From the NCBI RefSeq assembly GCF_014334335.1, contig NZ_JACSEU010000001.1, forward strand, positions 434,001 to 498,000: a stretch of DNA of 64,000 bases, written 5' to 3'. Origin of the DNA: Treponema sp. Marseille-Q3903 (GTDB lineage: Bacteria; Spirochaetota; Spirochaetia; Treponematales; Treponemataceae). Positions 1-64,000 of the stretch are shown here, piece after piece; within the stretch, counting starts at the first letter, position 1, and every line of letters begins with the position of its first letter. A program made the translations under genes and the position numbers. The notes beneath the pieces are model-generated. The model did no database searches. It was not told where the DNA came from and worked only from the letters and a program-made list of their open reading frames with translations.

Positions 1-2
1 AT

Positions 3-1151
3 ATAAAGCTGATACTTCGCATTGAAACAGATAAAATCTATATCGAAATAAAAAATAACTGCACATTGACAGTTTTTGAAGAAGAACGGATCCAAAAGAA
101 ACTCGACAGCGCACAAAAATACGACAACATGGAAGAAGTGCTTGCTAACGTAATCGATCAGTCTGAAGGCGCAGGGCTTGGAATCATCATAATAATTTTG
201 ATGCTCCACAAAGTTGGGCTCTCAAAGGATAACTATCAAGTTTTCTGCACTGAAAAAGAAACTGTCACTCGTATCATTCTCCCTTGCAGCGACCAGATTT
301 TCGCCGGCGTTGAAATACTGTCTTATGAATTTATCTATATGCAAGAGCAACTGCCGGTTATAAAAGAAAATTTTGAAGTGGCAAAAAAGATTGTTTCTGA
401 AGAAAAAATCAACCGCAATGCTCTGCTTCGTTTTGTTCGTACAGATATAACCCTTTCAATGCTCTTATTTACATTATCTTTAAAAAAAGACAAAAAGTGT
501 TTTAATTTGCCAAAAGTTATAGAGCTTCTTTCCGATGATGAACTCAGGTTTGTTTATTCATATAAAAATCCTTCCTGCAAATTTGTAGATAAAACGGTGG
601 AACTTGAACGGATTTGGGAACATGCGCACTGTACGGCGTTCTATGCATATAATCTTTTAAAAAACAGATATGATATACCTCTCAACATCGATGGAATAAA
701 TGTCGATGAAGAATATTTTTATCTGCTTGGGCTGTTTAACAGCATCGGTCCAGCTCTTGTTGCAACTGCAAGCGAGGAACAGATAGAAAACATCACGGAA
801 TTGAGCAAACAGTTTGAAGGTCTTTCGGATCAGATTATCGATATTTTCCGACATGGTAACGCACGCAACTATTTAAATCTTGTGTTCACAAAAAAGTTCG
901 GATTCCCAACTGCAATTTGCAAACAACTTTTTGGCTGGAACAGCATTGCGGTGACGCAAAAAAAATATGTTCCGATTGTAGAAATCCTTCACCTTGCTGA
1001 GATGATGCAATATTTTGATGAACAAGAGATAGATTTTTATCAAATTGAAAAAAATATTCTTCGTGATTTTAGTATCGAAACTGAAAAACAGTTTTCATCG
1101 ATAATTTGCCAATTTAAAGAAGTGTTAAAGAATCAACCCATTTTTGTATAA
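3..1151 (+). CDS. HDOD-domain regulatory protein, 5' end outside window
   Basis: The reading frame is open from the left edge, so the true start lies upstream; a TTG at 66 is only an internal candidate. The first ~65 visible residues contain a glycine-rich EGAGLGI stretch resembling the last box of a histidine-kinase-type ATPase fold, as in spirochaete ATPase-like/HDOD fusions I recall. The C-terminal two thirds resemble HDOD, a catalytically dead HD fold: HAHCTAFYAYNLL and LLGLFNSIGPALV sit where active HD enzymes carry their metal-binding histidines. HDOD proteins are signalling scaffolds; target unknown. Its 3' end overlaps the convergent methyltransferase gene by 38 nt. Confidence 0.6.
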   Translation: MKLILRIETDKIYIEIKNNCTLTVFEEERIQKKLDSAQKYDNMEEVLANVIDQSEGAGLGIIIIILMLHKVGLSKDNYQVFCTEKETVTRIILPCSDQIFAGVEILSYEFIYMQEQLPVIKENFEVAKKIVSEEKINRNALLRFVRTDITLSMLLFTLSLKKDKKCFNLPKVIELLSDDELRFVYSYKNPSCKFVDKTVELERIWEHAHCTAFYAYNLLKNRYDIPLNIDGINVDEEYFYLLGLFNSIGPALVATASEEQIENITELSKQFEGLSDQIIDIFRHGNARNYLNLVFTKKFGFPTAICKQLFGWNSIAVTQKKYVPIVEILHLAEMMQYFDEQEIDFYQIEKNILRDFSIETEKQFSSIICQFKEVLKNQPIFV

Positions 1152-1938
1152 GAATTCCAAATGCGACCCCGACGTTTAAGCTGGCTTTTAATCCTTTCAT
1201 AGGAATTGTAACTCGTCCGTAAGTAGCTTTAGATAGTGCGTCGGGGCTTACCCCCAGTTCTTCAGAACCGATTATGCATATCCCTTTTTTTGGAAACTTG
1301 AACTCGTTTATGTCTGTGCCGCCTGTTTCAAGCGCAAAGATAGGGAGCGTTTCTGGCAGATTATCCAAGCTGGCCCTTTCCCATTTCATAGTTTCAATGC
1401 AGCCCATTCCCGAACGTTTTGCACGAGGTTGGTTTGGATCGATGCAGTTTTGCGAAATAAATATTTTTTCAGCACCCATAGCTTCTGCCGTCCTAAAAAT
1501 AGAGCCGATGTTGAAAGGAGAACGTATGTCTTCTGCATAAATGCACATGCCAGGATAAAAATCTCTTTGTCTTACAACTCCGTTCTCGTCTTTTTGAGGA
1601 ACATGAGGGGCGATCACAAGATCCCATTCGGCAGGAAAAGTTCCGATGATTGAAAGAAGGTTATTTCTGGCAAAATTGCAGATGCGCAGTTCGTCGAGCG
1701 GTTCTTTAGACAAAAGTCTTTGCAATTCAATACCGGCGCTCTCAGGAAGTTTTGGATCTTTTAATAAAATTCCAACAAGCTGCCTGATGTATTCCGGACG
1801 CAGGATATTAGTAAATGAATATTCTGTTCCCTTTTCTGCAATCCCTTGAATATCGCGTTCAAGAGCCCCGAACGTAAGTGCAAGTTTACGCCGTTTTTGT
1901 CCGCCTTCGAGCTGAAATAATTTTCCGGGTTCTATCAT
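1114..1938 (-). CDS. SpoU/TrmH-family RNA 2'-O-methyltransferase
   Basis: 274 aa. The SAM-binding trefoil-knot domain is in the C-terminal half, with all three family motifs: motif 1 around E136-G155 (DIRSPFNIGSIFRTAEAMG, with the conserved Asn and Arg), motif 2 at IIGSEELGVS (~222-231) and motif 3 at IPMKGLKASLNVGVAFGI (~245-262). The N-terminal ~110 residues are probably the substrate-recognition extension. The family methylates 2'-OH groups of tRNA or rRNA; the exact nucleotide cannot be read from sequence. It starts 6 nt after the preceding Fe-ADH-like gene, with no clear Shine-Dalgarno, so it is probably translated by coupling. The 3' end overlaps the convergent HDOD gene. Confidence 0.9.
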   Translation of the reverse strand: MIEPGKLFQLEGGQKRRKLALTFGALERDIQGIAEKGTEYSFTNILRPEYIRQLVGILLKDPKLPESAGIELQRLLSKEPLDELRICNFARNNLLSIIGTFPAEWDLVIAPHVPQKDENGVVRQRDFYPGMCIYAEDIRSPFNIGSIFRTAEAMGAEKIFISQNCIDPNQPRAKRSGMGCIETMKWERASLDNLPETLPIFALETGGTDINEFKFPKKGICIIGSEELGVSPDALSKATYGRVTIPMKGLKASLNVGVAFGILIQKWVDSLTLL

Positions 1939-1944
1939 ATTTTT

Positions 1945-3093
1945 TTAATAAGCCAATTTTATAAAATCGAATAAATCATCTGTTGTCATACTTCGAGGAA
2001 GATTGTTGATTAAGTTGATTTCTTTTATATCTTCTACAGGCAGAGAAAGTTGCTCAATCGTGAGATCAAGATCTTTTAAGCGTGTTGGGAGGCGTTCTTT
2101 TGCAATTTTTTGCCTGACATAATCGCTCAAAGCGCGACCTGCAGTTTCTCCCGTTACATCATTAGGGCATGCTCGTATAATGTGTGAAAGTTTTTCAATT
2201 TTAGCAAGTTTGAATTTAACTGCATCGTCAATTTCATAAGGAATAAGAATAGAAGATATAAGCGATTTTCCTTTTTTGTAGCGCGAATATATGCTCAGCG
2301 AAAGGAGAGTCGTAAGACCCGGAGATGAAGATGCAGCAGCGAGAGACAGCATGCAACCCGCTTGAGTCAACAAAACTTCTTCCGGCGTTGTGATGTCTAA
2401 CGATGGAGAACCGTCGAGAGCGTAAGATAGAAGCTCAAGACCTTTTTCAACGAGCATATCGCTAAAAAAACTCGCTTTTTGTGAAAGATATGCTTCAATT
2501 GCTATACCTATCAGTTCAAGCGAAAGAGTTGCTTTTTGATTTGCAGTCAGAGAAAGCATCAAATTTGGGTCAATAAGGATGAGTTTGCATACTGATTTTT
2601 GAACTTTTAAGAATTTCAACTGATTACTTCGTGAATCTATGATTGGGATTTCTGATGTAAATGTATAAATTGTACGATAAGTCGTAGGAACGCATATACA
2701 AGGAATTGGAGTTGTGTTTGGCAGCGCACCGTCTATAAAATTATAAAAGTTGTGAATTTCGTTGAAAAAAGCGGCAACCGCACGTCCTGTTTGAATAGCT
2801 TTTTCTCCGCCAATCGCAATGATTCCGTGCACGTGGCTGTCTCTTGCAAGGTCTAACGCTCGTTCGATGTTTTTAGAAGTAGGACCTTCTGCAATGTCTG
2901 CAAAGAGAAAGCCTTCAACTTTTCTGTCGTTGAGAGATTCCATAATCTGTTTTGCAAGTTTTGCTTCGTTTAGAAACGGGTCTATAATTACCATGAATCT
3001 CGTTCCCCATTCTAGAACTTGCGAGCCGATTCTGCTTATTGAGTAAGAACCAAGCACAATGTACGGGTTTATTCTGAAAATAAAGTCTGACAA
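1945..3093 (-). CDS. Iron-containing alcohol dehydrogenase homologue lacking metal ligands
   Basis: 382 aa, colinear with group III Fe-ADH proteins: a nucleotide-binding half (GGEKAIQTGRAVA ~95-107 in place of the usual GGG-S-x-x-D-x-A-K), IDPNLMLSL (~174-182) and LELIGIAIEAYLS (~192-204). The catalytic metal site is gone. The family Asp/His pair in D-A-L-T-H-A-I-E-A-Y is Glu193/Ile197 here, and the two histidines expected between ~257 and 285 are absent (SPGLTTLLSLSIYSRYKKG). A redox function is therefore unlikely; it may be a pseudoenzyme. The start is TTG, with GGGAG nine bases upstream. It forms a two-gene unit with the downstream methyltransferase. Confidence 0.75.
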   Translation of the reverse strand: MSDFIFRINPYIVLGSYSISRIGSQVLEWGTRFMVIIDPFLNEAKLAKQIMESLNDRKVEGFLFADIAEGPTSKNIERALDLARDSHVHGIIAIGGEKAIQTGRAVAAFFNEIHNFYNFIDGALPNTTPIPCICVPTTYRTIYTFTSEIPIIDSRSNQLKFLKVQKSVCKLILIDPNLMLSLTANQKATLSLELIGIAIEAYLSQKASFFSDMLVEKGLELLSYALDGSPSLDITTPEEVLLTQAGCMLSLAAASSSPGLTTLLSLSIYSRYKKGKSLISSILIPYEIDDAVKFKLAKIEKLSHIIRACPNDVTGETAGRALSDYVRQKIAKERLPTRLKDLDLTIEQLSLPVEDIKEINLINNLPRSMTTDDLFDFIKLAY

Positions 3094-3130
3094 TTTTATA
3101 ATCTCCCTGCTCTAGTCACTCTATGTTGAT

Positions 3131-3168
3131 AAAAAAAGGCGGAATTCAAGAATCCCGCCTTTTTTTTA
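3131..3168 (-). terminator. Intrinsic terminator after flgM-like gene
   Basis: GGCGGAATTC and GAATCCCGCC form a 10-bp stem with one mismatch and an AA loop, flanked by an A-run on the left and a T-run on the right. It can therefore terminate in both directions. On the minus strand it follows the flgM-like stop codon by about 20 nt and separates rsmI-flgM from the Fe-ADH-trmH unit. Confidence 0.8.
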
Positions 3169-3186
3169 GTTTATCGATACGACTAA

Positions 3187-3474
3187 TTATATACCAAGTG
3201 CAGACAAAAATTTATCTGCTGCCGAATTGAGTACGGCATCATTTAAATAATTCGGATCTTTGAGTTTTTCAATAACTTCAGCTACTTTTTCAGTTCTTAC
3301 ATCAGGAGTTTCTTTCGCAACTTTCTCCATGTAATAAACTTCCGCCATCTCTTTAGCTTCAGCAGATAAAGTGATTGAATCTTCATTTCGTTCTACTTTA
3401 GCCGAATTTTCAGTTTTGCGGAGATTTTGAACATTGTTTACCTGAGTAACATTGTTTACACTATTTATCATCAT
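3187..3474 (-). CDS. flgM: FlgM-like anti-sigma-28 factor
   Basis: 95 aa, small and polar. The arrangement matches FlgM: a variable, probably disordered N-terminus, a central SITLSAEAKEM segment (family D-x-V-x-L-S-x-x-A) and a C-terminal sigma-binding helical part with VRTEKVAEVIEKLKDPNY followed by a helix ending ADKFLSALGI. FlgM holds sigma-28 inactive until the flagellar hook-basal body is complete. No flagellar gene is adjacent. A good AGAGG ribosome-binding site precedes the ATG; rsmI lies 21 nt upstream and a terminator follows. The family is short and poorly conserved, so this is a homology call by pattern. Confidence 0.65.
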   Translation of the reverse strand: MMINSVNNVTQVNNVQNLRKTENSAKVERNEDSITLSAEAKEMAEVYYMEKVAKETPDVRTEKVAEVIEKLKDPNYLNDAVLNSAADKFLSALGI

Positions 3475-3495
3475 AACGTTCTACCTCTCTACCTT

Positions 3496-4203
3496 TTAAT
3501 TATCGGTAGATTTTTCAGAAATCTTAAACTTTTTTATGCCTGAAACAAAAACCGCAAACTCTCCTTTTATAGATTGTCTTGAAGAATAATCAGCGTGCAA
3601 TTCAGATGCTGTTCCGCTCGTTATTTCTTCATGCAGTTTTGTAAGTTCCCGTCCTACAACTATGCGGCGGTTACTATCAATATCGGCAATATCCGCAAGA
3701 AGTTTAGTAATTCTAAACGGACTTTCGTAAATTACTGCGGCGTCACCTGTTTCAAGAATCTCTTTGAGACGCGCTCGCCGTTTACCAGATTTTGGAGAAA
3801 GAAACCCTTCAAAAATAAGCGTCTTTCCGCCTGTTCCCGACACACTTGCCAAAGTTGCAAATGCTGCCGGACCCGGAATTGGAACAATGTCAAATCCTGC
3901 CTGACGAACGATATCTACAAGGACAGCTCCCGGATCTGAAATTCCTGGAGTACCTGCATCGCTTACGTAAGCGACATCGTGGTTTTCTTCTAGCAGTTTG
4001 ACTATTTTTTCTCCGACAAAACGTTCGTTTTGAGCTCGGCAGGAAACAAGCGGCTTTTTAATTTCAAAATGATTAAGAAGCTGCAAAGTATGGCGAGTGT
4101 CTTCAGCTGCAATAAAATCAACATTTTTGAGCGTTTCTATTGCTCTGTAAGTAATGTCGCCAAGATTCCCGATCGGAGTTCCAACAACGTAAAGTTTTGC
4201 CAC
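3496..4203 (-). CDS. rsmI: 16S rRNA (cytidine-2'-O)-methyltransferase RsmI
   Basis: 235 aa from a GTG start at 4203, giving the canonical N-terminus AKLYVVGTPIGNLGDI. Family hallmarks follow: AAEDTRHTLQLL (~32-43), SDAGTPGISDPG and VPIPGPAAFATLASVSG, typical of the tetrapyrrole-methylase fold that binds SAM. RsmI methylates C1402 ribose in the ribosomal P site. An in-frame ATG at 4242 has a GGAG sequence before it. However, a consensus promoter (TTGCAA, 17 nt, TATAAT) ends exactly 6 nt before the GTG, so that ATG would lie outside the transcript; I prefer a leaderless GTG start. Head of the rsmI-flgM unit. Confidence 0.93.
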   Translation of the reverse strand: MAKLYVVGTPIGNLGDITYRAIETLKNVDFIAAEDTRHTLQLLNHFEIKKPLVSCRAQNERFVGEKIVKLLEENHDVAYVSDAGTPGISDPGAVLVDIVRQAGFDIVPIPGPAAFATLASVSGTGGKTLIFEGFLSPKSGKRRARLKEILETGDAAVIYESPFRITKLLADIADIDSNRRIVVGRELTKLHEEITSGTASELHADYSSRQSIKGEFAVFVSGIKKFKISEKSTDN

Positions 4204-4209
4204 AAAAAT

Positions 4210-4238
4210 ATTATAGAACAGAATAAACTTGCTTGCAA
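4210..4238 (-). promoter_or_regulatory. Sigma-70 promoter of rsmI, leaderless type
   Basis: On the minus strand TTGCAA (4238-4233), a 17-nt spacer and TATAAT (4215-4210), then 6 nt to the GTG at 4203. Transcription would start at the start codon. Confidence 0.7.
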
Positions 4239-4264
4239 GCATTTAATCTCCACGCAGTATTTTA

Positions 4265-4293
4265 TTGCTACGATTAGAAATTTAAGCTAGAAT
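4265..4293 (+). promoter_or_regulatory. Sigma-70 promoter of the NSS symporter gene
   Basis: TTGCTA, 17-nt spacer, TAGAAT. The predicted transcription start near 4300 gives a leader of about 50 nt containing the Shine-Dalgarno AGGAG before the GTG start at 4353. It is divergent from the rsmI promoter, with 26 bp between the two -35 boxes. Confidence 0.6.
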
Positions 4294-4352
4294 GAAGCCC
4301 AATTTTTATTAAACGTATTTGTAAAAAAAAGTTTCAATGCAGGAGCATTTAA

Positions 4353-5750
4353 GTGAGCGAACAGAATCGGGAGACTTTAGGAAGTCGCATAGGTTTTTTA
4401 TTTTTGTCAGCAGGGTGTGCAATCGGACTTGGGAATGTCTGGAGGTTTCCATACATCACAGGAAAGTACGGCGGTGCAGTTTTTGTTTTGATTTATCTTG
4501 TTTTTCTGATAATTTTGGGATTGCCCGTGATGGTTTGTGAGTTTGCAGTCGGGCGTGCATCAAGAAAAAGTATGTCTGCAGCATTTAAAAGGCTTGAGCC
4601 GGCAGGTACAAAATGGCACATATATGGAATCTTTGCAGTTGCAGGCAACTATCTTTTGATGATGTTCTATACTGTTGTGACAGGGTGGTTCCTAAAATAT
4701 TTTTTTGCAACTCTCAGCGGAAAATTCACTGGGCTCACTCCTGACCAAATTGGAAATGTGTTCAGCGAAACTGTCGGAAACCCAAAAACTCTTATAATCT
4801 GGATGGGAATTGTTATTTTTCTTGGATTTTCAGTATGTTTCTTAGGATTGCAGAAAGGTGTTGAACGCATTACAAAGATTATGATGAGCGCTCTTTTTTT
4901 AATCATGATAGGGCTTGCTGTATACGTGATTTTCCTTCCTGGTTCTGCCAAAGGATACGAATTTTATCTTAAACCGAACTTTAAAAATCTTTTAAGCGGT
5001 GAAAAAGGGTTATGGGATACAATTTACGCCGCTATGGGGCAAGCGTTCTTTACTCTGAGTCTTGGAATTGGAGCAATGGAAATATTCGGTTCATATATTG
5101 GGAAAGATTATTCTCTGACAGGGGAATCGCTTCGTGTGATTGGGCTTGATACATTTGTTGCAATATTTTCCGGACTGATTATTTTTCCGGCTTGTGCAGC
5201 GTTCAATGTCGATGCCGGTTCGGGCGCAGGACTTGTATTTGTTTCATTGCCAAATGTCTTTAATGCGATGGGGGCTGTCGCAGGCCGGATATCAGGCTCC
5301 TTGTTTTTCTTATTCATGAGTTTTGCAGCTCTTTCAACAGTGATTGCTGTTTTTGAAAATATAGTTGCATTCCCGATGGACAAGTTCCGATGGTCTCGGA
5401 CAAAGTCTGTAGTAATAAACTTTTTTGCAATTTTTATTTTATCCGTACCTGCCGCACTTGGAATGAATATTTGGGCTGGAGTTCATTTTGGTCGGCACAT
5501 CGCTTCAATCGATGCTATGGAAGACTTTATTGTAAGTCAAAATCTTTTGCCGCTCGGCTCTCTTATTTTCCTTTTATTTTGCACATGGAAAAGCGGCTGG
5601 GGTTGGGACAAATTTATTGAAGAAGCTGATGCCGGTGATGGATTTAAATTCCCTAAAAATAAAATATTCAGATTTTATCTTCGTTACATTGCGCCTCTCA
5701 TAATTTTGACAGTATTTATCGCAGGCTACTTTGATATTTTTGGAAAATAG
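4353..5750 (+). CDS. Neurotransmitter:sodium symporter (NSS/SNF) family transporter
   Basis: 465 aa, about eleven or twelve hydrophobic segments. The N-terminus carries the family signature (SRIGFLFLSAGCAIGLGNVWRFPY, residues ~11-34), whose unwound first helix binds sodium and substrate in LeuT-type carriers. Such proteins import amino acids or related amines with Na+ across the inner membrane; the substrate cannot be assigned. The GTG start is supported by AGGAG ten nucleotides upstream. Transcribed alone from its own promoter; pyrE follows after 66 nt. Confidence 0.92.
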   Translation: MSEQNRETLGSRIGFLFLSAGCAIGLGNVWRFPYITGKYGGAVFVLIYLVFLIILGLPVMVCEFAVGRASRKSMSAAFKRLEPAGTKWHIYGIFAVAGNYLLMMFYTVVTGWFLKYFFATLSGKFTGLTPDQIGNVFSETVGNPKTLIIWMGIVIFLGFSVCFLGLQKGVERITKIMMSALFLIMIGLAVYVIFLPGSAKGYEFYLKPNFKNLLSGEKGLWDTIYAAMGQAFFTLSLGIGAMEIFGSYIGKDYSLTGESLRVIGLDTFVAIFSGLIIFPACAAFNVDAGSGAGLVFVSLPNVFNAMGAVAGRISGSLFFLFMSFAALSTVIAVFENIVAFPMDKFRWSRTKSVVINFFAIFILSVPAALGMNIWAGVHFGRHIASIDAMEDFIVSQNLLPLGSLIFLLFCTWKSGWGWDKFIEEADAGDGFKFPKNKIFRFYLRYIAPLIILTVFIAGYFDIFGK

Positions 5751-5816
5751 AGTTAGACATTTTATATAAAGCTATCAGACTTTCATAATTTTAATAATTC
5801 CAATAAGATGGTGTTT

Positions 5817-6500
5817 ATGGAACATTATAAAAAAGAATTCATTGATTTTATGGTTGAATCACGTGTTCTAAAATTTGGAGAGTTCACTTTGAAAAGCGGA
5901 CGAAAGTCTCCTTTTTTTATGAACGCAGGTGCTTATGTCACAGGCAGCCAGCTTGCACGACTTGGTCGCTATTACGCTCACGCAATCCACGACAACTTTG
6001 GAGATGATTTTGATGTTTTATTCGGACCTGCGTACAAAGGTATCCCTCTTGCAGTGACGACGGCAATCGCTTATTTTGAACTTTTTGGAAAAGAAGTAAA
6101 ATATTGCTGCGACCGTAAAGAAACTAAAGATCACGGCGCTGATAAAGGTGCTATACTTGGGTACAACATAAAAGACGGAGATCGCATAATCATAATTGAA
6201 GACGTTACAACTTCAGGAAAATCGATAGAAGAAGTTTATCCAAAAATCAAGGCACAGGAAACGTCTCCAAACGGAATTAAAATTGTCGGGGAAATTGTCA
6301 GCCTCAATCGTCTTGAACGCGCTCCTGACTCCTCAAAATCAGCTCTTGAGACAATTACAGATAAATACGGATTTTCGGCTCGGGCAATTGTTACAATGAA
6401 AGATGTCGTTGATGCGCTGTACACAGATGGTGATAAAAAAATCATCACTGAGGAAATAAAAATCAAGATAGATGATTATTATAGACAATGGGGTTGCTAA
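5817..6500 (+). CDS. pyrE: Orotate phosphoribosyltransferase
   Basis: 227 aa from the ATG at 5817 (an in-frame ATG at 5808 would add three residues). It transfers orotate to PRPP to form orotidine monophosphate, in pyrimidine synthesis. The type I PRTase PRPP-binding loop is RIIIIEDVTTSGKS. The flexible catalytic loop carries YCCDRKETKDHG (K-E-x-K-x-H-G-like) and the N-terminus has FTLKSGRKSPFFMNAG, typical of the orotate site. No other pyr gene is nearby. The preferred start is preceded by a weak GATGGTG ribosome-binding site. Confidence 0.93.
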   Translation: MEHYKKEFIDFMVESRVLKFGEFTLKSGRKSPFFMNAGAYVTGSQLARLGRYYAHAIHDNFGDDFDVLFGPAYKGIPLAVTTAIAYFELFGKEVKYCCDRKETKDHGADKGAILGYNIKDGDRIIIIEDVTTSGKSIEEVYPKIKAQETSPNGIKIVGEIVSLNRLERAPDSSKSALETITDKYGFSARAIVTMKDVVDALYTDGDKKIITEEIKIKIDDYYRQWGC

Positions 6501-6538
6501 TACTGACAATAATGAAAAATGCTTGGAGAAAAGTTTGA

Positions 6539-7375
6539 ATGCAGAGAAGCAAAATTTTTTCAGCCATCACTGTAGCCTCCTTTTGTACAATAATTTTAAT
6601 CCCTGTTGGAATTGCACTCATGCTGTATATGACAAGATGGAATAAAAAACTTAAAGCAATTCTTGCATGTACATTTTCAATTCTGTATGCAGTTTTAGTT
6701 TTTTTAATTTTAAATCTTGAACCGTCATATAACACAACCGGAATCTCTCTTTCGTTTGGCTCAAATTCCGGGTACACGGCATTCCAAACTAAGACTTCAT
6801 CTAAAAATGTCGTCAAAGAAGATGGCAATAGTTTGGAAGATCATAAATCCGATGAAAAAAAAGCGAGCAATCAAAAAGAATTGAAAATGCCACATAAAAT
6901 CAAAAAAGAAAAAAGAGGCAAAGTCTCGCCGATTTATTACATCATAGCGTTTATCATAATGTTCATCATGATTTTAATAATCAAGAAGTTTCGGGGCAGT
7001 TCAGAAAATGGCGTCTATGAAAATCCATACGTCGATACAAATCAATATAAATTGCCGCTTTCAGAATATGCGAAAATGCCGATGGTGCATTTTTTACGGC
7101 TTAGATTAAATGCCGGTGAAAAAATCTATTTTGCGACTGAAACAAACAACATAAAAGAAAAAGGTGATTTTGTAGTCACCAATCAGCGCATTGTAATTTT
7201 TACTGAGGACGATGGAGGAGAATTTCCTCTAAAAGGACTTACCGCTATCTCTTCTGTTTCCGACAGCGTGATGCTTTTGACTTCCGGTGAGCGCAAATAT
7301 TATGTTTTTATTCCAGAAAATCAGATGAAATATGCCCTAGCGGTAGTGAGATGGGCGTTCGCAAAAGATGTTTAG
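6539..7375 (+). CDS. Membrane protein with C-terminal PH-like domain
   Basis: 278 aa, not assigned to a named family. Two hydrophobic helices at the N-terminus (~7-30 and ~40-60) are followed by a charged Lys/Glu-rich linker (~85-125), a third membrane helix (~130-148, IIAFIIMFIMILII) and a soluble C-terminal domain. That domain, GDFVVTNQRIVIFTEDDGGEFPLKGLTAIS, resembles bacterial PH-like domains, in which a strand with T-x-x-R-I/L precedes the hallmark turn. Start ATG with GGAG ten nucleotides upstream. It lies 38 nt after pyrE, and its last four bases overlap the convergent yhbY-like gene. Confidence 0.6.
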   Translation: MQRSKIFSAITVASFCTIILIPVGIALMLYMTRWNKKLKAILACTFSILYAVLVFLILNLEPSYNTTGISLSFGSNSGYTAFQTKTSSKNVVKEDGNSLEDHKSDEKKASNQKELKMPHKIKKEKRGKVSPIYYIIAFIIMFIMILIIKKFRGSSENGVYENPYVDTNQYKLPLSEYAKMPMVHFLRLRLNAGEKIYFATETNNIKEKGDFVVTNQRIVIFTEDDGGEFPLKGLTAISSVSDSVMLLTSGERKYYVFIPENQMKYALAVVRWAFAKDV

Positions 7376-7668
7376 CTTAATTTAAATTTTCTGTCTTCTA
7401 TTTTTTCTGCCTGTCTGTAAATTATTGCTATATTCCCGATTATTCGAACGAGAGTTGCGTCGCACTTATTACAGATGTCGTCTGTAAGCTGTTTTTTTTC
7501 GTCTTTGTATTCGTTGAACTTAATTTTTATAAGTTCGTGTGATGTTAAAGAATTGTCTACCATTTTTATAACGCCGTCAGTGACTCCGGCTCCGCCTACA
7601 ATAACAACAGGCTGTAAATTATGAGCATATTTTTCAAGGTCTTTTCGTTGTTTGCTGTTTAATTCCAT
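7372..7668 (-). CDS. yhbY: YhbY-family CRM-domain RNA-binding protein
   Basis: 98 aa, a single CRM domain. The N-terminal LNSKQRKDLEKYAHNLQPVV, the glycine turn VGGAGVTDGVI (family G-x-x-G loop) and the C-terminal GNIAIIYRQ are typical. YhbY binds pre-50S ribosomal subunits and helps assembly. It lies 18 nt downstream of the HD hydrolase gene with no visible Shine-Dalgarno, so coupled translation in the metK-nth-mscS-HD-yhbY run is likely. Confidence 0.88.
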   Translation of the reverse strand: MELNSKQRKDLEKYAHNLQPVVIVGGAGVTDGVIKMVDNSLTSHELIKIKFNEYKDEKKQLTDDICNKCDATLVRIIGNIAIIYRQAEKIEDRKFKLS

Positions 7669-7686
7669 AACGTCATATTTTAGTGA

Positions 7687-8856
7687 TTAAAGGAGTTTCA
7701 CGCAACCGTAAGGAGTGTCTGTAAAAGTTTTAAAATCGTCTATGATTTTGCGTGCGGAAGATGAAATGTCGTAGAGTCTGCATCCGCGATTGCCATCTGA
7801 GCATTTTACAAGAGGATTTATATATCTTTGTTTTACTTTAAGGTTTACGCAAAAATATTCTTTTTCCGGAAGAGGAAAGTCGGTGTGTTCAATTTTTGTC
7901 ATTTCGCGAAAAGTGCGATAAAGGCGGAAAAAATGAATGCGGGCTTGCATTTCTGTCTCATCGGAAATTGAAAGTTTCCCATTATCTTCAATTTTTTGAA
8001 TTATCTCCTTTTCGCTCAAAATCATAAAATCATTTTCTGAAAGAATATTTAACTCAACTGCCCGATTCATGATTTCTCCGAGCAGATGAAGGGTCAGCTT
8101 GTCTTCATTTAATTGTAAGATATGCCCGGTCATGCAAAATTTCCTACAGTAATTTTCAGCAGTTTCGAGCGTGCGAAAAGAGAGTTCTTCAACGCCATAT
8201 TCGTTTGTCAAAATGCAAATGTCATTGTAGCATCTTTCGACTTCATCTAAAGTCCAGCTGCCTTCAAGTGCCATCCCTGATGGAAACATATATTCGAGCC
8301 TGTCTGCGCTAAGACTTGGGATTTCATTGTCGGCAATGGGATATTTGTGGTAGTCTTCAATCTGTTCAACAGTCAAACAGTCCTGAATGAGCAGCTCTGC
8401 GAGTTTTGAATCATTTTTTAGAATGTAAGATGTTTGTGCTTCTGTTGATGTCTGCGTAAGCGCATCTCCTTTACGAAAATCTGAAACGTGGCTAAAAGTC
8501 GGAGTAGAAATATCGTGAAACAATCCTGAAATTGATTGGGCTTTGTCGTGAGTAAAATGCCATGTGATGAGAGCGACTCCTACGCTGTGGTCAAAACGCG
8601 AATAAAAAAATCTGTTGTGAAAAAGCGCAGTCCAGTCAGAGCCGCACAAAAGCCCAACTCCTTTAAGACGCTTTAAAGACGGCAACTCCAAATATTTTTG
8701 AAGAAAGTCAGGGCGCTCTTGATTATTTGAACTTTGCAATTCCGGACATAAAATTTTATAGTATTTTTCTAAATTGAATGAGCGTTCATGTGAACAAGGC
8801 CACATCGTCATCATTTTTTCAAAGTTGTACGGCGCAAAGTAATTTGTCTTTTCCAT
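7687..8856 (-). CDS. HD-domain phosphohydrolase (dGTPase/SAMHD1-like)
   Basis: 389 aa. Metal-binding HD residues are visible: RFDHSVGVA (~87-95) supplies the first His; GLFHDISTPTFSHVSDF (~110-126) supplies the HD pair and a further His; ADRLEYM (~184-190) supplies the distal Asp. This layout matches the COG1078-type HD superfamily related to dGTP triphosphohydrolases. Substrate unknown; nucleotide hydrolysis is an inference. The start is four nucleotides after the mscS stop codon, so translation is presumably coupled. Confidence 0.82.
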   Translation of the reverse strand: MEKTNYFAPYNFEKMMTMWPCSHERSFNLEKYYKILCPELQSSNNQERPDFLQKYLELPSLKRLKGVGLLCGSDWTALFHNRFFYSRFDHSVGVALITWHFTHDKAQSISGLFHDISTPTFSHVSDFRKGDALTQTSTEAQTSYILKNDSKLAELLIQDCLTVEQIEDYHKYPIADNEIPSLSADRLEYMFPSGMALEGSWTLDEVERCYNDICILTNEYGVEELSFRTLETAENYCRKFCMTGHILQLNEDKLTLHLLGEIMNRAVELNILSENDFMILSEKEIIQKIEDNGKLSISDETEMQARIHFFRLYRTFREMTKIEHTDFPLPEKEYFCVNLKVKQRYINPLVKCSDGNRGCRLYDISSSARKIIDDFKTFTDTPYGCVKLL

Positions 8857-8859
8857 TTG

Positions 8860-9732
8860 TTAGTCGTTGTCGTTGTTTTTAATTTTAACATCAAGCTGGT
8901 TGAATGGAATTTCGATACCATTATCGTCGAAGACTTTTTTGATGGAAACAAACAGATCGTTTTTTGTTTTTAAAAAGTCAGAGGGCTTAAACCACGCCGC
9001 TACAGTCATGTTTATTCCACTATCATTAAAACCGTCGAACCAAACTGTTGGGGCCGGATTTGTAAGGACTGTCGGGCAAAGAGAAGGTGCCTTAGATAGA
9101 ACTTCGAGAGCTTTGTTCATATCTGTTGAGTAATCTATGGAAACAGAAATAGTTATTCGGCGTGCTTTGTGGTAAGAGTTGTTTGTAAGGTTGTTGTTGA
9201 TTATAGTCGAATTTGGGATGCGAACCATCTGGTTATCAAAAGTATGCATTCTGACAGACAAAAGTTTTACTTCGTCTACAATCCCCGTCACTCCGTCGAT
9301 TATGATGACATCTCCGATGTGAATAGCGCCTTCTGTTAAAACAAAAAGCCCACTTATAAGGTTACTCATAGAAGTTTGTGCAGCAAAACCTATCGCAACT
9401 CCGGCAATTCCTGCTGCTCCCCAAATTGCTTTGAGGTTTACCCCAAAAGTGCTTAAAATATACAGAACAACTACGACGTAAAAAAAATATTTTATTCCGC
9501 GTATAACTGCCGCTACACGAGCTTCAGGAAGTTTTTTTGGAGATATCTTTTTTAGCGAATGAACAATCAGTTTGTAAACAATCCACATGAGTAAAATTAC
9601 AAAAAAAGCTCCGACTGCCTTAAAAAGATTTTCCCACGAAATAAGTTCTTTGAACCAATTTATAAATTCTGTAATGTGCTTTCCGATAGTTTCGTTTGCA
9701 GCTGTTCCTACAGCGTCTGTGATGTATTCCAT
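8860..9732 (-). CDS. mscS: Small-conductance mechanosensitive channel MscS
   Basis: 290 aa from the ATG at 9732, which has GGAG seven nucleotides upstream; a TTG two codons earlier is less likely. Three membrane helices occupy the first ~125 residues. The pore helix is GAAGIAGVAIGFAAQTSMSNLISG (Gly/Ala-packed TM3), followed by the beta domain (GDVIIIDGVTGIVDEVKLLSVRMHTFDNQ, IPNSTI) and the C-terminal vestibule. It opens under membrane tension to release solutes in osmotic downshock. It follows the nth stop by two nucleotides. Confidence 0.95.
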   Translation of the reverse strand: MEYITDAVGTAANETIGKHITEFINWFKELISWENLFKAVGAFFVILLMWIVYKLIVHSLKKISPKKLPEARVAAVIRGIKYFFYVVVVLYILSTFGVNLKAIWGAAGIAGVAIGFAAQTSMSNLISGLFVLTEGAIHIGDVIIIDGVTGIVDEVKLLSVRMHTFDNQMVRIPNSTIINNNLTNNSYHKARRITISVSIDYSTDMNKALEVLSKAPSLCPTVLTNPAPTVWFDGFNDSGINMTVAAWFKPSDFLKTKNDLFVSIKKVFDDNGIEIPFNQLDVKIKNNDND

Positions 9733-9734
9733 AA

Positions 9735-10370
9735 TCAATCTCCATTATGTTTGCAAATGTCTTTTATTATACAGTCTTCACACTTTGGATTTCTTGCTGT
9801 GCAGACATAGCGCCCGTGCAGCAAAATCCAGTGATGTGCATTGAGCATATATTTTTCGGGAATTCTCGAGACAAGGCTTTTTTCCACCGACTCGGGAGTT
9901 GTGCCCTCTGCTAAACCAATCTTTGGGGCAACGCGCAAGATGTGTGTATCGACAGGCATTGTAGGTTTATGAAAGTAAACGTTGAGAACTACATTTGCGG
10001 TTTTTCTCCCGACTCCAGGTAAGCTCATCAGTTTTTCGCGGTCATCAGGGACGATCCCATCAAAATCAGAGATAAGTTTTTTTGATAGCCCGATGATGTG
10101 TGCAGCTTTATTTTTATATAGCCCTATCGATTTGATGTATGAAATCAGTTTATCTTGCCCCATTTCCACCATTTTTTGTGGAGTATCTGCAATCTCAAAC
10201 AGAGGTTTTGTGTATTTGTTTACAGATTTATCTGTCGCTTGTGCAGAAAGTACGACAGCGACCAAAAGTGTGTAAGCATTAAAAAAATCCAATTCCGGCA
10301 AAGGTGAAGGGTTAGCTGCCTGCCAGCGAGAGAAAACCTCCTCTGTTTCGGAATCGGATAACAACACCAT
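9735..10370 (-). CDS. nth: Endonuclease III
   Basis: 211 aa, the normal family length. A bifunctional DNA glycosylase/AP lyase that removes oxidised pyrimidines. The helix-hairpin-helix LPGVGRKTA carries the catalytic Lys123, and VDTHI carries catalytic Asp141. The C-terminal [4Fe-4S] cluster ligands are Cys190, 197, 200 and 206 in the exact C-x6-C-x2-C-x5-C spacing. The ATG overlaps the metK stop codon (TGATG), giving strong coupling to metK. Confidence 0.96.
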   Translation of the reverse strand: MVLLSDSETEEVFSRWQAANPSPLPELDFFNAYTLLVAVVLSAQATDKSVNKYTKPLFEIADTPQKMVEMGQDKLISYIKSIGLYKNKAAHIIGLSKKLISDFDGIVPDDREKLMSLPGVGRKTANVVLNVYFHKPTMPVDTHILRVAPKIGLAEGTTPESVEKSLVSRIPEKYMLNAHHWILLHGRYVCTARNPKCEDCIIKDICKHNGD

Positions 10371-11581
10371 CAGTTTATCGCTGCCTTAAGAGCTTCAATC
10401 TTGTCTGTCTGTTCCCAAGGGAATCCTTCGCGGCCGAAATGTCCATATCTTGCAGTTTTGCTGTAAATAGGGCGTTTTAAGTCAAGCGTCTTCGCGATTC
10501 CAGCTGGTGTGCAGTCGAATACTTTTTCAACTGCTTTTTCAATTTTTTCAACGTCGTACTTTTCGGTTCCAAATGTTTCTACCATGATTGAGACAGGGTA
10601 AGGAACTCCGATAGCATAAGCCAATTCAACTTCCGCCCTGTCGGAAAGTCCTGCTGCAACGATATTTTTTGCAATGTAACGAGCCATGTAAGCGGCAGAG
10701 CGGTCTACTTTAGAAGGATCTTTTCCAGAAAAAGCACCGCCGCCGTGTCTTCCCATACCGCCGTATGTATCGACAATGATTTTGCGACCTGTAAGACCTG
10801 CATCTCCGTCAGGGCCACCGGTTACAAAGCGTCCTGTCGGGTTTATGTAGAACTTTGTTTTTGAATCAAGGAGTCCTGTCGGTTCGAGAACAGGTTTTAT
10901 AATTTCATTTATGATAGTCTCTTTGATTTTGTCGTAAGGAATTTCAGGATTGTGCTGATGCGAAAGGACAACTGTGTCTATGTGTTTAGGTTTGAAGCCG
11001 TCGTATTCGATTGTAACTTGTGATTTAGCGTCCGGACGCAACCACGCAATTTTACCGCTTTTGCGAAGCTCTCCTGCTTTAATCAAAAGTTGATGTGCAT
11101 AGTAAACAGGAGCCGGCATGAGAACAGGTGTTTCATTGCATGCAAACCCGAACATCATTCCTTGATCGCCTGCGCCCTGCTGTCCTTCATATTCTTCAAG
11201 ACCTGTTCCAACAACTCCCTGATTTATATCGGGAGATTGAGAATGAAGTCTATTCATAAACTCGAAAGTTTTATAGTCGAGCCCGACTTCTTCCGAATCA
11301 TAACCGATATCTTTTGCAACACGGCGAGCAATTTCTTCGACTTCGTTTTTGATGATATTTGGGAGTTTCGGATCCGGATTTTGAAAGCCTATTTCGCCGC
11401 CGATGACGACAAAGTTTGTTGTAGCGAAAGTTTCGCATGCGACGTGTGCATTCGGGTCAAGTTCAAGCACGCGGTCGAGCACGGCATCGGAAATTTGATC
11501 GCAAAGTTTGTCAGGGTGACCTTCGCCTACAGATTCTGAAGTAAATAGATAATGTTTTGATTTTGTTAATACAGCACTCAT
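10370..11581 (-). CDS. metK: S-adenosylmethionine synthetase
   Basis: 403 aa. It makes SAM from methionine and ATP. The N-terminal [19 protein letters not shown] carries the ATP-binding His; both family signatures are present, [13 protein letters not shown] and [17 protein letters not shown] strong AGGAGG site sits ten nucleotides before the ATG. It is the first gene of the metK-nth-mscS-HD-yhbY run. The ~100-nt structured leader appears to be a SAM-II-like riboswitch whose ligand-bound form would hide the ribosome-binding site, so product-feedback control of translation is the inferred mode. Confidence 0.97.
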
Positions 11582-11685
11582 ACGTGAGCCTCCTGTTTAG
11601 CATGATTTTTCCAACCCTACCGGGCGGACTCCGTTCAGCAATTTGGATAAATCGACGGATAGAGTCATTTATTGATTTTTTTACT
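11582..11685 (-). promoter_or_regulatory. Candidate SAM-II/SAM-V-clan riboswitch in metK leader
   Basis: Minus-strand reading. A hairpin stem (GACT...CCGT, 11666-11655, with ACGGAGTC, 11634-11627) closes a loop reading GATTTATCCAAATTGC (11653-11638). The known SAM-II loop reads GAUUUAACCGUAUUGC. Downstream, ATGCTAAACAGGAGG (11603-11589) matches the SAM-II 3' pseudoknot strand (GCUAAAAAGG) and merges into the Shine-Dalgarno. A small extra hairpin (CCC-GGTA-GGG, 11624-11615) sits between the halves. The loop CC can pair with GG of the ribosome-binding site. The class assignment is by motif only. Confidence 0.55.
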
Positions 11686-11691
11686 CGCTTT

Positions 11692-11720
11692 ACTATATTG
11701 CATAAAAAATAAAAATTCAA
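11692..11720 (-). promoter_or_regulatory. Sigma-70 promoter of metK
   Basis: TTGAAT (11720-11715), 17-nt spacer, TATAGT (11697-11692) on the minus strand. The predicted start near 11685 gives a 100-nt leader that contains exactly the structured region described above. Confidence 0.65.
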
Positions 11721-11785
11721 TATTTTATTATATAGAAAAATTGGAGTAATTCAAAAGCGGTGCTATATGGCACAGGAGTTTTTCA

Positions 11786-12100
11786 ATGGCATTAAAAAAA
11801 GAATTCATAAAAGGTAAGGATTTGTGTAAAGTTACTTTTTCAGTTACCCCGGAAGCAGCTTTAGGTGCAAAAACAATCAATCTCGCAGGAGATTTCAACA
11901 GTTGGAGCAGCACAGATACGCCTCTCAAAAAAGCGAAAGACGGAAGTTTTTCTGTGACGTTGGAATTACAGACGGATCGCGAATTTCAATTTAGATATTT
12001 GTTAGACGGCTGCCGTTGGGAAAACGACTGGAAAGCAGACAAATACATTCCGGCTCCGTTCAGCAACGCTGATAATTCTGTCGTTGTAACAAAACGCTAG
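11786..12100 (+). CDS. Stand-alone glycogen-binding (CBM48-like) domain protein
   Basis: 104 aa, essentially one isoamylase-N/AMPK-beta type carbohydrate-binding module. It contains VTFSVTPEAALGAKTINLAGDFNSW, where Trp after DFN is the classic glucan-stacking residue, and FQFRYLLDGCRWENDW, the second aromatic surface. No catalytic domain is attached, so it probably tethers a partner to glycogen or senses it. AGGAG eight nucleotides before the ATG. It is divergent from metK and convergent with the MgtC-like gene. Confidence 0.85.
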   Translation: MALKKEFIKGKDLCKVTFSVTPEAALGAKTINLAGDFNSWSSTDTPLKKAKDGSFSVTLELQTDREFQFRYLLDGCRWENDWKADKYIPAPFSNADNSVVVTKR

Positions 12101-12153
12101 TTTTACCTGCGACTGAAAGAAAAATTATTAAAACATAAATCACTTCATTCACA

Positions 12154-12828
12154 TCACATCATATCGTTCAGCGAAAAATTGATAAGTTTTTCTATTTCAT
12201 AAAGCTCCAAAGACAGTTTTAATGTGTCCAAATCGTCAGGTGTTTTTACCGTAAAAGATAGTTTTGTTTGGTTTTCCTTTGCTGTATATTCAATGTTTAT
12301 GTCGTTCACGATCAGACCGTTATTTGCCATAATTTCTTTAAGCTTAGCCTGATTAAAGTCGGTGCCTTCCAACCTCAGATTCAGTTTTTTTGTTTTTGCA
12401 GCAGGAAATATTCGGCGTTCGAGCCGACTCAAGGCGTACAAAACGACAATGATAATAAGCATTGTTATTGCAACTGGAATATAAAGCCCAGCTCCGCACG
12501 CAAGACCCAGCGCACAGGCGGTGAACATGATTGTTGCGGTTGTAAGTCCACGAATATTCAATCCTTGCCGTAGAATTGCACCACCACCTAAAAAACCTAT
12601 TCCGGTTACGACTCCCGCTGCAATTCTAGTCGGGTCTCCTGTAACAATTCCGTGCTCTGCCATATATACAGACAAAATTGAAAGCAATGTAGAAGACGTG
12701 CTGATTAAGACAAGAGTCCTAATTCCGACTATGTGTTGCCGTGATTTTCGTTCCAAACCTATTAAAAATCCGCATACAAAACTCGCTGCAAAGCGACAGG
12801 TGTAATCTAAAAACAAATTCAAATCCAT
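12154..12828 (-). CDS. MgtC/SapB-family membrane protein
   Basis: 224 aa. About four or five membrane helices fill the first ~140 residues with the family motifs FLIGLERKSRQHIVGIRTLVLI and GVVTGIGFLGGGAILR. The soluble C-terminal ~80 residues form an ACT-like domain. MgtC proteins are linked to magnesium limitation and regulation of ATP synthase; the exact role here is unknown. No magnesium riboswitch is evident upstream. It lies 25 nt after the Rossmann-like gene on the same strand. Confidence 0.88.
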   Translation of the reverse strand: MDLNLFLDYTCRFAASFVCGFLIGLERKSRQHIVGIRTLVLISTSSTLLSILSVYMAEHGIVTGDPTRIAAGVVTGIGFLGGGAILRQGLNIRGLTTATIMFTACALGLACGAGLYIPVAITMLIIIVVLYALSRLERRIFPAAKTKKLNLRLEGTDFNQAKLKEIMANNGLIVNDINIEYTAKENQTKLSFTVKTPDDLDTLKLSLELYEIEKLINFSLNDMM

Positions 12829-12853
12829 AAATAAGCTCTAAAAATATATGATA

Positions 12854-13579
12854 TCATCTGAACAATGAGAATCCGGTCTGAATTTTAGAACCGACCTTGT
12901 TCCACGTTCCTGAATGTTTTGCTGTTTGAGGATTTTTTAAATTGTGAAGCGTGTCAAAACTGCTTGCAATCCAGTTTGCAACTGCATCATCGCTTTTGTA
13001 AAGTTCATTGTCATGACCGCATTTTGCAAGAATCACAGAAAGGTAATCTCTGCCAACAACATTTGTAGAAAAATTTTCTGCAAGAGTTTTGAAGGATGAC
13101 TGCGCAGAGCTGACAATTGTGCTTGCAGGCACAATTCCGGCTGTCTTTGAAGAGATAATTTCATATTTTGAAGGGTATTCTTTTACAAGAAAGCAGACGC
13201 ATATTTTTTCTTTGCGCTGTTCAATACGCTTTAAAAGCTCGTTTGTAAAATAGAAAAATGATGTCATCATATTGTCTACGCCGACAGAAATTTCTTCTGT
13301 TTTGTCTGAATTGTATTTTGTGCAAAAGTTGTTCGCATCAAAATAAAAAAGCACTTCGTCAATGTGTTCAAGTCTGTTTTCTGCTTGAATAATTAAAGTG
13401 TGGGCAGAAACGGCAGACGATTTATTCCATGTTGTGGAAAAAATGTTTTCAAAATCGACTTTTGCGTCTTCAGCTTGCGATTTTGAAACTCCAAAAACTT
13501 TACGACCGAAACCGGCGATAGCTTGTGCAAATTCTAGGCAGTCAGGGAACTCTTTACCGATAATCAAAGTATTAGCCAT
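12854..13579 (-). CDS. Rossmann-like (SDR-related) protein of unknown function
   Basis: 241 aa from the ATG at 13579. The N-terminus NTLIIGKEFPDCLEFAQAIAGFGRKVFGVS looks like the first beta-alpha-beta of a dinucleotide-binding fold, but the usual G-x-x-x-G-x-G is replaced and no Y-x-x-x-K catalytic pair is obvious. A longer in-frame start at 13615 is unlikely: a TATAAT box lies only 6 nt before the ATG at 13579, so the message is probably leaderless. It is divergent from the DAACS transporter and shares a symmetric promoter region with it. I do not recognise a specific function. Confidence 0.55.
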   Translation of the reverse strand: MANTLIIGKEFPDCLEFAQAIAGFGRKVFGVSKSQAEDAKVDFENIFSTTWNKSSAVSAHTLIIQAENRLEHIDEVLFYFDANNFCTKYNSDKTEEISVGVDNMMTSFFYFTNELLKRIEQRKEKICVCFLVKEYPSKYEIISSKTAGIVPASTIVSSAQSSFKTLAENFSTNVVGRDYLSVILAKCGHDNELYKSDDAVANWIASSFDTLHNLKNPQTAKHSGTWNKVGSKIQTGFSLFR

Positions 13580-13585
13580 AGTGCA

Positions 13586-13628
13586 ATTATAACACACTAT
13601 GGAATTACATACCACAGTATGTTATAAT
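13586..13628. promoter_or_regulatory. Symmetric divergent promoter/operator
   Basis: Two 17-bp arms (13586-13602 and 13612-13628) form an inverted repeat with 15 of 17 matches around a 9-bp centre. Each outer end is a TATAAT -10 box: the left one, read on minus, is 6 nt from the ATG at 13579; the right one, read on plus, is 8 nt from the ATG at 13637. No ribosome-binding sites are seen. The symmetry could serve a dimeric regulator controlling both genes. Confidence 0.65.
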
Positions 13629-13636
13629 CGACGCTT

Positions 13637-14866
13637 ATGAAAGTATGGATTAAATATTTACTTGGCGCATTTATTGGCATATTAGTAGCTTTTATCTTTC
13701 CTTCAGGAAATGCAGGATTTGTAAGCGTGATGTCTTTTTTGTCGGAATTGTTTATAAGAACCGGCCGATATATCGTGATTCCGCTGATTTTTACAACAGC
13801 AATCGAATCTGTAAATAAATTGAGAACGTCTAAATTGTTGCTAAAGACAACATCGCTGACTTTTTTGATAATCGTCGCTTCAACGCTGATTTTGACATTT
13901 GTCGGATTGATTTCGATTTTAATCGTAAAACTTCCGAGAATCCCAATCACTGTAGATGTTGCTGCGGAAATTAAAGGAATAAACGTAAAACAGTTGATTC
14001 TTTCGTTGTTTCCATATTCGGGTTTTGCGGCATTGCTGGACGGTTCTTTTCTTTTAGTCAGTCTTGTCGCTGCATTTTTGATTGGGTGGGAAAGCGCATC
14101 GGAAGAAATTATGTTTAAACCGATTTTTGCGCTCGCCGATTCGGCATCAAAACTTTTTTATAACATTGCAACATTTTTCACAGAGATAATGTCTGTATTC
14201 TGCATTGCGATAGTGTGCTTCTGGGCAGTTCAGTTCCGTGGAATCATAGAGATGGGAATATACACACCGATGATTTTACTGCTTTTTGTTGACTTTTTAA
14301 TTGTGGTCGGAGTTATTTATCCATTGATTTTACACTTTGTGTGCCACGATCCGCATCCTTATAAAGTTTTGTACGCGAGCATTGCCCCGATGGTTCTTTC
14401 ATTTTTCAGCGGAGATGCGAATCTTGCGCTTCCATTGGCAAACAGACACTGCCGTGAAAGTCTTGGAATCAGGCGACGTAGCCGAGGTTTTACTTATCCG
14501 TTGTTTGCAAACTTTGCACGTGGCGGCTCTGCTCTTGTTTCTGCTGTTTCATTTATACTGATATGGAGATCGTATTCAAGCCTTGGTATTTCTTTTTTTG
14601 ATGTCTTGTGGATATTTGCGCTTTCATTTGGGCTGTCGTTCATTTTTGGCGGAATTCCGACAGGGGGAGCTTTTATTCTTTTGACAATTCTGTGCAATGA
14701 ATATGCTCGGGGTTTTGAAACAAGTTACCTGCTTTTGCAACCGGCCTCGCTTATAATGGGCTCCTTTGCGACTTTGTTAGACACCGTTACAGCGATGTTT
14801 GGCAGTTACATAGTCGCCGTAAAAACGAAAATGGTCGAACATCACACAATTAAACATTTCATTTAA
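13637..14866 (+). CDS. Dicarboxylate/amino acid:cation symporter (DAACS) family
   Basis: 409 aa, hydrophobic throughout with about eight membrane helices. The N-terminus KYLLGAFIGILVAFIFP and the segment RTGRYIVIPLIFTTAIESV are typical of GltP-type carriers. The re-entrant loops and the region around FFSGDANLALPLANRHCRESLGI (~255-277) and GGIPTGGAFILL (~340) correspond to the substrate and cation sites. It probably imports glutamate, aspartate or C4-dicarboxylates with Na+ or H+. Likely leaderless, from a promoter shared with the divergent Rossmann-like gene. Confidence 0.87.
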   Translation: MKVWIKYLLGAFIGILVAFIFPSGNAGFVSVMSFLSELFIRTGRYIVIPLIFTTAIESVNKLRTSKLLLKTTSLTFLIIVASTLILTFVGLISILIVKLPRIPITVDVAAEIKGINVKQLILSLFPYSGFAALLDGSFLLVSLVAAFLIGWESASEEIMFKPIFALADSASKLFYNIATFFTEIMSVFCIAIVCFWAVQFRGIIEMGIYTPMILLLFVDFLIVVGVIYPLILHFVCHDPHPYKVLYASIAPMVLSFFSGDANLALPLANRHCRESLGIRRRSRGFTYPLFANFARGGSALVSAVSFILIWRSYSSLGISFFDVLWIFALSFGLSFIFGGIPTGGAFILLTILCNEYARGFETSYLLLQPASLIMGSFATLLDTVTAMFGSYIVAVKTKMVEHHTIKHFI

Positions 14867-14880
14867 GCGTGTTTAATTTT
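14848..14880 (+). terminator. AT-rich hairpin at the end of the DAACS gene
   Basis: AATTAAACA and TGTTTAATT form a perfect 9-bp inverted repeat spanning the stop codon, followed by a short T-run. The low GC content of the stem makes it a weak terminator candidate. Confidence 0.35.
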
Positions 14881-14899
14881 CGCCGTGATTTTTTAAGGA

Positions 14900-15197
14900 T
14901 AACACCCTAATTGTACCCACTTGCAAAGTTGTAACCCAGATGTTATATTTTGATGGCGAGATATTTTTAAAGAAAAGTTAATAAAGTGCCGAAAAATAAA
15001 AGATAATACTATTTAAAAAGTGTTTTCGTTAGCGGATATGAGAGTTTCTAGCAACGGAGGCATATATGAAAAATATTCCTTTAGTTCCGAATCTAAAACT
15101 TTTTTACGATTTCGGTATTTTTTTTACTTTTCTCAATTTGTTTTTATTTTCTTGTATAGCAGGATTTATCGCAATTGCAAGGATACAAGCTCCTTTA
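14900..15197 (+). repeat. Duplicated leader module, copy A
   Basis: A 298-nt segment repeated at 30571-30868 with constant offset (15671) and no internal gaps. It holds the promoter, the ~115-nt leader, the ribosome-binding site and most of a small hydrophobic ORF. The leader and ribosome-binding site are almost identical between copies. The left boundary coincides with the point where an rpoN fragment ends in copy B. Confidence 0.85.
14921..14949 (+). promoter_or_regulatory. Sigma-70 promoter of giant lipoprotein operon A
   Basis: TTGCAA, 17-nt spacer, TATATT, conserved in copy B. Predicted start near 14957, leaving a leader of about 110 nt before the small ORF. Confidence 0.65.
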
Positions 15198-15215
15198 TAT
15201 GATGATGAAAATTAA
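15066..15215 (+). CDS. Small hydrophobic protein, copy A
   Basis: 49 aa, with GGAGG five nucleotides before the ATG. The sequence has a polar N-terminus, one hydrophobic segment (GIFFTFLNLFLFSCIAGFIAI) that could be a membrane helix or a short lipoprotein signal with Cys after LFS, and a short acidic tail. Residues 1-44 correspond to the copy B protein at 30737; the C-termini differ completely. Its stop overlaps the start of the next gene. Conservation between duplicates and the strong ribosome-binding site argue it is translated; function unknown, possibly a leader peptide. Confidence 0.5.
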   Translation: MKNIPLVPNLKLFYDFGIFFTFLNLFLFSCIAGFIAIARIQAPLYDDEN

Positions 15216-16395
15216 AAAGCTTGCAATTTTTTTTGGACTTATAGCAGTTGTTCTCTGTCTTGTGTTTTGTCTTGTTGTTTGGAACAAAAAGACAAAGCTT
15301 TCCGTATTGTTTGTAGATATTCAAGAACCTGTCAAAAGCGCTTTTACAACGCAACTTTCACAAATTGCAAAGCGAAAACCGGTTTTTAATGCTTTTAAAG
15401 GCGACATTGCCTCATTGAAAAATGCTTCAAAAAAAGCAGACTTGATTTTTGCATACAATGGGCAGGCAGCAAGTGAAATTTCAGAGTTTGCGAAAGAGAT
15501 TCCGGGCTATATTTTACAAACCGTGCCTGAAAACTTTTTAAACGACAAAAAAAATGCATGCCCTATTTTGCTTGACCATTACGGCATTTTTTATTACGAA
15601 AAGGCAAGGCGTGACGCTCATATCCAATACGCAACGAGCTTTACGGAATTTCAGTCATACCTTGAGGATGTAAAACCTTATGTAGAAATTCCTCTTTTTG
15701 TGCCGGGTGGAAGCGATTCTAGACTTTTGGCTTTTGTTGGAGCTGTCACAGAAGGTGTTTTTGGAAGCGATGCTTATGTAAACTTTGTAAATGCGCTTAA
15801 AAATTACAAAGGCATTGATGATTTATTAAAAACTAAAATATCATCGGACAAAACCGTAAAAGATGCTTTTGATATAATATTAGACTTTGAGAGAAACGGA
15901 TATCTTCATTCGGCGTGGCTTGGGGTAATGCCACATGAATTTAAAAATTACACTTTGGATTCAAGATTTGCAATAGCTTTTGTTTCACTGTCGGATTATA
16001 GAATGCTTGATGCTGATTTGGGGCAGGAATTTTCTATGGACAGGATGCAAGTTCTTGATACAAAAGTAAAACACGGAATAATAGCTCCTGTAATTCAAGT
16101 TTTTTGTACATCAGAAAAAAAGATTGCTTTGGATGCTGTTGCTGCCCTTTCTGAAATAGAAGTTTTAAACGATATTTCGGATGCAACAAAGCTTGCATTA
16201 GCTTCGGCTTTTGCTCCAAGCTATGATAAACAGTCTGACGATGTGAGATTTCTTGCAGCGTCTTGCTATTCAGGTCCTATCTCTGACCCATTGATTGCCG
16301 CTTTTGAGCTTGATGAAAAAAGAGGTAAATCTTTTTGCACGGATTTAAGGACATACCTAAAAAAAATAAGTAAAAATACCTGTAGTTTTCCATAA
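15199..16395 (+). CDS. Exported or membrane-anchored protein of unknown function
   Basis: 398 aa from the first of three consecutive ATG codons (15199, 15202, 15205). An N-terminal hydrophobic segment (LAIFFGLIAVVLCLVFCLVV) is a signal anchor or signal peptide. The rest (SVLFVDIQEPVKSAFTTQL, KADLIFAYNGQAASEISEFA, SDPLIAAFELDEKRG) has the alternating pattern of periplasmic solute-binding proteins, but no family signature could be fixed. The gene overlaps the small ORF by 17 nt and precedes giant gene A by 64 nt. It has no counterpart before giant gene B, where the corresponding interval is 1179 nt shorter. Confidence 0.6.
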   Translation: MMMKIKKLAIFFGLIAVVLCLVFCLVVWNKKTKLSVLFVDIQEPVKSAFTTQLSQIAKRKPVFNAFKGDIASLKNASKKADLIFAYNGQAASEISEFAKEIPGYILQTVPENFLNDKKNACPILLDHYGIFYYEKARRDAHIQYATSFTEFQSYLEDVKPYVEIPLFVPGGSDSRLLAFVGAVTEGVFGSDAYVNFVNALKNYKGIDDLLKTKISSDKTVKDAFDIILDFERNGYLHSAWLGVMPHEFKNYTLDSRFAIAFVSLSDYRMLDADLGQEFSMDRMQVLDTKVKHGIIAPVIQVFCTSEKKIALDAVAALSEIEVLNDISDATKLALASAFAPSYDKQSDDVRFLAASCYSGPISDPLIAAFELDEKRGKSFCTDLRTYLKKISKNTCSFP

Positions 16396-16459
16396 TTTAT
16401 GTGAGGACTATCTTGTAAAGCTAAATGCATTGTATACGTTTTGATTTTGGAGGCATTTT

Positions 16460-19400
16460 ATGAAAAAGATTTCCAGTTATTTTGGGATTTTAGCTTTTTT
16501 AATACTTGCGTTGGTAACATTTTCATGTGAAATTGGACTTGGAGCTGCAATAGATATCGTTCCGCCAAAAGCGGAAATCTCCAGTCCAAAAGATAGCGCC
16601 ATAATAAGAGGAGATTTTTCACTATTTGGAACATGGGCGGACGATGGAGAACTTGGAAAAGTAGAAGTAGTTTTGCAATCAACGTCAAATTCTTCTTTAC
16701 ATTATAATTTTAAGGGAGAATTTACAGGCAACTTGCCGAACGAAGAAAAAACGTGGAAGTGTTTAATAAATCCTGTGTCTAGTACAAATCCTGTAAAAGA
16801 TGGCGAATATACAGCGACTATTTCTTTTTTTGACAAAGCAGGAAGAGAATCAAAAGTTACAAAGACTTTTACAATAGACAACACCCCTCCGGTTATAGTG
16901 TTGCAGCGGCCCGGAACAAAAAAGGGTCCTGCAAACGCGGATTCTTACGGACAGATATTTTCTCTTGAAGGACAGGGAGCGGACTCAAATAACATAGACC
17001 ATATCGATATTCGAATCTATGATGACAGTGCATGTCTAAACCATCTTAGAACAGTCACACTCAACAACGTTCCGTTGAATATAAAACTAGATGTTGCGAA
17101 ATTCGGCGAAGACGTTTACACCGCAATTTACGGCAGCACCGGAAAAAACGGTGAAAAGAAGTTGTACTGTGAGATTGATTCGTATGATGGCGCACAAAAA
17201 TATCCTACCGAGATAGGAAAAAAGCAGACGGCAGAAGACCTTATCGGAAACAAAACTTCAACATATTATCTGTACGATGACTTACAGAAGGATATCCTAT
17301 CAAAATACAACATTGCACGCCTTTATGAGATGATGAACGGCACGTACAGCCCTTCTGAAGACGGAAGTTCTTCAGGAGAGAGTGCCGAGCAAATTATTGG
17401 GAAGGTAAAAGAAGTTTTATCAGGCAAAGAAGCAAGAGTTGGAATGTTCTCTCTGAATCCAGAAAATAACCCGAGGTTCACTGTAAACGGTAAAGATCCG
17501 CTTCGTGCTGAAAGTTTAAATATAAGGGACGAATCTCAAGGATACTATATTACAAATGAAACTGATATAACTGTAGAAGTGTCGCCGGGACTTGACGGCA
17601 CTCAGCTTATAAATACGACAGAAAGTCCTTTGAAAGTGTATGCAATTGAATGCGACGTCCAAGGTCATGATTTACCGGGAGCAAAAAGAATTTATCCGCA
17701 TGTTGCAAGACCTTCTAAAAAAGCTGGTTCTACATATAAACTTTTTGTAAATCTTGCTCAGGCAACCTCTGCCTCTGAAGACGGCACAACGCATTTAGAG
17801 CTTAGAAAAATGTACAAGTTTGGCGTTGAAGGCAAGGATGCCAAAGGAAACGAAATAATACCTTCTGTAAGCACCGGCTACGGATTTTTCCTTGAATCTG
17901 CGGGGCTCGCTCCACAAGTAACTGTTATAAATAAAACAGACTATATAAAAGATGGGCAGAAAGTTGCGCTCGACGTAAAAATAGATGGAGAACCGCCATT
18001 TGCGATTGTAGTTCTTCAAGACAACGGAACTCCAAACTGGCAAGAGACTCCCGGAACAACTTCGTCAAGTAGCGGTACAGTATCTATAGAGGTAACCCCT
18101 ATTACTAGCCCTGCATCAAGACAGATAAAAGTTCGCGTAACTGATAATTCTGCAAGGGTTACTACAAAAAGTGTTAATTACAGTGTAGATAATTCTGCTC
18201 CTGATGCTCCTATAATTGAATCTCCTTCTACTGGTGCTACAGGAAATAACTCTCTTTCTGGTGCTATGTTCGTGTTTAGCGGCAAGGCAAACGATGCTGC
18301 GACTTCAATTGCAGGCGAAATCTCTTCTGGAATTAAAAAACTCTATTATGCGTTCATGACAAGCGATACATCTCCAACAGACTCGCAGTGGACTACTCAA
18401 TCTGCTTCAAACGGAACTTGGAACATAAATGCAACTTTGCAGACTGGAACTGGCACAAATACAAGCACAACTTTATACGAAGGAAAATATTGGCTTTATG
18501 TAAAGAGCGAAGACGGAGCCGGAAACCAATCTGCTGAAGTAAAACGAGAATTTTTTGTAGATCAGTCAGCTCCTTCGATTGCGGATATAAAACTCAAAAC
18601 TTCTGTGACTCCTCCTGATGTATTTGAACCTCTTGCAGAAGGCACTGTAAAATTTTTCAAAATTCCTTCTGGAAACTTCTCTATAACCGGAAAAGTAACA
18701 GATTCTAATGGGACCGATAGTGTTCTCGTCAACGGCAATGATGTTGGGACTATTGCTTCTGATGGAAGTTGGTCTTATCCTATACCGAGAGCTGAAAACA
18801 GTAAAATTGATTTCTCTATTGTTGCAAAAGATAAAGCCGGAAGGATGACCACACAAAATTATTCAATTTACTGCGATACAAAACCTCCAACGCTCTCTAT
18901 CGCAAATCCTGATGCAGATTTGACAGGTGAAACTTCTCTTGCTGTCGATAATTATACATTCAGCGGCTCTGTAAATGATTTAGGCTCGGGAGTTGATACA
19001 TTAAAATATATGATTTCGCAGGCTGACTTGACTGGCGACTCTGCAATAATAGCTTCCGCAGAGGCGGGAGCAGGCTGGGAAACTTCTTCAAGCTTATCTT
19101 CATTCAGTAAGACAAAAGAGTTCATTGCAGGAACAGCACCACAATCCGGTAAGATACACGAAGGAAAGTGGTATTTGTACCTTTATGCAAAAGACAAGCT
19201 CGGTAATTCTGCTGCTAAAAAGCGCATGTTCTGGGTAGATAAAAACTCACCGACATTTACGCTCGATAATATTCCTTCTGACACAAACCAAGCTGTAGTC
19301 GTAAAAGGAAATGCAAACGATGCGAACGGAATAGAAAATGTAAAAGTAAAGTTTAATCCAAAACCGGCTGGTTGGGCTTCTGATACGGAAACGCTTACTC

Positions 19401-22400
19401 CGACACAATATTCATCTGGAAAAACTTATACGCTTGGTAATTCTGGAAATAATTTACCAGACGGAAAATATACAATCTTGGTTACGGCAACAGACAAAGC
19501 AGGAAAAATCGCAAGCGATACAAAAGAGGTTTGTGTAGATACTGCCGCTCCGGACGGAACTGTTGCTGTTTCAGACACAGCAGATTACACAGAAAGTGAC
19601 AAAAACTGGTACAAAAAGAATTATATAAAGATAAAATTTACACCTTCATCAGATTCAGGTTCTGAAATTGAAGACGTAAAAGCAAAATTGCGTAGCTACG
19701 GCGATACGAACGCATCAGGAACGGAAGACCTTGTAAAAACGACGAGCAGTGGCGTAACATGGTGGGAAGCATCATTGCCTGCTCCGGAACAGGGCAGAAA
19801 TGAAATTTATCTTTTTATAAAGGATAAAGCAGGAAACACCGCTGAGAAAAAATCTCCTGCCACAGCGGATGTTTACATAGATACAGAATCCCCTGATGAC
19901 TGTACCGTATATAATTACGTTTCAGACAGCACAAACTATTCTTCGGAGACTCCGCTTATCGGTTCAAAAACGATTAACGGAAAGATTGCAAGAGAGTTTG
20001 TAATAAAAGCTCTTGATAAAAATAATTCTCAAAATGGAAAATTCTCGGGAATAGGAAAGATTTATTACAAATACAATAACACTCCTACTGATTACATTTA
20101 CGCTCAACAGTTGGGTACATCAGATTATTACAAAATCACTATTCCTGCAAACAACGGCACTACTTTTTATCAGAAGACAGGAACTGTAAAATTTTATATT
20201 GAAGATAAAGTTGGAAATCGTCTTGAGTTCTCTGCATTTAGTTTTGTAATTGATAGCACTCCTCCATCTGTACAGATAAATCCTGTAACAGATACTTTAA
20301 AGGCTTCTGATGGCGATACGACTTCAAACATAGATGTTAATGGAACTTTGAGTATTTCAGGAACTTCCAACGAAATTGCAACAGTCACTCTAAAATATTT
20401 TGCCGGCACGGCAGAACCTTCTGACTGGACAGCTTCAACAGTAAAGACTGCGCCTGTAAATGGAACTACAAGCTGGACTTCTTCTATAAACACGACGACC
20501 TTGGATGACACGAAAAATCTCTATATAAAGGCGTTTGCAAAAGACGAAGCCGGCAACGTCGGAGAATCCGGCACAATGACTCTTTATATAAACCAAGATT
20601 CGGATCGCCCGACAATAACGTTCTCAAATCTTGACCTTTCTGAATCTACAGTTTGGTTAAAGGGAATAAAGACAGTCTACGGTTCAGTATTAGATGATGA
20701 CGGTACAATCACCTCTATTGAATACAAAAACGGTGCAAGCGGAACATACAGCCTGATAACTATTAATAACGGTTCTTGGGAACAGGAAATGCAGGATGGA
20801 CAGAATGATATTTACTTCAAAATTGTAGACAAAACCGGCAAAATATTTGAAACCGGAACTACACTTCAACCTAAACTCAAGAGCGTAAAAGCCGGTGTTT
20901 CAATATTTAAGACAGGAGTTCTTACAATCAAGGTTGATACGACTTCTCCGAGCTACACAAACCTTGAATTTGCTTCAAAGAAAAACGACGGAACAACGTC
21001 TGCATTTGCAAGCGATATAAATTCGCTTGTTTTTGGAGGTAATTATTCAAAAATTCTTGCAAAACTTAAAGCTGATGATGCGAATGGAGTTGCTTCTGTA
21101 ACATTGAGGCTCGGAACTCAGACGCACAATGCGACAATTGAAGGTGCATCTCCAGCGGCTCAGAATGCAAATAAAAACGACTCTGCTCCGCACTCTTGGG
21201 ATTTTGGTGAAATAACAATTCCTAATACCCTTACAGGTCCTACGACTATGCGCCTTATCATCACTGATCAGGCAGGTACAACTCGAGAAGACAACATAAA
21301 CTTTGAAATTGACAATACAAAACCTGTTTTAAGTTTTACAAGCCATATCGACGGGGCAACTGTCTTTGCAACTGCTGACGTTATAGTTCGAGGAAGCGTA
21401 GATTCAAACGACCTTAAAGAATGGAAATATGTGCTTACTAATACAAATGTGCAGCCTACGGTAGGGGATCCAAAATACAAACCGCTTATAAACGGTTCAA
21501 CAAGTTTTACGCTTGTGTTCGACGGAGGTTCATCAACAACTTCAGAAACTCATGCAGAAAAACTGTTCAAGCAGATTTGTACTTTGGAAGGAATATCAGA
21601 AACTCAGTTGCAGGCGGACGACACAATCCGAGACCTATATCTTCACATTTACGGTGAAGATATAGCCGGAAACATCTCTGGCATAAAAACTCTTCATATA
21701 AAGGCAATTCCAAACGGAGATAAACCTACTGTTTCATTCTCTTATCCAGCAACAAATGGAGCTTCCCTTGGTGGAACAATCCGTATTACAGGTACTTCTG
21801 AAATACAACAGAGTGAAGTAGATGCTGTTTATATTCAAATTGATCCGAATCCAAATCTTACATGGGAAAAATCTGAAAACGGAACTTATTATTTAAATGG
21901 TCCTAATAATTATGTAAAATATACAGGCAGACGTTATAAACATGTAAGCGGTAATTACATAGAAGACCTGAACGGTGAATACGTTTTAATTAATTCTACT
22001 TACTCTCGTGCAGCTGATACTATCTATCGTGTAGCAACAGCAACATTTACAACAGGCTGGGGTGCACACCTTACAGCAGTCGCAGGCTCTCATTATCCAA
22101 GGGTAACTGTAAATTATACAGGTGGCAATGAGCAGGCGATAAAGACTGGCGGAAGTGTTTCAAGCTGGAACATTGCCCTGAACTCTTATAATGAACTCAA
22201 TGCTTCAAAAGCGGTAGCCATTAGAATTTTTGCAGTAAGCAAGGCTCACAAGAAGAGCGACTATCAGACAGTTTGGTTTAGAATGGACCCTGACGCTCCT
22301 CAAATCGGAAGCACGACTCCGCTTGAACTTGTTCAGTATAAGGACGATGACATAACAAAACCGATTGTTGCCCACAGAAGTTATGAATCTGATATGTGGA

Positions 22401-25400
22401 TTAAAGGCAAATGGTATCTTAAAGGTTCTGTTACAGACGACAGCGGAATTAAGAGTATAAGATTAAAGGTTGGAAATACAGCACCTGTTGATGTAGTTCA
22501 AATAACCGACGCTCTAAATAATAAAGGTGATGTAAATCCGGCTTATTCTAGTTACGTTACAAAAGGAATCTCTCACGGTACTGCACCGTATGAAAATTAC
22601 GATTATGAACTGAATATTCCTGTAGGCTCTGATACCCCTAATACCTTTGGAATTCTTACTTATGAAATTTCTGCGACAGAAGGTGCTTCGCAGAGTCTTG
22701 GTACAAAACAGACAGTTAAGTTGAATTTTGACAACAAAGCACCTGATTTTGCCGGTACAACTTCGGAAGTTGTTAATAAAACTTCTTGGGCAGATAAACT
22801 TACAACTGAGTTAACTGGAAACGAAGTGGTTCAAAACAATAACGGTAACTATGGATTCTATGGAATTGTAAACGAAGCGAGCGATGCAACAGGAAACCAG
22901 AGCGGATTCAACAGAGTTGCAATGTACTTTACAAGAACAAGACCAGACGGCAAAACATACGTAATAGACCCAATGCGAAAAGGTGGAACAAGCGGACTTG
23001 AAAACTTTATAGAAACAACTCCTGCCAATTTTGAAAACTACAGTTCTGTTTCAAGTGGCGGAGATGGATTGTACTGGCTCAAAGCTCGTCAGTTTACGGT
23101 AAGCGGAAACAATATTTTGACAGCAACCAATACCGGAACAGCTCTGCACGAGAGCATTCGCAGGGGCGGACTTGTAAAGGTAAACGGTGCTTTGTATGTA
23201 ATTGACACTGTGGACAGGACAAACAAGCGTATTACAATAAAAGGCTCGATGGTAGATGGAACTGTAGACGCTTACTTTGCAGTGTGTCAGGTTATAGATA
23301 ATTTTACGCAAGAAACGGGTACGACAAAGGCTTTCGATTGGACAAATCCACTTTCTCCAAGCGCAAACGATGACGGCGACCAGATGATTGAAAGCGTTAT
23401 AGAAAACGGAACAATGGCTACATGTAAAGCATTCCTCGACTCAAAAATGATTTTGGACGGAGATGTAAAAATTCACTTTGTAGCTTTTGACAAGGCTGGT
23501 AACGCTGCATCCAAAGAGTACAACGCAAAAGTACGAAACAATGTGCCACGCCTTTATGGTGTAAAATACGGAACGGACGTAAACGGCAATGGAACAATAG
23601 AAGAAAGCGAATACATAAAAACTTTCAACGATAAATATTCGGCTGTTGTCAGCGGTACAACTTATTACGGTTATGATGGAAACTTAGATACTCCTGTTTA
23701 CAGCATCACTGCGACAGAGCGCCTTACAGTAAAAACGTCTTTAAAAGTTGTTCCGCGCGTTATTGGAGGAAACTTGGGTCTTGGCTACACATACACGTAC
23801 AAGCAGGATCCTGCTCTGCCTGCGACAACCACAACCTCTATTTCAATGTATTCTGGGGCAGGACATCATGATCAGGAGTCTTTGGCTTTGCGTCCAGATA
23901 ACCTTGCAATAGAAATTACACAAAAAGACTTTATCCAGAAAATACAAGATGGCGATCAGGAAATAACGTTCGACTTGTGGGATAAAACTGACGGTACAAA
24001 TCCTGGAACAGACGGCAACAAGGCTCAGATAAAGATTCCGGTAAAGGTTGCAGTTCAGGATGCTGAAGCCCCGAAAGCAACTCTAAAACCGTTCAAATGG
24101 ATAAGCGCAAGCGACAACAGTCTGTATGCAAACTCAAAAAAGAACGGACATATAGAACTGGAGGCGGACTTGCCGACACCGACATTTACTACGGGTGGCT
24201 CAGGTGTATTCGACAGAGATCCGAAAATTTCAGGTATTGTGACTTTTGAAGGAAGTGTAAAAGACAACGTTGTTGTAAAGGAAATTAAAATAAAAATTCC
24301 AAACTACAATAGCGGTAATGCATTTATAATTGCAACAAGGGGTACTGACGGAAAATTGACTTCTACAAATCTTTTGACTCTTAGCAAAGTTGCTCCTGTA
24401 AAAACTTATGATGACTATAAGTTCAGCGGTGCAGACTCAAAGCCTTGGTACTTTGAGGTATTGACGGATAAGTTTGAAGCAGACGGCTCCAACTCCGTAG
24501 AATTCAAATTCCATTTTGATACGCAGAAAATAACTGGCGTCGCAAAGGCAGACATAAAAATTGAGCTTACGGCAAAAGATCGAGGAAAAGCAAGTGTTTC
24601 TGGAACGAATATAAATTATACACCAAACAACTCAACGCCTGGAACAACGCAGACAACGGCGGATACAAACACCGGTTACTACAAAGTTGACGTTGTGCCG
24701 TATATTACAGGGGTAAAAACCGCATTAAACAAAGCTTATGCTGCCGAACCTTCTGCATTTAACCGTTCTGCAACCGGTGGTTATTCGGTACGGCAGGGAG
24801 AAACGATACAGATAGAAGGTTTTAACCTTGGAACAAATGTTGCGAGCGTTACAGTCGAAGGAATGTCAGCAACAACTCTTTCAAACGGCACTGTCGGCGG
24901 AAAAAATGTTTCCAACACGATTACATTGTCATCTGCAAAATCCGGTAACATAAGTTTGATTGTAAACGGAGTAGAAGCACTCAATAATAAGAATGCAGAG
25001 CCAACATTTGAATTAAAAGACGGCAAGTATTCTGTAAAGACAATAGAATACAATGCAGAGAGCAATAACTTGAACAACAATAAACTTACGGACGATAGAA
25101 AACTCTTTGTCTGGAAGTTTACAGATGTTGTATCAGATACTGGTGTAAGGTATCCGACAATGCGTGTAGGTAAAGATAGCGCGCAGACTGTTGGTTTTGC
25201 TTATGACAGCGGAGCACAGGAGTATAAGATGTACCTTTCTTCAAATCTTTCCACAAGTGCTGATTTTACTTCCGATTATTCATTTACACAGTGGTACGAT
25301 ACCGCAGTTGCAGTGGATAAAAACGGTAGAATTTATGGTGCATCGCAAAATGGGGATTCTGGTTCAAACACAGGGAATCAGCGTTACGGTGGAAATTATG

Positions 25401-26473
25401 CAAACGCTTTGTTCTATGCATGGAATACAAAGAGTTCTCCTGGTACAAATAATGATTCAGTTTATTCTGCTTATAGTGATGGTTCAAAGAAAAGAGCTAT
25501 AGAAAGTACTTATAACGGCACTTATTTTAATGGGCAGCGTATTCGTAATCCAAAACTTGTAACTGGAGATAACGGTGATGCTTATCTTGTTTACTATGAC
25601 AGCTCAAACGACCAGATACGCTTTAGGTATGGAAATGTTAGCGGAAGCTCAAGTTATCCAAGTTTTACAGGGGCGTTGGTTAATCATAATGGTAGTAACT
25701 ATGGTTCAGCAGCTAAATATCAAGTTATAGCAGGTGGAACTTCTGCTTCTTCTCCGTCATCACCAACTGGAAATTCGACTCCGCTTGGTGGTACTAATGC
25801 AGACCGAGCTGGAGAGTATTGTGCTGTTGGCTTAAGTACAAAAACAGGCGCAGGTTATGTATCGGGAACTGCTGTTGCAGCGTGGTACGATGCTTCTAAC
25901 CAAAGATTGCTGTTTAGCTATAATACACAACCTAAAAGTACATCAAGTGCAGCTCAATGGGGACAAAATACAATTTCCATCGATTCTGACTTTGCAGGTT
26001 GGTATGTGGATATGATTGTAGACGGAAACGGCGGTATTCACATAGCGTATTATGGGGCTTCAGCCGGAGACTTAAAATATGCATATCTTGAAGATTACAA
26101 AGATACAGAGCCAAAGATTGTAACGGTAGATTCGTATCTTTCTGTAGGTTCAAATATCTCTATAGACGTTTTGGAAAACACTGTCGGGGCTGAAAAGAAA
26201 TACATCCCTTATATTTCATACTTTATGAGTGCATTTACAAAGACCAGTTCTTCTGTAAGAGTGGCTTGGCTTAACACGTCAGATTATTCAAAATTGGACG
26301 GCGCAAAGAAAGACCAATTTACAGGCGATTGGGAAGTGATGACAGTTCCTACTAATCAGGTACCGCTTGATTACACAATTGGTGTTGGAATTAAAAAGAA
26401 TAACTCTAATAAGAACTCCGCTTTGCTCGGGTATGGAACAAAGAATGGTTTACAAACCGCTTCTTTGGAATAA
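16460..26473 (+). CDS. Giant Ig-like repeat lipoprotein A
   Basis: 3337 aa. A lipoprotein signal peptide ends at VTFSC (Cys23), so the protein is probably lipid-anchored at the cell envelope. About fifteen Ig-like modules of 100-150 residues follow, marked by repeated linkers such as IDNTPPVIV (~140), VDNSAPDAP (~575), VDQSAPS (~698), CDTKPPT (~806), VDKNSPT (~926), VDTAAPDG (~1026), IDTESPDD (~1139), IDSTPPSV (~1264), VDTTSPSY (~1493), IDNTKPVL (~1617), MDPDAPQI (~1942) and NFDNKAPDF (~2091). An EF-hand-like loop D-V-N-G-N-G-T-I-E-E-S-E is at 2373-2384. An IPT/TIG-like domain spans ~2745-2870 (RQGETIQIEGFNLG), then a propeller-like tip (~2890-3337; GNGGIHIAYY, GDAYLVYYD). GGAGG precedes the ATG. 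A surface adhesin or glycan-binding role is inference. Confidence 0.85.
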   Translation: MKKISSYFGILAFLILALVTFSCEIGLGAAIDIVPPKAEISSPKDSAIIRGDFSLFGTWADDGELGKVEVVLQSTSNSSLHYNFKGEFTGNLPNEEKTWKCLINPVSSTNPVKDGEYTATISFFDKAGRESKVTKTFTIDNTPPVIVLQRPGTKKGPANADSYGQIFSLEGQGADSNNIDHIDIRIYDDSACLNHLRTVTLNNVPLNIKLDVAKFGEDVYTAIYGSTGKNGEKKLYCEIDSYDGAQKYPTEIGKKQTAEDLIGNKTSTYYLYDDLQKDILSKYNIARLYEMMNGTYSPSEDGSSSGESAEQIIGKVKEVLSGKEARVGMFSLNPENNPRFTVNGKDPLRAESLNIRDESQGYYITNETDITVEVSPGLDGTQLINTTESPLKVYAIECDVQGHDLPGAKRIYPHVARPSKKAGSTYKLFVNLAQATSASEDGTTHLELRKMYKFGVEGKDAKGNEIIPSVSTGYGFFLESAGLAPQVTVINKTDYIKDGQKVALDVKIDGEPPFAIVVLQDNGTPNWQETPGTTSSSSGTVSIEVTPITSPASRQIKVRVTDNSARVTTKSVNYSVDNSAPDAPIIESPSTGATGNNSLSGAMFVFSGKANDAATSIAGEISSGIKKLYYAFMTSDTSPTDSQWTTQSASNGTWNINATLQTGTGTNTSTTLYEGKYWLYVKSEDGAGNQSAEVKREFFVDQSAPSIADIKLKTSVTPPDVFEPLAEGTVKFFKIPSGNFSITGKVTDSNGTDSVLVNGNDVGTIASDGSWSYPIPRAENSKIDFSIVAKDKAGRMTTQNYSIYCDTKPPTLSIANPDADLTGETSLAVDNYTFSGSVNDLGSGVDTLKYMISQADLTGDSAIIASAEAGAGWETSSSLSSFSKTKEFIAGTAPQSGKIHEGKWYLYLYAKDKLGNSAAKKRMFWVDKNSPTFTLDNIPSDTNQAVVVKGNANDANGIENVKVKFNPKPAGWASDTETLTPTQYSSGKTYTLGNSGNNLPDGKYTILVTATDKAGKIASDTKEVCVDTAAPDGTVAVSDTADYTESDKNWYKKNYIKIKFTPSSDSGSEIEDVKAKLRSYGDTNASGTEDLVKTTSSGVTWWEASLPAPEQGRNEIYLFIKDKAGNTAEKKSPATADVYIDTESPDDCTVYNYVSDSTNYSSETPLIGSKTINGKIAREFVIKALDKNNSQNGKFSGIGKIYYKYNNTPTDYIYAQQLGTSDYYKITIPANNGTTFYQKTGTVKFYIEDKVGNRLEFSAFSFVIDSTPPSVQINPVTDTLKASDGDTTSNIDVNGTLSISGTSNEIATVTLKYFAGTAEPSDWTASTVKTAPVNGTTSWTSSINTTTLDDTKNLYIKAFAKDEAGNVGESGTMTLYINQDSDRPTITFSNLDLSESTVWLKGIKTVYGSVLDDDGTITSIEYKNGASGTYSLITINNGSWEQEMQDGQNDIYFKIVDKTGKIFETGTTLQPKLKSVKAGVSIFKTGVLTIKVDTTSPSYTNLEFASKKNDGTTSAFASDINSLVFGGNYSKILAKLKADDANGVASVTLRLGTQTHNATIEGASPAAQNANKNDSAPHSWDFGEITIPNTLTGPTTMRLIITDQAGTTREDNINFEIDNTKPVLSFTSHIDGATVFATADVIVRGSVDSNDLKEWKYVLTNTNVQPTVGDPKYKPLINGSTSFTLVFDGGSSTTSETHAEKLFKQICTLEGISETQLQADDTIRDLYLHIYGEDIAGNISGIKTLHIKAIPNGDKPTVSFSYPATNGASLGGTIRITGTSEIQQSEVDAVYIQIDPNPNLTWEKSENGTYYLNGPNNYVKYTGRRYKHVSGNYIEDLNGEYVLINSTYSRAADTIYRVATATFTTGWGAHLTAVAGSHYPRVTVNYTGGNEQAIKTGGSVSSWNIALNSYNELNASKAVAIRIFAVSKAHKKSDYQTVWFRMDPDAPQIGSTTPLELVQYKDDDITKPIVAHRSYESDMWIKGKWYLKGSVTDDSGIKSIRLKVGNTAPVDVVQITDALNNKGDVNPAYSSYVTKGISHGTAPYENYDYELNIPVGSDTPNTFGILTYEISATEGASQSLGTKQTVKLNFDNKAPDFAGTTSEVVNKTSWADKLTTELTGNEVVQNNNGNYGFYGIVNEASDATGNQSGFNRVAMYFTRTRPDGKTYVIDPMRKGGTSGLENFIETTPANFENYSSVSSGGDGLYWLKARQFTVSGNNILTATNTGTALHESIRRGGLVKVNGALYVIDTVDRTNKRITIKGSMVDGTVDAYFAVCQVIDNFTQETGTTKAFDWTNPLSPSANDDGDQMIESVIENGTMATCKAFLDSKMILDGDVKIHFVAFDKAGNAASKEYNAKVRNNVPRLYGVKYGTDVNGNGTIEESEYIKTFNDKYSAVVSGTTYYGYDGNLDTPVYSITATERLTVKTSLKVVPRVIGGNLGLGYTYTYKQDPALPATTTTSISMYSGAGHHDQESLALRPDNLAIEITQKDFIQKIQDGDQEITFDLWDKTDGTNPGTDGNKAQIKIPVKVAVQDAEAPKATLKPFKWISASDNSLYANSKKNGHIELEADLPTPTFTTGGSGVFDRDPKISGIVTFEGSVKDNVVVKEIKIKIPNYNSGNAFIIATRGTDGKLTSTNLLTLSKVAPVKTYDDYKFSGADSKPWYFEVLTDKFEADGSNSVEFKFHFDTQKITGVAKADIKIELTAKDRGKASVSGTNINYTPNNSTPGTTQTTADTNTGYYKVDVVPYITGVKTALNKAYAAEPSAFNRSATGGYSVRQGETIQIEGFNLGTNVASVTVEGMSATTLSNGTVGGKNVSNTITLSSAKSGNISLIVNGVEALNNKNAEPTFELKDGKYSVKTIEYNAESNNLNNNKLTDDRKLFVWKFTDVVSDTGVRYPTMRVGKDSAQTVGFAYDSGAQEYKMYLSSNLSTSADFTSDYSFTQWYDTAVAVDKNGRIYGASQNGDSGSNTGNQRYGGNYANALFYAWNTKSSPGTNNDSVYSAYSDGSKKRAIESTYNGTYFNGQRIRNPKLVTGDNGDAYLVYYDSSNDQIRFRYGNVSGSSSYPSFTGALVNHNGSNYGSAAKYQVIAGGTSASSPSSPTGNSTPLGGTNADRAGEYCAVGLSTKTGAGYVSGTAVAAWYDASNQRLLFSYNTQPKSTSSAAQWGQNTISIDSDFAGWYVDMIVDGNGGIHIAYYGASAGDLKYAYLEDYKDTEPKIVTVDSYLSVGSNISIDVLENTVGAEKKYIPYISYFMSAFTKTSSSVRVAWLNTSDYSKLDGAKKDQFTGDWEVMTVPTNQVPLDYTIGVGIKKNNSNKNSALLGYGTKNGLQTASLE

Positions 26474-26539
26474 CTGTAGGTAGGAAGATTTTATCCAATG
26501 CCCCCACGCAATTTTGTATGAGAGCATTTTTTATGCAAA

Positions 26540-26670
26540 CCCGCTGTCCGCCTGCGAGCTTACAGCGTAAGGGATAGTAGCACCGCAGTCCCGAGCGCAA
26601 GCTAGGGATGAGCCGCGCAAGACGGCGAAGTGCGAATAGCCCGACCCTTTGCCATGCGCAAAGGGGTACG
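26540..26670. repeat. GC-rich multi-hairpin intergenic element
   Basis: About 130 bp, far richer in GC than its surroundings, with four hairpins in series: CGCTGT/ACAGCG (26542-26567), TCCC-G-AGC with GCAA loop and GCT-A-GGGA (26589-26608), GCCG/CGGC (26612-26626) and CCCTTTGC/GCAAAGGG (26645-26665). It lies between the giant gene A stop and the fic stop and is absent after giant gene B. It looks like a dispersed REP-type element; copy number elsewhere is unknown. Confidence 0.5.
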
Positions 26671-26714
26671 CCCGTAAATGTGTTTTGCAACAGGTTTTTC
26701 ACCCGTTGATATTT

Positions 26715-27770
26715 TTATTCACGTAACAGTTCGGTCAAGCCTGTGTTTATGAAAATATTATCCTTACCGGCTTTTATGCATTTTAAAATTCCTCTGTCTT
26801 CCAACGTGTGCAGATAACGGGAAGCTGCCTTTCTCTCAATTCCCAATTTTTTTACAATGAATTCGATTTTGCAGTACGGGTTTTCAAAAAGTGTTTCTAC
26901 GAGTTCTTTCGAATAGATTTTTGATGCGTCTGTTTTTATTTTTTCAGCCGTATTTTCTAGGAGATTTTTTATATCTTTTACTTTTTCAATCGTCTCTGAG
27001 GCTGTTTGTTCAATTCCTTTTAGAATAAAAATAATCCAGTTTTCCCAAGCGTCTTCCGTTCGGACTTTTTGCAGAAGTTTGTAATATTCATCTTTGTTTT
27101 TTATGATGTATGAACTTAAGTACAAAATCGGAACTTCAAGATGGTGTTTCAAAATCAAATACAAAATATTTATGATTCTTCCCGTCCTGCCGTTTCCGTC
27201 ATAAAAAGGATGGATGCTTTCAAATTGATAATGAAGAACCGCAAGTTTTGAGAGCGAGTCGTCGGCATTGTTCAAATAATCTGTAAAATTTTTTAACAGT
27301 TCGTCTATTTCTTGTTTTGTCTGTGGCGGAGTGTAGACGATTTCATTTGTGCGGTCGTTCACGAGTTTTGTTCCGGGTAAGGTTCTGATTCCTGCCTCAT
27401 TTTGAACAAGTATTTTTTGGATGTTTACAATATCGTTTATTGAGATAAAATCGTGTGCTTTTAGCTGATAAAACCCAGAGTATAATGCTTCGCGATAAAA
27501 CATTACCTCTTTTGTCGCCGAATCTATTTTTTTTGCAGTTTCAGAAACCGCTTTATAAAGCTCGTCTTTTGTAGTAATTATGTTTTCAATCCCCGAACTG
27601 TCTTTTGATTCCTGCAATACAATTGCGTTTATAAGAATCATCTGGTTCGGAATTATGTTTGCAATTCCTTTAAGCTCCGCAAGTGTTTTTGCCGCTTTTG
27701 TTTCTGCTTTAAGAATGTTGATTGTTTCAATCTTTTTAGAATCAATCGGTAATTTTGATAACTCAAACAT
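26715..27770 (-). CDS. fic: Fic-family AMP/UMP-transferase, self-inhibited class
   Basis: 351 aa from the ATG at 27770. The core motif HPFYDGNGRTGR (187-198) is intact, with catalytic His187 and the anion-binding DGNGR loop. The inhibitory motif S-S-G-I-E-N (58-63) matches [S/T]-x-x-x-E-[G/N] and lies N-terminal to the core, so this is a class II Fic whose Glu62 blocks ATP until relieved. A C-terminal winged-helix-like region (~285-351, VKKLGIERKAASRYLHTLEDRGIL) suggests DNA binding or autoregulation. The start is set by a promoter 6 nt upstream. No antitoxin gene is adjacent. It follows the methyltransferase gene by 48 nt. Confidence 0.92.
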   Translation of the reverse strand: MFELSKLPIDSKKIETINILKAETKAAKTLAELKGIANIIPNQMILINAIVLQESKDSSGIENIITTKDELYKAVSETAKKIDSATKEVMFYREALYSGFYQLKAHDFISINDIVNIQKILVQNEAGIRTLPGTKLVNDRTNEIVYTPPQTKQEIDELLKNFTDYLNNADDSLSKLAVLHYQFESIHPFYDGNGRTGRIINILYLILKHHLEVPILYLSSYIIKNKDEYYKLLQKVRTEDAWENWIIFILKGIEQTASETIEKVKDIKNLLENTAEKIKTDASKIYSKELVETLFENPYCKIEFIVKKLGIERKAASRYLHTLEDRGILKCIKAGKDNIFINTGLTELLRE

Positions 27771-27845
27771 GTACCAATTATATGCATGTTTGGGATATAT
27801 TGCAAGTTTGTGTACCAATTATTTGATTTTTGGGATATGTTGCAA
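27770..27845 (-). promoter_or_regulatory. Tandem 35-bp repeats containing the fic promoter
   Basis: Two imperfect direct repeats (27770-27805 and 27811-27845, period 41 bp). On minus, the copy next to fic reads TTGCAA (27805-27800), 17 nt, TATAAT (27782-27777), then 6 nt to the fic ATG. The other copy keeps TTGCAA and an AATAAT box, and overlaps the methyltransferase stop codon. Confidence 0.7.
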
Positions 27846-29012
27846 TTGCGTGATTTCCTCGTCGAACAGTTGTGAAACTTTATCGCAGCGCTTTTTACAG
27901 ATTTCTGCAATTTCGTTCTCGTCTTTTTGAATGAGAATGCATTTGCGCTTGCCGCCATCTTCTTTGTTTAGTCTGCAAACTGCTTCAAACGTCGTTCCAC
28001 TTCCTGCAAAAAAATCGAGAATTAAAGCGTCGGTAGGCATTGATGTGATTTTTATCAAGTGCTCTATCAAGTCTACAGGTTTTGGATTGTCGAACGAGCA
28101 TTTTATGCCAATCAATTTGTCGAGGTTATTTTGTGCAGAACGTGTAGACTCTACGCAGTCAATTATGTTCTTTGGAATCACTTCCTGTTTATCATCATTA
28201 AAAATTTTTATACGTGGGACTGATGAATATTCGCTCTGATGTCCCCAGTAGATTCTGTTGTCTGCAATCAGCTTTTCCATCTTTTCTTTTGATACCTGCC
28301 ACTGCCTTGTCCACAACTTTCCGCTTGGAGATTTGATTGTAAAATAATTTTTGTGATTCGGATTTGAGCGTTTTTCTGAAAATGAGATGCTGCCGCTAAA
28401 CCAATTTCCTCTTTGGTCATCATCTTCATTTTTTGTTGCCCAGCCTGTTTTTTCAATCTGACGAAATTCTGCCAGATTTTTTTTGTCTTTTGCGTAGCAA
28501 AGCGTGTGCTGTTGGAGCGTCCTTGACCATTTATCTTTTTTGCCTTTTCCGTGAAGCCACATAAAATCGTTTACAAAGTTTTCTTCACCAAAGATTTTGT
28601 CGCACAGCAATTTAAGCACGTACAATTCACTCTGGTCGATTGCAATAAAAATACAAGAAGTTTCTTTCATCAATTTTTTTGCAATGTTCAAACGGCGCGA
28701 CATAAAACTAAGCCATGCTGAATGTCTGTCTTTTCCATCCGCAAAATCGTCGTTATAGCTGAACGATTTTCCGGTGTTGTATGGCGGATCGATGTATATG
28801 ATGTCTACTTTCAGCGCATTTTGTGCCATCAGCTTCAAAGCAGGATAATTGTCGGACATTATAAAAATGTGTGGAACGTCCGAATGTTTTTTTTCGCCGT
28901 CGGAAAATCGGCGAATCAATTCGGCAAAATCGCCTGCCCAAGAGATTTCGCTCAGCTTTGAATCATCGTCATAACGCTCTGGAAAATCTGTCCATGAAAA
29001 AGTCAGCGGCAT
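27819..29012 (-). CDS. Site-specific adenine-N6 DNA methyltransferase (type III Mod-like, beta class)
   Basis: 397 aa. Motif IV DPPYNTGKSFSYNDDF (D75-Y78) precedes motif I ILDFFAGSGTTFEA (~331-344), the beta-class order used by type III Mod subunits and many orphan enzymes. Target recognition would lie in the ~110-300 region. It transfers a methyl group from SAM to adenine N6. No restriction subunit is nearby, so it is solitary or a remnant. It is shorter than typical type III Mod proteins. It sits between the DUF1015 and fic genes on one strand. A decayed 80-bp fragment of it lies at 42126-42205. Confidence 0.88.
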   Translation of the reverse strand: MPLTFSWTDFPERYDDDSKLSEISWAGDFAELIRRFSDGEKKHSDVPHIFIMSDNYPALKLMAQNALKVDIIYIDPPYNTGKSFSYNDDFADGKDRHSAWLSFMSRRLNIAKKLMKETSCIFIAIDQSELYVLKLLCDKIFGEENFVNDFMWLHGKGKKDKWSRTLQQHTLCYAKDKKNLAEFRQIEKTGWATKNEDDDQRGNWFSGSISFSEKRSNPNHKNYFTIKSPSGKLWTRQWQVSKEKMEKLIADNRIYWGHQSEYSSVPRIKIFNDDKQEVIPKNIIDCVESTRSAQNNLDKLIGIKCSFDNPKPVDLIEHLIKITSMPTDALILDFFAGSGTTFEAVCRLNKEDGGKRKCILIQKDENEIAEICKKRCDKVSQLFDEEITQLQHIPKIK

Positions 29013-29041
29013 ATCTTTTTACTCTGCGCAATTTATGTTTT

Positions 29042-30418
29042 TTAAAACAGCATTCTGCATTCAAGATAAAAGCGTTTTTCATCTGCCTCGCCCATGCTGA
29101 AACTTTTTCTCGGGAGCGGTCCACTTTTGTTTATTGTTTCAAAAAAACTGTCTTTTTCGATTGGCGGAAGCAATATTCCAACTGCCCCTATTTTGTTTCC
29201 CAATTTTATAACTTCGTCCGCACCGTGAATATAATCTATTTCAATTTTGCATGTTGCGTTTGTGCTGTTCTGGACGTTTTTGTCTTTTGCAGATAATTTT
29301 GCCTGCTCATCTTTAATAAAACTGTCAATCTTAGGTTGTAGCTTTGCCACTGCAAGTTCTTTTATATTTGTTTTGAGCAACACGTATTTTTGCTTTCCGT
29401 TTTTATCGAGATACGCAAATCCGAAATCTGCTGAGGAGTGTTTTACAGATTTTTCAAGTTCTGTAGCGTCTGAAACTTCACAGACTGTTCCATTGAGTGA
29501 ATTTTTAAGAAAAGAGATGAGTTTTTCGTTATCTGCATTGAAAATAACTCTGTGTATCGGCTCAAAAGTCAGCCCTTTGTCGTAGATGTTTACAATTTCA
29601 ACAAGAGCGTACCTCACTGGGCAGTTTGATATTTCTTCATCGGTAGCTCCTTTTGATTGCAGCAAAGATTTGTGTTCATCCCAAACTGCTTTTGCTGTGG
29701 CGAGCGAATGGTTTCCGTCTCCAACTGCAAACAAAAATGTGGAACCGTCATCGAGAGTGTTCTTGTCTGCAATTTTTGAAAGAGACGCTGCAACGCGAGA
29801 TAACTCTTCATTATTTTCTAAAGTCCAACCTTTTATATAACCGCCGTTGCACATCAATTCACCGTTGTAAACAGGGAGTCGCCCGCTGACGATTTTTCCA
29901 GCAACTCCGATTAAAATATCATCTTTATCATTTACCAAAAGCATTATGTGCGGCAGTTCGAGCGGCGCTCCACGCCTGATTTCCATCCTAGGAGGAATTC
30001 GTTCAACGATTGTTGCTTCTGTTGCTCTAATATTCGCTTTGCTGAAAGGTTTCCATTCATAAGTTTCCAAATCAATTTCGGCGACTAATCCTTTTCTGGT
30101 GCGCCCGAATGAAGTCTTTCTCTCTACGTAAATAAATCCTTCTATCGGATTTGCAAAAACACCGTCATCGAGATATTTTCTCATCGATTTACGGATGTTT
30201 GCGATTCGCTCGGTTTTATCAGGAGAGTTGAGATAAATTTCCGGCAATATCAGATTAAGCGTTGACGGTTTGCCGGATGCGTTTTTTTCAACATTTTTCC
30301 AATACTCTTTGTCTTGCGTGTATTGGTCGCAAGCGATTACAGACCAACTCTTTAAATCGATGTTTTTTGGCAGGAGGATTTTAGGTACACGGAGTCCTAA
30401 TTCTTCAATCTTTTTCAT
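29042..30418 (-). CDS. DUF1015 family protein
   Basis: 458 aa. The N-terminus RVPKILLPKNIDLKSWSVIACDQYTQ and the central FAVGDGNHSLATAKAVWDE are characteristic of this uncharacterised family, often annotated as HTH- or kinase-like but without proven activity. PNLILP-like and RRGAPLELPHIMLL segments also fit. It is first in the minus-strand set DUF1015-methyltransferase-fic. A TATACT box ends 7 nt before the ATG, so a leaderless message is likely. A copy of its first ~20 codons is found reversed relative to rpoN at 42196-42253. Confidence 0.85.
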   Translation of the reverse strand: MKKIEELGLRVPKILLPKNIDLKSWSVIACDQYTQDKEYWKNVEKNASGKPSTLNLILPEIYLNSPDKTERIANIRKSMRKYLDDGVFANPIEGFIYVERKTSFGRTRKGLVAEIDLETYEWKPFSKANIRATEATIVERIPPRMEIRRGAPLELPHIMLLVNDKDDILIGVAGKIVSGRLPVYNGELMCNGGYIKGWTLENNEELSRVAASLSKIADKNTLDDGSTFLFAVGDGNHSLATAKAVWDEHKSLLQSKGATDEEISNCPVRYALVEIVNIYDKGLTFEPIHRVIFNADNEKLISFLKNSLNGTVCEVSDATELEKSVKHSSADFGFAYLDKNGKQKYVLLKTNIKELAVAKLQPKIDSFIKDEQAKLSAKDKNVQNSTNATCKIEIDYIHGADEVIKLGNKIGAVGILLPPIEKDSFFETINKSGPLPRKSFSMGEADEKRFYLECRMLF

Positions 30419-30425
30419 ATTTTTA

Positions 30426-30431
30426 AGTATA
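30426..30431 (-). promoter_or_regulatory. -10 box of DUF1015 gene
   Basis: TATACT on minus, 7 nt before the ATG at 30418; the -35 region is weak. No Shine-Dalgarno. Confidence 0.45.
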
Positions 30432-30466
30432 CCGGTAGAAGCTAAATTATGCTATAATTCCTATAG

Positions 30467-30575
30467 ATGAAAACATCTAATTCGCAGCGTTAGGTTTATA
30501 AGCAGATAAAAGGGTAGTTTTTGAAACTTTCGTTCTATCAAATTCAAGCTCTCAGTTTTTTATCTATGACTAACT
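30467..30575 (+). pseudogene. Decayed 5' fragment of rpoN
   Basis: About 105 nt aligned without gaps to the first 35 codons of the intact rpoN at 42302, including the TATAAT promoter region upstream. Codons 9 and 17 have become TAG, so it is not translated. It ends where the duplicated giant-gene leader begins (~30571). Together with 30589-30736 (promoter and leader of copy B) it accounts for the 318-bp gap between genes here. Confidence 0.9.
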
Positions 30576-30868
30576 ACCTAATTGTGCCCTCTTGCAAAGT
30601 TGTAATCCAGATGTTATATTCTGGTGGCGAGATATATTTAAAGAAAAGTTAATAAAGTGCCGAAAAATAAAAGATAATACTATTTAAAAAGTGTTTTCGT
30701 TAGCGGATATGAGAGTTTCTAACAACGGAGGCATATATGAAAAATATTCCTTTATTTCAGACTTTAAAACTTTTTTACGATTTCGGTATTTTTTTTACTT
30801 TTTATAATTTGTTTTTATTTTCTTGTATAGCAAGATTTGTTGCAGCTGCAAGAATACAAACTCCTTTA
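30571..30868 (+). repeat. Duplicated leader module, copy B
   Basis: Counterpart of 14900-15197. The leader between the promoter and the small ORF is nearly unchanged, which is higher conservation than in the middle of the giant genes. Confidence 0.85.
30592..30620 (+). promoter_or_regulatory. Sigma-70 promoter of giant lipoprotein operon B
   Basis: TTGCAA, 17-nt spacer, TATATT, same as operon A. Confidence 0.65.
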
Positions 30869-30955
30869 ATTAAAATTTTTCTCCCTGTTATTGTATTGCA
30901 AATATTTTTGTTTGCCGCCGGAGTAAATCTGTGTGATGAAAGAGGCATTTTATGA
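30737..30955 (+). CDS. Small hydrophobic protein, copy B
   Basis: 72 aa, preceded by the same GGAGG site as copy A. The first ~44 residues match the copy A peptide (MKNIPL..., FYDFGIFFTF, LFLFSCIA). It then continues with a second hydrophobic stretch (IKIFLPVIVLQIFLFAAGV) and a short charged tail. It overlaps the start of giant gene B by four nucleotides (ATGA), so the two are translationally coupled. Copy B may be the fuller ancestral form, copy A having been interrupted where the 398-aa gene lies. Function unknown; a membrane partner or leader peptide for the lipoprotein is possible. Confidence 0.55.
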   Translation: MKNIPLFQTLKLFYDFGIFFTFYNLFLFSCIARFVAAARIQTPLIKIFLPVIVLQIFLFAAGVNLCDERGIL

Positions 30956-33900
30956 AAAAGATTTCCAGTTATTTTGGGATTTTAGCTTTTTTAATACTTG
31001 CGATAGTAACATTTTCATGTGAAATTGGACTTGGAGCTGCTATAGATATCGTTCCGCCAAAAGCGGAAATCTCCAGTCCAAAAGATAGCGCCATAATAAG
31101 AGGAGATTTTTCACTATTTGGAACATGGACGGACGATGGAGAACTTGGAAAAGTAGAAGTAGTTTTGCAATCAACGTCTAATTCTTCTTTACATTATAAT
31201 TTTAAGGGAGAATTTACAGGCAACTTGCCGAACGAAGAAAAAACGTGGAAGTGTTTAATAAATCCTGTGTCTAGTACGAATCCTGTAAAAGATGGCGAAT
31301 ATACAGCGACAATTTCTTTTTTTGACAAAGCAGGAAGAGAATCAAAAGTTACAAAGACTTTTACGATAGACAACACCCCTCCGGTTATAGTGTTGCAGCG
31401 GCCCGGAACAAAAAAAGGTTCTGCAAACGCGGATTCTTACGGACAGATATTTTCTCTTGAAGGACAGGGAGCGGACTCAAATAATATAGACCATATCGAT
31501 ATTCGAATCTATGATGACAGTGCATGTCTAAACTATCTTAGAACAGTCACACTCAACAACGTTCCGTTGAATATAAAACTGGATGTTGCGAAATTCGGCG
31601 AAGACGTTTACACCGCAATTTACGGCAGCACCGGAAAAAACGGTGAAAAGAAGTTGTACTGTGAGATTGATTCGTATGACGGCGCTCAAAAATATCCTAC
31701 CGAGATAGGAAAAAAGCAGACGGCAGAAGACCTTATCGGAAACAAAACTTCAACATATTATCTGTACGATGACTTACAGAAGGATATCCTATCAAAATAC
31801 AACATTGCACGCCTTTATGAGATGATGAACGGCACGTACAGCCCTTCTGAAGACGGAAGTTCTTCAGGAGAGAGTGCCGAGCAAATTATTGAGAAGGTAA
31901 AACAAGTTTTATCAGGAAGAGAATCAAGGGTCGGAATGTTTTCTTTGAATCCTGAAAATAGCCCAAGGTTTACAGTGAACGGGAAAGATGCGTTAAGAGC
32001 GGAAAATCTGAACATGCAAGACCAAAGTCAAGGGTACTACATCACAGAAGGAACAGAGATATCTGTAGAAGTGTCTCCCGGCCTCGACGGCACACCGCTT
32101 GTAAACACAACTGAAAGCCCTCTGAAAGTTTACGCAATTGAATGCAATGCGCAGGGAACAGTTTTAACAGGTGCAAAAGAAATCTATCTACATGTCGTAA
32201 AAAATTTTCAAAAAGCAGGTTCTACATATAAACTTTTTGTAAAACTTGATTTAGGAAACTCTGTTTCTGAAGACGGTACGGAGCATCTACAACTTGGAAA
32301 AACGTATCGTTTTGGTGTTAAAGGAAAAGATGATAAAGGAAACGGAATAATAGCTTCAGCAAGCACCGGTTACGGATTTCTTCTTGAATCTTCAGGGCTT
32401 GCGCCGGAGTTGAAAGTTACGGCTCCAGTAGATTCAACTGTCTATGTAAAAAAAGGTGACGGTGTTACTATAACCGGTGAGACAACTACAGGCGCAGGAC
32501 TTCCTCTTGTAGAAATCTTTATAGGAAACTCTACAACTCCTGCATATAGTCATCAGTTTACAGATTTAGAAGGAACTCCTAGCGGGGGCAATAAAAAATA
32601 CACATTCAATACCGTTATCCCGAGCAATGAATTTAGCCAGACTGATGATAAAGACTATTCTATTGACATTAAATCGCGCATTGGCGGCAAAGCCTCGACG
32701 ATTACAAAAACTGTCTTCTATGACGTTCACGAACCGGCTATCGATTTTACAAATATCACTCCGGTAATCACTTCGTATGAATTTGAAAGCGATGCGGATA
32801 AGGCTCTTGCAAGTGATAATATAAAACCCGACGGAACGTTCAAAAACCCTTTTATAAACGGCAAAGTTCACTTTAAAGGAATTGTGCAGGATACTTTTAC
32901 AAAAATTGCGAGTGTTGACTGGCATGTAAATCAAGACAATGTAACGATTCCGGGACTTGGCGGGCATGGGCTTAGAGCTAGCTTTGATGTTGAATTAGAC
33001 ACAACATTGACGGGCGTTACAATTACCGACAACAAAGAACTCACAGTTGTTTTTGAAGCAACTGACAGCGCCGGAAATAAAAAAACTGTAAATAAAAAAT
33101 ACTTTTTCTGCCAAAATACAGACAAACCGGTTGCAGGACCTAACAATCAGAATGCTTGGACTGCAAAAGCACAACAGCCAAAACAGATAAAAGAAGGTTC
33201 TCTTGTTACTCCTGCTAATCCTGCATCTCGCATGAATAAACTTTTTGCAGGAAGCTCCATATATGCAAAGGTAACAGATGACGACGGGATACGGAAAGTC
33301 GAGTTCAAGGTAGAAAAACTTGGCTATGATACAAATTATGAAAATTCTTACGTCCTTTCAGACCAAACTTCTGTTCCTACTGAAGTAAAAAGTGAAACTA
33401 TCACAGATTTAGGAGACACAGTAGAAACGATAGTAAGCCATCAGATGCCGAGCTCTAGCGGTTATTTTAAGGTTGCAATCACGGTTACTGACACAAACAA
33501 TATTTCTTGTGTTAAGAGTTTTGTTGTGCAGATGACAGGGGCGGCTCCCGATGTAACAGTTACAAATAAGTCTGATTTTATAAAAAATGGAGATAAAGTT
33601 AAACTTGAAGTAAAAATGACAGGAGAAGCTCCGTTTACGATTGTAGTTTTACAAGATGATGGAACTCCAAATTGGCAACAAACTAATTCAGAAACAGAAA
33701 GCGGCGACACAAAAGAAATAGAAGTAACTCCTATACCAAGTCATGTGTCTCAAAAGATAAAAGTTAAAGTAACCGACAGCTCCGGCGGCTCAACCACAAA
33801 AGAAGTCAGCTATAAAGTAGATAATACTGGTCCGACCGTGCCGGTGATTGAATCTCCGGCTGCCGGCTCGACAGGAAATAACTCTCTTTCAGGATCATCA

Positions 33901-36900
33901 TTTGTATTTACCGGCACGGCAAACGACGCTACGGCTTCAAATCCAAATGAAACAACTTCAGGAATTAAAAAACTTTATTATAAGTTTATGACGAGCGACA
34001 CAAGTCCGACAACATGGGATTCTCAAGTAGCTGTCAGTGGAACTTGGAACATAAATGCGATATTACAGAACGGGCATGGAACATCTTCCGGCACAACGTT
34101 GTATGAAGGAACTTATTGGCTTTATGTAAAGAGCGAAGACGGAGCTGGAAACGAATCTTCTGTCGTAAAGCGAGAATTTTCTGTAGACAAGGCAGCTCCT
34201 AGCGTTACAGAGGTAAAACTCAATGGAACACAAGTGCTTACAGAGGGGGTTGTAAAATACTTTAATAGCGCATTAGGGGATTTTACGATAAGCGGAAAAG
34301 TGACAGACACTAACGGGCTTCAAAGTTTTAAAGTAAATGGCGCTTCTGTAACACCGGCGCCTGACGGCACTTGGTCTTACGATATAACAAGAGCGGAAGA
34401 CAGTCAGATTGATTTTTCTATTGTTGCAACAGACAAAGCCGGAAGAACTACAACAAAAAATTATTCAATTTACTGCGATACAAAACCTCCAACGCTCTCT
34501 ATCACAAACCCTGATGCAGATTTGACCGGAGAAACTTCTCTTTCTGTGTCAAACTACACTTTCCGCGCTTCCGTGAACGATTCCGGCTCGGGAGTTGATT
34601 CATTCAAATATATGATTACTCAAGACGACATTTCAGACATAACAACTTCAGCAGAAGCCGGAACAGGCTGGACGATAGTTACAGGTTCTTCATTCATCGC
34701 TCAAAAAGAACTGATTGAAGGAACAACACCGCAACTCGGCAAACTCCACGAAGGAAAGTGGTATTTATATACATACGCAAAAGATAAAATCGGAACAGCT
34801 GCGACAGAAAAACGCACATTCTGGGTAGATAAAAAATCTCCAACTCTCTCACTCGACAACATCGCGTCTGTTACAAACCAAGCTGTAGTTGTAAAAGGAA
34901 GTGCAAGCGATGCAAACGGAATAAAGGATGTAAAAGTAAAATTTGATCCAAAACCGACCGGTTGGATTTCTGATACAAAAACTTTGACAGATGTGGAACT
35001 TGCGACAGGTGAAACATTCACTGTAGGCTCGGGAAATGATTTGTCAGACGGTTCATACTCAATCCAAATTACAGCAACCGACAAAGCTGGAAAAACCACA
35101 AGCAAAACAAGAACAGTTCTTGTAGACACAGCTAGCCCGGATGGAACTGTTTCTATGGATTCATCGGAAACAGCGACTGTTATAGGTTCGGAAAATTGGT
35201 ACAAAAAAGGCTCTCTAAAAGTGAGGTTTACGCAAACCCCAGATTCAGGCTCTGAGATTGAAGAGGTAAAAGCAAAGTTTATAGAAGATGGCGGAACTGA
35301 TTATTCAGGATTGCAAGATTTTACTAAGAAAACTCAAGCAGGAAATACTTGGTGGGAAGGAACATTAAACGCTGCTCGACAAGGAAAGAACTGTATTTAT
35401 CTAGTTGTAAAAGACAAGGCAGGCAATGAAAGAATAAAGAATACAAATGACAATATTGCTATCTATGTCGATACAGAATCACCTGATGACTGCACCGTAT
35501 ACAACTACGTTTTAGACAGCACAAACTATTCTACGGAAACTGCAATTACCGGTTCAAAAACAATCAACGGTAAGATTCCAAGAACATTTGTGATAAAAGC
35601 TGTTGACAACGATGACAATGGCAGCGGAACGTTCTCTGGAATTGGAAAAATCTACTATAAGTACGACAATGTAGACGCTCATAAAATTGATGCTGCCGTA
35701 TTGAACGCATCAGATAACACATATAAAATCACGATTCCGGCAAATACGATATCTGACATATATCAGAAGACAGGAACTGTAAAATTCTATCTTGAAGACA
35801 AAGTTGGAAACCGCATGGAATTTTCATCATTTAGTTTTGTGCTTGACACCACGCCTCCAGCTGTAGTTATAAATCCTGTAACAGACTCCTATAAGGCTTC
35901 TGATGGAGATGCGACTTTAAATATAGATGTCAATGGCGAGATAGTCATTTCCGGAACTTCTGACGAGATTGCGACAGTCACTCTAAAATATTTTGTCGGC
36001 ACGGCAGAACCAAACTGGGCGACAGACTCGGGAGTAAAGACAGCGCCTGTAAGCGGAACAACAATCTGGACTTCTTCTATAAGTACAATAACGGAAAACG
36101 ACACCAGCAATCTCTACGTAAAAGCGTTTGCAAAAGATGAAGCTGGTAACGAAGGAGAATCTCTCACAACAATTCTTTATATAAACCAAGATTCAGACCG
36201 CCCAATAATAACGTTCTCTAATCTCGACCTTTCTGCAACTACAGTTTGGCTCAAGGGAATCAAGACAGTCTACGGTTCAGTATTAGATGACGACGGCACA
36301 ATCAATTCGATAGAATACAAAAACGGCGCCGGCGGAACATACCATCCGATAACTATTGATAACAGTTCTTGGGAACAGGAGATGGCGGACGGTCAGAATG
36401 ATATCTACTTTAAGATAACAGATTCTAAAGGTACGGTTTTTGAAACAGGTACTACAAAGCAGCCAAAACTCAAAAGCGTAAAAACAGGTTCTACGACAAT
36501 TAAGGAAGGTGTTCTCACAATCAAAGTTGATACGACTCCTCCTAGATATACAAACCTTGAATTTGCTTCAAAAAAGAACGATATAACTATATCTGCATTC
36601 ACCGACGAAATAAATTCGCTTATTTTTGGCGGCGAGTATTCAAAGATTCTTGTAAAACTTAAAGCTTCCGACGAAAACGGAGTTGCTTCTGTAAAATTAA
36701 AACTTGGAAATCAAACTTATGATGCAACTATTGAGGGTACAAATCCTGCGGCGCAAGATGCAAACAAAAACAATTCCGATTCACACGCTTGGGAATTTGG
36801 CGAAATAACAATTCCTAACAATCTTACAGGTCCTACAGTTATGCGCCTTATCATAACCGACCAGGCTGGAACAAATCTCGAAGACAATATAAACTTTGGG

Positions 36901-39900
36901 ATAGACAATACAAAACCTGTACTAAGTTTTACAAGCCATAACGATGGTGCAATTGTTTTTGCGACTGCGAATGTTACAGTTCGCGGAGGCGTAGACTCAA
37001 ATGACCTTGAAGAATGGAAATATGCACTTACAAATACAAACGCGCAGCCTGCGGTTGGGGACGCAAGATACAAACCTCTTGTAAACGCATCTACAAGCTT
37101 TACTCTCGTGTTCGACGGTGCTTCTTCTACAACTACCGAAACCCATGCCCAAACGCTGTTCAATCAGATTTGTACTTTGGAAGGAATAAGCGAAACTCAG
37201 TTGCAGAATGATGACACAATCAGAGACCTGTATTTGCACATCTACGGTAAAGACAGGGCCGGAAATCAATCCGATATAAAGACACTTCATATAAAGGCAA
37301 TTCCAAATGGAGATAAACCGACTGTTTCATTCTCTTATCCAGCAACAAACGGAGCTTCCCTTGGTGGAACAATTCGTGTTACCGGTGCTTCCGAGATACA
37401 GCAGAGTGAAGTAGATGCAGTTTATATTCAGATTGATCCGGACCCGGCTCTTATGTGGGAAACATCTGAAAACGGAACTTATACTTATAATGGCACTAAT
37501 TACACAAAATATACAGGAAAACGTTATAAGAAAGTTGGCAGCAATTACGAAGAAGATTTGAACGGCGGATATATTCAAATAGGAACAAGTTTCTATCCCG
37601 CTGCTGACAATCTCTATCGTGTAAAAACTGCAGCGTTTACAAACAGCTGGGATACAAACTTCTCAACTGCCGGAGGTACCAACGCTCGTTATCCAAGAAC
37701 GAATGTAATTTATTCAGGCGGAAGTGAAACGGCAATAAAGACAGGTGGAAGTGTTTCCAGCTGGAACATTGCACTAAACGCTTACAATGAACTAAACCTT
37801 TCAAAAGCTGTTGCGCTCAGAATTTTTTCGGTGAGCAAGACAGGAAAGAAAAGCGACTATCAGACAGTTTGGTTTAGAATGGACCCTGACGCTCCTCAAA
37901 TCGGAAGCACGACTCCGCTTGAACTTGTTCAGTATGCAGGCGGTGCTTCTAGCGGAACTATTGTTGCACGCAGGAGCTATGAATCTGATATGTGGATAAA
38001 AGGACAATGGTATCTTAAAGGTTCTGTTACAGACGATAGCGGAATAAAGAGCATCAGACTAAAGATTGGAAATGAAAGCCCTTTTGATATTGTAACAATA
38101 ACTGACCCTTTAAACAATATTGGTACAATAACTACGCATCCTATTTATAAAAACTATGTCAAGTTAGGAGCAGCACACGGTTCGAACAACGATTACGAAC
38201 TGAATATCCCTGTAGGCTCTACTGAAAGTGATAAATTCGGAACTCTCACGTATGAAATATCTGCAACGGAAGGTGCTTCGCAGAGTCTTGGAACAAAGCA
38301 GACAATAAAGGTGAATTTTGACAACAAAGCGCCGGAATTTGCCGGAACAACATCGGAAGTTTTGAATAAAGCTTCTTGGGCAGAGAAACTTACAACAGAG
38401 TTGACCGGCAACGAGGTAATTCAAAATAGCGGCGGCAATTATAGATTCTACGGAATTGTCAACGAAGCGAGCGATGCGACAGGAAACCAGAGCGGATTCA
38501 ACAGAGTTGCAATGTACTTTACAAGGACAAGACCTGATGGAAATACATACGTAATCGACCCGATGCGCAAAGGTGGAACGACCGGTCTTGAAAACTTTAT
38601 GGAAACGGGTGCCGACTTTGAAGCCTATAAAACCGTAGCCGCCAATGGCGACGGACTTTACTGGCTCAAGAAGCGTAAGTTTACAGTAAGCGGAAATAAT
38701 ATTTTGACCGCTACCACTACAAATGCCTTGCATGAAAGTATTCGTAGGGGCGGACTTGTAAAGATAAATGGTGCGATGTATGTAATTAACACTGTTGACG
38801 CAGCAAACAGGCAGATTACTATAAAAGGCTCATTGTCTAACGGAAATGCCGATGCTTACTTTGCAGTGTGTCAAGTTATAGATAACTTTACGCAAGAAAA
38901 CGGCACAACAAAAGCTTATGATCCAGCACATTCTCTTGAGCCAAGTTCAAACGATGACGGCGACCAGATGATAGAAAGCGTTATAGAGAACGGAACAATA
39001 TCTACATTGAAAGCATTCATCGATTCAAAACTGATTTTGGACGGAGATGTAAAGATTCACTTTGTAGCATTTGATAAGGCAGGCAACGCTACAGAAAAAG
39101 AATATTCTGCAATTGTAAGGAACAATGCGCCGCGCCTCTTCGGGGTAAAATACGGAACAGACGTAAACGGAAACGGAACTATTGAAGACGGCGAATACGT
39201 AAAAACTTTCAACGATAAATATTCGGCTGTTGTCAGCGGTACAACTTATTACGGTTATAGCGGAAGCACGGATAATCCTATTTACTCTATCACTGCGACA
39301 GAAAGTCTTACAGTAAAAGCTACGCTAAAAGTTGTTCCACGCGTTGTCGGCGGAAACTTGGGACTTGGCTACACATACACGTACAAGCCGGATCCGGCTC
39401 TGCCTGCGACAACTACGACATCTTTCCAAGCGTATTCCGGTGCAGGACATTACAATTCCGATGATACTGCACTGCGCCCTGATACGCTTGGAATAGAAAT
39501 CGGACAAAAAGACTTTATCCAATACATACAAGACGGCGAGCAGGATATAACGTTTAAATTGTGGGACAAGACAGACGGAACTACAGCGGGAACTGACAGC
39601 AATGCTGCAACAATAGTTATTCCTGTAAAAGTTGCCGTTCGTGATGTGGAAGTACCGACAGCTGTTCTAAAACCGGTTAAATGGGTGAGTGCAAGCGATA
39701 ACAGCTTGTATGCAAACTCAAAAAAGAACGGACACATAGAACTTGAAGCGGATTTGCCATCATCGACATTTACATCCGGCGGAAGCGGAGTTTACGATAA
39801 AGACCCTAAAATTTCAGGAATCGTAACTTTCGAAGGAAGCGTAACCGACAACGTAATTGTAAATGAAATCTTGATAAAAATTCCAAACTATAACGGCGGA

Positions 39901-42072
39901 AATGCGTTTGCAATAGCGACAAGAGGCAGTGATGGAAAGATGAATTCTACAAACCTTTTGACTCTTAGCAGTGTAGCTCCTATAAAAACTTACGCCGACT
40001 ACAGCTTTGCAGGCACGGACTGGTATTTTGAGGTATTGACAGATAAGTTTGAGGATGACGGTTCAAATACCGTAAAATTCAAATTCCACTTTAATACTCA
40101 GAAGATAACAGACGTCGCAAAGACAGACGTAGAGATAGAGCTTTCTGCAAAAGACCGCGGCAAGGCGAGCGTTTCGGGGGGTGGCAATGTGATCTATACG
40201 CCTAACGCCTCAACTCCGGGAACAACGCAAACGACGGCTACTTCAAACACCGGTTACTACAAAGTTGACGTTGTGCCGTATATCACAGGGGTAAGCCGCA
40301 ACAGTATGTACAACACAAACAGAGCGAGAAGCGGTGCTACACCATTGCTCCGCGAAGAAAAAGGCAATACGATTACAGGTTTTAACTTTGCATCAGAAAT
40401 CGTATCCTCTTTAAAGATTTCTGAAAATAAAGACGGAAGCGGTTCTTCGGTTGCAATGGAGGATCTTACTTTAAGTGGTGATAAGAAGTGTTTTACCTTT
40501 ACAGTACCCAATACTTCAAAAGACGGATATCTGCATCTTGTGGTAAACGGCGTTACTGCGGTTAATAATATGAACGGCTATACCGAAAGCAATGTGGAAG
40601 AAGCCGATACATACGGAATCTCAAAACATTCCGACGACAGGCTTGTGCATATCTGGCGTGTAAATAAAGAAGATACGTTTAAGGGCAGTAAAAATGCTGT
40701 CTATCCGGCAATGAGGAAAGGTCCTAACGACATACTGTATGCTTCGTTCAGCAATTATTCAACGTCGAGAGTGTATTATTCAAATGAATTTACCGGAGAT
40801 CCTATCAATAGCCCTGAAATAGGAGGAACCGGTACGACGATATTGTTTACAGGTTACGATCCGCCGGAAGAAACCGATATAACCATAAACGGAAATGAAA
40901 TAAATGTACTTTATGCTGCAAATTATCATGGTGGAAATTCATGGCACTGGGGAAATGGTACAACCGTAAGTAGCAAAGATTACCCATGGAATGATACCGA
41001 TCCCGCAAATGCGGGAGGTATATACCTCTATGATAAAGATGGATACTCTGAAGGTAGGCATACTAAGCTGTATCGGTTCGAACTATATACTTACGATAAT
41101 GAATTGCAGCAGTTTAAAAACATACGGACGGTGCGTTCCGGCGATAACATCTACGTTGTCTATTATGACAGATTAACCGCAGCTGTAAAATTCGGCTGGG
41201 TAGATGACAGTACAAGACCGGATACAAGAGCGCATGCGCTTCCATGGTGCGTCATAGACGGCACTACCGACATAACAGATGAAGAGTGTAAAGTACCTGA
41301 CCACTTGGTCAATAGTCCGGGAGCTAATCCTCCTGATAATATATTTGAATTTGTAAGTCCCAACGGCACGTCGTATAAGACTCCGTATATACTGAACAAC
41401 CCGAATAACTTTGAAGACGGACTTTCAGTTTCAAATGGGGTGTGGGAATCTGTCGCAGTTACGGTAACTAAGGATGGCTATCCTGTTGTAGTGTATATGG
41501 ATGCCGCAACGGGAAGGTTACGCCTTGCAAGAAGTACGTCACAACAGCCTACGGCGCCAGCCGATTGGAAGATTCAAAGCGTTCTCGCTTCTTCGGATAA
41601 GAATGGTAAGCTTGCAAGCGACTACATAAATGCAGGTATCGGCAGCGATGGTTATTTGCATATCGCGTTCCAAAATACCAGAGGACAGCTCGTGTACGTA
41701 AAATCTACTAATACGTCCGATGACGGTTCAGCACAGTATACGTTTGGAAAATCGGAAGTACTTGATGATTCTGGTATGTTTATAGATATGACAATGGACG
41801 ACGCTACTCCTTATATTACGTATATGTCCCGTCCAAACTCATACGATGCTATCCGCATTGCCTATAAAGCGTCTATGGACTTTAACAATACGGGAACAGA
41901 TGTGCCTGGCTGGGAAACAATGACAGCTCCTCTTAATCAACGGGCGGCAAACGGACGTATCTGTGTTGCAACAAAGGCAAAGCATTTTGGAGCTACTCCG
42001 GATACTATGCCTATTGCCGTAGGATTTAATACAGGTTCGGATTACCGTGCAGCGTTTTTTGTAGGAAAATAG
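30952..42072 (+). CDS. Giant Ig-like repeat lipoprotein B
   Basis: 3706 aa, paralogue of giant A with the same signal peptide (VTFSC, Cys23), Ig-like modules, EF-hand-like loop (2737-2748) and IPT/TIG-like region (from ~3104). The first ~315 codons differ from A by only about 15-20 bases; the middle is clearly diverged. Residues ~484-865 are an extra block absent from A, net +369 aa, containing two or three additional modules (FYDVHEPAIDF, FCQNTDKPVAG). The tip (~3230-3706) is largely unlike that of A, though it keeps propeller-like repeats (GDNIYVVYYD, GYPVVVYMD, GYLHIAFQ). No frameshift is seen. Probably a cell-envelope adhesin or receptor (inference). Confidence 0.85.
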   Translation: MKKISSYFGILAFLILAIVTFSCEIGLGAAIDIVPPKAEISSPKDSAIIRGDFSLFGTWTDDGELGKVEVVLQSTSNSSLHYNFKGEFTGNLPNEEKTWKCLINPVSSTNPVKDGEYTATISFFDKAGRESKVTKTFTIDNTPPVIVLQRPGTKKGSANADSYGQIFSLEGQGADSNNIDHIDIRIYDDSACLNYLRTVTLNNVPLNIKLDVAKFGEDVYTAIYGSTGKNGEKKLYCEIDSYDGAQKYPTEIGKKQTAEDLIGNKTSTYYLYDDLQKDILSKYNIARLYEMMNGTYSPSEDGSSSGESAEQIIEKVKQVLSGRESRVGMFSLNPENSPRFTVNGKDALRAENLNMQDQSQGYYITEGTEISVEVSPGLDGTPLVNTTESPLKVYAIECNAQGTVLTGAKEIYLHVVKNFQKAGSTYKLFVKLDLGNSVSEDGTEHLQLGKTYRFGVKGKDDKGNGIIASASTGYGFLLESSGLAPELKVTAPVDSTVYVKKGDGVTITGETTTGAGLPLVEIFIGNSTTPAYSHQFTDLEGTPSGGNKKYTFNTVIPSNEFSQTDDKDYSIDIKSRIGGKASTITKTVFYDVHEPAIDFTNITPVITSYEFESDADKALASDNIKPDGTFKNPFINGKVHFKGIVQDTFTKIASVDWHVNQDNVTIPGLGGHGLRASFDVELDTTLTGVTITDNKELTVVFEATDSAGNKKTVNKKYFFCQNTDKPVAGPNNQNAWTAKAQQPKQIKEGSLVTPANPASRMNKLFAGSSIYAKVTDDDGIRKVEFKVEKLGYDTNYENSYVLSDQTSVPTEVKSETITDLGDTVETIVSHQMPSSSGYFKVAITVTDTNNISCVKSFVVQMTGAAPDVTVTNKSDFIKNGDKVKLEVKMTGEAPFTIVVLQDDGTPNWQQTNSETESGDTKEIEVTPIPSHVSQKIKVKVTDSSGGSTTKEVSYKVDNTGPTVPVIESPAAGSTGNNSLSGSSFVFTGTANDATASNPNETTSGIKKLYYKFMTSDTSPTTWDSQVAVSGTWNINAILQNGHGTSSGTTLYEGTYWLYVKSEDGAGNESSVVKREFSVDKAAPSVTEVKLNGTQVLTEGVVKYFNSALGDFTISGKVTDTNGLQSFKVNGASVTPAPDGTWSYDITRAEDSQIDFSIVATDKAGRTTTKNYSIYCDTKPPTLSITNPDADLTGETSLSVSNYTFRASVNDSGSGVDSFKYMITQDDISDITTSAEAGTGWTIVTGSSFIAQKELIEGTTPQLGKLHEGKWYLYTYAKDKIGTAATEKRTFWVDKKSPTLSLDNIASVTNQAVVVKGSASDANGIKDVKVKFDPKPTGWISDTKTLTDVELATGETFTVGSGNDLSDGSYSIQITATDKAGKTTSKTRTVLVDTASPDGTVSMDSSETATVIGSENWYKKGSLKVRFTQTPDSGSEIEEVKAKFIEDGGTDYSGLQDFTKKTQAGNTWWEGTLNAARQGKNCIYLVVKDKAGNERIKNTNDNIAIYVDTESPDDCTVYNYVLDSTNYSTETAITGSKTINGKIPRTFVIKAVDNDDNGSGTFSGIGKIYYKYDNVDAHKIDAAVLNASDNTYKITIPANTISDIYQKTGTVKFYLEDKVGNRMEFSSFSFVLDTTPPAVVINPVTDSYKASDGDATLNIDVNGEIVISGTSDEIATVTLKYFVGTAEPNWATDSGVKTAPVSGTTIWTSSISTITENDTSNLYVKAFAKDEAGNEGESLTTILYINQDSDRPIITFSNLDLSATTVWLKGIKTVYGSVLDDDGTINSIEYKNGAGGTYHPITIDNSSWEQEMADGQNDIYFKITDSKGTVFETGTTKQPKLKSVKTGSTTIKEGVLTIKVDTTPPRYTNLEFASKKNDITISAFTDEINSLIFGGEYSKILVKLKASDENGVASVKLKLGNQTYDATIEGTNPAAQDANKNNSDSHAWEFGEITIPNNLTGPTVMRLIITDQAGTNLEDNINFGIDNTKPVLSFTSHNDGAIVFATANVTVRGGVDSNDLEEWKYALTNTNAQPAVGDARYKPLVNASTSFTLVFDGASSTTTETHAQTLFNQICTLEGISETQLQNDDTIRDLYLHIYGKDRAGNQSDIKTLHIKAIPNGDKPTVSFSYPATNGASLGGTIRVTGASEIQQSEVDAVYIQIDPDPALMWETSENGTYTYNGTNYTKYTGKRYKKVGSNYEEDLNGGYIQIGTSFYPAADNLYRVKTAAFTNSWDTNFSTAGGTNARYPRTNVIYSGGSETAIKTGGSVSSWNIALNAYNELNLSKAVALRIFSVSKTGKKSDYQTVWFRMDPDAPQIGSTTPLELVQYAGGASSGTIVARRSYESDMWIKGQWYLKGSVTDDSGIKSIRLKIGNESPFDIVTITDPLNNIGTITTHPIYKNYVKLGAAHGSNNDYELNIPVGSTESDKFGTLTYEISATEGASQSLGTKQTIKVNFDNKAPEFAGTTSEVLNKASWAEKLTTELTGNEVIQNSGGNYRFYGIVNEASDATGNQSGFNRVAMYFTRTRPDGNTYVIDPMRKGGTTGLENFMETGADFEAYKTVAANGDGLYWLKKRKFTVSGNNILTATTTNALHESIRRGGLVKINGAMYVINTVDAANRQITIKGSLSNGNADAYFAVCQVIDNFTQENGTTKAYDPAHSLEPSSNDDGDQMIESVIENGTISTLKAFIDSKLILDGDVKIHFVAFDKAGNATEKEYSAIVRNNAPRLFGVKYGTDVNGNGTIEDGEYVKTFNDKYSAVVSGTTYYGYSGSTDNPIYSITATESLTVKATLKVVPRVVGGNLGLGYTYTYKPDPALPATTTTSFQAYSGAGHYNSDDTALRPDTLGIEIGQKDFIQYIQDGEQDITFKLWDKTDGTTAGTDSNAATIVIPVKVAVRDVEVPTAVLKPVKWVSASDNSLYANSKKNGHIELEADLPSSTFTSGGSGVYDKDPKISGIVTFEGSVTDNVIVNEILIKIPNYNGGNAFAIATRGSDGKMNSTNLLTLSSVAPIKTYADYSFAGTDWYFEVLTDKFEDDGSNTVKFKFHFNTQKITDVAKTDVEIELSAKDRGKASVSGGGNVIYTPNASTPGTTQTTATSNTGYYKVDVVPYITGVSRNSMYNTNRARSGATPLLREEKGNTITGFNFASEIVSSLKISENKDGSGSSVAMEDLTLSGDKKCFTFTVPNTSKDGYLHLVVNGVTAVNNMNGYTESNVEEADTYGISKHSDDRLVHIWRVNKEDTFKGSKNAVYPAMRKGPNDILYASFSNYSTSRVYYSNEFTGDPINSPEIGGTGTTILFTGYDPPEETDITINGNEINVLYAANYHGGNSWHWGNGTTVSSKDYPWNDTDPANAGGIYLYDKDGYSEGRHTKLYRFELYTYDNELQQFKNIRTVRSGDNIYVVYYDRLTAAVKFGWVDDSTRPDTRAHALPWCVIDGTTDITDEECKVPDHLVNSPGANPPDNIFEFVSPNGTSYKTPYILNNPNNFEDGLSVSNGVWESVAVTVTKDGYPVVVYMDAATGRLRLARSTSQQPTAPADWKIQSVLASSDKNGKLASDYINAGIGSDGYLHIAFQNTRGQLVYVKSTNTSDDGSAQYTFGKSEVLDDSGMFIDMTMDDATPYITYMSRPNSYDAIRIAYKASMDFNNTGTDVPGWETMTAPLNQRAANGRICVATKAKHFGATPDTMPIAVGFNTGSDYRAAFFVGK

Positions 42073-42125
42073 AAACGTGTAATTTTTATAAAATGCTCTT
42101 CAAGCATAAAGTTTTTTTGCTGATA

Positions 42126-42205
42126 GAGCATTTTATGCCGAGCAACTTGTCGAAGTTATTTTGTGCGGAGCGGGTAGACTCTGCTCAGTCAATTATGTTC
42201 TTTGG
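42126..42205 (-). pseudogene. 80-bp fragment of the adenine methyltransferase gene
   Basis: Matches 28096-28175 inside the methyltransferase gene without gaps, at about 80% identity. The left junction falls at GAGCATTTT, a sequence also present after giant gene A (26522). The right junction falls at TGTTCTTTGG, shared with the DUF1015 fragment that follows. Confidence 0.85.
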
Positions 42206-42301
42206 CAGGAGGATTTTAGGCACACGGAGCCATAATTCTTCAATCTTTTTCATATTTTTAAATATATTTGCAGAAATGAAATTATGTTATAATTCCTATA
42301 G
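42196..42301 (-). pseudogene. Fragment of DUF1015 gene 5' end plus divergent promoter region
   Basis: 106 bp colinear with 30361-30466: the first ~20 codons of the DUF1015 gene and the 48-bp DUF1015/rpoN intergenic promoter. It begins at the 10-bp microhomology TGTT(C/T)TTTGG with the methyltransferase fragment. It retains the rpoN promoter. Confidence 0.88.
42288..42293 (+). promoter_or_regulatory. -10 box of rpoN
   Basis: TATAAT ending 8 nt before the rpoN ATG, with no ribosome-binding site; the same box is preserved in the decayed copy at 30453-30458. Leaderless transcript inferred. Confidence 0.5.
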
Positions 42302-43726
42302 ATGAAAACATCTAATTCGCAGCGTCAAGTTTCTAAGCAGATACAAGGACAGTTTCAGAAGCTTTCTTTCTCTCAAATTCAAGCTCTCAGTTTTTTGTCT
42401 ATGACAAATACCGAGCTGACCGACGCAATTCATAAAGCTGTAAGCGAAAATCCCGCTTTGGAAATTGTCCGAGAACCGACAGGAAACTCTTATTCAGATT
42501 ATGTGCGTAGTTCCGGCAGCTTGGATTCCGACAAAAATCAGGCAGCGATTGAAAACCATGAAAGCCACAGAGAATCTCTTCAAGCTCATCTTATGCACCA
42601 GTTGAACATCATGAACGTTTCTGAGGCAGAATACAACCTTTGTCACCGCTTAATCTACAATCTAGATAAAAACGGATTTTACGGTTCAATGCTTGACCCG
42701 GAAACTTTTTTATCAAAAAAAGATGATGCTGGAAAAAAACTCCTTGAGCGTTGCTTAGATATTGTTCACTCTATGGATCCCGTCGGTGTTTGTTGCAAAA
42801 CGCCGGAAGAAAGCCTTTTTGTTCAGGCAAAACTGAGTGAAAATGCTCCGGAAATTGCACTTTTCCTTTTGAACGGGCATCTAGACATGGTAAATCCGCC
42901 TGAACCTCAAAAAATCTTAAAAAAGCTGATAGAATACCGCACCAATTGGCACAAAAAAGCGTTTGCGGCAGAAATCTTGCTCGATAAAGTTGAACTAGAT
43001 GAAGAAAAAGTTTCTCAAGCTCTTAAATTTATCCTTTCTTTAGACCCTCATCCGGCACACGGCTACAGCGTCGACTCGTTTACAGATCCTGCAATTCCAG
43101 ATATCGTCTTGAAAATTGAGAAAGTCGACGGATATCTCCCTTCAGATGATTATAGCAGCGGTCTTGTAAGTTGCGACCGAGAATGCCATTTTCAAGTAAA
43201 ATATGCCAGTGGAAATTTACCAGAAATAAGGCTTGCTAAAGATTTTAAAGTTGATAAAGAAAATTACAATAAAGCACAGCTTTTTATGTACAATTTAGGC
43301 TATCGCGAAAGCACGAACGTTTTGCAGGGGTGTATTCTTGTCCACGAACAAAAAGATTTTTTCAAGAACGGTCCAGGACATCTAAAGCCTCTGACACGTC
43401 AAAAAGTTGCGCAAAAACTTGGAGTTCACCAGTCTACTGTTTCGAGGATGTCTTCTAAAAACAGCAGCAAATATATTTCAACACAGTGGGGATTGTTTCC
43501 TGTCAGTTATTTTTATCTATCAGGAGTTGAGTCGGCATCAGGCGAAAAAGTTTCATCGGAAGTGATTAAAACTCGCATAAATCAAATTCTTCAAGAAAAT
43601 AAAAATTCGGTTATCTCCGATTCTAAGATGGCAGGACTGTTAAATGCAGAAGGCATAAAAATATCCCGCAGGACAGTGGCAAAATACAGAATCCAAGCGG
43701 GAATAAAAAACAGCTATTTTAGATAA
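42302..43726 (+). CDS. rpoN: RNA polymerase sigma-54 factor
   Basis: 474 aa. Region I, Gln-rich and activator-responsive, is at the N-terminus (IQGQFQKLSFSQIQALSFLSM). The core-binding domain follows (~95-300; MDPVGVCCKTPEESLFVQ). The C-terminal DNA-binding domain has an HTH (VAQKLGVHQSTVSRM) and the RpoN box SRRTVAKYRI (455-464; consensus A-R-R-T-V-A-K-Y-R-E). It recognises -24/-12 promoters and needs an AAA+ activator, none of which is in the window. It starts right after the duplicated promoter region and converges with the HPF-like gene, 6 nt apart. Confidence 0.95.
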   Translation: MKTSNSQRQVSKQIQGQFQKLSFSQIQALSFLSMTNTELTDAIHKAVSENPALEIVREPTGNSYSDYVRSSGSLDSDKNQAAIENHESHRESLQAHLMHQLNIMNVSEAEYNLCHRLIYNLDKNGFYGSMLDPETFLSKKDDAGKKLLERCLDIVHSMDPVGVCCKTPEESLFVQAKLSENAPEIALFLLNGHLDMVNPPEPQKILKKLIEYRTNWHKKAFAAEILLDKVELDEEKVSQALKFILSLDPHPAHGYSVDSFTDPAIPDIVLKIEKVDGYLPSDDYSSGLVSCDRECHFQVKYASGNLPEIRLAKDFKVDKENYNKAQLFMYNLGYRESTNVLQGCILVHEQKDFFKNGPGHLKPLTRQKVAQKLGVHQSTVSRMSSKNSSKYISTQWGLFPVSYFYLSGVESASGEKVSSEVIKTRINQILQENKNSVISDSKMAGLLNAEGIKISRRTVAKYRIQAGIKNSYFR

Positions 43727-43732
43727 AACAAA

Positions 43733-44020
43733 TTATCTTTCTTGAACTTTATCTTTTTCTTTTTTAATTTTGTTGTCGAGTACGTCCATCATCTTGTTTA
43801 ACGCTGCTGAAAACTCAAAATCTTCCCCAGAAACGTGAGCCTGAGTTCCCCATTTAAAGTTTACAGTTGTATCAAATATATAAGTTTTATCGTGCTTGAT
43901 TTTCAAAAGTAAATCAACAATCAAATCGTCTGCATAAGAAATTCTTTCGAGCTTTTTATCTATCATATCCGATTGTTTTTTTTCAAGCGTAAAACCTACG
44001 GCGTTAATTGATGGTGTCAT
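43733..44020 (-). CDS. hpf: HPF/RaiA-family ribosome hibernation factor (short form)
   Basis: 95 aa. The single S30AE fold is recognisable from INAVGFTLEKKQSDMIDKKLERI at the N-terminus, a central beta region (IFDTTVNFKWGTQAHVSGEDFEF) and a C-terminal helix LNKMMDVLDNKIKKEKDK. It lacks the C-terminal dimerisation domain of long HPF. It binds the 30S decoding region to store inactive ribosomes. Often called sigma-54 modulation protein because it neighbours rpoN, as here. GGGAG precedes the ATG. Confidence 0.85.
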   Translation of the reverse strand: MTPSINAVGFTLEKKQSDMIDKKLERISYADDLIVDLLLKIKHDKTYIFDTTVNFKWGTQAHVSGEDFEFSAALNKMMDVLDNKIKKEKDKVQER

Positions 44021-44165
44021 AATTGTCTCCCTTGAAGTAATTTTACTTCATCTGGTTTAAAATAATGCTCACATACGCAAGCTGATGGAGGAATAATTTG
44101 AATTTCTTCATCAAATATATATTAACATGGGATACCTTGAAAAACAAAATAAAAAAACATTCATA

Positions 44166-44194
44166 TTGAAAAAATGTCTTATACTGTGTATAGT
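44166..44194 (+). promoter_or_regulatory. Sigma-70 promoter of hprK, leaderless type
   Basis: TTGAAA, 17-nt spacer, TATAGT, then 6 nt to the ATG at 44201. The upstream in-frame ATG at 44174 lies inside the promoter spacer and so should not be used. Confidence 0.7.
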
Positions 44195-44200
44195 GACTTC

Positions 44201-45190
44201 ATGACTGGTAAAAAATTCACAGTGTTGGATTTGCTCAATCTTGAACTGTCGGGGTACGATGCGCTTGACTTAAAATGCATTGCCGGGCGTCGTGGTTTGC
44301 CGCGAGCTATCACAGTTCCTGAAATAAACAGACCGGGTCTTGCCCTTTCAGGGTTTCTTGAATCTTTTGCAGGTAATCGTGTTCAGTTGTTCGGACGCGG
44401 TGAAGCAGCATTCCTCCAAAGACTTCTCAAAGAAAAAAACATAGAATCTATAAAAAATTTTTTTACACAAGATATGCCTTGCTGCGTTTTTACGTACAAT
44501 CTCGAACCTACCGAAGATTTTAGGCAGATTGCAGAAGATAATTGTTGTCCGGTTTTGCAGACTCCTCTCTCATCGACCGAATTTTCGAACCGCATAATTC
44601 GGGTTTTTTCAAACCAGTTTGCACCTCATCAGATTCTGCACGGAGTTCTTGTTGAAGTCTACGGAATCGGAATTATTTTAAACGGTCATTCAGGTGTAGG
44701 TAAAAGTGAAACTGCACTTGAACTTGTAGAACGCGGTCACCGGCTCGTTGCAGATGATATTGTAGAAATTCGATGTGTAAACGGAAACACTATACTTGGG
44801 CGCGGTGCGAACACAATGATTAGCCACCACATGGAAATCAGAGGGCTCGGAATTATAAATATTTCACAGCTTTATGGAGTCGGTGCTATTCGCGACCAAA
44901 AAGAAGTTCAACTTGTTGTTCAACTTGAAGATTGGGATAGTGCAAAAGCGTATGACAGACTTGGTTCCGAACAAAAGTATAAAGAGTTGCTCGGCGTAAA
45001 AGTGCCCGTCATCGAAGTTCCTGTTCGTCCCGGTCGTAACTTGCCGATTATAATTGAGGCAGCGGCTATGAACGAGCGTTTAAAAAATATGGGATATAAC
45101 TCAGCTAAAGATTTTAATGAAAATGTTCTAAAATGGATTGAAACTGGCGATGCCAAGACAGTTTACAATAGTAATGACGATTCATACTAA
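44201..45190 (+). CDS. hprK: HPr kinase/phosphorylase
   Basis: 329 aa from the ATG at 44201, matching the usual N-terminus KKFTVLDLL. The Walker A loop is GHSGVGKSE (~162-170) and the family signature is MEIRGLGIINISQLYGVGAIRD. It phosphorylates and dephosphorylates HPr at Ser46 according to ATP, Pi and glycolytic state. Its substrate gene ptsH follows after 23 nt. No sugar-specific PTS components are present in the window, consistent with the regulatory rather than transport role of HPr known for treponemes. Confidence 0.96.
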   Translation: MTGKKFTVLDLLNLELSGYDALDLKCIAGRRGLPRAITVPEINRPGLALSGFLESFAGNRVQLFGRGEAAFLQRLLKEKNIESIKNFFTQDMPCCVFTYNLEPTEDFRQIAEDNCCPVLQTPLSSTEFSNRIIRVFSNQFAPHQILHGVLVEVYGIGIILNGHSGVGKSETALELVERGHRLVADDIVEIRCVNGNTILGRGANTMISHHMEIRGLGIINISQLYGVGAIRDQKEVQLVVQLEDWDSAKAYDRLGSEQKYKELLGVKVPVIEVPVRPGRNLPIIIEAAAMNERLKNMGYNSAKDFNENVLKWIETGDAKTVYNSNDDSY

Positions 45191-45213
45191 ACAAAATATA
45201 GAGGAAGCAAACT

Positions 45214-45480
45214 ATGATTAAGAAAATTTTGACCGTACAGAATAGAGCAGGAATTCATGCGCGCCCTGCTGCAATTATTGCGCAGACTTCTAATAAATTT
45301 CAAAGTGAAATTACTCTTACGCGCGATGATGCGACTGTAAATGCAAAATCGATTATGGGTGTAATTGCTATGGGAGCCGGTTACAACACTCATCTTACAT
45401 TGACTGTTGAAGGTCCTGATGAAGCTGAGGCGGCATCTGTTATCGAAGAATTGTTTAAAAATCGTTTTGAAGAAGAGTAG
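45214..45480 (+). CDS. ptsH: Phosphocarrier protein HPr
   Basis: 88 aa, normal length. The active-site His15 lies in AGIHARPAA and the regulatory Ser46 in NAKSIMGV; both are intact, so it can be a target of the upstream HprK. GAGGAAG precedes the ATG. In operon with hprK; lexA begins 63 nt downstream. Confidence 0.97.
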   Translation: MIKKILTVQNRAGIHARPAAIIAQTSNKFQSEITLTRDDATVNAKSIMGVIAMGAGYNTHLTLTVEGPDEAEAASVIEELFKNRFEEE

Positions 45481-45543
45481 TATTAAAGAAAAACTGTATT
45501 AATCAAAGAGTAAAAAAGAAAAACAAAGGTCTATGGAGTGTAT

Positions 45544-46155
45544 ATGAGGGGTATTACAGACAGACAAAAAGAAGTCCTTACGTTTATCAGTACGTATACG
45601 GAAGAAAATTCTTATCCTCCGACAGTTCGCGATATAAGTGAACATTTTGAAATTTCGCTGCGTGCAGTTCAAGACCACATCACGGCGCTTCAAAAAAAAG
45701 GTTTTCTCTCGCAGAGCCAGAAGCGTGCTCGGTCAATTAAAGTTTTGGAAGACTTTAGAGAAAAAACTCCAGAACCTTTTGTAGGAAAAGTTCCACTGCT
45801 TGGAAGTGTCGCTGCAGGAAAGCCGCTTTTGAGCGAAGAAAATCTCGACGGTTATATAAACCTTACAGAGCCTTTTGTTCGACCAGGAAAAAGTTATTTC
45901 GCGCTTAGAGTACGAGGTCAGAGTATGAGCAATGCAGGTATTCTCGATGGAGATCTTGCAGTTGTAGAGCAAGCTTCAAACGCTGCCGATGGTCAGATTG
46001 TAGTTGCTGTGATAGACGATGCTATCACCCTTAAGCGCTATTACAAAGAATCTCAGCGAGTAAGGCTTCAGCCGGAAAATCCTGCATTTCAGGCGATATA
46101 TTGCACAGATGTCAGAATTGTTGGGATTCTTTCAAATATCGTGAGAACTTATTGA
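45544..46155 (+). CDS. lexA: LexA repressor
   Basis: 203 aa from the ATG at 45544, five nucleotides after GGAG; the in-frame GTG at 45538 overlaps that site. N-terminal winged HTH (ITDRQKEVLTFISTYTEENSYPPTVRDISEHF). The self-cleavage site is Ala91-Gly92 (GSVAAGKP), with catalytic Ser127 (RGQSMSNAG) and Lys164 (ITLKRYY). It represses SOS genes until RecA filaments trigger cleavage. T. pallidum is thought to lack LexA, so this species keeps a fuller SOS response. No obvious palindromic operator was identified. Confidence 0.95.
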   Translation: MRGITDRQKEVLTFISTYTEENSYPPTVRDISEHFEISLRAVQDHITALQKKGFLSQSQKRARSIKVLEDFREKTPEPFVGKVPLLGSVAAGKPLLSEENLDGYINLTEPFVRPGKSYFALRVRGQSMSNAGILDGDLAVVEQASNAADGQIVVAVIDDAITLKRYYKESQRVRLQPENPAFQAIYCTDVRIVGILSNIVRTY

Positions 46156-46167
46156 TTTATTTTTGTT

Positions 46168-47151
46168 ATGCAAAAACAAGTACCTTTATATCTTTATACC
46201 GGACCTGAATTTGGAGAACGAGATGAAGCTGTAAAAAAAGTGTTGAGCGGTCTTCAAAAACAGTATTCGGAAATTGACGAACATTATTTTTATATTTCTG
46301 AAACTCCGTTCAATGAAATCATGACGATTTTGCAAAGCGGAACTCTGTTTTCAAACGGAGTGTTCGTAGTCTGCAAAAATGTTGAACTTCTAAAAAAGAA
46401 AGAAGATATAGATATGATTTCGAGTTGGCTCAAAAATGCCGAACCGACAACCGCATTAGTCCTTGTCTCTGATGACATTTCCGTAGATGCCAAACTTGAA
46501 AAACTCGTTCCGCCTGCAAACAGGATAAAGTTTTGGGAGATGTTTGAAAATAAAAAACTTCCGTGGGTGCAGAATTTTTTTCAGAAAAACGGTTATAAAA
46601 TCGGAGAAGATGCATCACAGTTAATCCTCGATTTAATAGAAAATAACACTCAAGCCCTTGCAAGCGAGTGTTCGCGTTTTTTTCTGTGTTTTCCAAAAGA
46701 GCACGAAATCACGGAAGAAGATGTCGAATCAATTTTAACCCACGACCGCGAAGAAAATGCCTTTACGCTTTTTAATCAAATATCGGATAATTCTGTAAAT
46801 GCTCATACGCGCTTTGAAAAAGGTCTTGGAGTTTTGCAAAAGATAAGATTTTCAAAAGAAAGTTCTTCGGTGATGATAATAGCAGGGCTTGCTTCGTGTT
46901 TTAGAAAGCTTATTTTGTATTGCAAAAAAGGCGATTCAGCGATTTTTGGTAAAACAATGCAAAAACAATACGCAAAGGCAGCACAAATCTGGTCAGTAGG
47001 ACAGGCGACCGCAATACTTGCCGACCTAGCCTCTACTGATATGGAAATCCGTTCTGGCGGCTCTATGATGGAGGATGTTTTGCTTCAAAAATTGTTATAT
47101 GAAATCGTTATAAAAAAAGGTGCAAGAATCCAATCTATTCAATCTGAATAG
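46168..47151 (+). CDS. holA: DNA polymerase III delta subunit
   Basis: 327 aa, normal for HolA. The N-terminal VPLYLYTGPEFGERDEAVKKVL starts domain 1 (no functional P-loop is expected). IMTILQSGTLFSNGVFVVCKNVELL and the C-terminal collar region (MMEDVLLQKLLYEIV) fit the clamp-loader delta subunit, which opens the beta sliding clamp. It begins 12 nt after lexA with a weak ribosome-binding site. Its 3' end overlaps the convergent YdbC-like gene by 17 nt. Confidence 0.83.
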   Translation: MQKQVPLYLYTGPEFGERDEAVKKVLSGLQKQYSEIDEHYFYISETPFNEIMTILQSGTLFSNGVFVVCKNVELLKKKEDIDMISSWLKNAEPTTALVLVSDDISVDAKLEKLVPPANRIKFWEMFENKKLPWVQNFFQKNGYKIGEDASQLILDLIENNTQALASECSRFFLCFPKEHEITEEDVESILTHDREENAFTLFNQISDNSVNAHTRFEKGLGVLQKIRFSKESSSVMIIAGLASCFRKLILYCKKGDSAIFGKTMQKQYAKAAQIWSVGQATAILADLASTDMEIRSGGSMMEDVLLQKLLYEIVIKKGARIQSIQSE

Positions 47152-47362
47152 TGTCTAGCAACTTTTTTAATGATATGAGTTCGTCTTTAGAAAAAGTAGA
47201 ACCTTTGCCCATCTTCTGGTGATCAGGTGACCAGCTGCGTAAATCGTATTTTGCAGGTCTTCCGCCCCAAGAAACAAGGTTCAGTTCGATGTTCCAACCG
47301 CCTTTGCCTTCAGCAACCGTACCAATTTTTTTAACAATTTCAAAAGAAAAATCTTCAGCCAT
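47135..47362 (-). CDS. PC4/YdbC-family single-strand DNA-binding protein
   Basis: 75 aa. The sequence FSFEIVKKIGTVAEGKGGWNIELNLVSWGGRPAKYDLRSWSPDHQKMGKG matches the YdbC family, bacterial relatives of the PC4 coactivator that bind single-stranded DNA as dimers through a curved beta sheet. The C-terminal helix (FSKDELISLKKLLDTI) is the dimer interface in homologues. GGAG precedes the ATG. It may act in transcription or repair; the role in spirochaetes is unknown. Confidence 0.87.
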   Translation of the reverse strand: MAEDFSFEIVKKIGTVAEGKGGWNIELNLVSWGGRPAKYDLRSWSPDHQKMGKGSTFSKDELISLKKLLDTIQIE

Positions 47363-47472
47363 TCGGTTAAATCTCCTATAATACTATTATTATCGATAAT
47401 ATAAAGTTGTGTCATTAAAAAAAATGTGTTAAAATCAGCATACAAACTAAAATCAGAGATGTGAGGTAAATA

Positions 47473-48447
47473 ATGAAGAAAATTTTAATATCGCTTCTTT
47501 CTGTTTTTACTGTATTAATTTTTATTTCCTGCGGTTCAAAACCGGCTCCGGAAAAAACTGAGCCTGAAGCTCCAAAGGTAGAAGATTCTACAGAGAATTC
47601 AAAAGAGAATCTTTCAGAGTATGAAAGATTGATGGATGAAATTAAAAATGCACGCAAAGCTGCAGTTGAAGCAGGCGCAGAAGAAAACGCTTCAAATCAG
47701 TTAAAGTTTATCGATGACATGATGAATGCCCTCGAGAAAGACGACCCTGATTTTTCAAACAAGGCAAAAGATATTGTCGGAAAATATAATCTCCTTGCTA
47801 ATTATTCAAATGCTGTCGCTCTGAAAAAAGAAATCGATGAAAATGATTTCGCAGGATATGCAAAATCTAACTACGATAACGGCGTTGAATATCTTGAAAA
47901 AGTAGAAGCTGCTTTTAAGTCTTCTGGTTTAAACGATAAAAAAACCGAGACTTATGCAAAAGAGGCATATTCTAACTTGAACACTGTTATCCTTGTTGCT
48001 TACAAAAAGCTTGCAAAAGAAGAACGTGTGCTTGCTATCGATGCAAAGAAAAAAGCAGATAGCGTAAAAGTTGGCGTTGCACGAAAAAGCGAATACAAGG
48101 AAACTGTTGAAACTCTCCAGAAAGGCGATTCTCTTTACTCTATGCAGAGTCCAAAAAAGGCGCTCGAATGCTACTCTAAGGCAAAAGATAGTTTCAATTC
48201 ATTGTATGCAGATGTTTCCGCAAAACGAGCTGCAGCACAAGCTGCAATTGACGCTGCAAAAAAACGTGTAGAAGAAAGTCAAAAATTTGCAGAAGAAGCT
48301 GATATGAAAGCTCCTATCACAGATGAAAACGTTGATGGAATCGAATCGGATGATGCTGTTCTTCTTGAAGAAGACAAATATGCAGCTCCGGAAGAATCTG
48401 AAGTAAAAATTCCCGATACAATAGATGATGCAGAAGGGGGAGAGTAA
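47473..48447 (+). CDS. Helical lipoprotein, possibly TmpA-like
   Basis: 324 aa. A lipoprotein signal with lipobox FISC (Cys at ~20) precedes a Pro/Glu-rich linker (~25-50) and a long alpha-helical, Lys/Ala/Glu-rich body to ~285, containing TPR-like helical pairs (SPKKALECYSKAKDSFNSLY), then an acidic tail. GAGG precedes the ATG. The next gene starts 2 nt after the stop, so they form an operon. The pairing with a TmpB-like protein recalls the treponemal tmpA-tmpB locus, but I cannot confirm orthology from sequence alone. Confidence 0.6.
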   Translation: MKKILISLLSVFTVLIFISCGSKPAPEKTEPEAPKVEDSTENSKENLSEYERLMDEIKNARKAAVEAGAEENASNQLKFIDDMMNALEKDDPDFSNKAKDIVGKYNLLANYSNAVALKKEIDENDFAGYAKSNYDNGVEYLEKVEAAFKSSGLNDKKTETYAKEAYSNLNTVILVAYKKLAKEERVLAIDAKKKADSVKVGVARKSEYKETVETLQKGDSLYSMQSPKKALECYSKAKDSFNSLYADVSAKRAAAQAAIDAAKKRVEESQKFAEEADMKAPITDENVDGIESDDAVLLEEDKYAAPEESEVKIPDTIDDAEGGE

Positions 48448-48449
48448 TC

Positions 48450-49139
48450 ATGAAAAAAATAATTTCAATTTTATTGATAGTTTTATTTACACTTTCTGCA
48501 TTTGCAGTCAGCTATAAAAACAATACATATCAGAAACTTGCAGATGAATATACAAAAAAAGCCGAAAATGCGCTCGATGCAGGGCAGTATGACGATGCTG
48601 TTGAATACTCAAAAAAAGCAGAAGAAAATGCCGAACTCTCTCGTGCGTATATCCAGATGATGATTGCTCGCGGAGATGCGGAAAAGACAATCAAACTTGC
48701 AAAGAATGAACTCGCTCGTGCAGAATCTGTTGATGCGGCAAACACATTCCCGATGGCATACACTTCTGCTAAAGAAAATCTTACAAATGCAGAAAACTCT
48801 TTTGCTGGAGAAGATTATCCGAAAGCACTTGAATATGCAAAAAAATGTTTGAGCGATTTGGACGGAATCAGAGAAGTTACTCCACTTCCTGAATTTTATA
48901 TTGTGAAACCGTGGGCAGAGACAAAAGACTGTTACTGGAATATTTCAGGACGTCCTTATGTTTACAACAATCCTCTTCTTTGGGAAAATCTCTATCAGGC
49001 AAATAAATCAAAGATGCCTAAACCTGAAGATCCTAACCTTATCCACCCTGGTATGAAGATGCAGATTCCAAGTATCACAGGTGAATATCGTAAAGGTACA
49101 TACGATCCTAAAAAAGAATACACTCCTTACGGTGAGTAA
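48450..49139 (+). CDS. TmpB-like exported protein with LysM-like C-terminal domain
   Basis: 229 aa. A signal peptide (IISILLIVLFTLSAFAVS) is followed by a helical region with TPR-like units (~25-145) and a compact C-terminal domain (FYIVKPWAETKDCYWNISG, NPLLWENLYQANKSKMPKPE, LIHPGMKMQIP). The latter resembles LysM: the initial Y-x-V, the W-x-x-L-Y-x-A-N helix and the final L-x-x-G-x-x-x-x-I-P are its landmarks. LysM binds peptidoglycan, so a periplasmic or wall-associated role is likely. Its 3' end overlaps the convergent Nudix gene by 32 nt. Confidence 0.65.
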   Translation: MKKIISILLIVLFTLSAFAVSYKNNTYQKLADEYTKKAENALDAGQYDDAVEYSKKAEENAELSRAYIQMMIARGDAEKTIKLAKNELARAESVDAANTFPMAYTSAKENLTNAENSFAGEDYPKALEYAKKCLSDLDGIREVTPLPEFYIVKPWAETKDCYWNISGRPYVYNNPLLWENLYQANKSKMPKPEDPNLIHPGMKMQIPSITGEYRKGTYDPKKEYTPYGE

Positions 49140-49683
49140 AATACATAGACATTGCGGTTCCCATCAATGCGTGTGGGAACTGCGGTGTCCCCATTCCTTC
49201 TAAAACTTCCATTTTTGTCATTTCTATACAGTTGATCAATTCGTCATCATCTAAGTTCTGTTTCCCATCTTTAACAAGCTCTTCTGCAAGGTAAAAATGT
49301 ACGTGATTGCTGAATATTGCAGGGTTAGGATTGCAGCTGCCTAGTTTTATCAATTTTCCAGCTTTATAACCTGTTTCTTCTTTTAACTCTCGTCTGGCAG
49401 CCGTTTCCGGAGATTCTCCTTTGTCAACTACTCCGCCGGGAAATTCTATGCTTAAGCCATTCTCTCCGTGCCGAAACTGTTTAACCATCAGAAATTTTTT
49501 ATCTGTTTCAGGAATTATGATAACCCAATCAGGCGCATCTAGCACGACGTAGTCTCCTTCAATTCCTGTGTAAGATGTATTGTGCCGTTTTGTTACATTG
49601 CAGACTGCTGTTTTGAACACTACTTCAGATTTTCCTTCGGTCCACTTTAGCTTTTCATCTTGTTTTGTAAAGTAATTTTTCAT
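49108..49683 (-). CDS. Nudix hydrolase, ADP-ribose pyrophosphatase-like
   Basis: 191 aa. A complete Nudix box lies at 84-106 (GVVDKGESPETAARRELKEETGY), following G-x5-E-x7-R-E-U-x-E-E-x-G-U. The flanking FLMVKQFRHG before it and IEFPGG context match ADP-ribose/NDP-sugar pyrophosphatases, which clear nucleoside diphosphate derivatives. It converges with the TmpB-like gene and is divergent from the cytidylate-kinase-like gene. AGGATG lies upstream of the ATG. Confidence 0.9.
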   Translation of the reverse strand: MKNYFTKQDEKLKWTEGKSEVVFKTAVCNVTKRHNTSYTGIEGDYVVLDAPDWVIIIPETDKKFLMVKQFRHGENGLSIEFPGGVVDKGESPETAARRELKEETGYKAGKLIKLGSCNPNPAIFSNHVHFYLAEELVKDGKQNLDDDELINCIEMTKMEVLEGMGTPQFPHALMGTAMSMYFTHRKECILF

Positions 49684-49702
49684 TATCTTGCATCCTATTT
49701 TT

Positions 49703-49731
49703 TTGACATATTGCCAATCTGGTTTTATTAT
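49703..49731 (+). promoter_or_regulatory. Sigma-70 promoter of the cytidylate-kinase-like gene
   Basis: TTGACA, 17-nt spacer, TATTAT. Predicted start near 49738, giving a ~35-nt leader with GAGGTG before the ATG at 49773. Confidence 0.65.
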
Positions 49732-49772
49732 AAATATGAAAGTATAAAATATTATATAAGTGAGGTGAATTT

Positions 49773-50594
49773 ATGGCAATCATTACAATCTCAAGGCAGG
49801 TTGGCGCACTGGGTGACGAAGTTTCTTCAGAATTGGCAAGGCGACTCGGATATAAGTTCATCGCACGTGAAGAAATAGAAAAACGGATAGTAGAGCTCGG
49901 ATTTAAAGAAAGTAAACTTCCAAAGTATGATGAACGCAAACCTGGTTTTTTTGCATCATTGGCAAAAGACCGCGATGAATATTTAAATTATACACAATAC
50001 GCAATTTTGGAAGCGGCGCAAAATAAAAATGTAATAATCATTGGGCGCGGTGCATTTGTTGTATTGCAAGATGTCCCGAACAATATTTCTGTTCGCTTGA
50101 TTTCCGATGATGAAACAAGGATAAAAAGATTGATGGCTGAACACAATTGGGACGAAAAACAGGCTGTTCAGCGAATAAAAGAAAGCGACGCAAACCGTGC
50201 AGGATTTCATTCAAGTTTTTACAATGTCGATATCGATGATGCCGCTTTCTATCACACTGTTATCAATACAAGCAAACTCGATTTGAAACTCACTGTTTCT
50301 TTGATTGCAAATCTTGTAGAAAGCAAAGTGACTGTAAAACAAGAAGAAGATGGAAATAAAGTTATAGACGAGCTTTTGAAGGCGCAGGGAGTTGTAAACA
50401 AACTTTCGATGGAGCTCCATTTAAATATTGAGTTTATGCATGCTTCAATTCATGAAAACACACTTGTTCTGCATGGAGTTTCCGACTCGCCGACAACTGT
50501 TGAACAGGCTCTTCAATATATTAGAAAAGAGATGCCAGGTTTTGAGGTAAAATCTGCGGTTAGCATTGTTCATGATTTTAAAACATTTCAATAA
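49773..50594 (+). CDS. Cytidylate-kinase-like protein with extra C-terminal domain
   Basis: 273 aa. The N-terminal ~195 residues follow the cytidylate-kinase-like family: ITISRQVGALGDEVSSELARRLGYKFI, NVIIIGRGAFVVL, SVRLISDD and a lid with KRIKESDANRAGF-like sequence. The usual S-R-Q-x-G-S-G-G loop is altered to SRQVGALGDE, so phosphate binding may be weakened. The C-terminal ~75 residues (HLNIEFMHASIHENTLVLHGVSD) look like a small added alpha/beta domain. Substrate unknown. Monocistronic by context. Confidence 0.75.
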   Translation: MAIITISRQVGALGDEVSSELARRLGYKFIAREEIEKRIVELGFKESKLPKYDERKPGFFASLAKDRDEYLNYTQYAILEAAQNKNVIIIGRGAFVVLQDVPNNISVRLISDDETRIKRLMAEHNWDEKQAVQRIKESDANRAGFHSSFYNVDIDDAAFYHTVINTSKLDLKLTVSLIANLVESKVTVKQEEDGNKVIDELLKAQGVVNKLSMELHLNIEFMHASIHENTLVLHGVSDSPTTVEQALQYIRKEMPGFEVKSAVSIVHDFKTFQ

Positions 50595-50696
50595 AGCAGC
50601 TAGAGAGTATTTAAGCTTAGACTTTTTTTTTTGATGGAGTTCACTCCGCTATTGCGAGTTTTCTGCTTTTGTATATTTTCAATGTTTTAGTTTTGG

Positions 50697-50725
50697 TTGA
50701 CATTTCCTGACGAAATATAGATAAT
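50697..50725 (+). promoter_or_regulatory. Sigma-70 promoter of pgsA, leaderless type
   Basis: TTGACA, 17-nt spacer, GATAAT, then 6 nt to the ATG at 50732; no Shine-Dalgarno. The -35 is a perfect match. Confidence 0.72.
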
Positions 50726-50731
50726 TTACCT

Positions 50732-51325
50732 ATGAAATTATCAAATAAATTTACTTTTGTCCGAGTCTTTTTTGCTCCGGTTTTCTTTGTCCTTTATTTT
50801 TTACCGATATGGACAGGAAAATTTGCTGTATTATCGCTTGCTGTAGCGATCCCTTGTTTGATTTTTTCTGAGTTTACCGATTACCTTGACGGATATTACG
50901 CAAGAAAGCACAACGAAGTCAGCGATTTTGGAAAAATTTTTGATCCATTTGCTGATGTTGTTCTCCATTTAACTTCTTTTGCATGCCTTATGTTTTCTTA
51001 CAACGGAAATATCCATTATATGCCGATTTATATTTTTATCTTAATCATGCTTCGTGAATATAGTCAGATTTTCTTACGAATGACGTGTGTTCAAAAAGGC
51101 ACTGTGATTGCAGCTCGAAAAGGTGGAAAAATCAAAACTGTGATGTACATCACCGCTGAATTTTATGCAGTTTTCCTCGAATTGCTAGTCCGCCTTGACG
51201 CAATTCCTGCTTACTTTGGAACACTTAAGTCTATCTCTTTTGTCTTGTTTGTTGTTTGCCTGATAATGAGTTATGTTTCATTTGTAGATTACCTTATTCA
51301 TTTCGGTAAAATTTTGAAACAGTAA
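50732..51325 (+). CDS. pgsA: CDP-alcohol phosphatidyltransferase (PgsA-like)
   Basis: 197 aa, about five or six membrane helices. The full family motif is present at 50-75: D-x2-D-G-x2-A-R-x8-G-x3-D-x3-D (Asp50, Asp53, Gly54, Ala57, Arg58, Gly67, Asp71, Asp75). Such enzymes join CDP-diacylglycerol to an alcohol in the inner membrane; phosphatidylglycerophosphate synthase is the best guess from size and context, but another head group is possible. The transcript appears leaderless. It converges with radA, with 13 nt between the stop codons. Confidence 0.85.
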   Translation: MKLSNKFTFVRVFFAPVFFVLYFLPIWTGKFAVLSLAVAIPCLIFSEFTDYLDGYYARKHNEVSDFGKIFDPFADVVLHLTSFACLMFSYNGNIHYMPIYIFILIMLREYSQIFLRMTCVQKGTVIAARKGGKIKTVMYITAEFYAVFLELLVRLDAIPAYFGTLKSISFVLFVVCLIMSYVSFVDYLIHFGKILKQ

Positions 51326-51338
51326 GTTATATTGAGTC

Positions 51339-52697
51339 TTATTTAAACACTGCCTGCACCATTTTCTTTATGTCGTCAATTTGTGTGGTGCAGTTATCGT
51401 CTTCCGGTGCAATTATAGTTGTAAACCCGAGATTTTCCGCAGCTTTAATCCGCTGTCTTGCTTTTGCAACAGGACGTATTTCTCCGGCTAAGCTCAATTC
51501 GCCAAAAACTGCTGTATTTTTTTTAAGAGGAATATCGGTTCTTGCCGAATAAAGAGCAGCTGCCAACGCTGCGTCAATAGAACTTTCAGTAAGTTTGATT
51601 CCACCGGCAACGTTTACATATAAATCCTGATCGGAAAAACTCAATCCGCATCTTTTTTCAATCACGGCAGCGATCCTTGCAACTCTTCCTGAATCTATTT
51701 TTTCGCTGTAAATTCGTGAAATGCTTGCTTTTGCAGGAACTGTAAGAGCTTGAATTTCAACTAAGAAAACTCTGGTGCCTTCAAAAACAGGAGTGCATGC
51801 AACACCGGCAGGTTGTGTGTCTTTTCTTTTTGTGAGAAACAAAGATGTTGGGTCGAGGATAGGGATAAGTCCTTTTTCTGTCATGCTGAAAATTCCGATT
51901 TCGTCTATTGAGCCGAAACGGTTTTTCTGTGCGTGCAAAAATCTTATATCATCGTTGTTGCGCTCAAAAGAGATAACAGTATCAACTATGTGTTCAAGAG
52001 ATTTTGGACCTGCAATCGCTCCTTCTTTTGTGACATGTGCCGTCATGATTAAAACGGAATCTCGTTCTTTCACCCACGATATAAATTCATTTGCGCAGTA
52101 TTTTAACTGGTTTACAGTTCCGGGAATTATCCCTGCTTCTGCAGAATAAATTGTCTGAATTGAATCTATTATTACAAAAATCGGATTTAGAGAATCTAGT
52201 GCGTCGAGCGAATCTTCAAGACGCGATGTGCACAAGAGCTGAATATTTGAACACTCTAAGCCGAGCCTCTCTGTCCGTTCTTTTATTTGCGTTGCCGATT
52301 CTTCTCCGCTTATGTATAAAACTTTTTCATCTTGACTGCAATTTTTAGCTATCTGAGCAATTGTTTGCAATAAAAGTGTTGACTTTCCAATTCCGGGTTC
52401 TCCGCCAAGCAAAATCGCTGAGCGTTTTGTTGCGCCTCCGCCAAGCACCCTGTCAAATTCTGCAATTCCTGTTGTTAATCTCGAGCTTTCTTTTGAAGGA
52501 ATTATTTCTAGGCTGATAGGTTTTTGTTTTATCTGTTTGTTTGAGGCTTTCCCTGTTGATGTGATTTTAGTGTTGTCAATTATGATTTCTTCAAGAGAAT
52601 TCCATTCGCCGCATTCAGGACACCGTCCGAGCCATCGCGGCTGTGAATATCCGCAGTTTGAACATTTGTACATTATTGAACCATTTTTCTTTGCCAA
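51339..52697 (-). CDS. radA: DNA repair protein RadA (Sms)
   Basis: 452 aa from a TTG start at 52697, six nucleotides after AGGAG, giving the usual AKK...-Cys4 beginning; an ATG eight codons earlier lacks a ribosome-binding site. Domains: C4 zinc finger (CSNCGYSQPRWLGRCPEC), RecA-like ATPase with Walker A GGEPGIGKST and the RadA-specific KNRFG motif (HAQKNRFGS), and a C-terminal Lon-protease-like domain (SSIDAALAAALYSA). A hexameric helicase-like motor for branch migration in recombination. Divergent from a candidate small RNA gene. Confidence 0.96.
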   Translation of the reverse strand: MAKKNGSIMYKCSNCGYSQPRWLGRCPECGEWNSLEEIIIDNTKITSTGKASNKQIKQKPISLEIIPSKESSRLTTGIAEFDRVLGGGATKRSAILLGGEPGIGKSTLLLQTIAQIAKNCSQDEKVLYISGEESATQIKERTERLGLECSNIQLLCTSRLEDSLDALDSLNPIFVIIDSIQTIYSAEAGIIPGTVNQLKYCANEFISWVKERDSVLIMTAHVTKEGAIAGPKSLEHIVDTVISFERNNDDIRFLHAQKNRFGSIDEIGIFSMTEKGLIPILDPTSLFLTKRKDTQPAGVACTPVFEGTRVFLVEIQALTVPAKASISRIYSEKIDSGRVARIAAVIEKRCGLSFSDQDLYVNVAGGIKLTESSIDAALAAALYSARTDIPLKKNTAVFGELSLAGEIRPVAKARQRIKAAENLGFTTIIAPEDDNCTTQIDDIKKMVQAVFK

Positions 52698-52714
52698 CTT
52701 TTTCTCCTGAATTA

Positions 52715-52743
52715 TTGACATTCGGATTGTGTATCATTATATT
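52715..52743 (+). promoter_or_regulatory. Sigma-70 promoter of candidate small RNA
   Basis: Perfect TTGACA, 17-nt spacer, TATATT on plus, lying within the radA upstream region but pointing away from radA. Predicted start at about 52750. Confidence 0.6.
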
Positions 52744-52749
52744 ATAGGA

Positions 52750-52848
52750 AGCTTGTAAACAAGCTGATAAACTCTCTCCGATGTCCAGCAACGCTGGACG
52801 GCAAGGTTTTCTTTTGGTTTTACTGTCTGGAAACCTTGCTTTTTTTTT
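52750..52848 (+). ncRNA. Candidate ~100-nt small RNA with three hairpins
   Basis: Starting at the predicted transcription start there are three hairpins: AGCTTGT/ACAAGCT (52750-52765), GTCCAGC-AAC-GCTGGAC (52783-52799) and GCAAGGTTT/AAACCTTGC (52801-52839), the last followed by nine T residues, a textbook intrinsic terminator. No ORF of note fits. It ends at the stop codon of the convergent cysE. It does not match the SRP RNA, 6S or tmRNA cores I know; class unknown. Confidence 0.55.
52801..52848 (+). terminator. Intrinsic terminator of the candidate small RNA
   Basis: 9-bp GC-containing stem (52801-52809 with 52831-52839) and T-run 52840-52848. There is no other plus-strand gene for it to serve, since radA and cysE are both on minus. 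Confidence 0.75.
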
Positions 52849-53713
52849 ACCCTTGTGTCACAACAGATTTTGCTTCTACGGATTTTGTTATCCAAGTGTT
52901 ACCACCGATTGTCGAGCCTCTACCGATTGTCGTTTCTCCGCCGAGTATTGTCGCATTTGCGTAAATTGTAACATCGTCTTCAATAGTTGGGTGGCGTTTT
53001 TTGTTCTGAAGATTTTTTTTCACACTCAATGCGCCGAGAGTCACTCCTTGGTAAATCTTTACATTGTTTCCAATTAGACAAGTTTCACCGATTACAACAC
53101 CTGTCCCGTGATCGATAAAAAAAGACTCGCCGATTATGGCTCCCGGATGGATATCGATTCCGGTTTTGCCATGTACATGTTCCGACATGATTCTCGGAAT
53201 GATTGGGACTCCGTTTTCGTAAAGAAAATGCGCAATCCTGTAGACTAAGATAGCTTCAACTCCCGGATACGAAAGGACTACTTCTTCGTTGCTGTGGGCT
53301 GCCGGGTCGCCGTTATATGCGGCAATCGTGTCAAGCTGAACTTTCCGCCTGATTTCGGGGATTTCTTCAACAAGTGCAATAGAGGTTTTTTCTGCGAGCT
53401 TGAAGCAATGCGACTGGGTTATATCGCCACTGGGATTTTCTTTTATCCGAATAGATGTATAGATGAGAGATTTTTGAATTTCTTTTGTGAGGTTTGCGAT
53501 GATATTGTTGACTTTCTGCCCTGTTACGTACCTTATGTTGACTGAATCGATATTTTCTGCAGAGCGAAATCCCGGAAAAATCAAAGATTGAAGGTCGGAA
53601 AGCACTGCAACAACGTTTTGTCTGTTTGGGAAATCTTCGGTATTGTTGCGGTTGATAAGACCGTAACGATCGTAAGAGTCTAAAATTCCATCGATTAGCA
53701 TATCTATATTCAT
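52847..53713 (-). CDS. cysE: Serine O-acetyltransferase
   Basis: 288 aa from the ATG at 53713, seven nucleotides downstream of AGAGG. The N-terminal ~125 residues are helical. The acetyl-CoA-binding left-handed beta helix is built of hexapeptides from ~165 on (GIDIHPGAIIGESFFIDHGTGVVIGETCLIGNNVKIYQGVTLGAL). The catalytic His lies in IDHGTGVVIGE and DIHPG is the family signature. It makes O-acetylserine for cysteine synthesis. It is preceded by a cysS fragment. Confidence 0.93.
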   Translation of the reverse strand: MNIDMLIDGILDSYDRYGLINRNNTEDFPNRQNVVAVLSDLQSLIFPGFRSAENIDSVNIRYVTGQKVNNIIANLTKEIQKSLIYTSIRIKENPSGDITQSHCFKLAEKTSIALVEEIPEIRRKVQLDTIAAYNGDPAAHSNEEVVLSYPGVEAILVYRIAHFLYENGVPIIPRIMSEHVHGKTGIDIHPGAIIGESFFIDHGTGVVIGETCLIGNNVKIYQGVTLGALSVKKNLQNKKRHPTIEDDVTIYANATILGGETTIGRGSTIGGNTWITKSVEAKSVVTQG

Positions 53714-53898
53714 AAAAACCTCTTTCTTTCTAGTTGCAATATACGAACCAGCGTATCCCAATAGATATAGGCTGCCCAGTTGCCAACATGCAAATCATCA
53801 TACACAGTCGGTCTGCAAGTGTATAAAGCTACTTTATCAGGCGACAGCGGAGTAAAATCATCAAGCCGACGCGTCAGAGCATTGTGAAGTCGTATCAT
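53710..53898 (-). pseudogene. Truncated N-terminal fragment of cysteinyl-tRNA synthetase
   Basis: 62 codons. Residues 1-52 align with the CysS N-terminus: RLHNALTRRLDDFTPL, then YTCRPTVYDDLHVGNW, where functional CysS has C-G-P-T-V-Y-D and H-I-G-N. The last ~10 codons read into the cysE ribosome-binding site. The rest of the enzyme (about 400 residues, with the KMSKS loop and zinc ligands) is missing, so it cannot be active. The Gly-to-Arg change in the substrate-zinc motif supports decay. It may be the relic of a cysS-cysE pair or of a transferred piece. Confidence 0.75.
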
Positions 53899-53943
53899 TA
53901 GTTATATTTTAAGTCAAAAATGAGTTTTTTTGAAGAGCGCTAT

Positions 53944-54288
53944 TTATTCTAACCATTGTTTAAGCACTACTGCCTGGTTACATTTCACATCCTTAGCACT
54001 ATACAATAGCGTAACGATTGGATGATTAGACCAGTTATCTTTCGTCTTGATAGCGGCAGGATTTTCATCTAATTCTTTTGTATAACGTTCTGAAAATTCT
54101 ATAAATTTTTCTGGGTCATGATTAAACCATTGGCGCAGCTCATTGGTCGGCGCGATTTCTTTAGCCCACTCGTCTAGCGCTGTTCGTTTTTTACTGATAC
54201 CGCGCGGCCATAATCGATCAACTAGCACGCGGTAGCCATCATCTGATGTTGGCGATTCGTAAATTCGTTTAATTTTATAGACTGTCAT
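53944..54288 (-). CDS. DUF488 family protein
   Basis: 114 aa, the complete short DUF488 domain: KIKRIYESPTSDDGYRVLVDRLWPRGISKKR at the start, WFNHDPEKFIEFSERYTKEL in the middle and TLLYSAKDVKCNQAVVLKQWL at the end. The family is widespread and uncharacterised. TGAGGT lies just before the ATG, and the start codon is inside a perfect 14-bp palindrome. Its neighbour is a cysS fragment; both may have arrived together, since neither belongs to the flanking core clusters. Confidence 0.88.
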   Translation of the reverse strand: MTVYKIKRIYESPTSDDGYRVLVDRLWPRGISKKRTALDEWAKEIAPTNELRQWFNHDPEKFIEFSERYTKELDENPAAIKTKDNWSNHPIVTLLYSAKDVKCNQAVVLKQWLE

Positions 54289-54294
54289 GACAGT
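54281..54294. promoter_or_regulatory. 14-bp palindrome over the DUF488 start codon
   Basis: ACTGTCATGACAGT is a perfect palindrome containing the ATG. It could be an operator or a start-site hairpin; no direct evidence. Confidence 0.3.
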
Positions 54295-54416
54295 ACCTCA
54301 TATTGGTCATATAATATCACACATAAAATATAATATAAACGATTTGTGCGCAAATAAAAAGTTTATAATTTGTAAATAAATGTTGAATAATTTTGTGAAA
54401 TTCTTAATTGAATTTA

Positions 54417-54445
54417 TTGACTAAAACCCTACTATGAATTATAGT
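54417..54445 (+). promoter_or_regulatory. Promoter of the tRNA-Thr/rpmG/tRNA-Trp/secE/nusG cluster
   Basis: TTGACT, 17-nt spacer, TATAGT, about 45 nt before tRNA-Thr. No other strong promoter is seen before secE. It lies in the otherwise featureless AT-rich interval 54289-54490. Confidence 0.65.
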
Positions 54446-54490
54446 CTTAGAACGCACGTTTTCTATGAATTTGTGTAGAGAGCTGCACTT

Positions 54491-54563
54491 GCCCCTGTAG
54501 CTCAGTTGGTAGAGCACCACATCGGTAATGTGGAGGTCTGCAGTTCGATTCTGCACATGGGCT
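54491..54563 (+). tRNA. tRNA-Thr (GGT anticodon)
   Basis: 73 nt. The acceptor stem GCCCCTG/CATGGGC has one C-T mismatch; D arm GCTC...GAGC; anticodon stem CCACA/TGTGG around loop TCGGTAA; T arm TGCAG-TTCGATT-CTGCA; discriminator T. The 3' CCA is not encoded. Reads ACC and ACT codons. Confidence 0.96.
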
Positions 54564-54612
54564 TAAGAAAACAATTGAATATGCTTGAAGTGATTGTATT
54601 TAGGAGATAAAT

Positions 54613-54789
54613 ATGGGAAGCAAGAAAAAGGGTGCTGTTGAAATTATTGCATTGCAGTGTACGGAATGTAAGAGAAAAAATTACACAACTTACAAAAACC
54701 GCAAGAATATCACGGGAAAACTCGAGAAAAATAAGTACTGTCCATTCTGCAAAAAAAGCATTCTTCACAAAGAAACAAAAGCAAAATAA
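54613..54789 (+). CDS. rpmG: 50S ribosomal protein L33
   Basis: 58 aa. It contains [24 protein letters not shown] and the second CxxC (YCPFCKK), so it is the four-cysteine, zinc-binding C+ form. Its C-terminus HKETKAK is typical of L33. GGAG precedes the ATG. It sits between tRNA-Thr and tRNA-Trp, an order shared with other treponemes. Confidence 0.97.
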
Positions 54790-54841
54790 GCTTGTGATAT
54801 AGGTATTTGATTATCTGAATTTTTTAGATAATTTTATATAT

Positions 54842-54914
54842 AGGGCAGTAGTTCAGCTGGTAGAGCAGCGGTCTCCAAAACCGCCTGTCGTGGGTTCAAA
54901 TCCTGCCTGCCCTG
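54842..54914 (+). tRNA. tRNA-Trp (CCA anticodon)
   Basis: 73 nt. Perfect acceptor stem AGGGCAG/CTGCCCT, anticodon loop CTCCAAA with CCA, T loop TTCAAAT, discriminator G as required by bacterial TrpRS. CCA tail not encoded. Located 25 nt before secE. Confidence 0.97.
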
Positions 54915-54939
54915 TTTTATTAAAATAAGGAAAGATGTT

Positions 54940-55122
54940 ATGGCAAAAGTAGTTCAGTTTATTAAAGAAAGCAGAGCAGAATTGAAGAAGGTTGTGTGGC
55001 CGACAAAAGAAGATGTCATATCTTCAATTAAAGTTGTCATTGTTTCTACAATTGTTGTTGCTTTAGTTCTTGGGCTGCTTGATCTTGGCTTTACTAAATT
55101 GTTCCAACTTATGATGAAATAA
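54940..55122 (+). CDS. secE: Preprotein translocase subunit SecE
   Basis: 60 aa, the short single-helix form. An amphipathic N-terminal helix with the conserved ESRAELKKVVWPTKED surface motif precedes one membrane helix (VVIVSTIVVALVLGLLDLGF). It clamps the SecY channel halves. Next to nusG as in nearly all bacteria; AAGGAAAG ribosome-binding site. Confidence 0.97.
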   Translation: MAKVVQFIKESRAELKKVVWPTKEDVISSIKVVIVSTIVVALVLGLLDLGFTKLFQLMMK

Positions 55123-55136
55123 GGACGGAAATATCA

Positions 55137-55703
55137 ATGTCTAGAAACTGGTATATCCTTCATACATACACCGGCTATGAGGGTAAAATCGAACGTACAA
55201 TTAAATTACTGCTTGAAAAGAATGAAGTTAGTTCAGAAGTTATTCTTGATGTAAAAGTTCCTGTAGAAGAACTTGTTGAAATTAAAGACGGAAAAAAGAA
55301 GTCTCGTATGAACAAGTTTCTTCCGGGTTATCTTATGCTTGAGATGGATTTACCGGAATTGGGATGGAAAGATACTGTTGCAAAACTTTTTAAAATTCAG
55401 GGAGTTACCGGATTTGTAGGAAGTTTGAGCAGAAATGATCGTCCTATGCCGATTTCAAAAGATGAAGCGATGAATCTTCTTCAGAAATCAGGGGCAATCA
55501 AAGGTGAAAAACAGGCTCACGTTCGTCACGCATTCAATGTCGGTGATGTTGTCAAGATTTCGGAAGGACCTTTTGCTAATTTTGATGGTACGGTAAAAGA
55601 AATCAACGTTGAAAAAGAAAAGCTCAACGTAGAAGTTCAGATTTTTGGACGTCCTACTCCAGTAGAAGTGAGTTTCTTGCAGGCTGAAAAAGTCGCAAAA
55701 TAA
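55137..55703 (+). CDS. nusG: Transcription termination/antitermination factor NusG
   Basis: 188 aa. NGN domain from NWYILHTYTGYEGKIERTI to VTGFVG, and a C-terminal KOW domain (VGDVVKISEGPFANFDGTVKEIN). NusG binds RNA polymerase clamp helices and links it to Rho or the ribosome. The gene lies 14 nt after secE. There is no large insertion domain as found in some spirochaete NusG proteins. Confidence 0.97.
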   Translation: MSRNWYILHTYTGYEGKIERTIKLLLEKNEVSSEVILDVKVPVEELVEIKDGKKKSRMNKFLPGYLMLEMDLPELGWKDTVAKLFKIQGVTGFVGSLSRNDRPMPISKDEAMNLLQKSGAIKGEKQAHVRHAFNVGDVVKISEGPFANFDGTVKEINVEKEKLNVEVQIFGRPTPVEVSFLQAEKVAK

Positions 55704-55855
55704 CTTACATTGATCTTTGCAAATTCAGGGGTTTGTATCCCAAATGCAAACCGCAAAATCCTGTTTTTGGGAGAGTTGCAAGTCCGTTGGACATAGGCAT
55801 CTCGTTAGTATGATATCTTTTTAGATCCATACACACCAATATTGGGAGAAATAAA
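55704..55855 (+). promoter_or_regulatory. Structured rplK leader with candidate L1-type hairpin
   Basis: The 152-nt nusG-rplK gap holds a GGTTTG/CAAACC hairpin near 55735 and, 25 nt before the rplK ATG, a two-helix hairpin (TATG-AT-ATCT, TTTT loop, AGAT-C-CATA; 55809-55831) with an asymmetric internal loop. L1 represses the rplK-rplA message in other bacteria through such structures; the assignment here is tentative. The ribosome-binding site GGGAG follows. Confidence 0.35.
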
Positions 55856-56287
55856 ATGGCTACAAAAAAAGTAACAGCTGTGATTAAATTGCAGTGTCCT
55901 GCGGGAGCGGCTACTCCGGCTCCTCCAATTGGCCCTGCTCTCGGACCTCACGGCGTGTCTGCTCCGAAATTTGTACAGGAATTTAACGACCGTACAAAAT
56001 CTATGGAGAAAGGTCTCATTATTCCTGTAATCATCACTGTTTATCAGGATAAATCTTACACATTCGTTCTAAAAACTCCTCCAGCAGCAGTTCTTATTCG
56101 CAAAGCATGTAAAATTCAGAAAGGTTCTGGAAATCCGCTTCGCGATAAAGTTGCTACACTTTCAAAAAAGGATTTGGAAGAGATTGCAAAAACAAAGATG
56201 CCTGATATCAACGCGAATGATATTGAAGCAGCAAAGAAAATTATTGCCGGTACTGCACGCAGTATGGGTGTAGAGGTGGAGCAGTAA
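55856..56287 (+). CDS. rplK: 50S ribosomal protein L11
   Basis: 143 aa. [26 protein letters not shown] is the conserved N-terminal domain; the C-terminal RNA-binding domain ends [10 protein letters not shown]. It forms the GTPase-associated centre with 23S rRNA and is required for RelA stimulation in bacteria that have it. rplA follows 1 nt later. Confidence 0.98.
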
Positions 56288-56288
56288 T

Positions 56289-56963
56289 ATGAAACATGGA
56301 AAGAAATATAATGCATCAGCTGCAAAATATGATCTTACAAAAAAATATGATGTAGCTTCAGCTTGCAAAATGGTTCAGGACATGAAATATGCAAAGTTCG
56401 ATGAAACAATCGAATGCCACATTTCACTTCGTCTTGAAAAAAATGCTACTGTGCGCGACACATTGGTATTCCCAAATCAATTCCGCGGTGAAAAGAAAGT
56501 TCTCGTATTCTGTAAAGGCGATAAAGTAAAAGAAGCTTTAGATGCAGGCGCTGCATTTGCAGGTGAAGAATATATCGATAAAGTAAAAGACGGCTGGCTT
56601 GATTTTGACGTTGCTGTTGCAACTCCTGATATGATGAAAGATGTAGGTCGTCTCGGTATGGTTCTTGGTCGTAAAGGGCTCATGCCTAACCCAAAAACCG
56701 GTACTGTAACTCCTAACGTTGCGCAGGCAGTTGCGGAACTTAAAAAAGGTCGTACTGAATTCCGTGCGGATAAATCAGGTATTGTACACATTGCAGTTGG
56801 AAAATGTTCTATGGATTCGGAAAAAGTTGTAGAAAACGTAAATACTCTTCTTTCTGAAATCAGCAAGAGAAAACCTGTTGGAACAGCAAATTTCGTTTCA
56901 TCTGTATCTGTGAGTTCATCTATGGGACCCGGCGTTTGGGTTGATTATAAGGAAGGTGAGTAA
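56289..56963 (+). CDS. rplA: 50S ribosomal protein L1
   Basis: 224 aa. Signature GRLGMVLGRKGLMPNPKTGTV is intact, as are the N-terminal KYNASAAKYDLTKKYDVASA and C-terminal GPGVWVDYKEG. It binds the L1 stalk of 23S rRNA and, in many bacteria, its own operon leader. It ends in TAATG, overlapping the rplJ start by one base. Confidence 0.98.
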   Translation: MKHGKKYNASAAKYDLTKKYDVASACKMVQDMKYAKFDETIECHISLRLEKNATVRDTLVFPNQFRGEKKVLVFCKGDKVKEALDAGAAFAGEEYIDKVKDGWLDFDVAVATPDMMKDVGRLGMVLGRKGLMPNPKTGTVTPNVAQAVAELKKGRTEFRADKSGIVHIAVGKCSMDSEKVVENVNTLLSEISKRKPVGTANFVSSVSVSSSMGPGVWVDYKEGE

Positions 56964-57463
56964 TGGCAGTAAGAGCAAAAAAAATTCAGCCTGCTAAGGC
57001 TCAGGCTATCGAAGAAGCAAAAAAGATATTTGCTGATTACAGTGATTTTATTTTTGCTGACTATCGCGGTCTTACAGTAGAGCAGATTTCAGCTCTTCGT
57101 GATAAACTCCGTGAAAAGAATGCAGTTCTTAAAGTTGTAAAAAACAACTTTGCGCGTATCGCTTTTGAAGATATGAAAGTTGAAAACGTTGCTGATTATC
57201 TAAAAGGTCCTACAGTTGTTGCAATGGCTAAAGAAGATTCAAACGAAGTTGCAAAGATTCTTTTTGATTTCGCAAAAGATGTTCCGGCTCTCAGTGTAAA
57301 AGGCGGTAGCATTGCAAACGAAATCTATGATGTTGCAAAGATTACTGCTTATTCAAAAGTTCCTGGAAAGAAACAGCTTTATGCTATGTTGATGTCTGCA
57401 ATGAACGGTCCTGTTCAGAAACTTGCAGCTACATTGCAGGCGTACGCAGACAGCAAAAAGTAA
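56963..57463 (+). CDS. rplJ: 50S ribosomal protein L10
   Basis: 166 aa. FIFADYRGLTVEQISALRDKLREKNAVLKVVKNN is typical. The C-terminal helix that carries L7/L12 dimers is present (KLAATLQAYADSKK). It anchors the stalk to the ribosome. Start overlaps rplA stop. Confidence 0.97.
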   Translation: MAVRAKKIQPAKAQAIEEAKKIFADYSDFIFADYRGLTVEQISALRDKLREKNAVLKVVKNNFARIAFEDMKVENVADYLKGPTVVAMAKEDSNEVAKILFDFAKDVPALSVKGGSIANEIYDVAKITAYSKVPGKKQLYAMLMSAMNGPVQKLAATLQAYADSKK

Positions 57464-57634
57464 TAGCAGCGGTAATTATAACCTCTGTTGTTCAAAAACG
57501 GCAAAAATTTGCCTTATACAAGGTCAGTCTTCATCGCTGTCGTCTGTCCTTGTTAAATGCGGAAAATGCTCAGTTGAGAAAAAATCCGCAGCCACTCATA
57601 TAGTGGAATATTTTTTTTATGTGGAGAAGACAAT
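57464..57634 (+). promoter_or_regulatory. rplJ-rplL intergenic region with serial hairpins
   Basis: 171 nt without an ORF. Hairpins: GGCAAA-AA-TTTGCC (57500-57513); ACAAGG/CCTTGT arms around 57519-57552; TGCGGA/TCCGCA (57558-57590); CCACT-CATAT-AGTGG (57592-57606) followed by AATA and eight T, which resembles a terminator placed 17 nt before the rplL start. It may attenuate or process the message to set the 4:1 stalk stoichiometry. Confidence 0.5.
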
Positions 57635-58015
57635 ATGGCAGCTCTCACAAATGATCAGATTTTAGAAGCAATCGCTTCAATGTCAGTTCTTGAAGTTTCA
57701 GAACTCGTAAAAGCAATGGAAGAAAAGTTCGGTGTTACAGCAGCAGTTGCAGTAGCAGCAGGTCCGGCAGCAGCTGGAGCAGAAGCTGGTGGCGAAGAAC
57801 AGACCGAATTTACAGTTACACTCGAATCATTCGATGCAGCTAAAAAGATTCCTGTTATCAAAGTTGTACGCGAAATCACAGGTCTTGGACTTGGAGAAGC
57901 AAAAGCTTTGGTTGAAGGTGCACCAAAAACTCTTAAAGAAGGCGTAAGCAAAGCTGATGCTGACGAAATCATTAAGAAGGTAACAGAAGCTGGTGCTAAA
58001 GCTTCAAGAAAATAA
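57635..58015 (+). CDS. rplL: 50S ribosomal protein L7/L12
   Basis: 126 aa. N-terminal dimerisation domain ([26 protein letters not shown]), an Ala/Gly-rich hinge ([15 protein letters not shown]) and the conserved C-terminal factor-binding domain ([28 protein letters not shown]). It recruits translation GTPases. Confidence 0.98.
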
Positions 58016-58050
58016 TTAGTTTTTGAGCAATCAAAACTATATATCTAACA

Positions 58051-58090
58051 GGGGATGACCGAAATTTTCAAAAAGGTTTCGGATATCCCC
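58051..58090 (+). promoter_or_regulatory. rplL-rpoB attenuator/processing hairpin
   Basis: GGGGAT-GA-CCGAAA pairs with TTTCGG-AT-ATCCCC: a 12-bp stem with one 2x2 internal loop and a 12-nt loop, followed by only three T residues. Partial terminators and RNase III sites occupy this position in enterobacteria. The remaining 58091-58214 shows only the rpoB ribosome-binding site. Confidence 0.55.
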
Positions 58091-58214
58091 TTTAGTCGTA
58101 TAAAGCGCTGTTTATTAAATCTCCAAAGTGAGATAAAAATCGTTTTTTTCTGTGCTGTGCGGAGTTTCCTGCATGTAGCAGATATAAAATGAATTTACAG
58201 ATCAGGGGGATGGA

Positions 58215-61200
58215 ATGTTCGCAAAAACTCGAACAATCAACCGTCAGTACATCGGTAAAGACATCCAACAAGCAATGGATGTCCCTAATCTTATTTCAAT
58301 CCAGACATCATCGTATGAGAGTTTTCTTCAGAGTGAAACTTTAAAAAAAGGCGAAAAGCCTCTCGACCAAGGACTTCAGAATGTTTTTAACTCTACTTTT
58401 CCAATTGAAAGTCCTAATGGCGATATGCTGCTGGAATATGAATTCTATGAGTTAGATTGGGAAAATCAAAAATTCTCAGAATTTGAATGCAAGCAAAAAG
58501 GACTTACATATTCTGTGCCTTTAAAAGCACGTATTAATTTGAACTTTCTTCAGACTGGAGCAATTCTCCAGAAAGATATTTATATGGGCGATATTCCGCT
58601 TATGACAGATCGCGGTACTTTTGTTATCAACGGAGCGGAACGCGTTGTTGTTTCTCAGATTCACCGTTCACCGGGAGTTATTTTCTGTCACGATAAAGGT
58701 GTTTATTCATCTCGCATAATCCCTTACCGCGGTTCATGGCTTGAATTTGAAATAGATCAGAAAAAAGAATTGATTTTTGCAAAAATAGACCGCAAAAAGA
58801 AAATTCTTGGAACTGTGTTCTTACGTGCGCTCGGATATTCTACACGTGAAGAAATCATCCGCTGTTTTTACGATGTTGAAGACGTAAAAGTTGAAAAAGG
58901 CGATGCGCTTGTAGACAAAGTTCTCTCTTCTGCAGTTATCGTCAAAGGTGAGGACGGCGAAGAAAAACGTTTGTTCAACGCCGGTATTAAGCTTCACCCA
59001 CACGATATTGATGAACTTGTTGCAAATGATGTTGAAAAAATCAGCGTAATCAAGTTTGATTCACGCAGCGGTTCAAATGTTGATGAGAAAAATACATCTC
59101 TCGATTCTCAGATGATAATCAATTGTTTTGAACGCGAAGAAGTAAAATTTGTAAAAGAAGGTTCTATCGATAACGAGCCAACAAAAGAAGATTGTCTTGC
59201 GGCAGTTTATGCAATTTTACAGCCTGGAGAACCGATGACTGTCGATCAGGCTGAAAAAGATTTGAATTCGATGTTCTTTTCTGAACGCAGATATGACCTC
59301 GGACGCGTTGGTCGCTACAAGCTGAACAAAAAATTTGAATATAAAGATGATGTTAAAGACTTTACTCTTATAAAAGACGATATCATCAACACGATGAAAT
59401 TCCTCATAAAAGTTTATATTGATGAGGAGCAGATTGACGATATCGACCACCTTGGAAACCGTCGTATTCGTTCTGTAGGTGAATTGATGACAAATCAATT
59501 GAAATCAGCTTTTGCTCGCATGGAACGCATAGCGCGCGAACGCATGAGCCTAAAAGAAACAGATACTATGAAACCGCAGGATTTGATTTCTATCAAACCT
59601 ATCGTCCAGTCGATCAAAGAATTCTTTGGCTCATCTCAGTTGTCTCAATTTATGGATCAGATCAACCCACTTGCAGAGCTTACACACAAACGCCGTCTGA
59701 ACGCTCTAGGGCCTGGAGGTCTTTCTCGCGATCGTGCAGGGTTTGAAGTTCGTGACGTACACTATTCGCATTACGGCAGAATGTGTCCAATTGAGACTCC
59801 TGAAGGTCCAAACATCGGTTTGATTGTTTCTTTGGCTATGTATACGAAAATCAACGATTATGGATTTTTGGAAGCTCCGTATCGCAAAGTTGTAGATGGA
59901 AAAGCTACTAACGAAGTTGAATATCTATCTGCGATGGATGAAGATAAATACAATATTGGGCAGGTTGTTGAAGGAATGAAAAACGATGGCTCATTCCCGA
60001 CAGAAACGATTCCTTGTCGTAACCGAGGTAACTATACTCAGCGTGCTCAAAAAGATATTCAATATATCGACGTTTCTCCACGTCAGGTAATTTCCGTTTC
60101 GGCTTCATTGATTCCATTCCTTGAACACGACGATGCTAACCGTGCGTTGATGGGTTGTAACATGCAGCGTCAGGCTGTTCCTCTTTTGTTCCCGGAACCT
60201 CCTCATGTAGGTACTGGAATGGAAAGAAAATGTGCATACGATTCAGGCGTCCTTATAAAAGCTAAACGTGATGGCGAAGTTGTATTTGTTTCGAGCACAT
60301 GCGTAAAAGTTCAGGTCAACGGTTCAAATGAAATCGATGAGTATACATTGCTGAAATATCAGAGGACGAACAACGATACTTGTAACCATCAGAGACCTAC
60401 AGTTGAAGTTGGCGAAAAGGTAAAAGCCGGCGATGTTCTTGCGGACGGTACAGCTACTTTTAACGGAGAGCTAGCACTCGGACGCAACATCCTCGTTGGA
60501 TTTGTTCCATGGAACGGTTACAACTATGAAGATGCCGTACTTATTTCACAGCGTGTAGTTCGTGAAGACATGTACACTTCTATTCATATCAAAGAATTCC
60601 AGATTGAAATTCGTGAAACAAAACTCGGCCCGGAACGGATTACTCGTGATATTCCTAACACTGCCGAAAAGGCTCTCGCAAACCTCGATTCTGACGGTAT
60701 TATCAGAATCGGTGCTAAAGTTCGCTCAGGCGATATTCTTGTCGGTAAAGTCACTCCAAAATCGGAGACGGAAACAACTCCTGAATTCAAACTTTTGAAC
60801 TCGATTTTCGGTGAAAAAGCAAAAGAAGTTCGCGATTCTTCACTCCGCGTTCCACACGGAATCGAAGGTGTTGTAATCGATATCCAGCAGATGAGCAGGC
60901 TCGAAGGCGATGACCTTCTTCCGGGCGTAAACAAAGTTGTCAAAGTAATTATCGCAAACAAGCGAAAACTTCGTGAAGGAGACAAAATGGCTGGACGGCA
61001 CGGAAATAAAGGTGTCGTTTCAAGAATTCTTCCTATCGAAGATATGCCATACTTGGAAGACGGAACTCCGCTCGATGTCTGCTTGAATCCGCTTGGTGTA
61101 CCTTCTCGTATGAACATTGGACAAATTCTTGAGTCTGAGCTCGGAATTGCCGGTAAATATTTGAACGAATTCTATGAATCGCCTGTATTCCAATCGCCTT

Positions 61201-61781
61201 CTCAGAAGATGATTGAAGAAAAACTCGACGAAGCAAACAAAGCCGTTGCAGGAACAGGTCTTCATATTTCTAATGATTGTAAACAGATTGTCCACGATGG
61301 AAGAACTGGTGAGCCGTTTATCAACCCGATTTTCGTTGGAGTTATCTACTATATGAAATTGCACCACTTGGTTGATGATAAGATGCACGCTCGTTCAACA
61401 GGTCCATACTCTCTCGTTACTCAGCAGCCGCTCGGTGGTAAAGCTCAGTTCGGTGGTCAACGACTTGGAGAAATGGAAGTTTGGGCGCTCGAAGCATACG
61501 GTGCTGCAAACACATTGCAGGAGATGATGACAATTAAATCGGACGATATGAACGGACGTTCAAAGATTTATGAATCTATTGTCAAAGGCGATCCATCATC
61601 TCCAATCGGTGTTCCGGAATCATTCAACGTATTGGTTCAGGAACTTCGCGGTTTAGCTCTTGATTTCACTATTTACGATGCTAAGGGTAAACAGATTGCT
61701 CTTACAGAACGCGATCAGGAACTAATTGATAAAACAGCAGCAACTCCAGGCAGTTTTGATAAGGAGGATACAAATGCGTGA
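58215..61781 (+). CDS. rpoB: RNA polymerase beta subunit
   Basis: 1188 aa. Conserved blocks include [40 protein letters not shown]-type [12 protein letters not shown] and [13 protein letters not shown]. The rifampicin pocket has [10 protein letters not shown] with Asn496 where E. coli has Ser531, so natural rifampicin resistance is expected, as reported for other spirochaetes. A strong GGGGG site precedes the ATG. Its last 8 nt overlap rpoC. Confidence 0.98.
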
Positions 61782-64000
61782 TGTACAGGATTTTGACAGC
61801 TTAAAAATTAAGCTAGCTTCTCCGGAGACTATAAGGGCTTGGTCTTATGGTGAAGTTTTGAAACCTGAAACTATAAATTACAGAACACTTCGTCCTGAAA
61901 CTGAAGGTCTTTTCAGTGAAAAAATCTTTGGTACAACAAAGGAATGGGAATGTTACTGTGGAAAATTTAAATCTATTCGTTACAAAGGCGTTATTTGTGA
62001 CCGTTGTGGTGTTGAAGTAACTCATTTCAAAGTTCGCCGTGAACGAACAGGTCATATTGAACTTGCAGCTCCTGTAAGTCATATCTGGTATTATCGTTCC
62101 GTTCCAAGCCGCATGGGTCTTTTGCTTGACATGCAGGTTGCACAGCTTCGTTCTGTCCTTTACTACGAAAGGTACGTCGTGATTGAGCCGGGTGACACAG
62201 ATTTGAAAAAAGGCGAACTGCTTACAGAAGAAAAGTATCAGGATTGTGTTGAACATTATGGAAACTCTTTTGTTGCAGATATGGGTGCTGAGGCAATTAA
62301 AACTATGCTTGAACGCCTTGACCTCGATGAACTCGCAAAAGAGCTCCGTGCTAAGATGATTGAAAAAGGCGCAAAATCGGATAAGAGATTGCTTCGCCGT
62401 ATTGAAATTGTCGAAAATTTCCGAGCATCTGGAAATAAAGTTTCGTGGATGATTCTCGATGTAATTCCGGTAATTCCTCCAGAGCTTCGCCCTATGGTTC
62501 AGCTCGACGGTGGTCGTTTTGCGACATCGGATTTGAACGATTTGTACAGACGTGTGATAAACAGAAATAATCGTCTTAAGAGACTTCAGTCGCTTTCTGC
62601 TCCTGATATCATAATTCGCAATGAAAAACGCATGCTCCAGGAAGCTGTTGATGCGCTGTTCGACAACACAAAACGTAAGAGAGCCGTAAAAGGAGCTTCT
62701 AACCGTCCTCTTAAATCAATTTCTGATTTGCTCAAAGGTAAACAGGGACGTTTCCGATTGAACTTGCTTGGTAAACGTGTTGACTACTCAGGGCGTTCTG
62801 TAATTGTTGTTGGACCTGAATTAAAATTGTGGCAGTGCGGTCTTCCTACAAAAATGGCACTCGAATTGTTCAAGCCGTTTTTGATGAAAAAACTCGTCGA
62901 TAAGGACGTTGTTTGTAACATTAAAAAAGCAAAAATGCTCGTTGAACAGGAATCTCCGGAAGTTTATGCGATCCTTGACGAGGTTGTACGAGAGCATCCT
63001 GTTATGTTAAACCGAGCGCCAACTCTTCACCGACTTGGTATTCAGGCTTTTGAACCGGTTTTGGTAGAAGGTAAAGCTCTTAAGCTTCATCCTCTTGCTT
63101 GTAAAGCGTTTAACGCCGACTTTGATGGTGACCAGATGGCTATCCACGTTCCTCTTACACAGGCTGCACAGATGGAATGTTGGACATTGATGCTTTCTGC
63201 ACGTAACTTGCTTGACCCTGCTAACGGAAAGACAATCGTCGCTCCTTCTCAGGATATGGTACTTGGTATTTACTATATGACTGCCATTAAGCCGAATGCT
63301 AAAGGAACCGGAAAACGTTTTTCTACTCCTGAAGAAGTGCGAATGGCAGCTGAAGTCGGCGCAATTGAATGGCAGGCGCTCATAAAAGTTCCTGCTCCTA
63401 AAGATTCGTTCGACGCATCTTCTCTTAAAGTTAAAGGTGACGAAGGTTTTGTTCAGGGGACTCAGACTCCATTCAAAAAAGGAGATTTGATTGAAACTTC
63501 TGCCGGACGTCTTGCATTCAACGAAGCAATGCCTGATGAAATTGAATATGTAAACCGCCAGATGTTCGATAAATCTCTAAAAAAGATGATAGAACATGTT
63601 TATCATACGAAAGGTTCTTGGCTTACAATCAGGATGCATGACGCAATCAAAGATGTCGGTTACAAAAGCGCAACATTCTACGGTGCAACGCTTTGTATGA
63701 AAGATATCCTCGTGCCTGAAGCTAAGACTGAAATCATGAAAAAGGCTAACAAAGAAGCTGAAGATTACATCGCTCAGTATGAAAAAGGTGTCATCACCGG
63801 TGAAGAACGATATCAGAAAGTTACAAACCTTTGGGCTCGTACAAATGATAACTTGACTAAGATAATGATGGATAACCTTGAAAAAGATAAGCATGGATTC
63901 AATACAATCTACATGATGGCAAAATCAGGTGCCCGCGGTTCTCGCGGACAGATTTCGCAGCTTGCCGCAATGCGCGGTTTGATGACTAAGCCTAACGGAG
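61774..64000 (+). CDS. rpoC: RNA polymerase beta' subunit, 3' end outside window
   Basis: 742 codons are visible, open to the right edge. It starts at ATG 61774, with GGAGG seven nucleotides upstream inside the rpoB 3' end. The N-terminal zinc finger is [20 protein letters not shown]. The bridge and lid regions are followed by the catalytic [14 protein letters not shown] (Asp449, 451, 453) that binds the active-site Mg2+. The visible part is intact, without stops or insertions. Confidence 0.98.

What the first reader, a model, noticed from the sequence alone, without database searches (positions are those of the whole stretch)
14900..42405. ~15.7-kb tandem duplication ending inside rpoN, then sculpted by microhomology deletions
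The leader at 14900-15197 recurs at 30571-30868. Immediately before the second copy lies a decayed rpoN 5' fragment (30467-30575). Immediately before the intact rpoN lie an 80-bp methyltransferase fragment (42126-42205, from 28096-28175) fused to a DUF1015 fragment (42196-42301, from 30361-30466). The simplest history: the order giantA-fic-MTase-DUF1015-rpoN was duplicated in tandem from ~14900 to rpoN codon ~35; the first unit kept the side genes and a dead rpoN', the second kept rpoN. Two deletions then removed fic', most of MTase' and most of DUF1015', at GAGCATTTT and TGTT(C/T)TTTGG.
Basis: partly seen in the sequence, partly recalled or inferred. Interest (0 to 1): 0.85.

Follow-up and report, generated by a model that had tools for sequence, protein, structure and literature searches.

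The report
Scarred tandem duplication beside sigma-54 gene
In a bacterium of the Treponema group, a stretch of chromosome appears to have been doubled and then to have lost different genes from each copy, which left a giant gene between two normally adjacent genes and small dead gene pieces as scars; the two giant genes seem older than this event and have exchanged parts.

Summary
The divergent pair DUF1015|rpoN is adjacent in 21 of 35 congeners. Here it is split by giant gene B: DUF1015 survives on the left, rpoN on the right, and each side keeps a dead 5' piece of the partner. All homologous blocks are collinear. This supports a ~15.7-kb tandem duplication ending in rpoN, then loss of different genes from each unit.

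That both giant genes are copies made by that one event is not supported as it stands. Their first 321 codons are nearly identical (dS 0.05), their bodies differ at dS 0.84, almost as much as from a congener's giant (1.0), and the dead scraps differ by 14%. Bodies as old as the duplication would predict at least 36% in the scraps. So A and B were already different alleles or paralogues, or one body was replaced later; their 5' ends were then homogenised. Their C-terminal regions are of two types. That fic belonged to the duplicated unit is unproven; GAGCATTTT is not the breakpoint.

Best class: tandem duplication with reciprocal loss, a candidate late-stage "SNAP" event. Selection is not shown.

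The parts
13637..14866 (+). Na+:dicarboxylate symporter (SDF), left border of unit 1
   Evidence: Pfam SDF E 7e-35
14900..15197 (+). Leader, copy A, with a small ORF truncated at codon 44 that runs on to the 406-aa gene
   Evidence: 92% to 30571-30868
15199..16395 (+). ORF406, giant-associated gene, weakly like sugar-binding ABC proteins; present in unit 1 only
   Evidence: 68% to the gene before G069's giant; homologues beside some giants in congeners; PDB profile hit E 0.0014
16460..26473 (+). Giant A, 3337 aa, Ig-like (Big_13) protein
16450..17425 (+). Tract nearly identical to 30942-31917 (1.7% mismatches, then 24%): inferred gene conversion
   Evidence: change-point LLR 94; dS 0.052 for codons 1-321
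26715..27818 (-). Fic protein (SoFic-like), unit 1 only
   Evidence: Pfam; NCBIfam SoFic 403 bits, below its cut-off of 550; patchy in genus
27819..29012 (-). Intact DNA methyltransferase (N6_N4_Mtase)
   Evidence: Pfam E 5e-33
29042..30418 (-). Intact DUF1015 gene, the only full copy found in the genome
30419..30466 (.). DUF1015/rpoN intergenic region with AGTATAC-17-TGCTATAAT
   Evidence: both boxes at spacing 17 in 11 of 13 congeners checked
30467..30575 (+). Dead rpoN 5' fragment, right end of unit 1
   Evidence: 15 of 109 mismatches to live rpoN; two TAG
30571..30868 (+). Leader, copy B; joint rpoN'|leader at its left end; a promoter-like match at 30592-30620
   Evidence: match 9 of 12 (19 sites found in that region, 11.4 expected, so not evidence of function)
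30737..30955 (+). 72-codon leader ORF whose stop overlaps the giant B start codon; last 28 codons absent from copy A
30952..42072 (+). Giant B, 3706 aa
32400..33537 (+). Part of giant B without a DNA match in giant A; matched in G069's giant, which suggests that A lost it
42078..42205 (-). Methyltransferase fragment, second unit
   Evidence: 20 mismatches in 126 aligned bases
42196..42253 (-). DUF1015 5' fragment, second unit
   Evidence: 4 of 58 mismatches to 30361-30418
42254..42301 (.). Second copy of the intergenic region; DUF1015-side box lost, rpoN-side TGTTATAAT kept
42302..43726 (+). Intact rpoN (sigma-54), the only full copy found
   Evidence: Pfam

Best explanation
A segment from about 14900 (just after SDF) to codon ~37 of rpoN was duplicated in tandem by end joining with little homology. 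Each unit then lost genes that the other kept. Unit 1 kept the methyltransferase and DUF1015 and holds a dead rpoN start. Unit 2 kept rpoN with the short stretch that probably carries its promoter, and holds dead scraps of the methyltransferase and DUF1015. Once the single copies of DUF1015 and rpoN lay in different units, the array could no longer collapse by recombination without losing one of them. The outcome is a new gene order with a second giant gene between DUF1015 and rpoN. The two giant genes were not identical when the array formed, or one was replaced afterwards: A and B bodies are diverged alleles or paralogues, as would result if the duplication joined two different versions of the locus (a merodiploid) or arose in an existing giant array. 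Later, recombination between them homogenised the first ~975 bp. Shown: collinear repeats, reciprocal dead pieces, three divergence classes, the usual DUF1015|rpoN order in relatives. Inferred: the joining mechanism, the locking step, selection for two giants, and the source of the second body. The first three rivals below are competing sub-histories of the giants within this frame or close to it.
For: Collinear direct repeats and one rpoN'|leader joint. One intact DUF1015 and one intact rpoN, each with one dead piece in the other unit. DUF1015|rpoN divergent and within 300 bp in 21 of 35 congeners and 3 of 23 genomes of other genera. AGTATAC-17-TGCTA(T/C)AAT in 11 of 13 congeners checked, whole in unit 1 (live DUF1015), DUF1015-side box lost in unit 2. 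Scraps pooled 48 of 341; giant body dS 0.84 [0.76-0.95]; N-terminus dS 0.052 [0.025-0.084]. P(48 or fewer | 36.5%) = 2e-20. Tails: A like G069 (82%) and G014 (42%), B like G015 (38%), A against B 22-23% (28% over a longer stretch).
Against: No relative with the unduplicated order was found (0 of 23 mapped loci). 14 of 35 congeners do not show the adjacent divergent pair, though 7 of these are uninformative (5 on different contigs, 2 lacking a gene), so the pair can also be parted in other ways; in the gapped loci G008, G026 and G019 I saw no such scars. No fic trace in unit 2. The scraps are short, and conversion by the live genes could make them look younger than they are. The 73 bp unique to copy B has no convincing source in the sequences held. 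The nearest relatives are far (rpoN at most 59% in the listed matches), so the order of events rests on divergence, not on intermediates.
Confidence: 0.7

Rival explanations
1. One reading: one giant gene duplicated once with its neighbours; one copy's body and tail were later replaced by imported DNA, and ORF406 was deleted from copy B.
For: Fits the repeat borders. ORF406-giant is also found collinear in G069, so copy B would have lost ORF406. Giants seem to recombine between lineages: A and G069 tails dS 0.56 against bodies 1.03.
Against: Needs replacement of most of one giant while its first 975 bp stayed, and leaves B's own 73 bp unexplained.
Confidence: 0.25
2. A and B were already tandem giants, each with a leader (tandem giants occur in congeners). 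The duplication covered leader-B to rpoN', and the first B copy was then lost.
For: Tandem giants in G003, G001, G009 and G060. Explains old bodies, different tails and B's own leader end.
Against: One extra deletion, for which I saw no trace between giant A and fic.
Confidence: 0.3
3. Giant B arrived by integration of donor DNA: a single crossover with a joined donor piece carrying leader-B and MTase-DUF1015-rpoN', which also yields flanking repeats.
For: Same topology as a tandem duplication of two alleles. Explains body divergence above scrap divergence.
Against: Needs a circular or joined intermediate not seen here. No transposase among the 8 proteins scanned and no inverted repeats at the borders at E 1e-3.
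Confidence: 0.2
4. Assembly artefact.
For: Repeats near large genes can be misjoined; no reads are at hand.
Against: Copies differ by 2-24% with dead reading frames, in a 2.2-Mb contig of a 4-contig assembly.
Confidence: 0.03

Closest known systems
SNAP model (Brandis and Hughes 2020, PMC7055797; abstract and sections 7 and 10 read)
   Same: Segmental duplication, loss of different genes from the two copies, rearranged gene order, dead copies with matching live genes.
   Different: SNAP invokes selection, and duplications of tens of kilobases or more between repeats. Here selection is not shown, the unit is 15.7 kb, the joint shares only a few bases, and the two giants are not recent copies of each other.
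Operon-cluster rearrangements explained by duplication and asymmetrical loss (PMC8046335; passages read)
   Same: Same proposed route to new gene order.
   Different: In the passages seen, the mechanism is proposed as a possibility; here dead pieces remain at both ends.
Tandem duplication-random loss of mitochondrial genomes (search listing with abstract starts only)
   Same: Same geometry: doubled segment, complementary loss, leftovers.
   Different: Bacterial chromosome; one gene family is kept in both units and is mosaic.
Merodiploids from natural transformation (PMC3784515; abstract read)
   Same: Tandem duplications holding two versions of a gene.
   Different: Those are ~100-900 kb and use repeated sequence.
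Giant bacterial Ig-like adhesins, e.g. Mobiluncus mulieris, SiiE, BAP (search listing with abstract starts only)
   Same: Very long surface proteins; Ig-like domains named in the listed abstracts of the Mobiluncus protein and BAP.
   Different: Separate C-terminal region of two types; no secretion or adhesion data here.

Membership tests
Tandem duplication with reciprocal loss | Direct, collinear repeats of the doubled segment with one novel joint | tested here: met
Tandem duplication with reciprocal loss | Each unit keeps genes that are dead or missing in the other | tested here: met
   DUF1015 live in unit 1, rpoN live in unit 2
Tandem duplication with reciprocal loss | Unrearranged order in relatives | tested here: inconclusive
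   DUF1015|rpoN in 21 of 35 congeners, MTase neighbour in 9 of 23 mapped loci but in the other orientation, giant-fic part in 0 of 23
Simple tandem duplication of one giant gene | Duplicated parts show one age | tested here: not met
   dS 0.05, 14% and dS 0.84 classes
SNAP event | Duplication kept by positive selection on a gene in it | not testable with these tools
   retention of two giants is only suggestive
Transposon or IS insertion | Transposase or terminal inverted repeats with short target duplication | tested here: not met
   no transposase in the 8 proteins scanned; no inverted repeats at the borders at E 1e-3, flank repeat 219 bp
Giant bacterial Ig-like protein | Ig-like domain above Pfam cut-off | tested here: met
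   Big_13 60.4 and 50.4 bits against 27

The most novel reading that the evidence does not exclude
This is a nearly finished natural SNAP event caught with its scars: a duplication that joined two different versions of a giant surface-protein locus, locked in place by reciprocal loss of DUF1015 and rpoN, with the shared divergent promoter decaying on the side of the lost gene and the giants still exchanging their 5' ends.
Probability: 0.35. Interest if true: 0.65.

Novelty: new member of a known kind. Interest (0 to 1): 0.5.

Why it matters
The SNAP authors wrote that there was so far no direct empirical evidence that rearrangements in modern bacteria arose this way, and suggested looking for pseudogenes with matching active copies (PMC7055797, section 10). 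This locus has that signature around a widely conserved gene pair, so sister strains could test it step by step. It also shows how dating the scraps against the retained genes separates a duplication from older or later exchange in the genes that it carries.

Tried and rejected
Rejected: IS or transposon insertion. Assembly duplication (copies too diverged). Constraint as the cause of N-terminal identity (A against G069 dS 1.5 there). Copy B's 73-bp spacer as a relic of ORF406 (no match inside it; the best foreign match of that stretch is 28 bases, E 7e-4). The leader ORF as a piece of SDF: weak local similarity; 12 and 11 of 300 shuffles reach it for the A and B peptides against the window's SDF; scores to four relatives' SDF were 54-62, without shuffles; left open. 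Scars in other congeners: in the fetched loci of G008, G026 and G019 the best extra rpoN or DUF1015 match was E 0.066, and none for rpoN in G006's contig piece. The genome-contig scan with rpoN found no relative; with giant N-termini it gave 76 loci, 57 of them (L146-L202) from records titled Treponema or another spirochaete name. Structure predictions of the two tails were unfinished at the last polls, so no fold is claimed. Paper searches: open PMC text only; I make no claim about print beyond them.
Full report
The window is bases 434001-498000 of a 2.2-Mb contig in a 2.51-Mb, four-contig genome. Named relatives of its giant genes are Treponema records, many from rumen or gut samples, among them T. 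bryantii. I infer that G015 is T. bryantii XBD1002, because its contig length of 114,545 equals that of NZ_FORI01000010.1.

Observation. All blocks are direct and in the same order. First unit: leader, ORF406, giant A, fic, methyltransferase, DUF1015, dead rpoN start. Second unit: leader, giant B, methyltransferase scrap, DUF1015 scrap, live rpoN. The joint dead rpoN|leader at about 30570 shares only a few bases with its two sources. The methyltransferase/DUF1015 joint is at TGTT(C/T)TTTGG as stated. GAGCATTTT occurs at 26522, 28096 and 42126, but the methyltransferase match continues to its left (0 of 2000 shuffles), so it is not the joint.

Relatives. I searched 59 genomes (the own, 35 congeners, 23 of other genera) for rpoN and DUF1015. 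In congeners the pair is divergent and within 300 bp in 21 of 35; 5 have the genes on different contigs, 5 are divergent with a longer gap, 1 is adjacent on one strand, 1 is otherwise placed, 2 lack a match to one gene or both. In other genera it is adjacent and divergent in 3 of 23; 17 have different contigs, 1 a longer gap, 2 another placement. In 9 of 23 mapped congener loci the methyltransferase lies next to DUF1015, always convergent with it (G004, G006, G010, G014, G024, G025, G121, G146, G216), while in the window both lie on one strand. A fic gene of 80-82% identity occurs in 10 of the other 199 genus genomes. In the 9 of these 10 that I mapped, no other window gene was recognised in the fetched stretch. 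fic may therefore have entered unit 1 after the duplication.

The scar in the promoter. In 11 of 13 congeners checked, the intergenic region holds AGTATAC, 17 bases, TGCTA(T/C)AAT; the other two match on the rpoN side only. Unit 1, beside live DUF1015, keeps both boxes although its rpoN is dead. Unit 2, beside live rpoN, has lost the DUF1015-side box. That these are promoter boxes is inference; the consensus scan did not list the rpoN-side box.

The giant genes. Both carry Big_13 Ig-like domains. N-termini of the family match in 44 of 59 genomes at E 0.001 and in 84 of 200 genus genomes at E 1e-30, the own genome included. The closest outside giant is in G069 (74% over the N-terminus, next best 47%), although G069's rpoN is only 37-40% identical, which suggests transfer between lineages. 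G069 has ORF406 directly before its giant, collinear with copy A. ORF406 homologues also stand before a giant on the same strand in G026 and G034 and, by coordinates, G008 and G019. Others do not: for example G024 has one beside SDF, and G003's lies on a contig without a giant match. I take ORF406-giant as an old unit that copy B lacks.

Three ages. In the ungapped stretch 16450-17907, A and B differ by 1.7% up to base 17425 and by 24% after it. Codons 1-321: dS 0.052 [0.025-0.084]. Body: dS 0.84 [0.76-0.95], against 1.03 (A) and 1.01 (B) to G069. Scraps: rpoN' 15/109, intergenic 9/48, DUF1015' 4/58, methyltransferase' 20/126, together 48/341. Leader: 9/166 outside and 14/132 inside its ORF, between the N-terminus and scrap classes. 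If the duplication were as old as the bodies, at least 36% would be expected in the scraps; P of 48 or fewer is 2e-20. If as young as the N-termini, about 3%; P of 48 or more is 4e-18. This assumes a neutral dead copy and a live copy that changes at a quarter of sites. Conversion of scraps by the live genes would bias them young.

Mosaic ends. The tail of A is 82% identical to G069's and 42% to G014's; the tail of B is 38% identical to G015's and 22-23% to A's. A lacks an internal stretch that B and G069 have. A and G069 tails (dS 0.56) are closer than their bodies (1.03), so tails too seem to have been exchanged. The tandem giant starts that lie together in L082 (G003) and L119 (G060) show no comparable DNA match to each other (one of 35 bases in L082, none in L119).

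Reading. The duplication with reciprocal loss is well supported by the arrangement and the scars. The giants' history is partly separate: either two alleles or paralogues were brought together, or one body was replaced. I cannot order these with the relatives at hand. As for function, the giants look like surface lipoproteins (a spirochaetal lipobox-like start is my reading, from memory, not a test), and ORF406 weakly resembles sugar-binding ABC proteins (E 0.0014-0.011). A role in binding glycans in the gut is a guess. Whether selection for two giants held the duplication is untested.

Noticed in passing
30419-30466 and 42254-42301: AGTATAC-17-TGCTA(T/C)AAT between divergent DUF1015 and rpoN in 11 of 13 congeners checked: a candidate shared promoter with fixed geometry.
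   Followed up: partly
30737-30955: 72-codon small hydrophobic ORF whose stop overlaps the giant B start codon; outside the own genome only weak hits in 200 genus genomes (best E 5e-4).
   Followed up: partly
15199-16395: Gene family without a Pfam or NCBIfam match here, found in 32 of 59 genomes searched, the own included, and next to giant genes in several of them.
   Followed up: partly
26564-26673; L116 13249-13379 and 15142-15274: A similar intergenic element follows the giant in the window and in G069, where it is repeated; only one copy in the own genome at the search threshold.
   Followed up: partly
27819-29012: Methyltransferase is codirectional with DUF1015 here but convergent in the 9 mapped relatives where it is adjacent, so it was inverted or moved.
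   Followed up: no
L061 4143-19073 (G006): In another congener a giant gene with an ORF406 homologue lies next to rpoN while DUF1015 is on a different contig; a 99-bp direct repeat (91%) stands just upstream of that rpoN.
   Followed up: partly
3131-3166: 36-bp imperfect palindrome.
   Followed up: no
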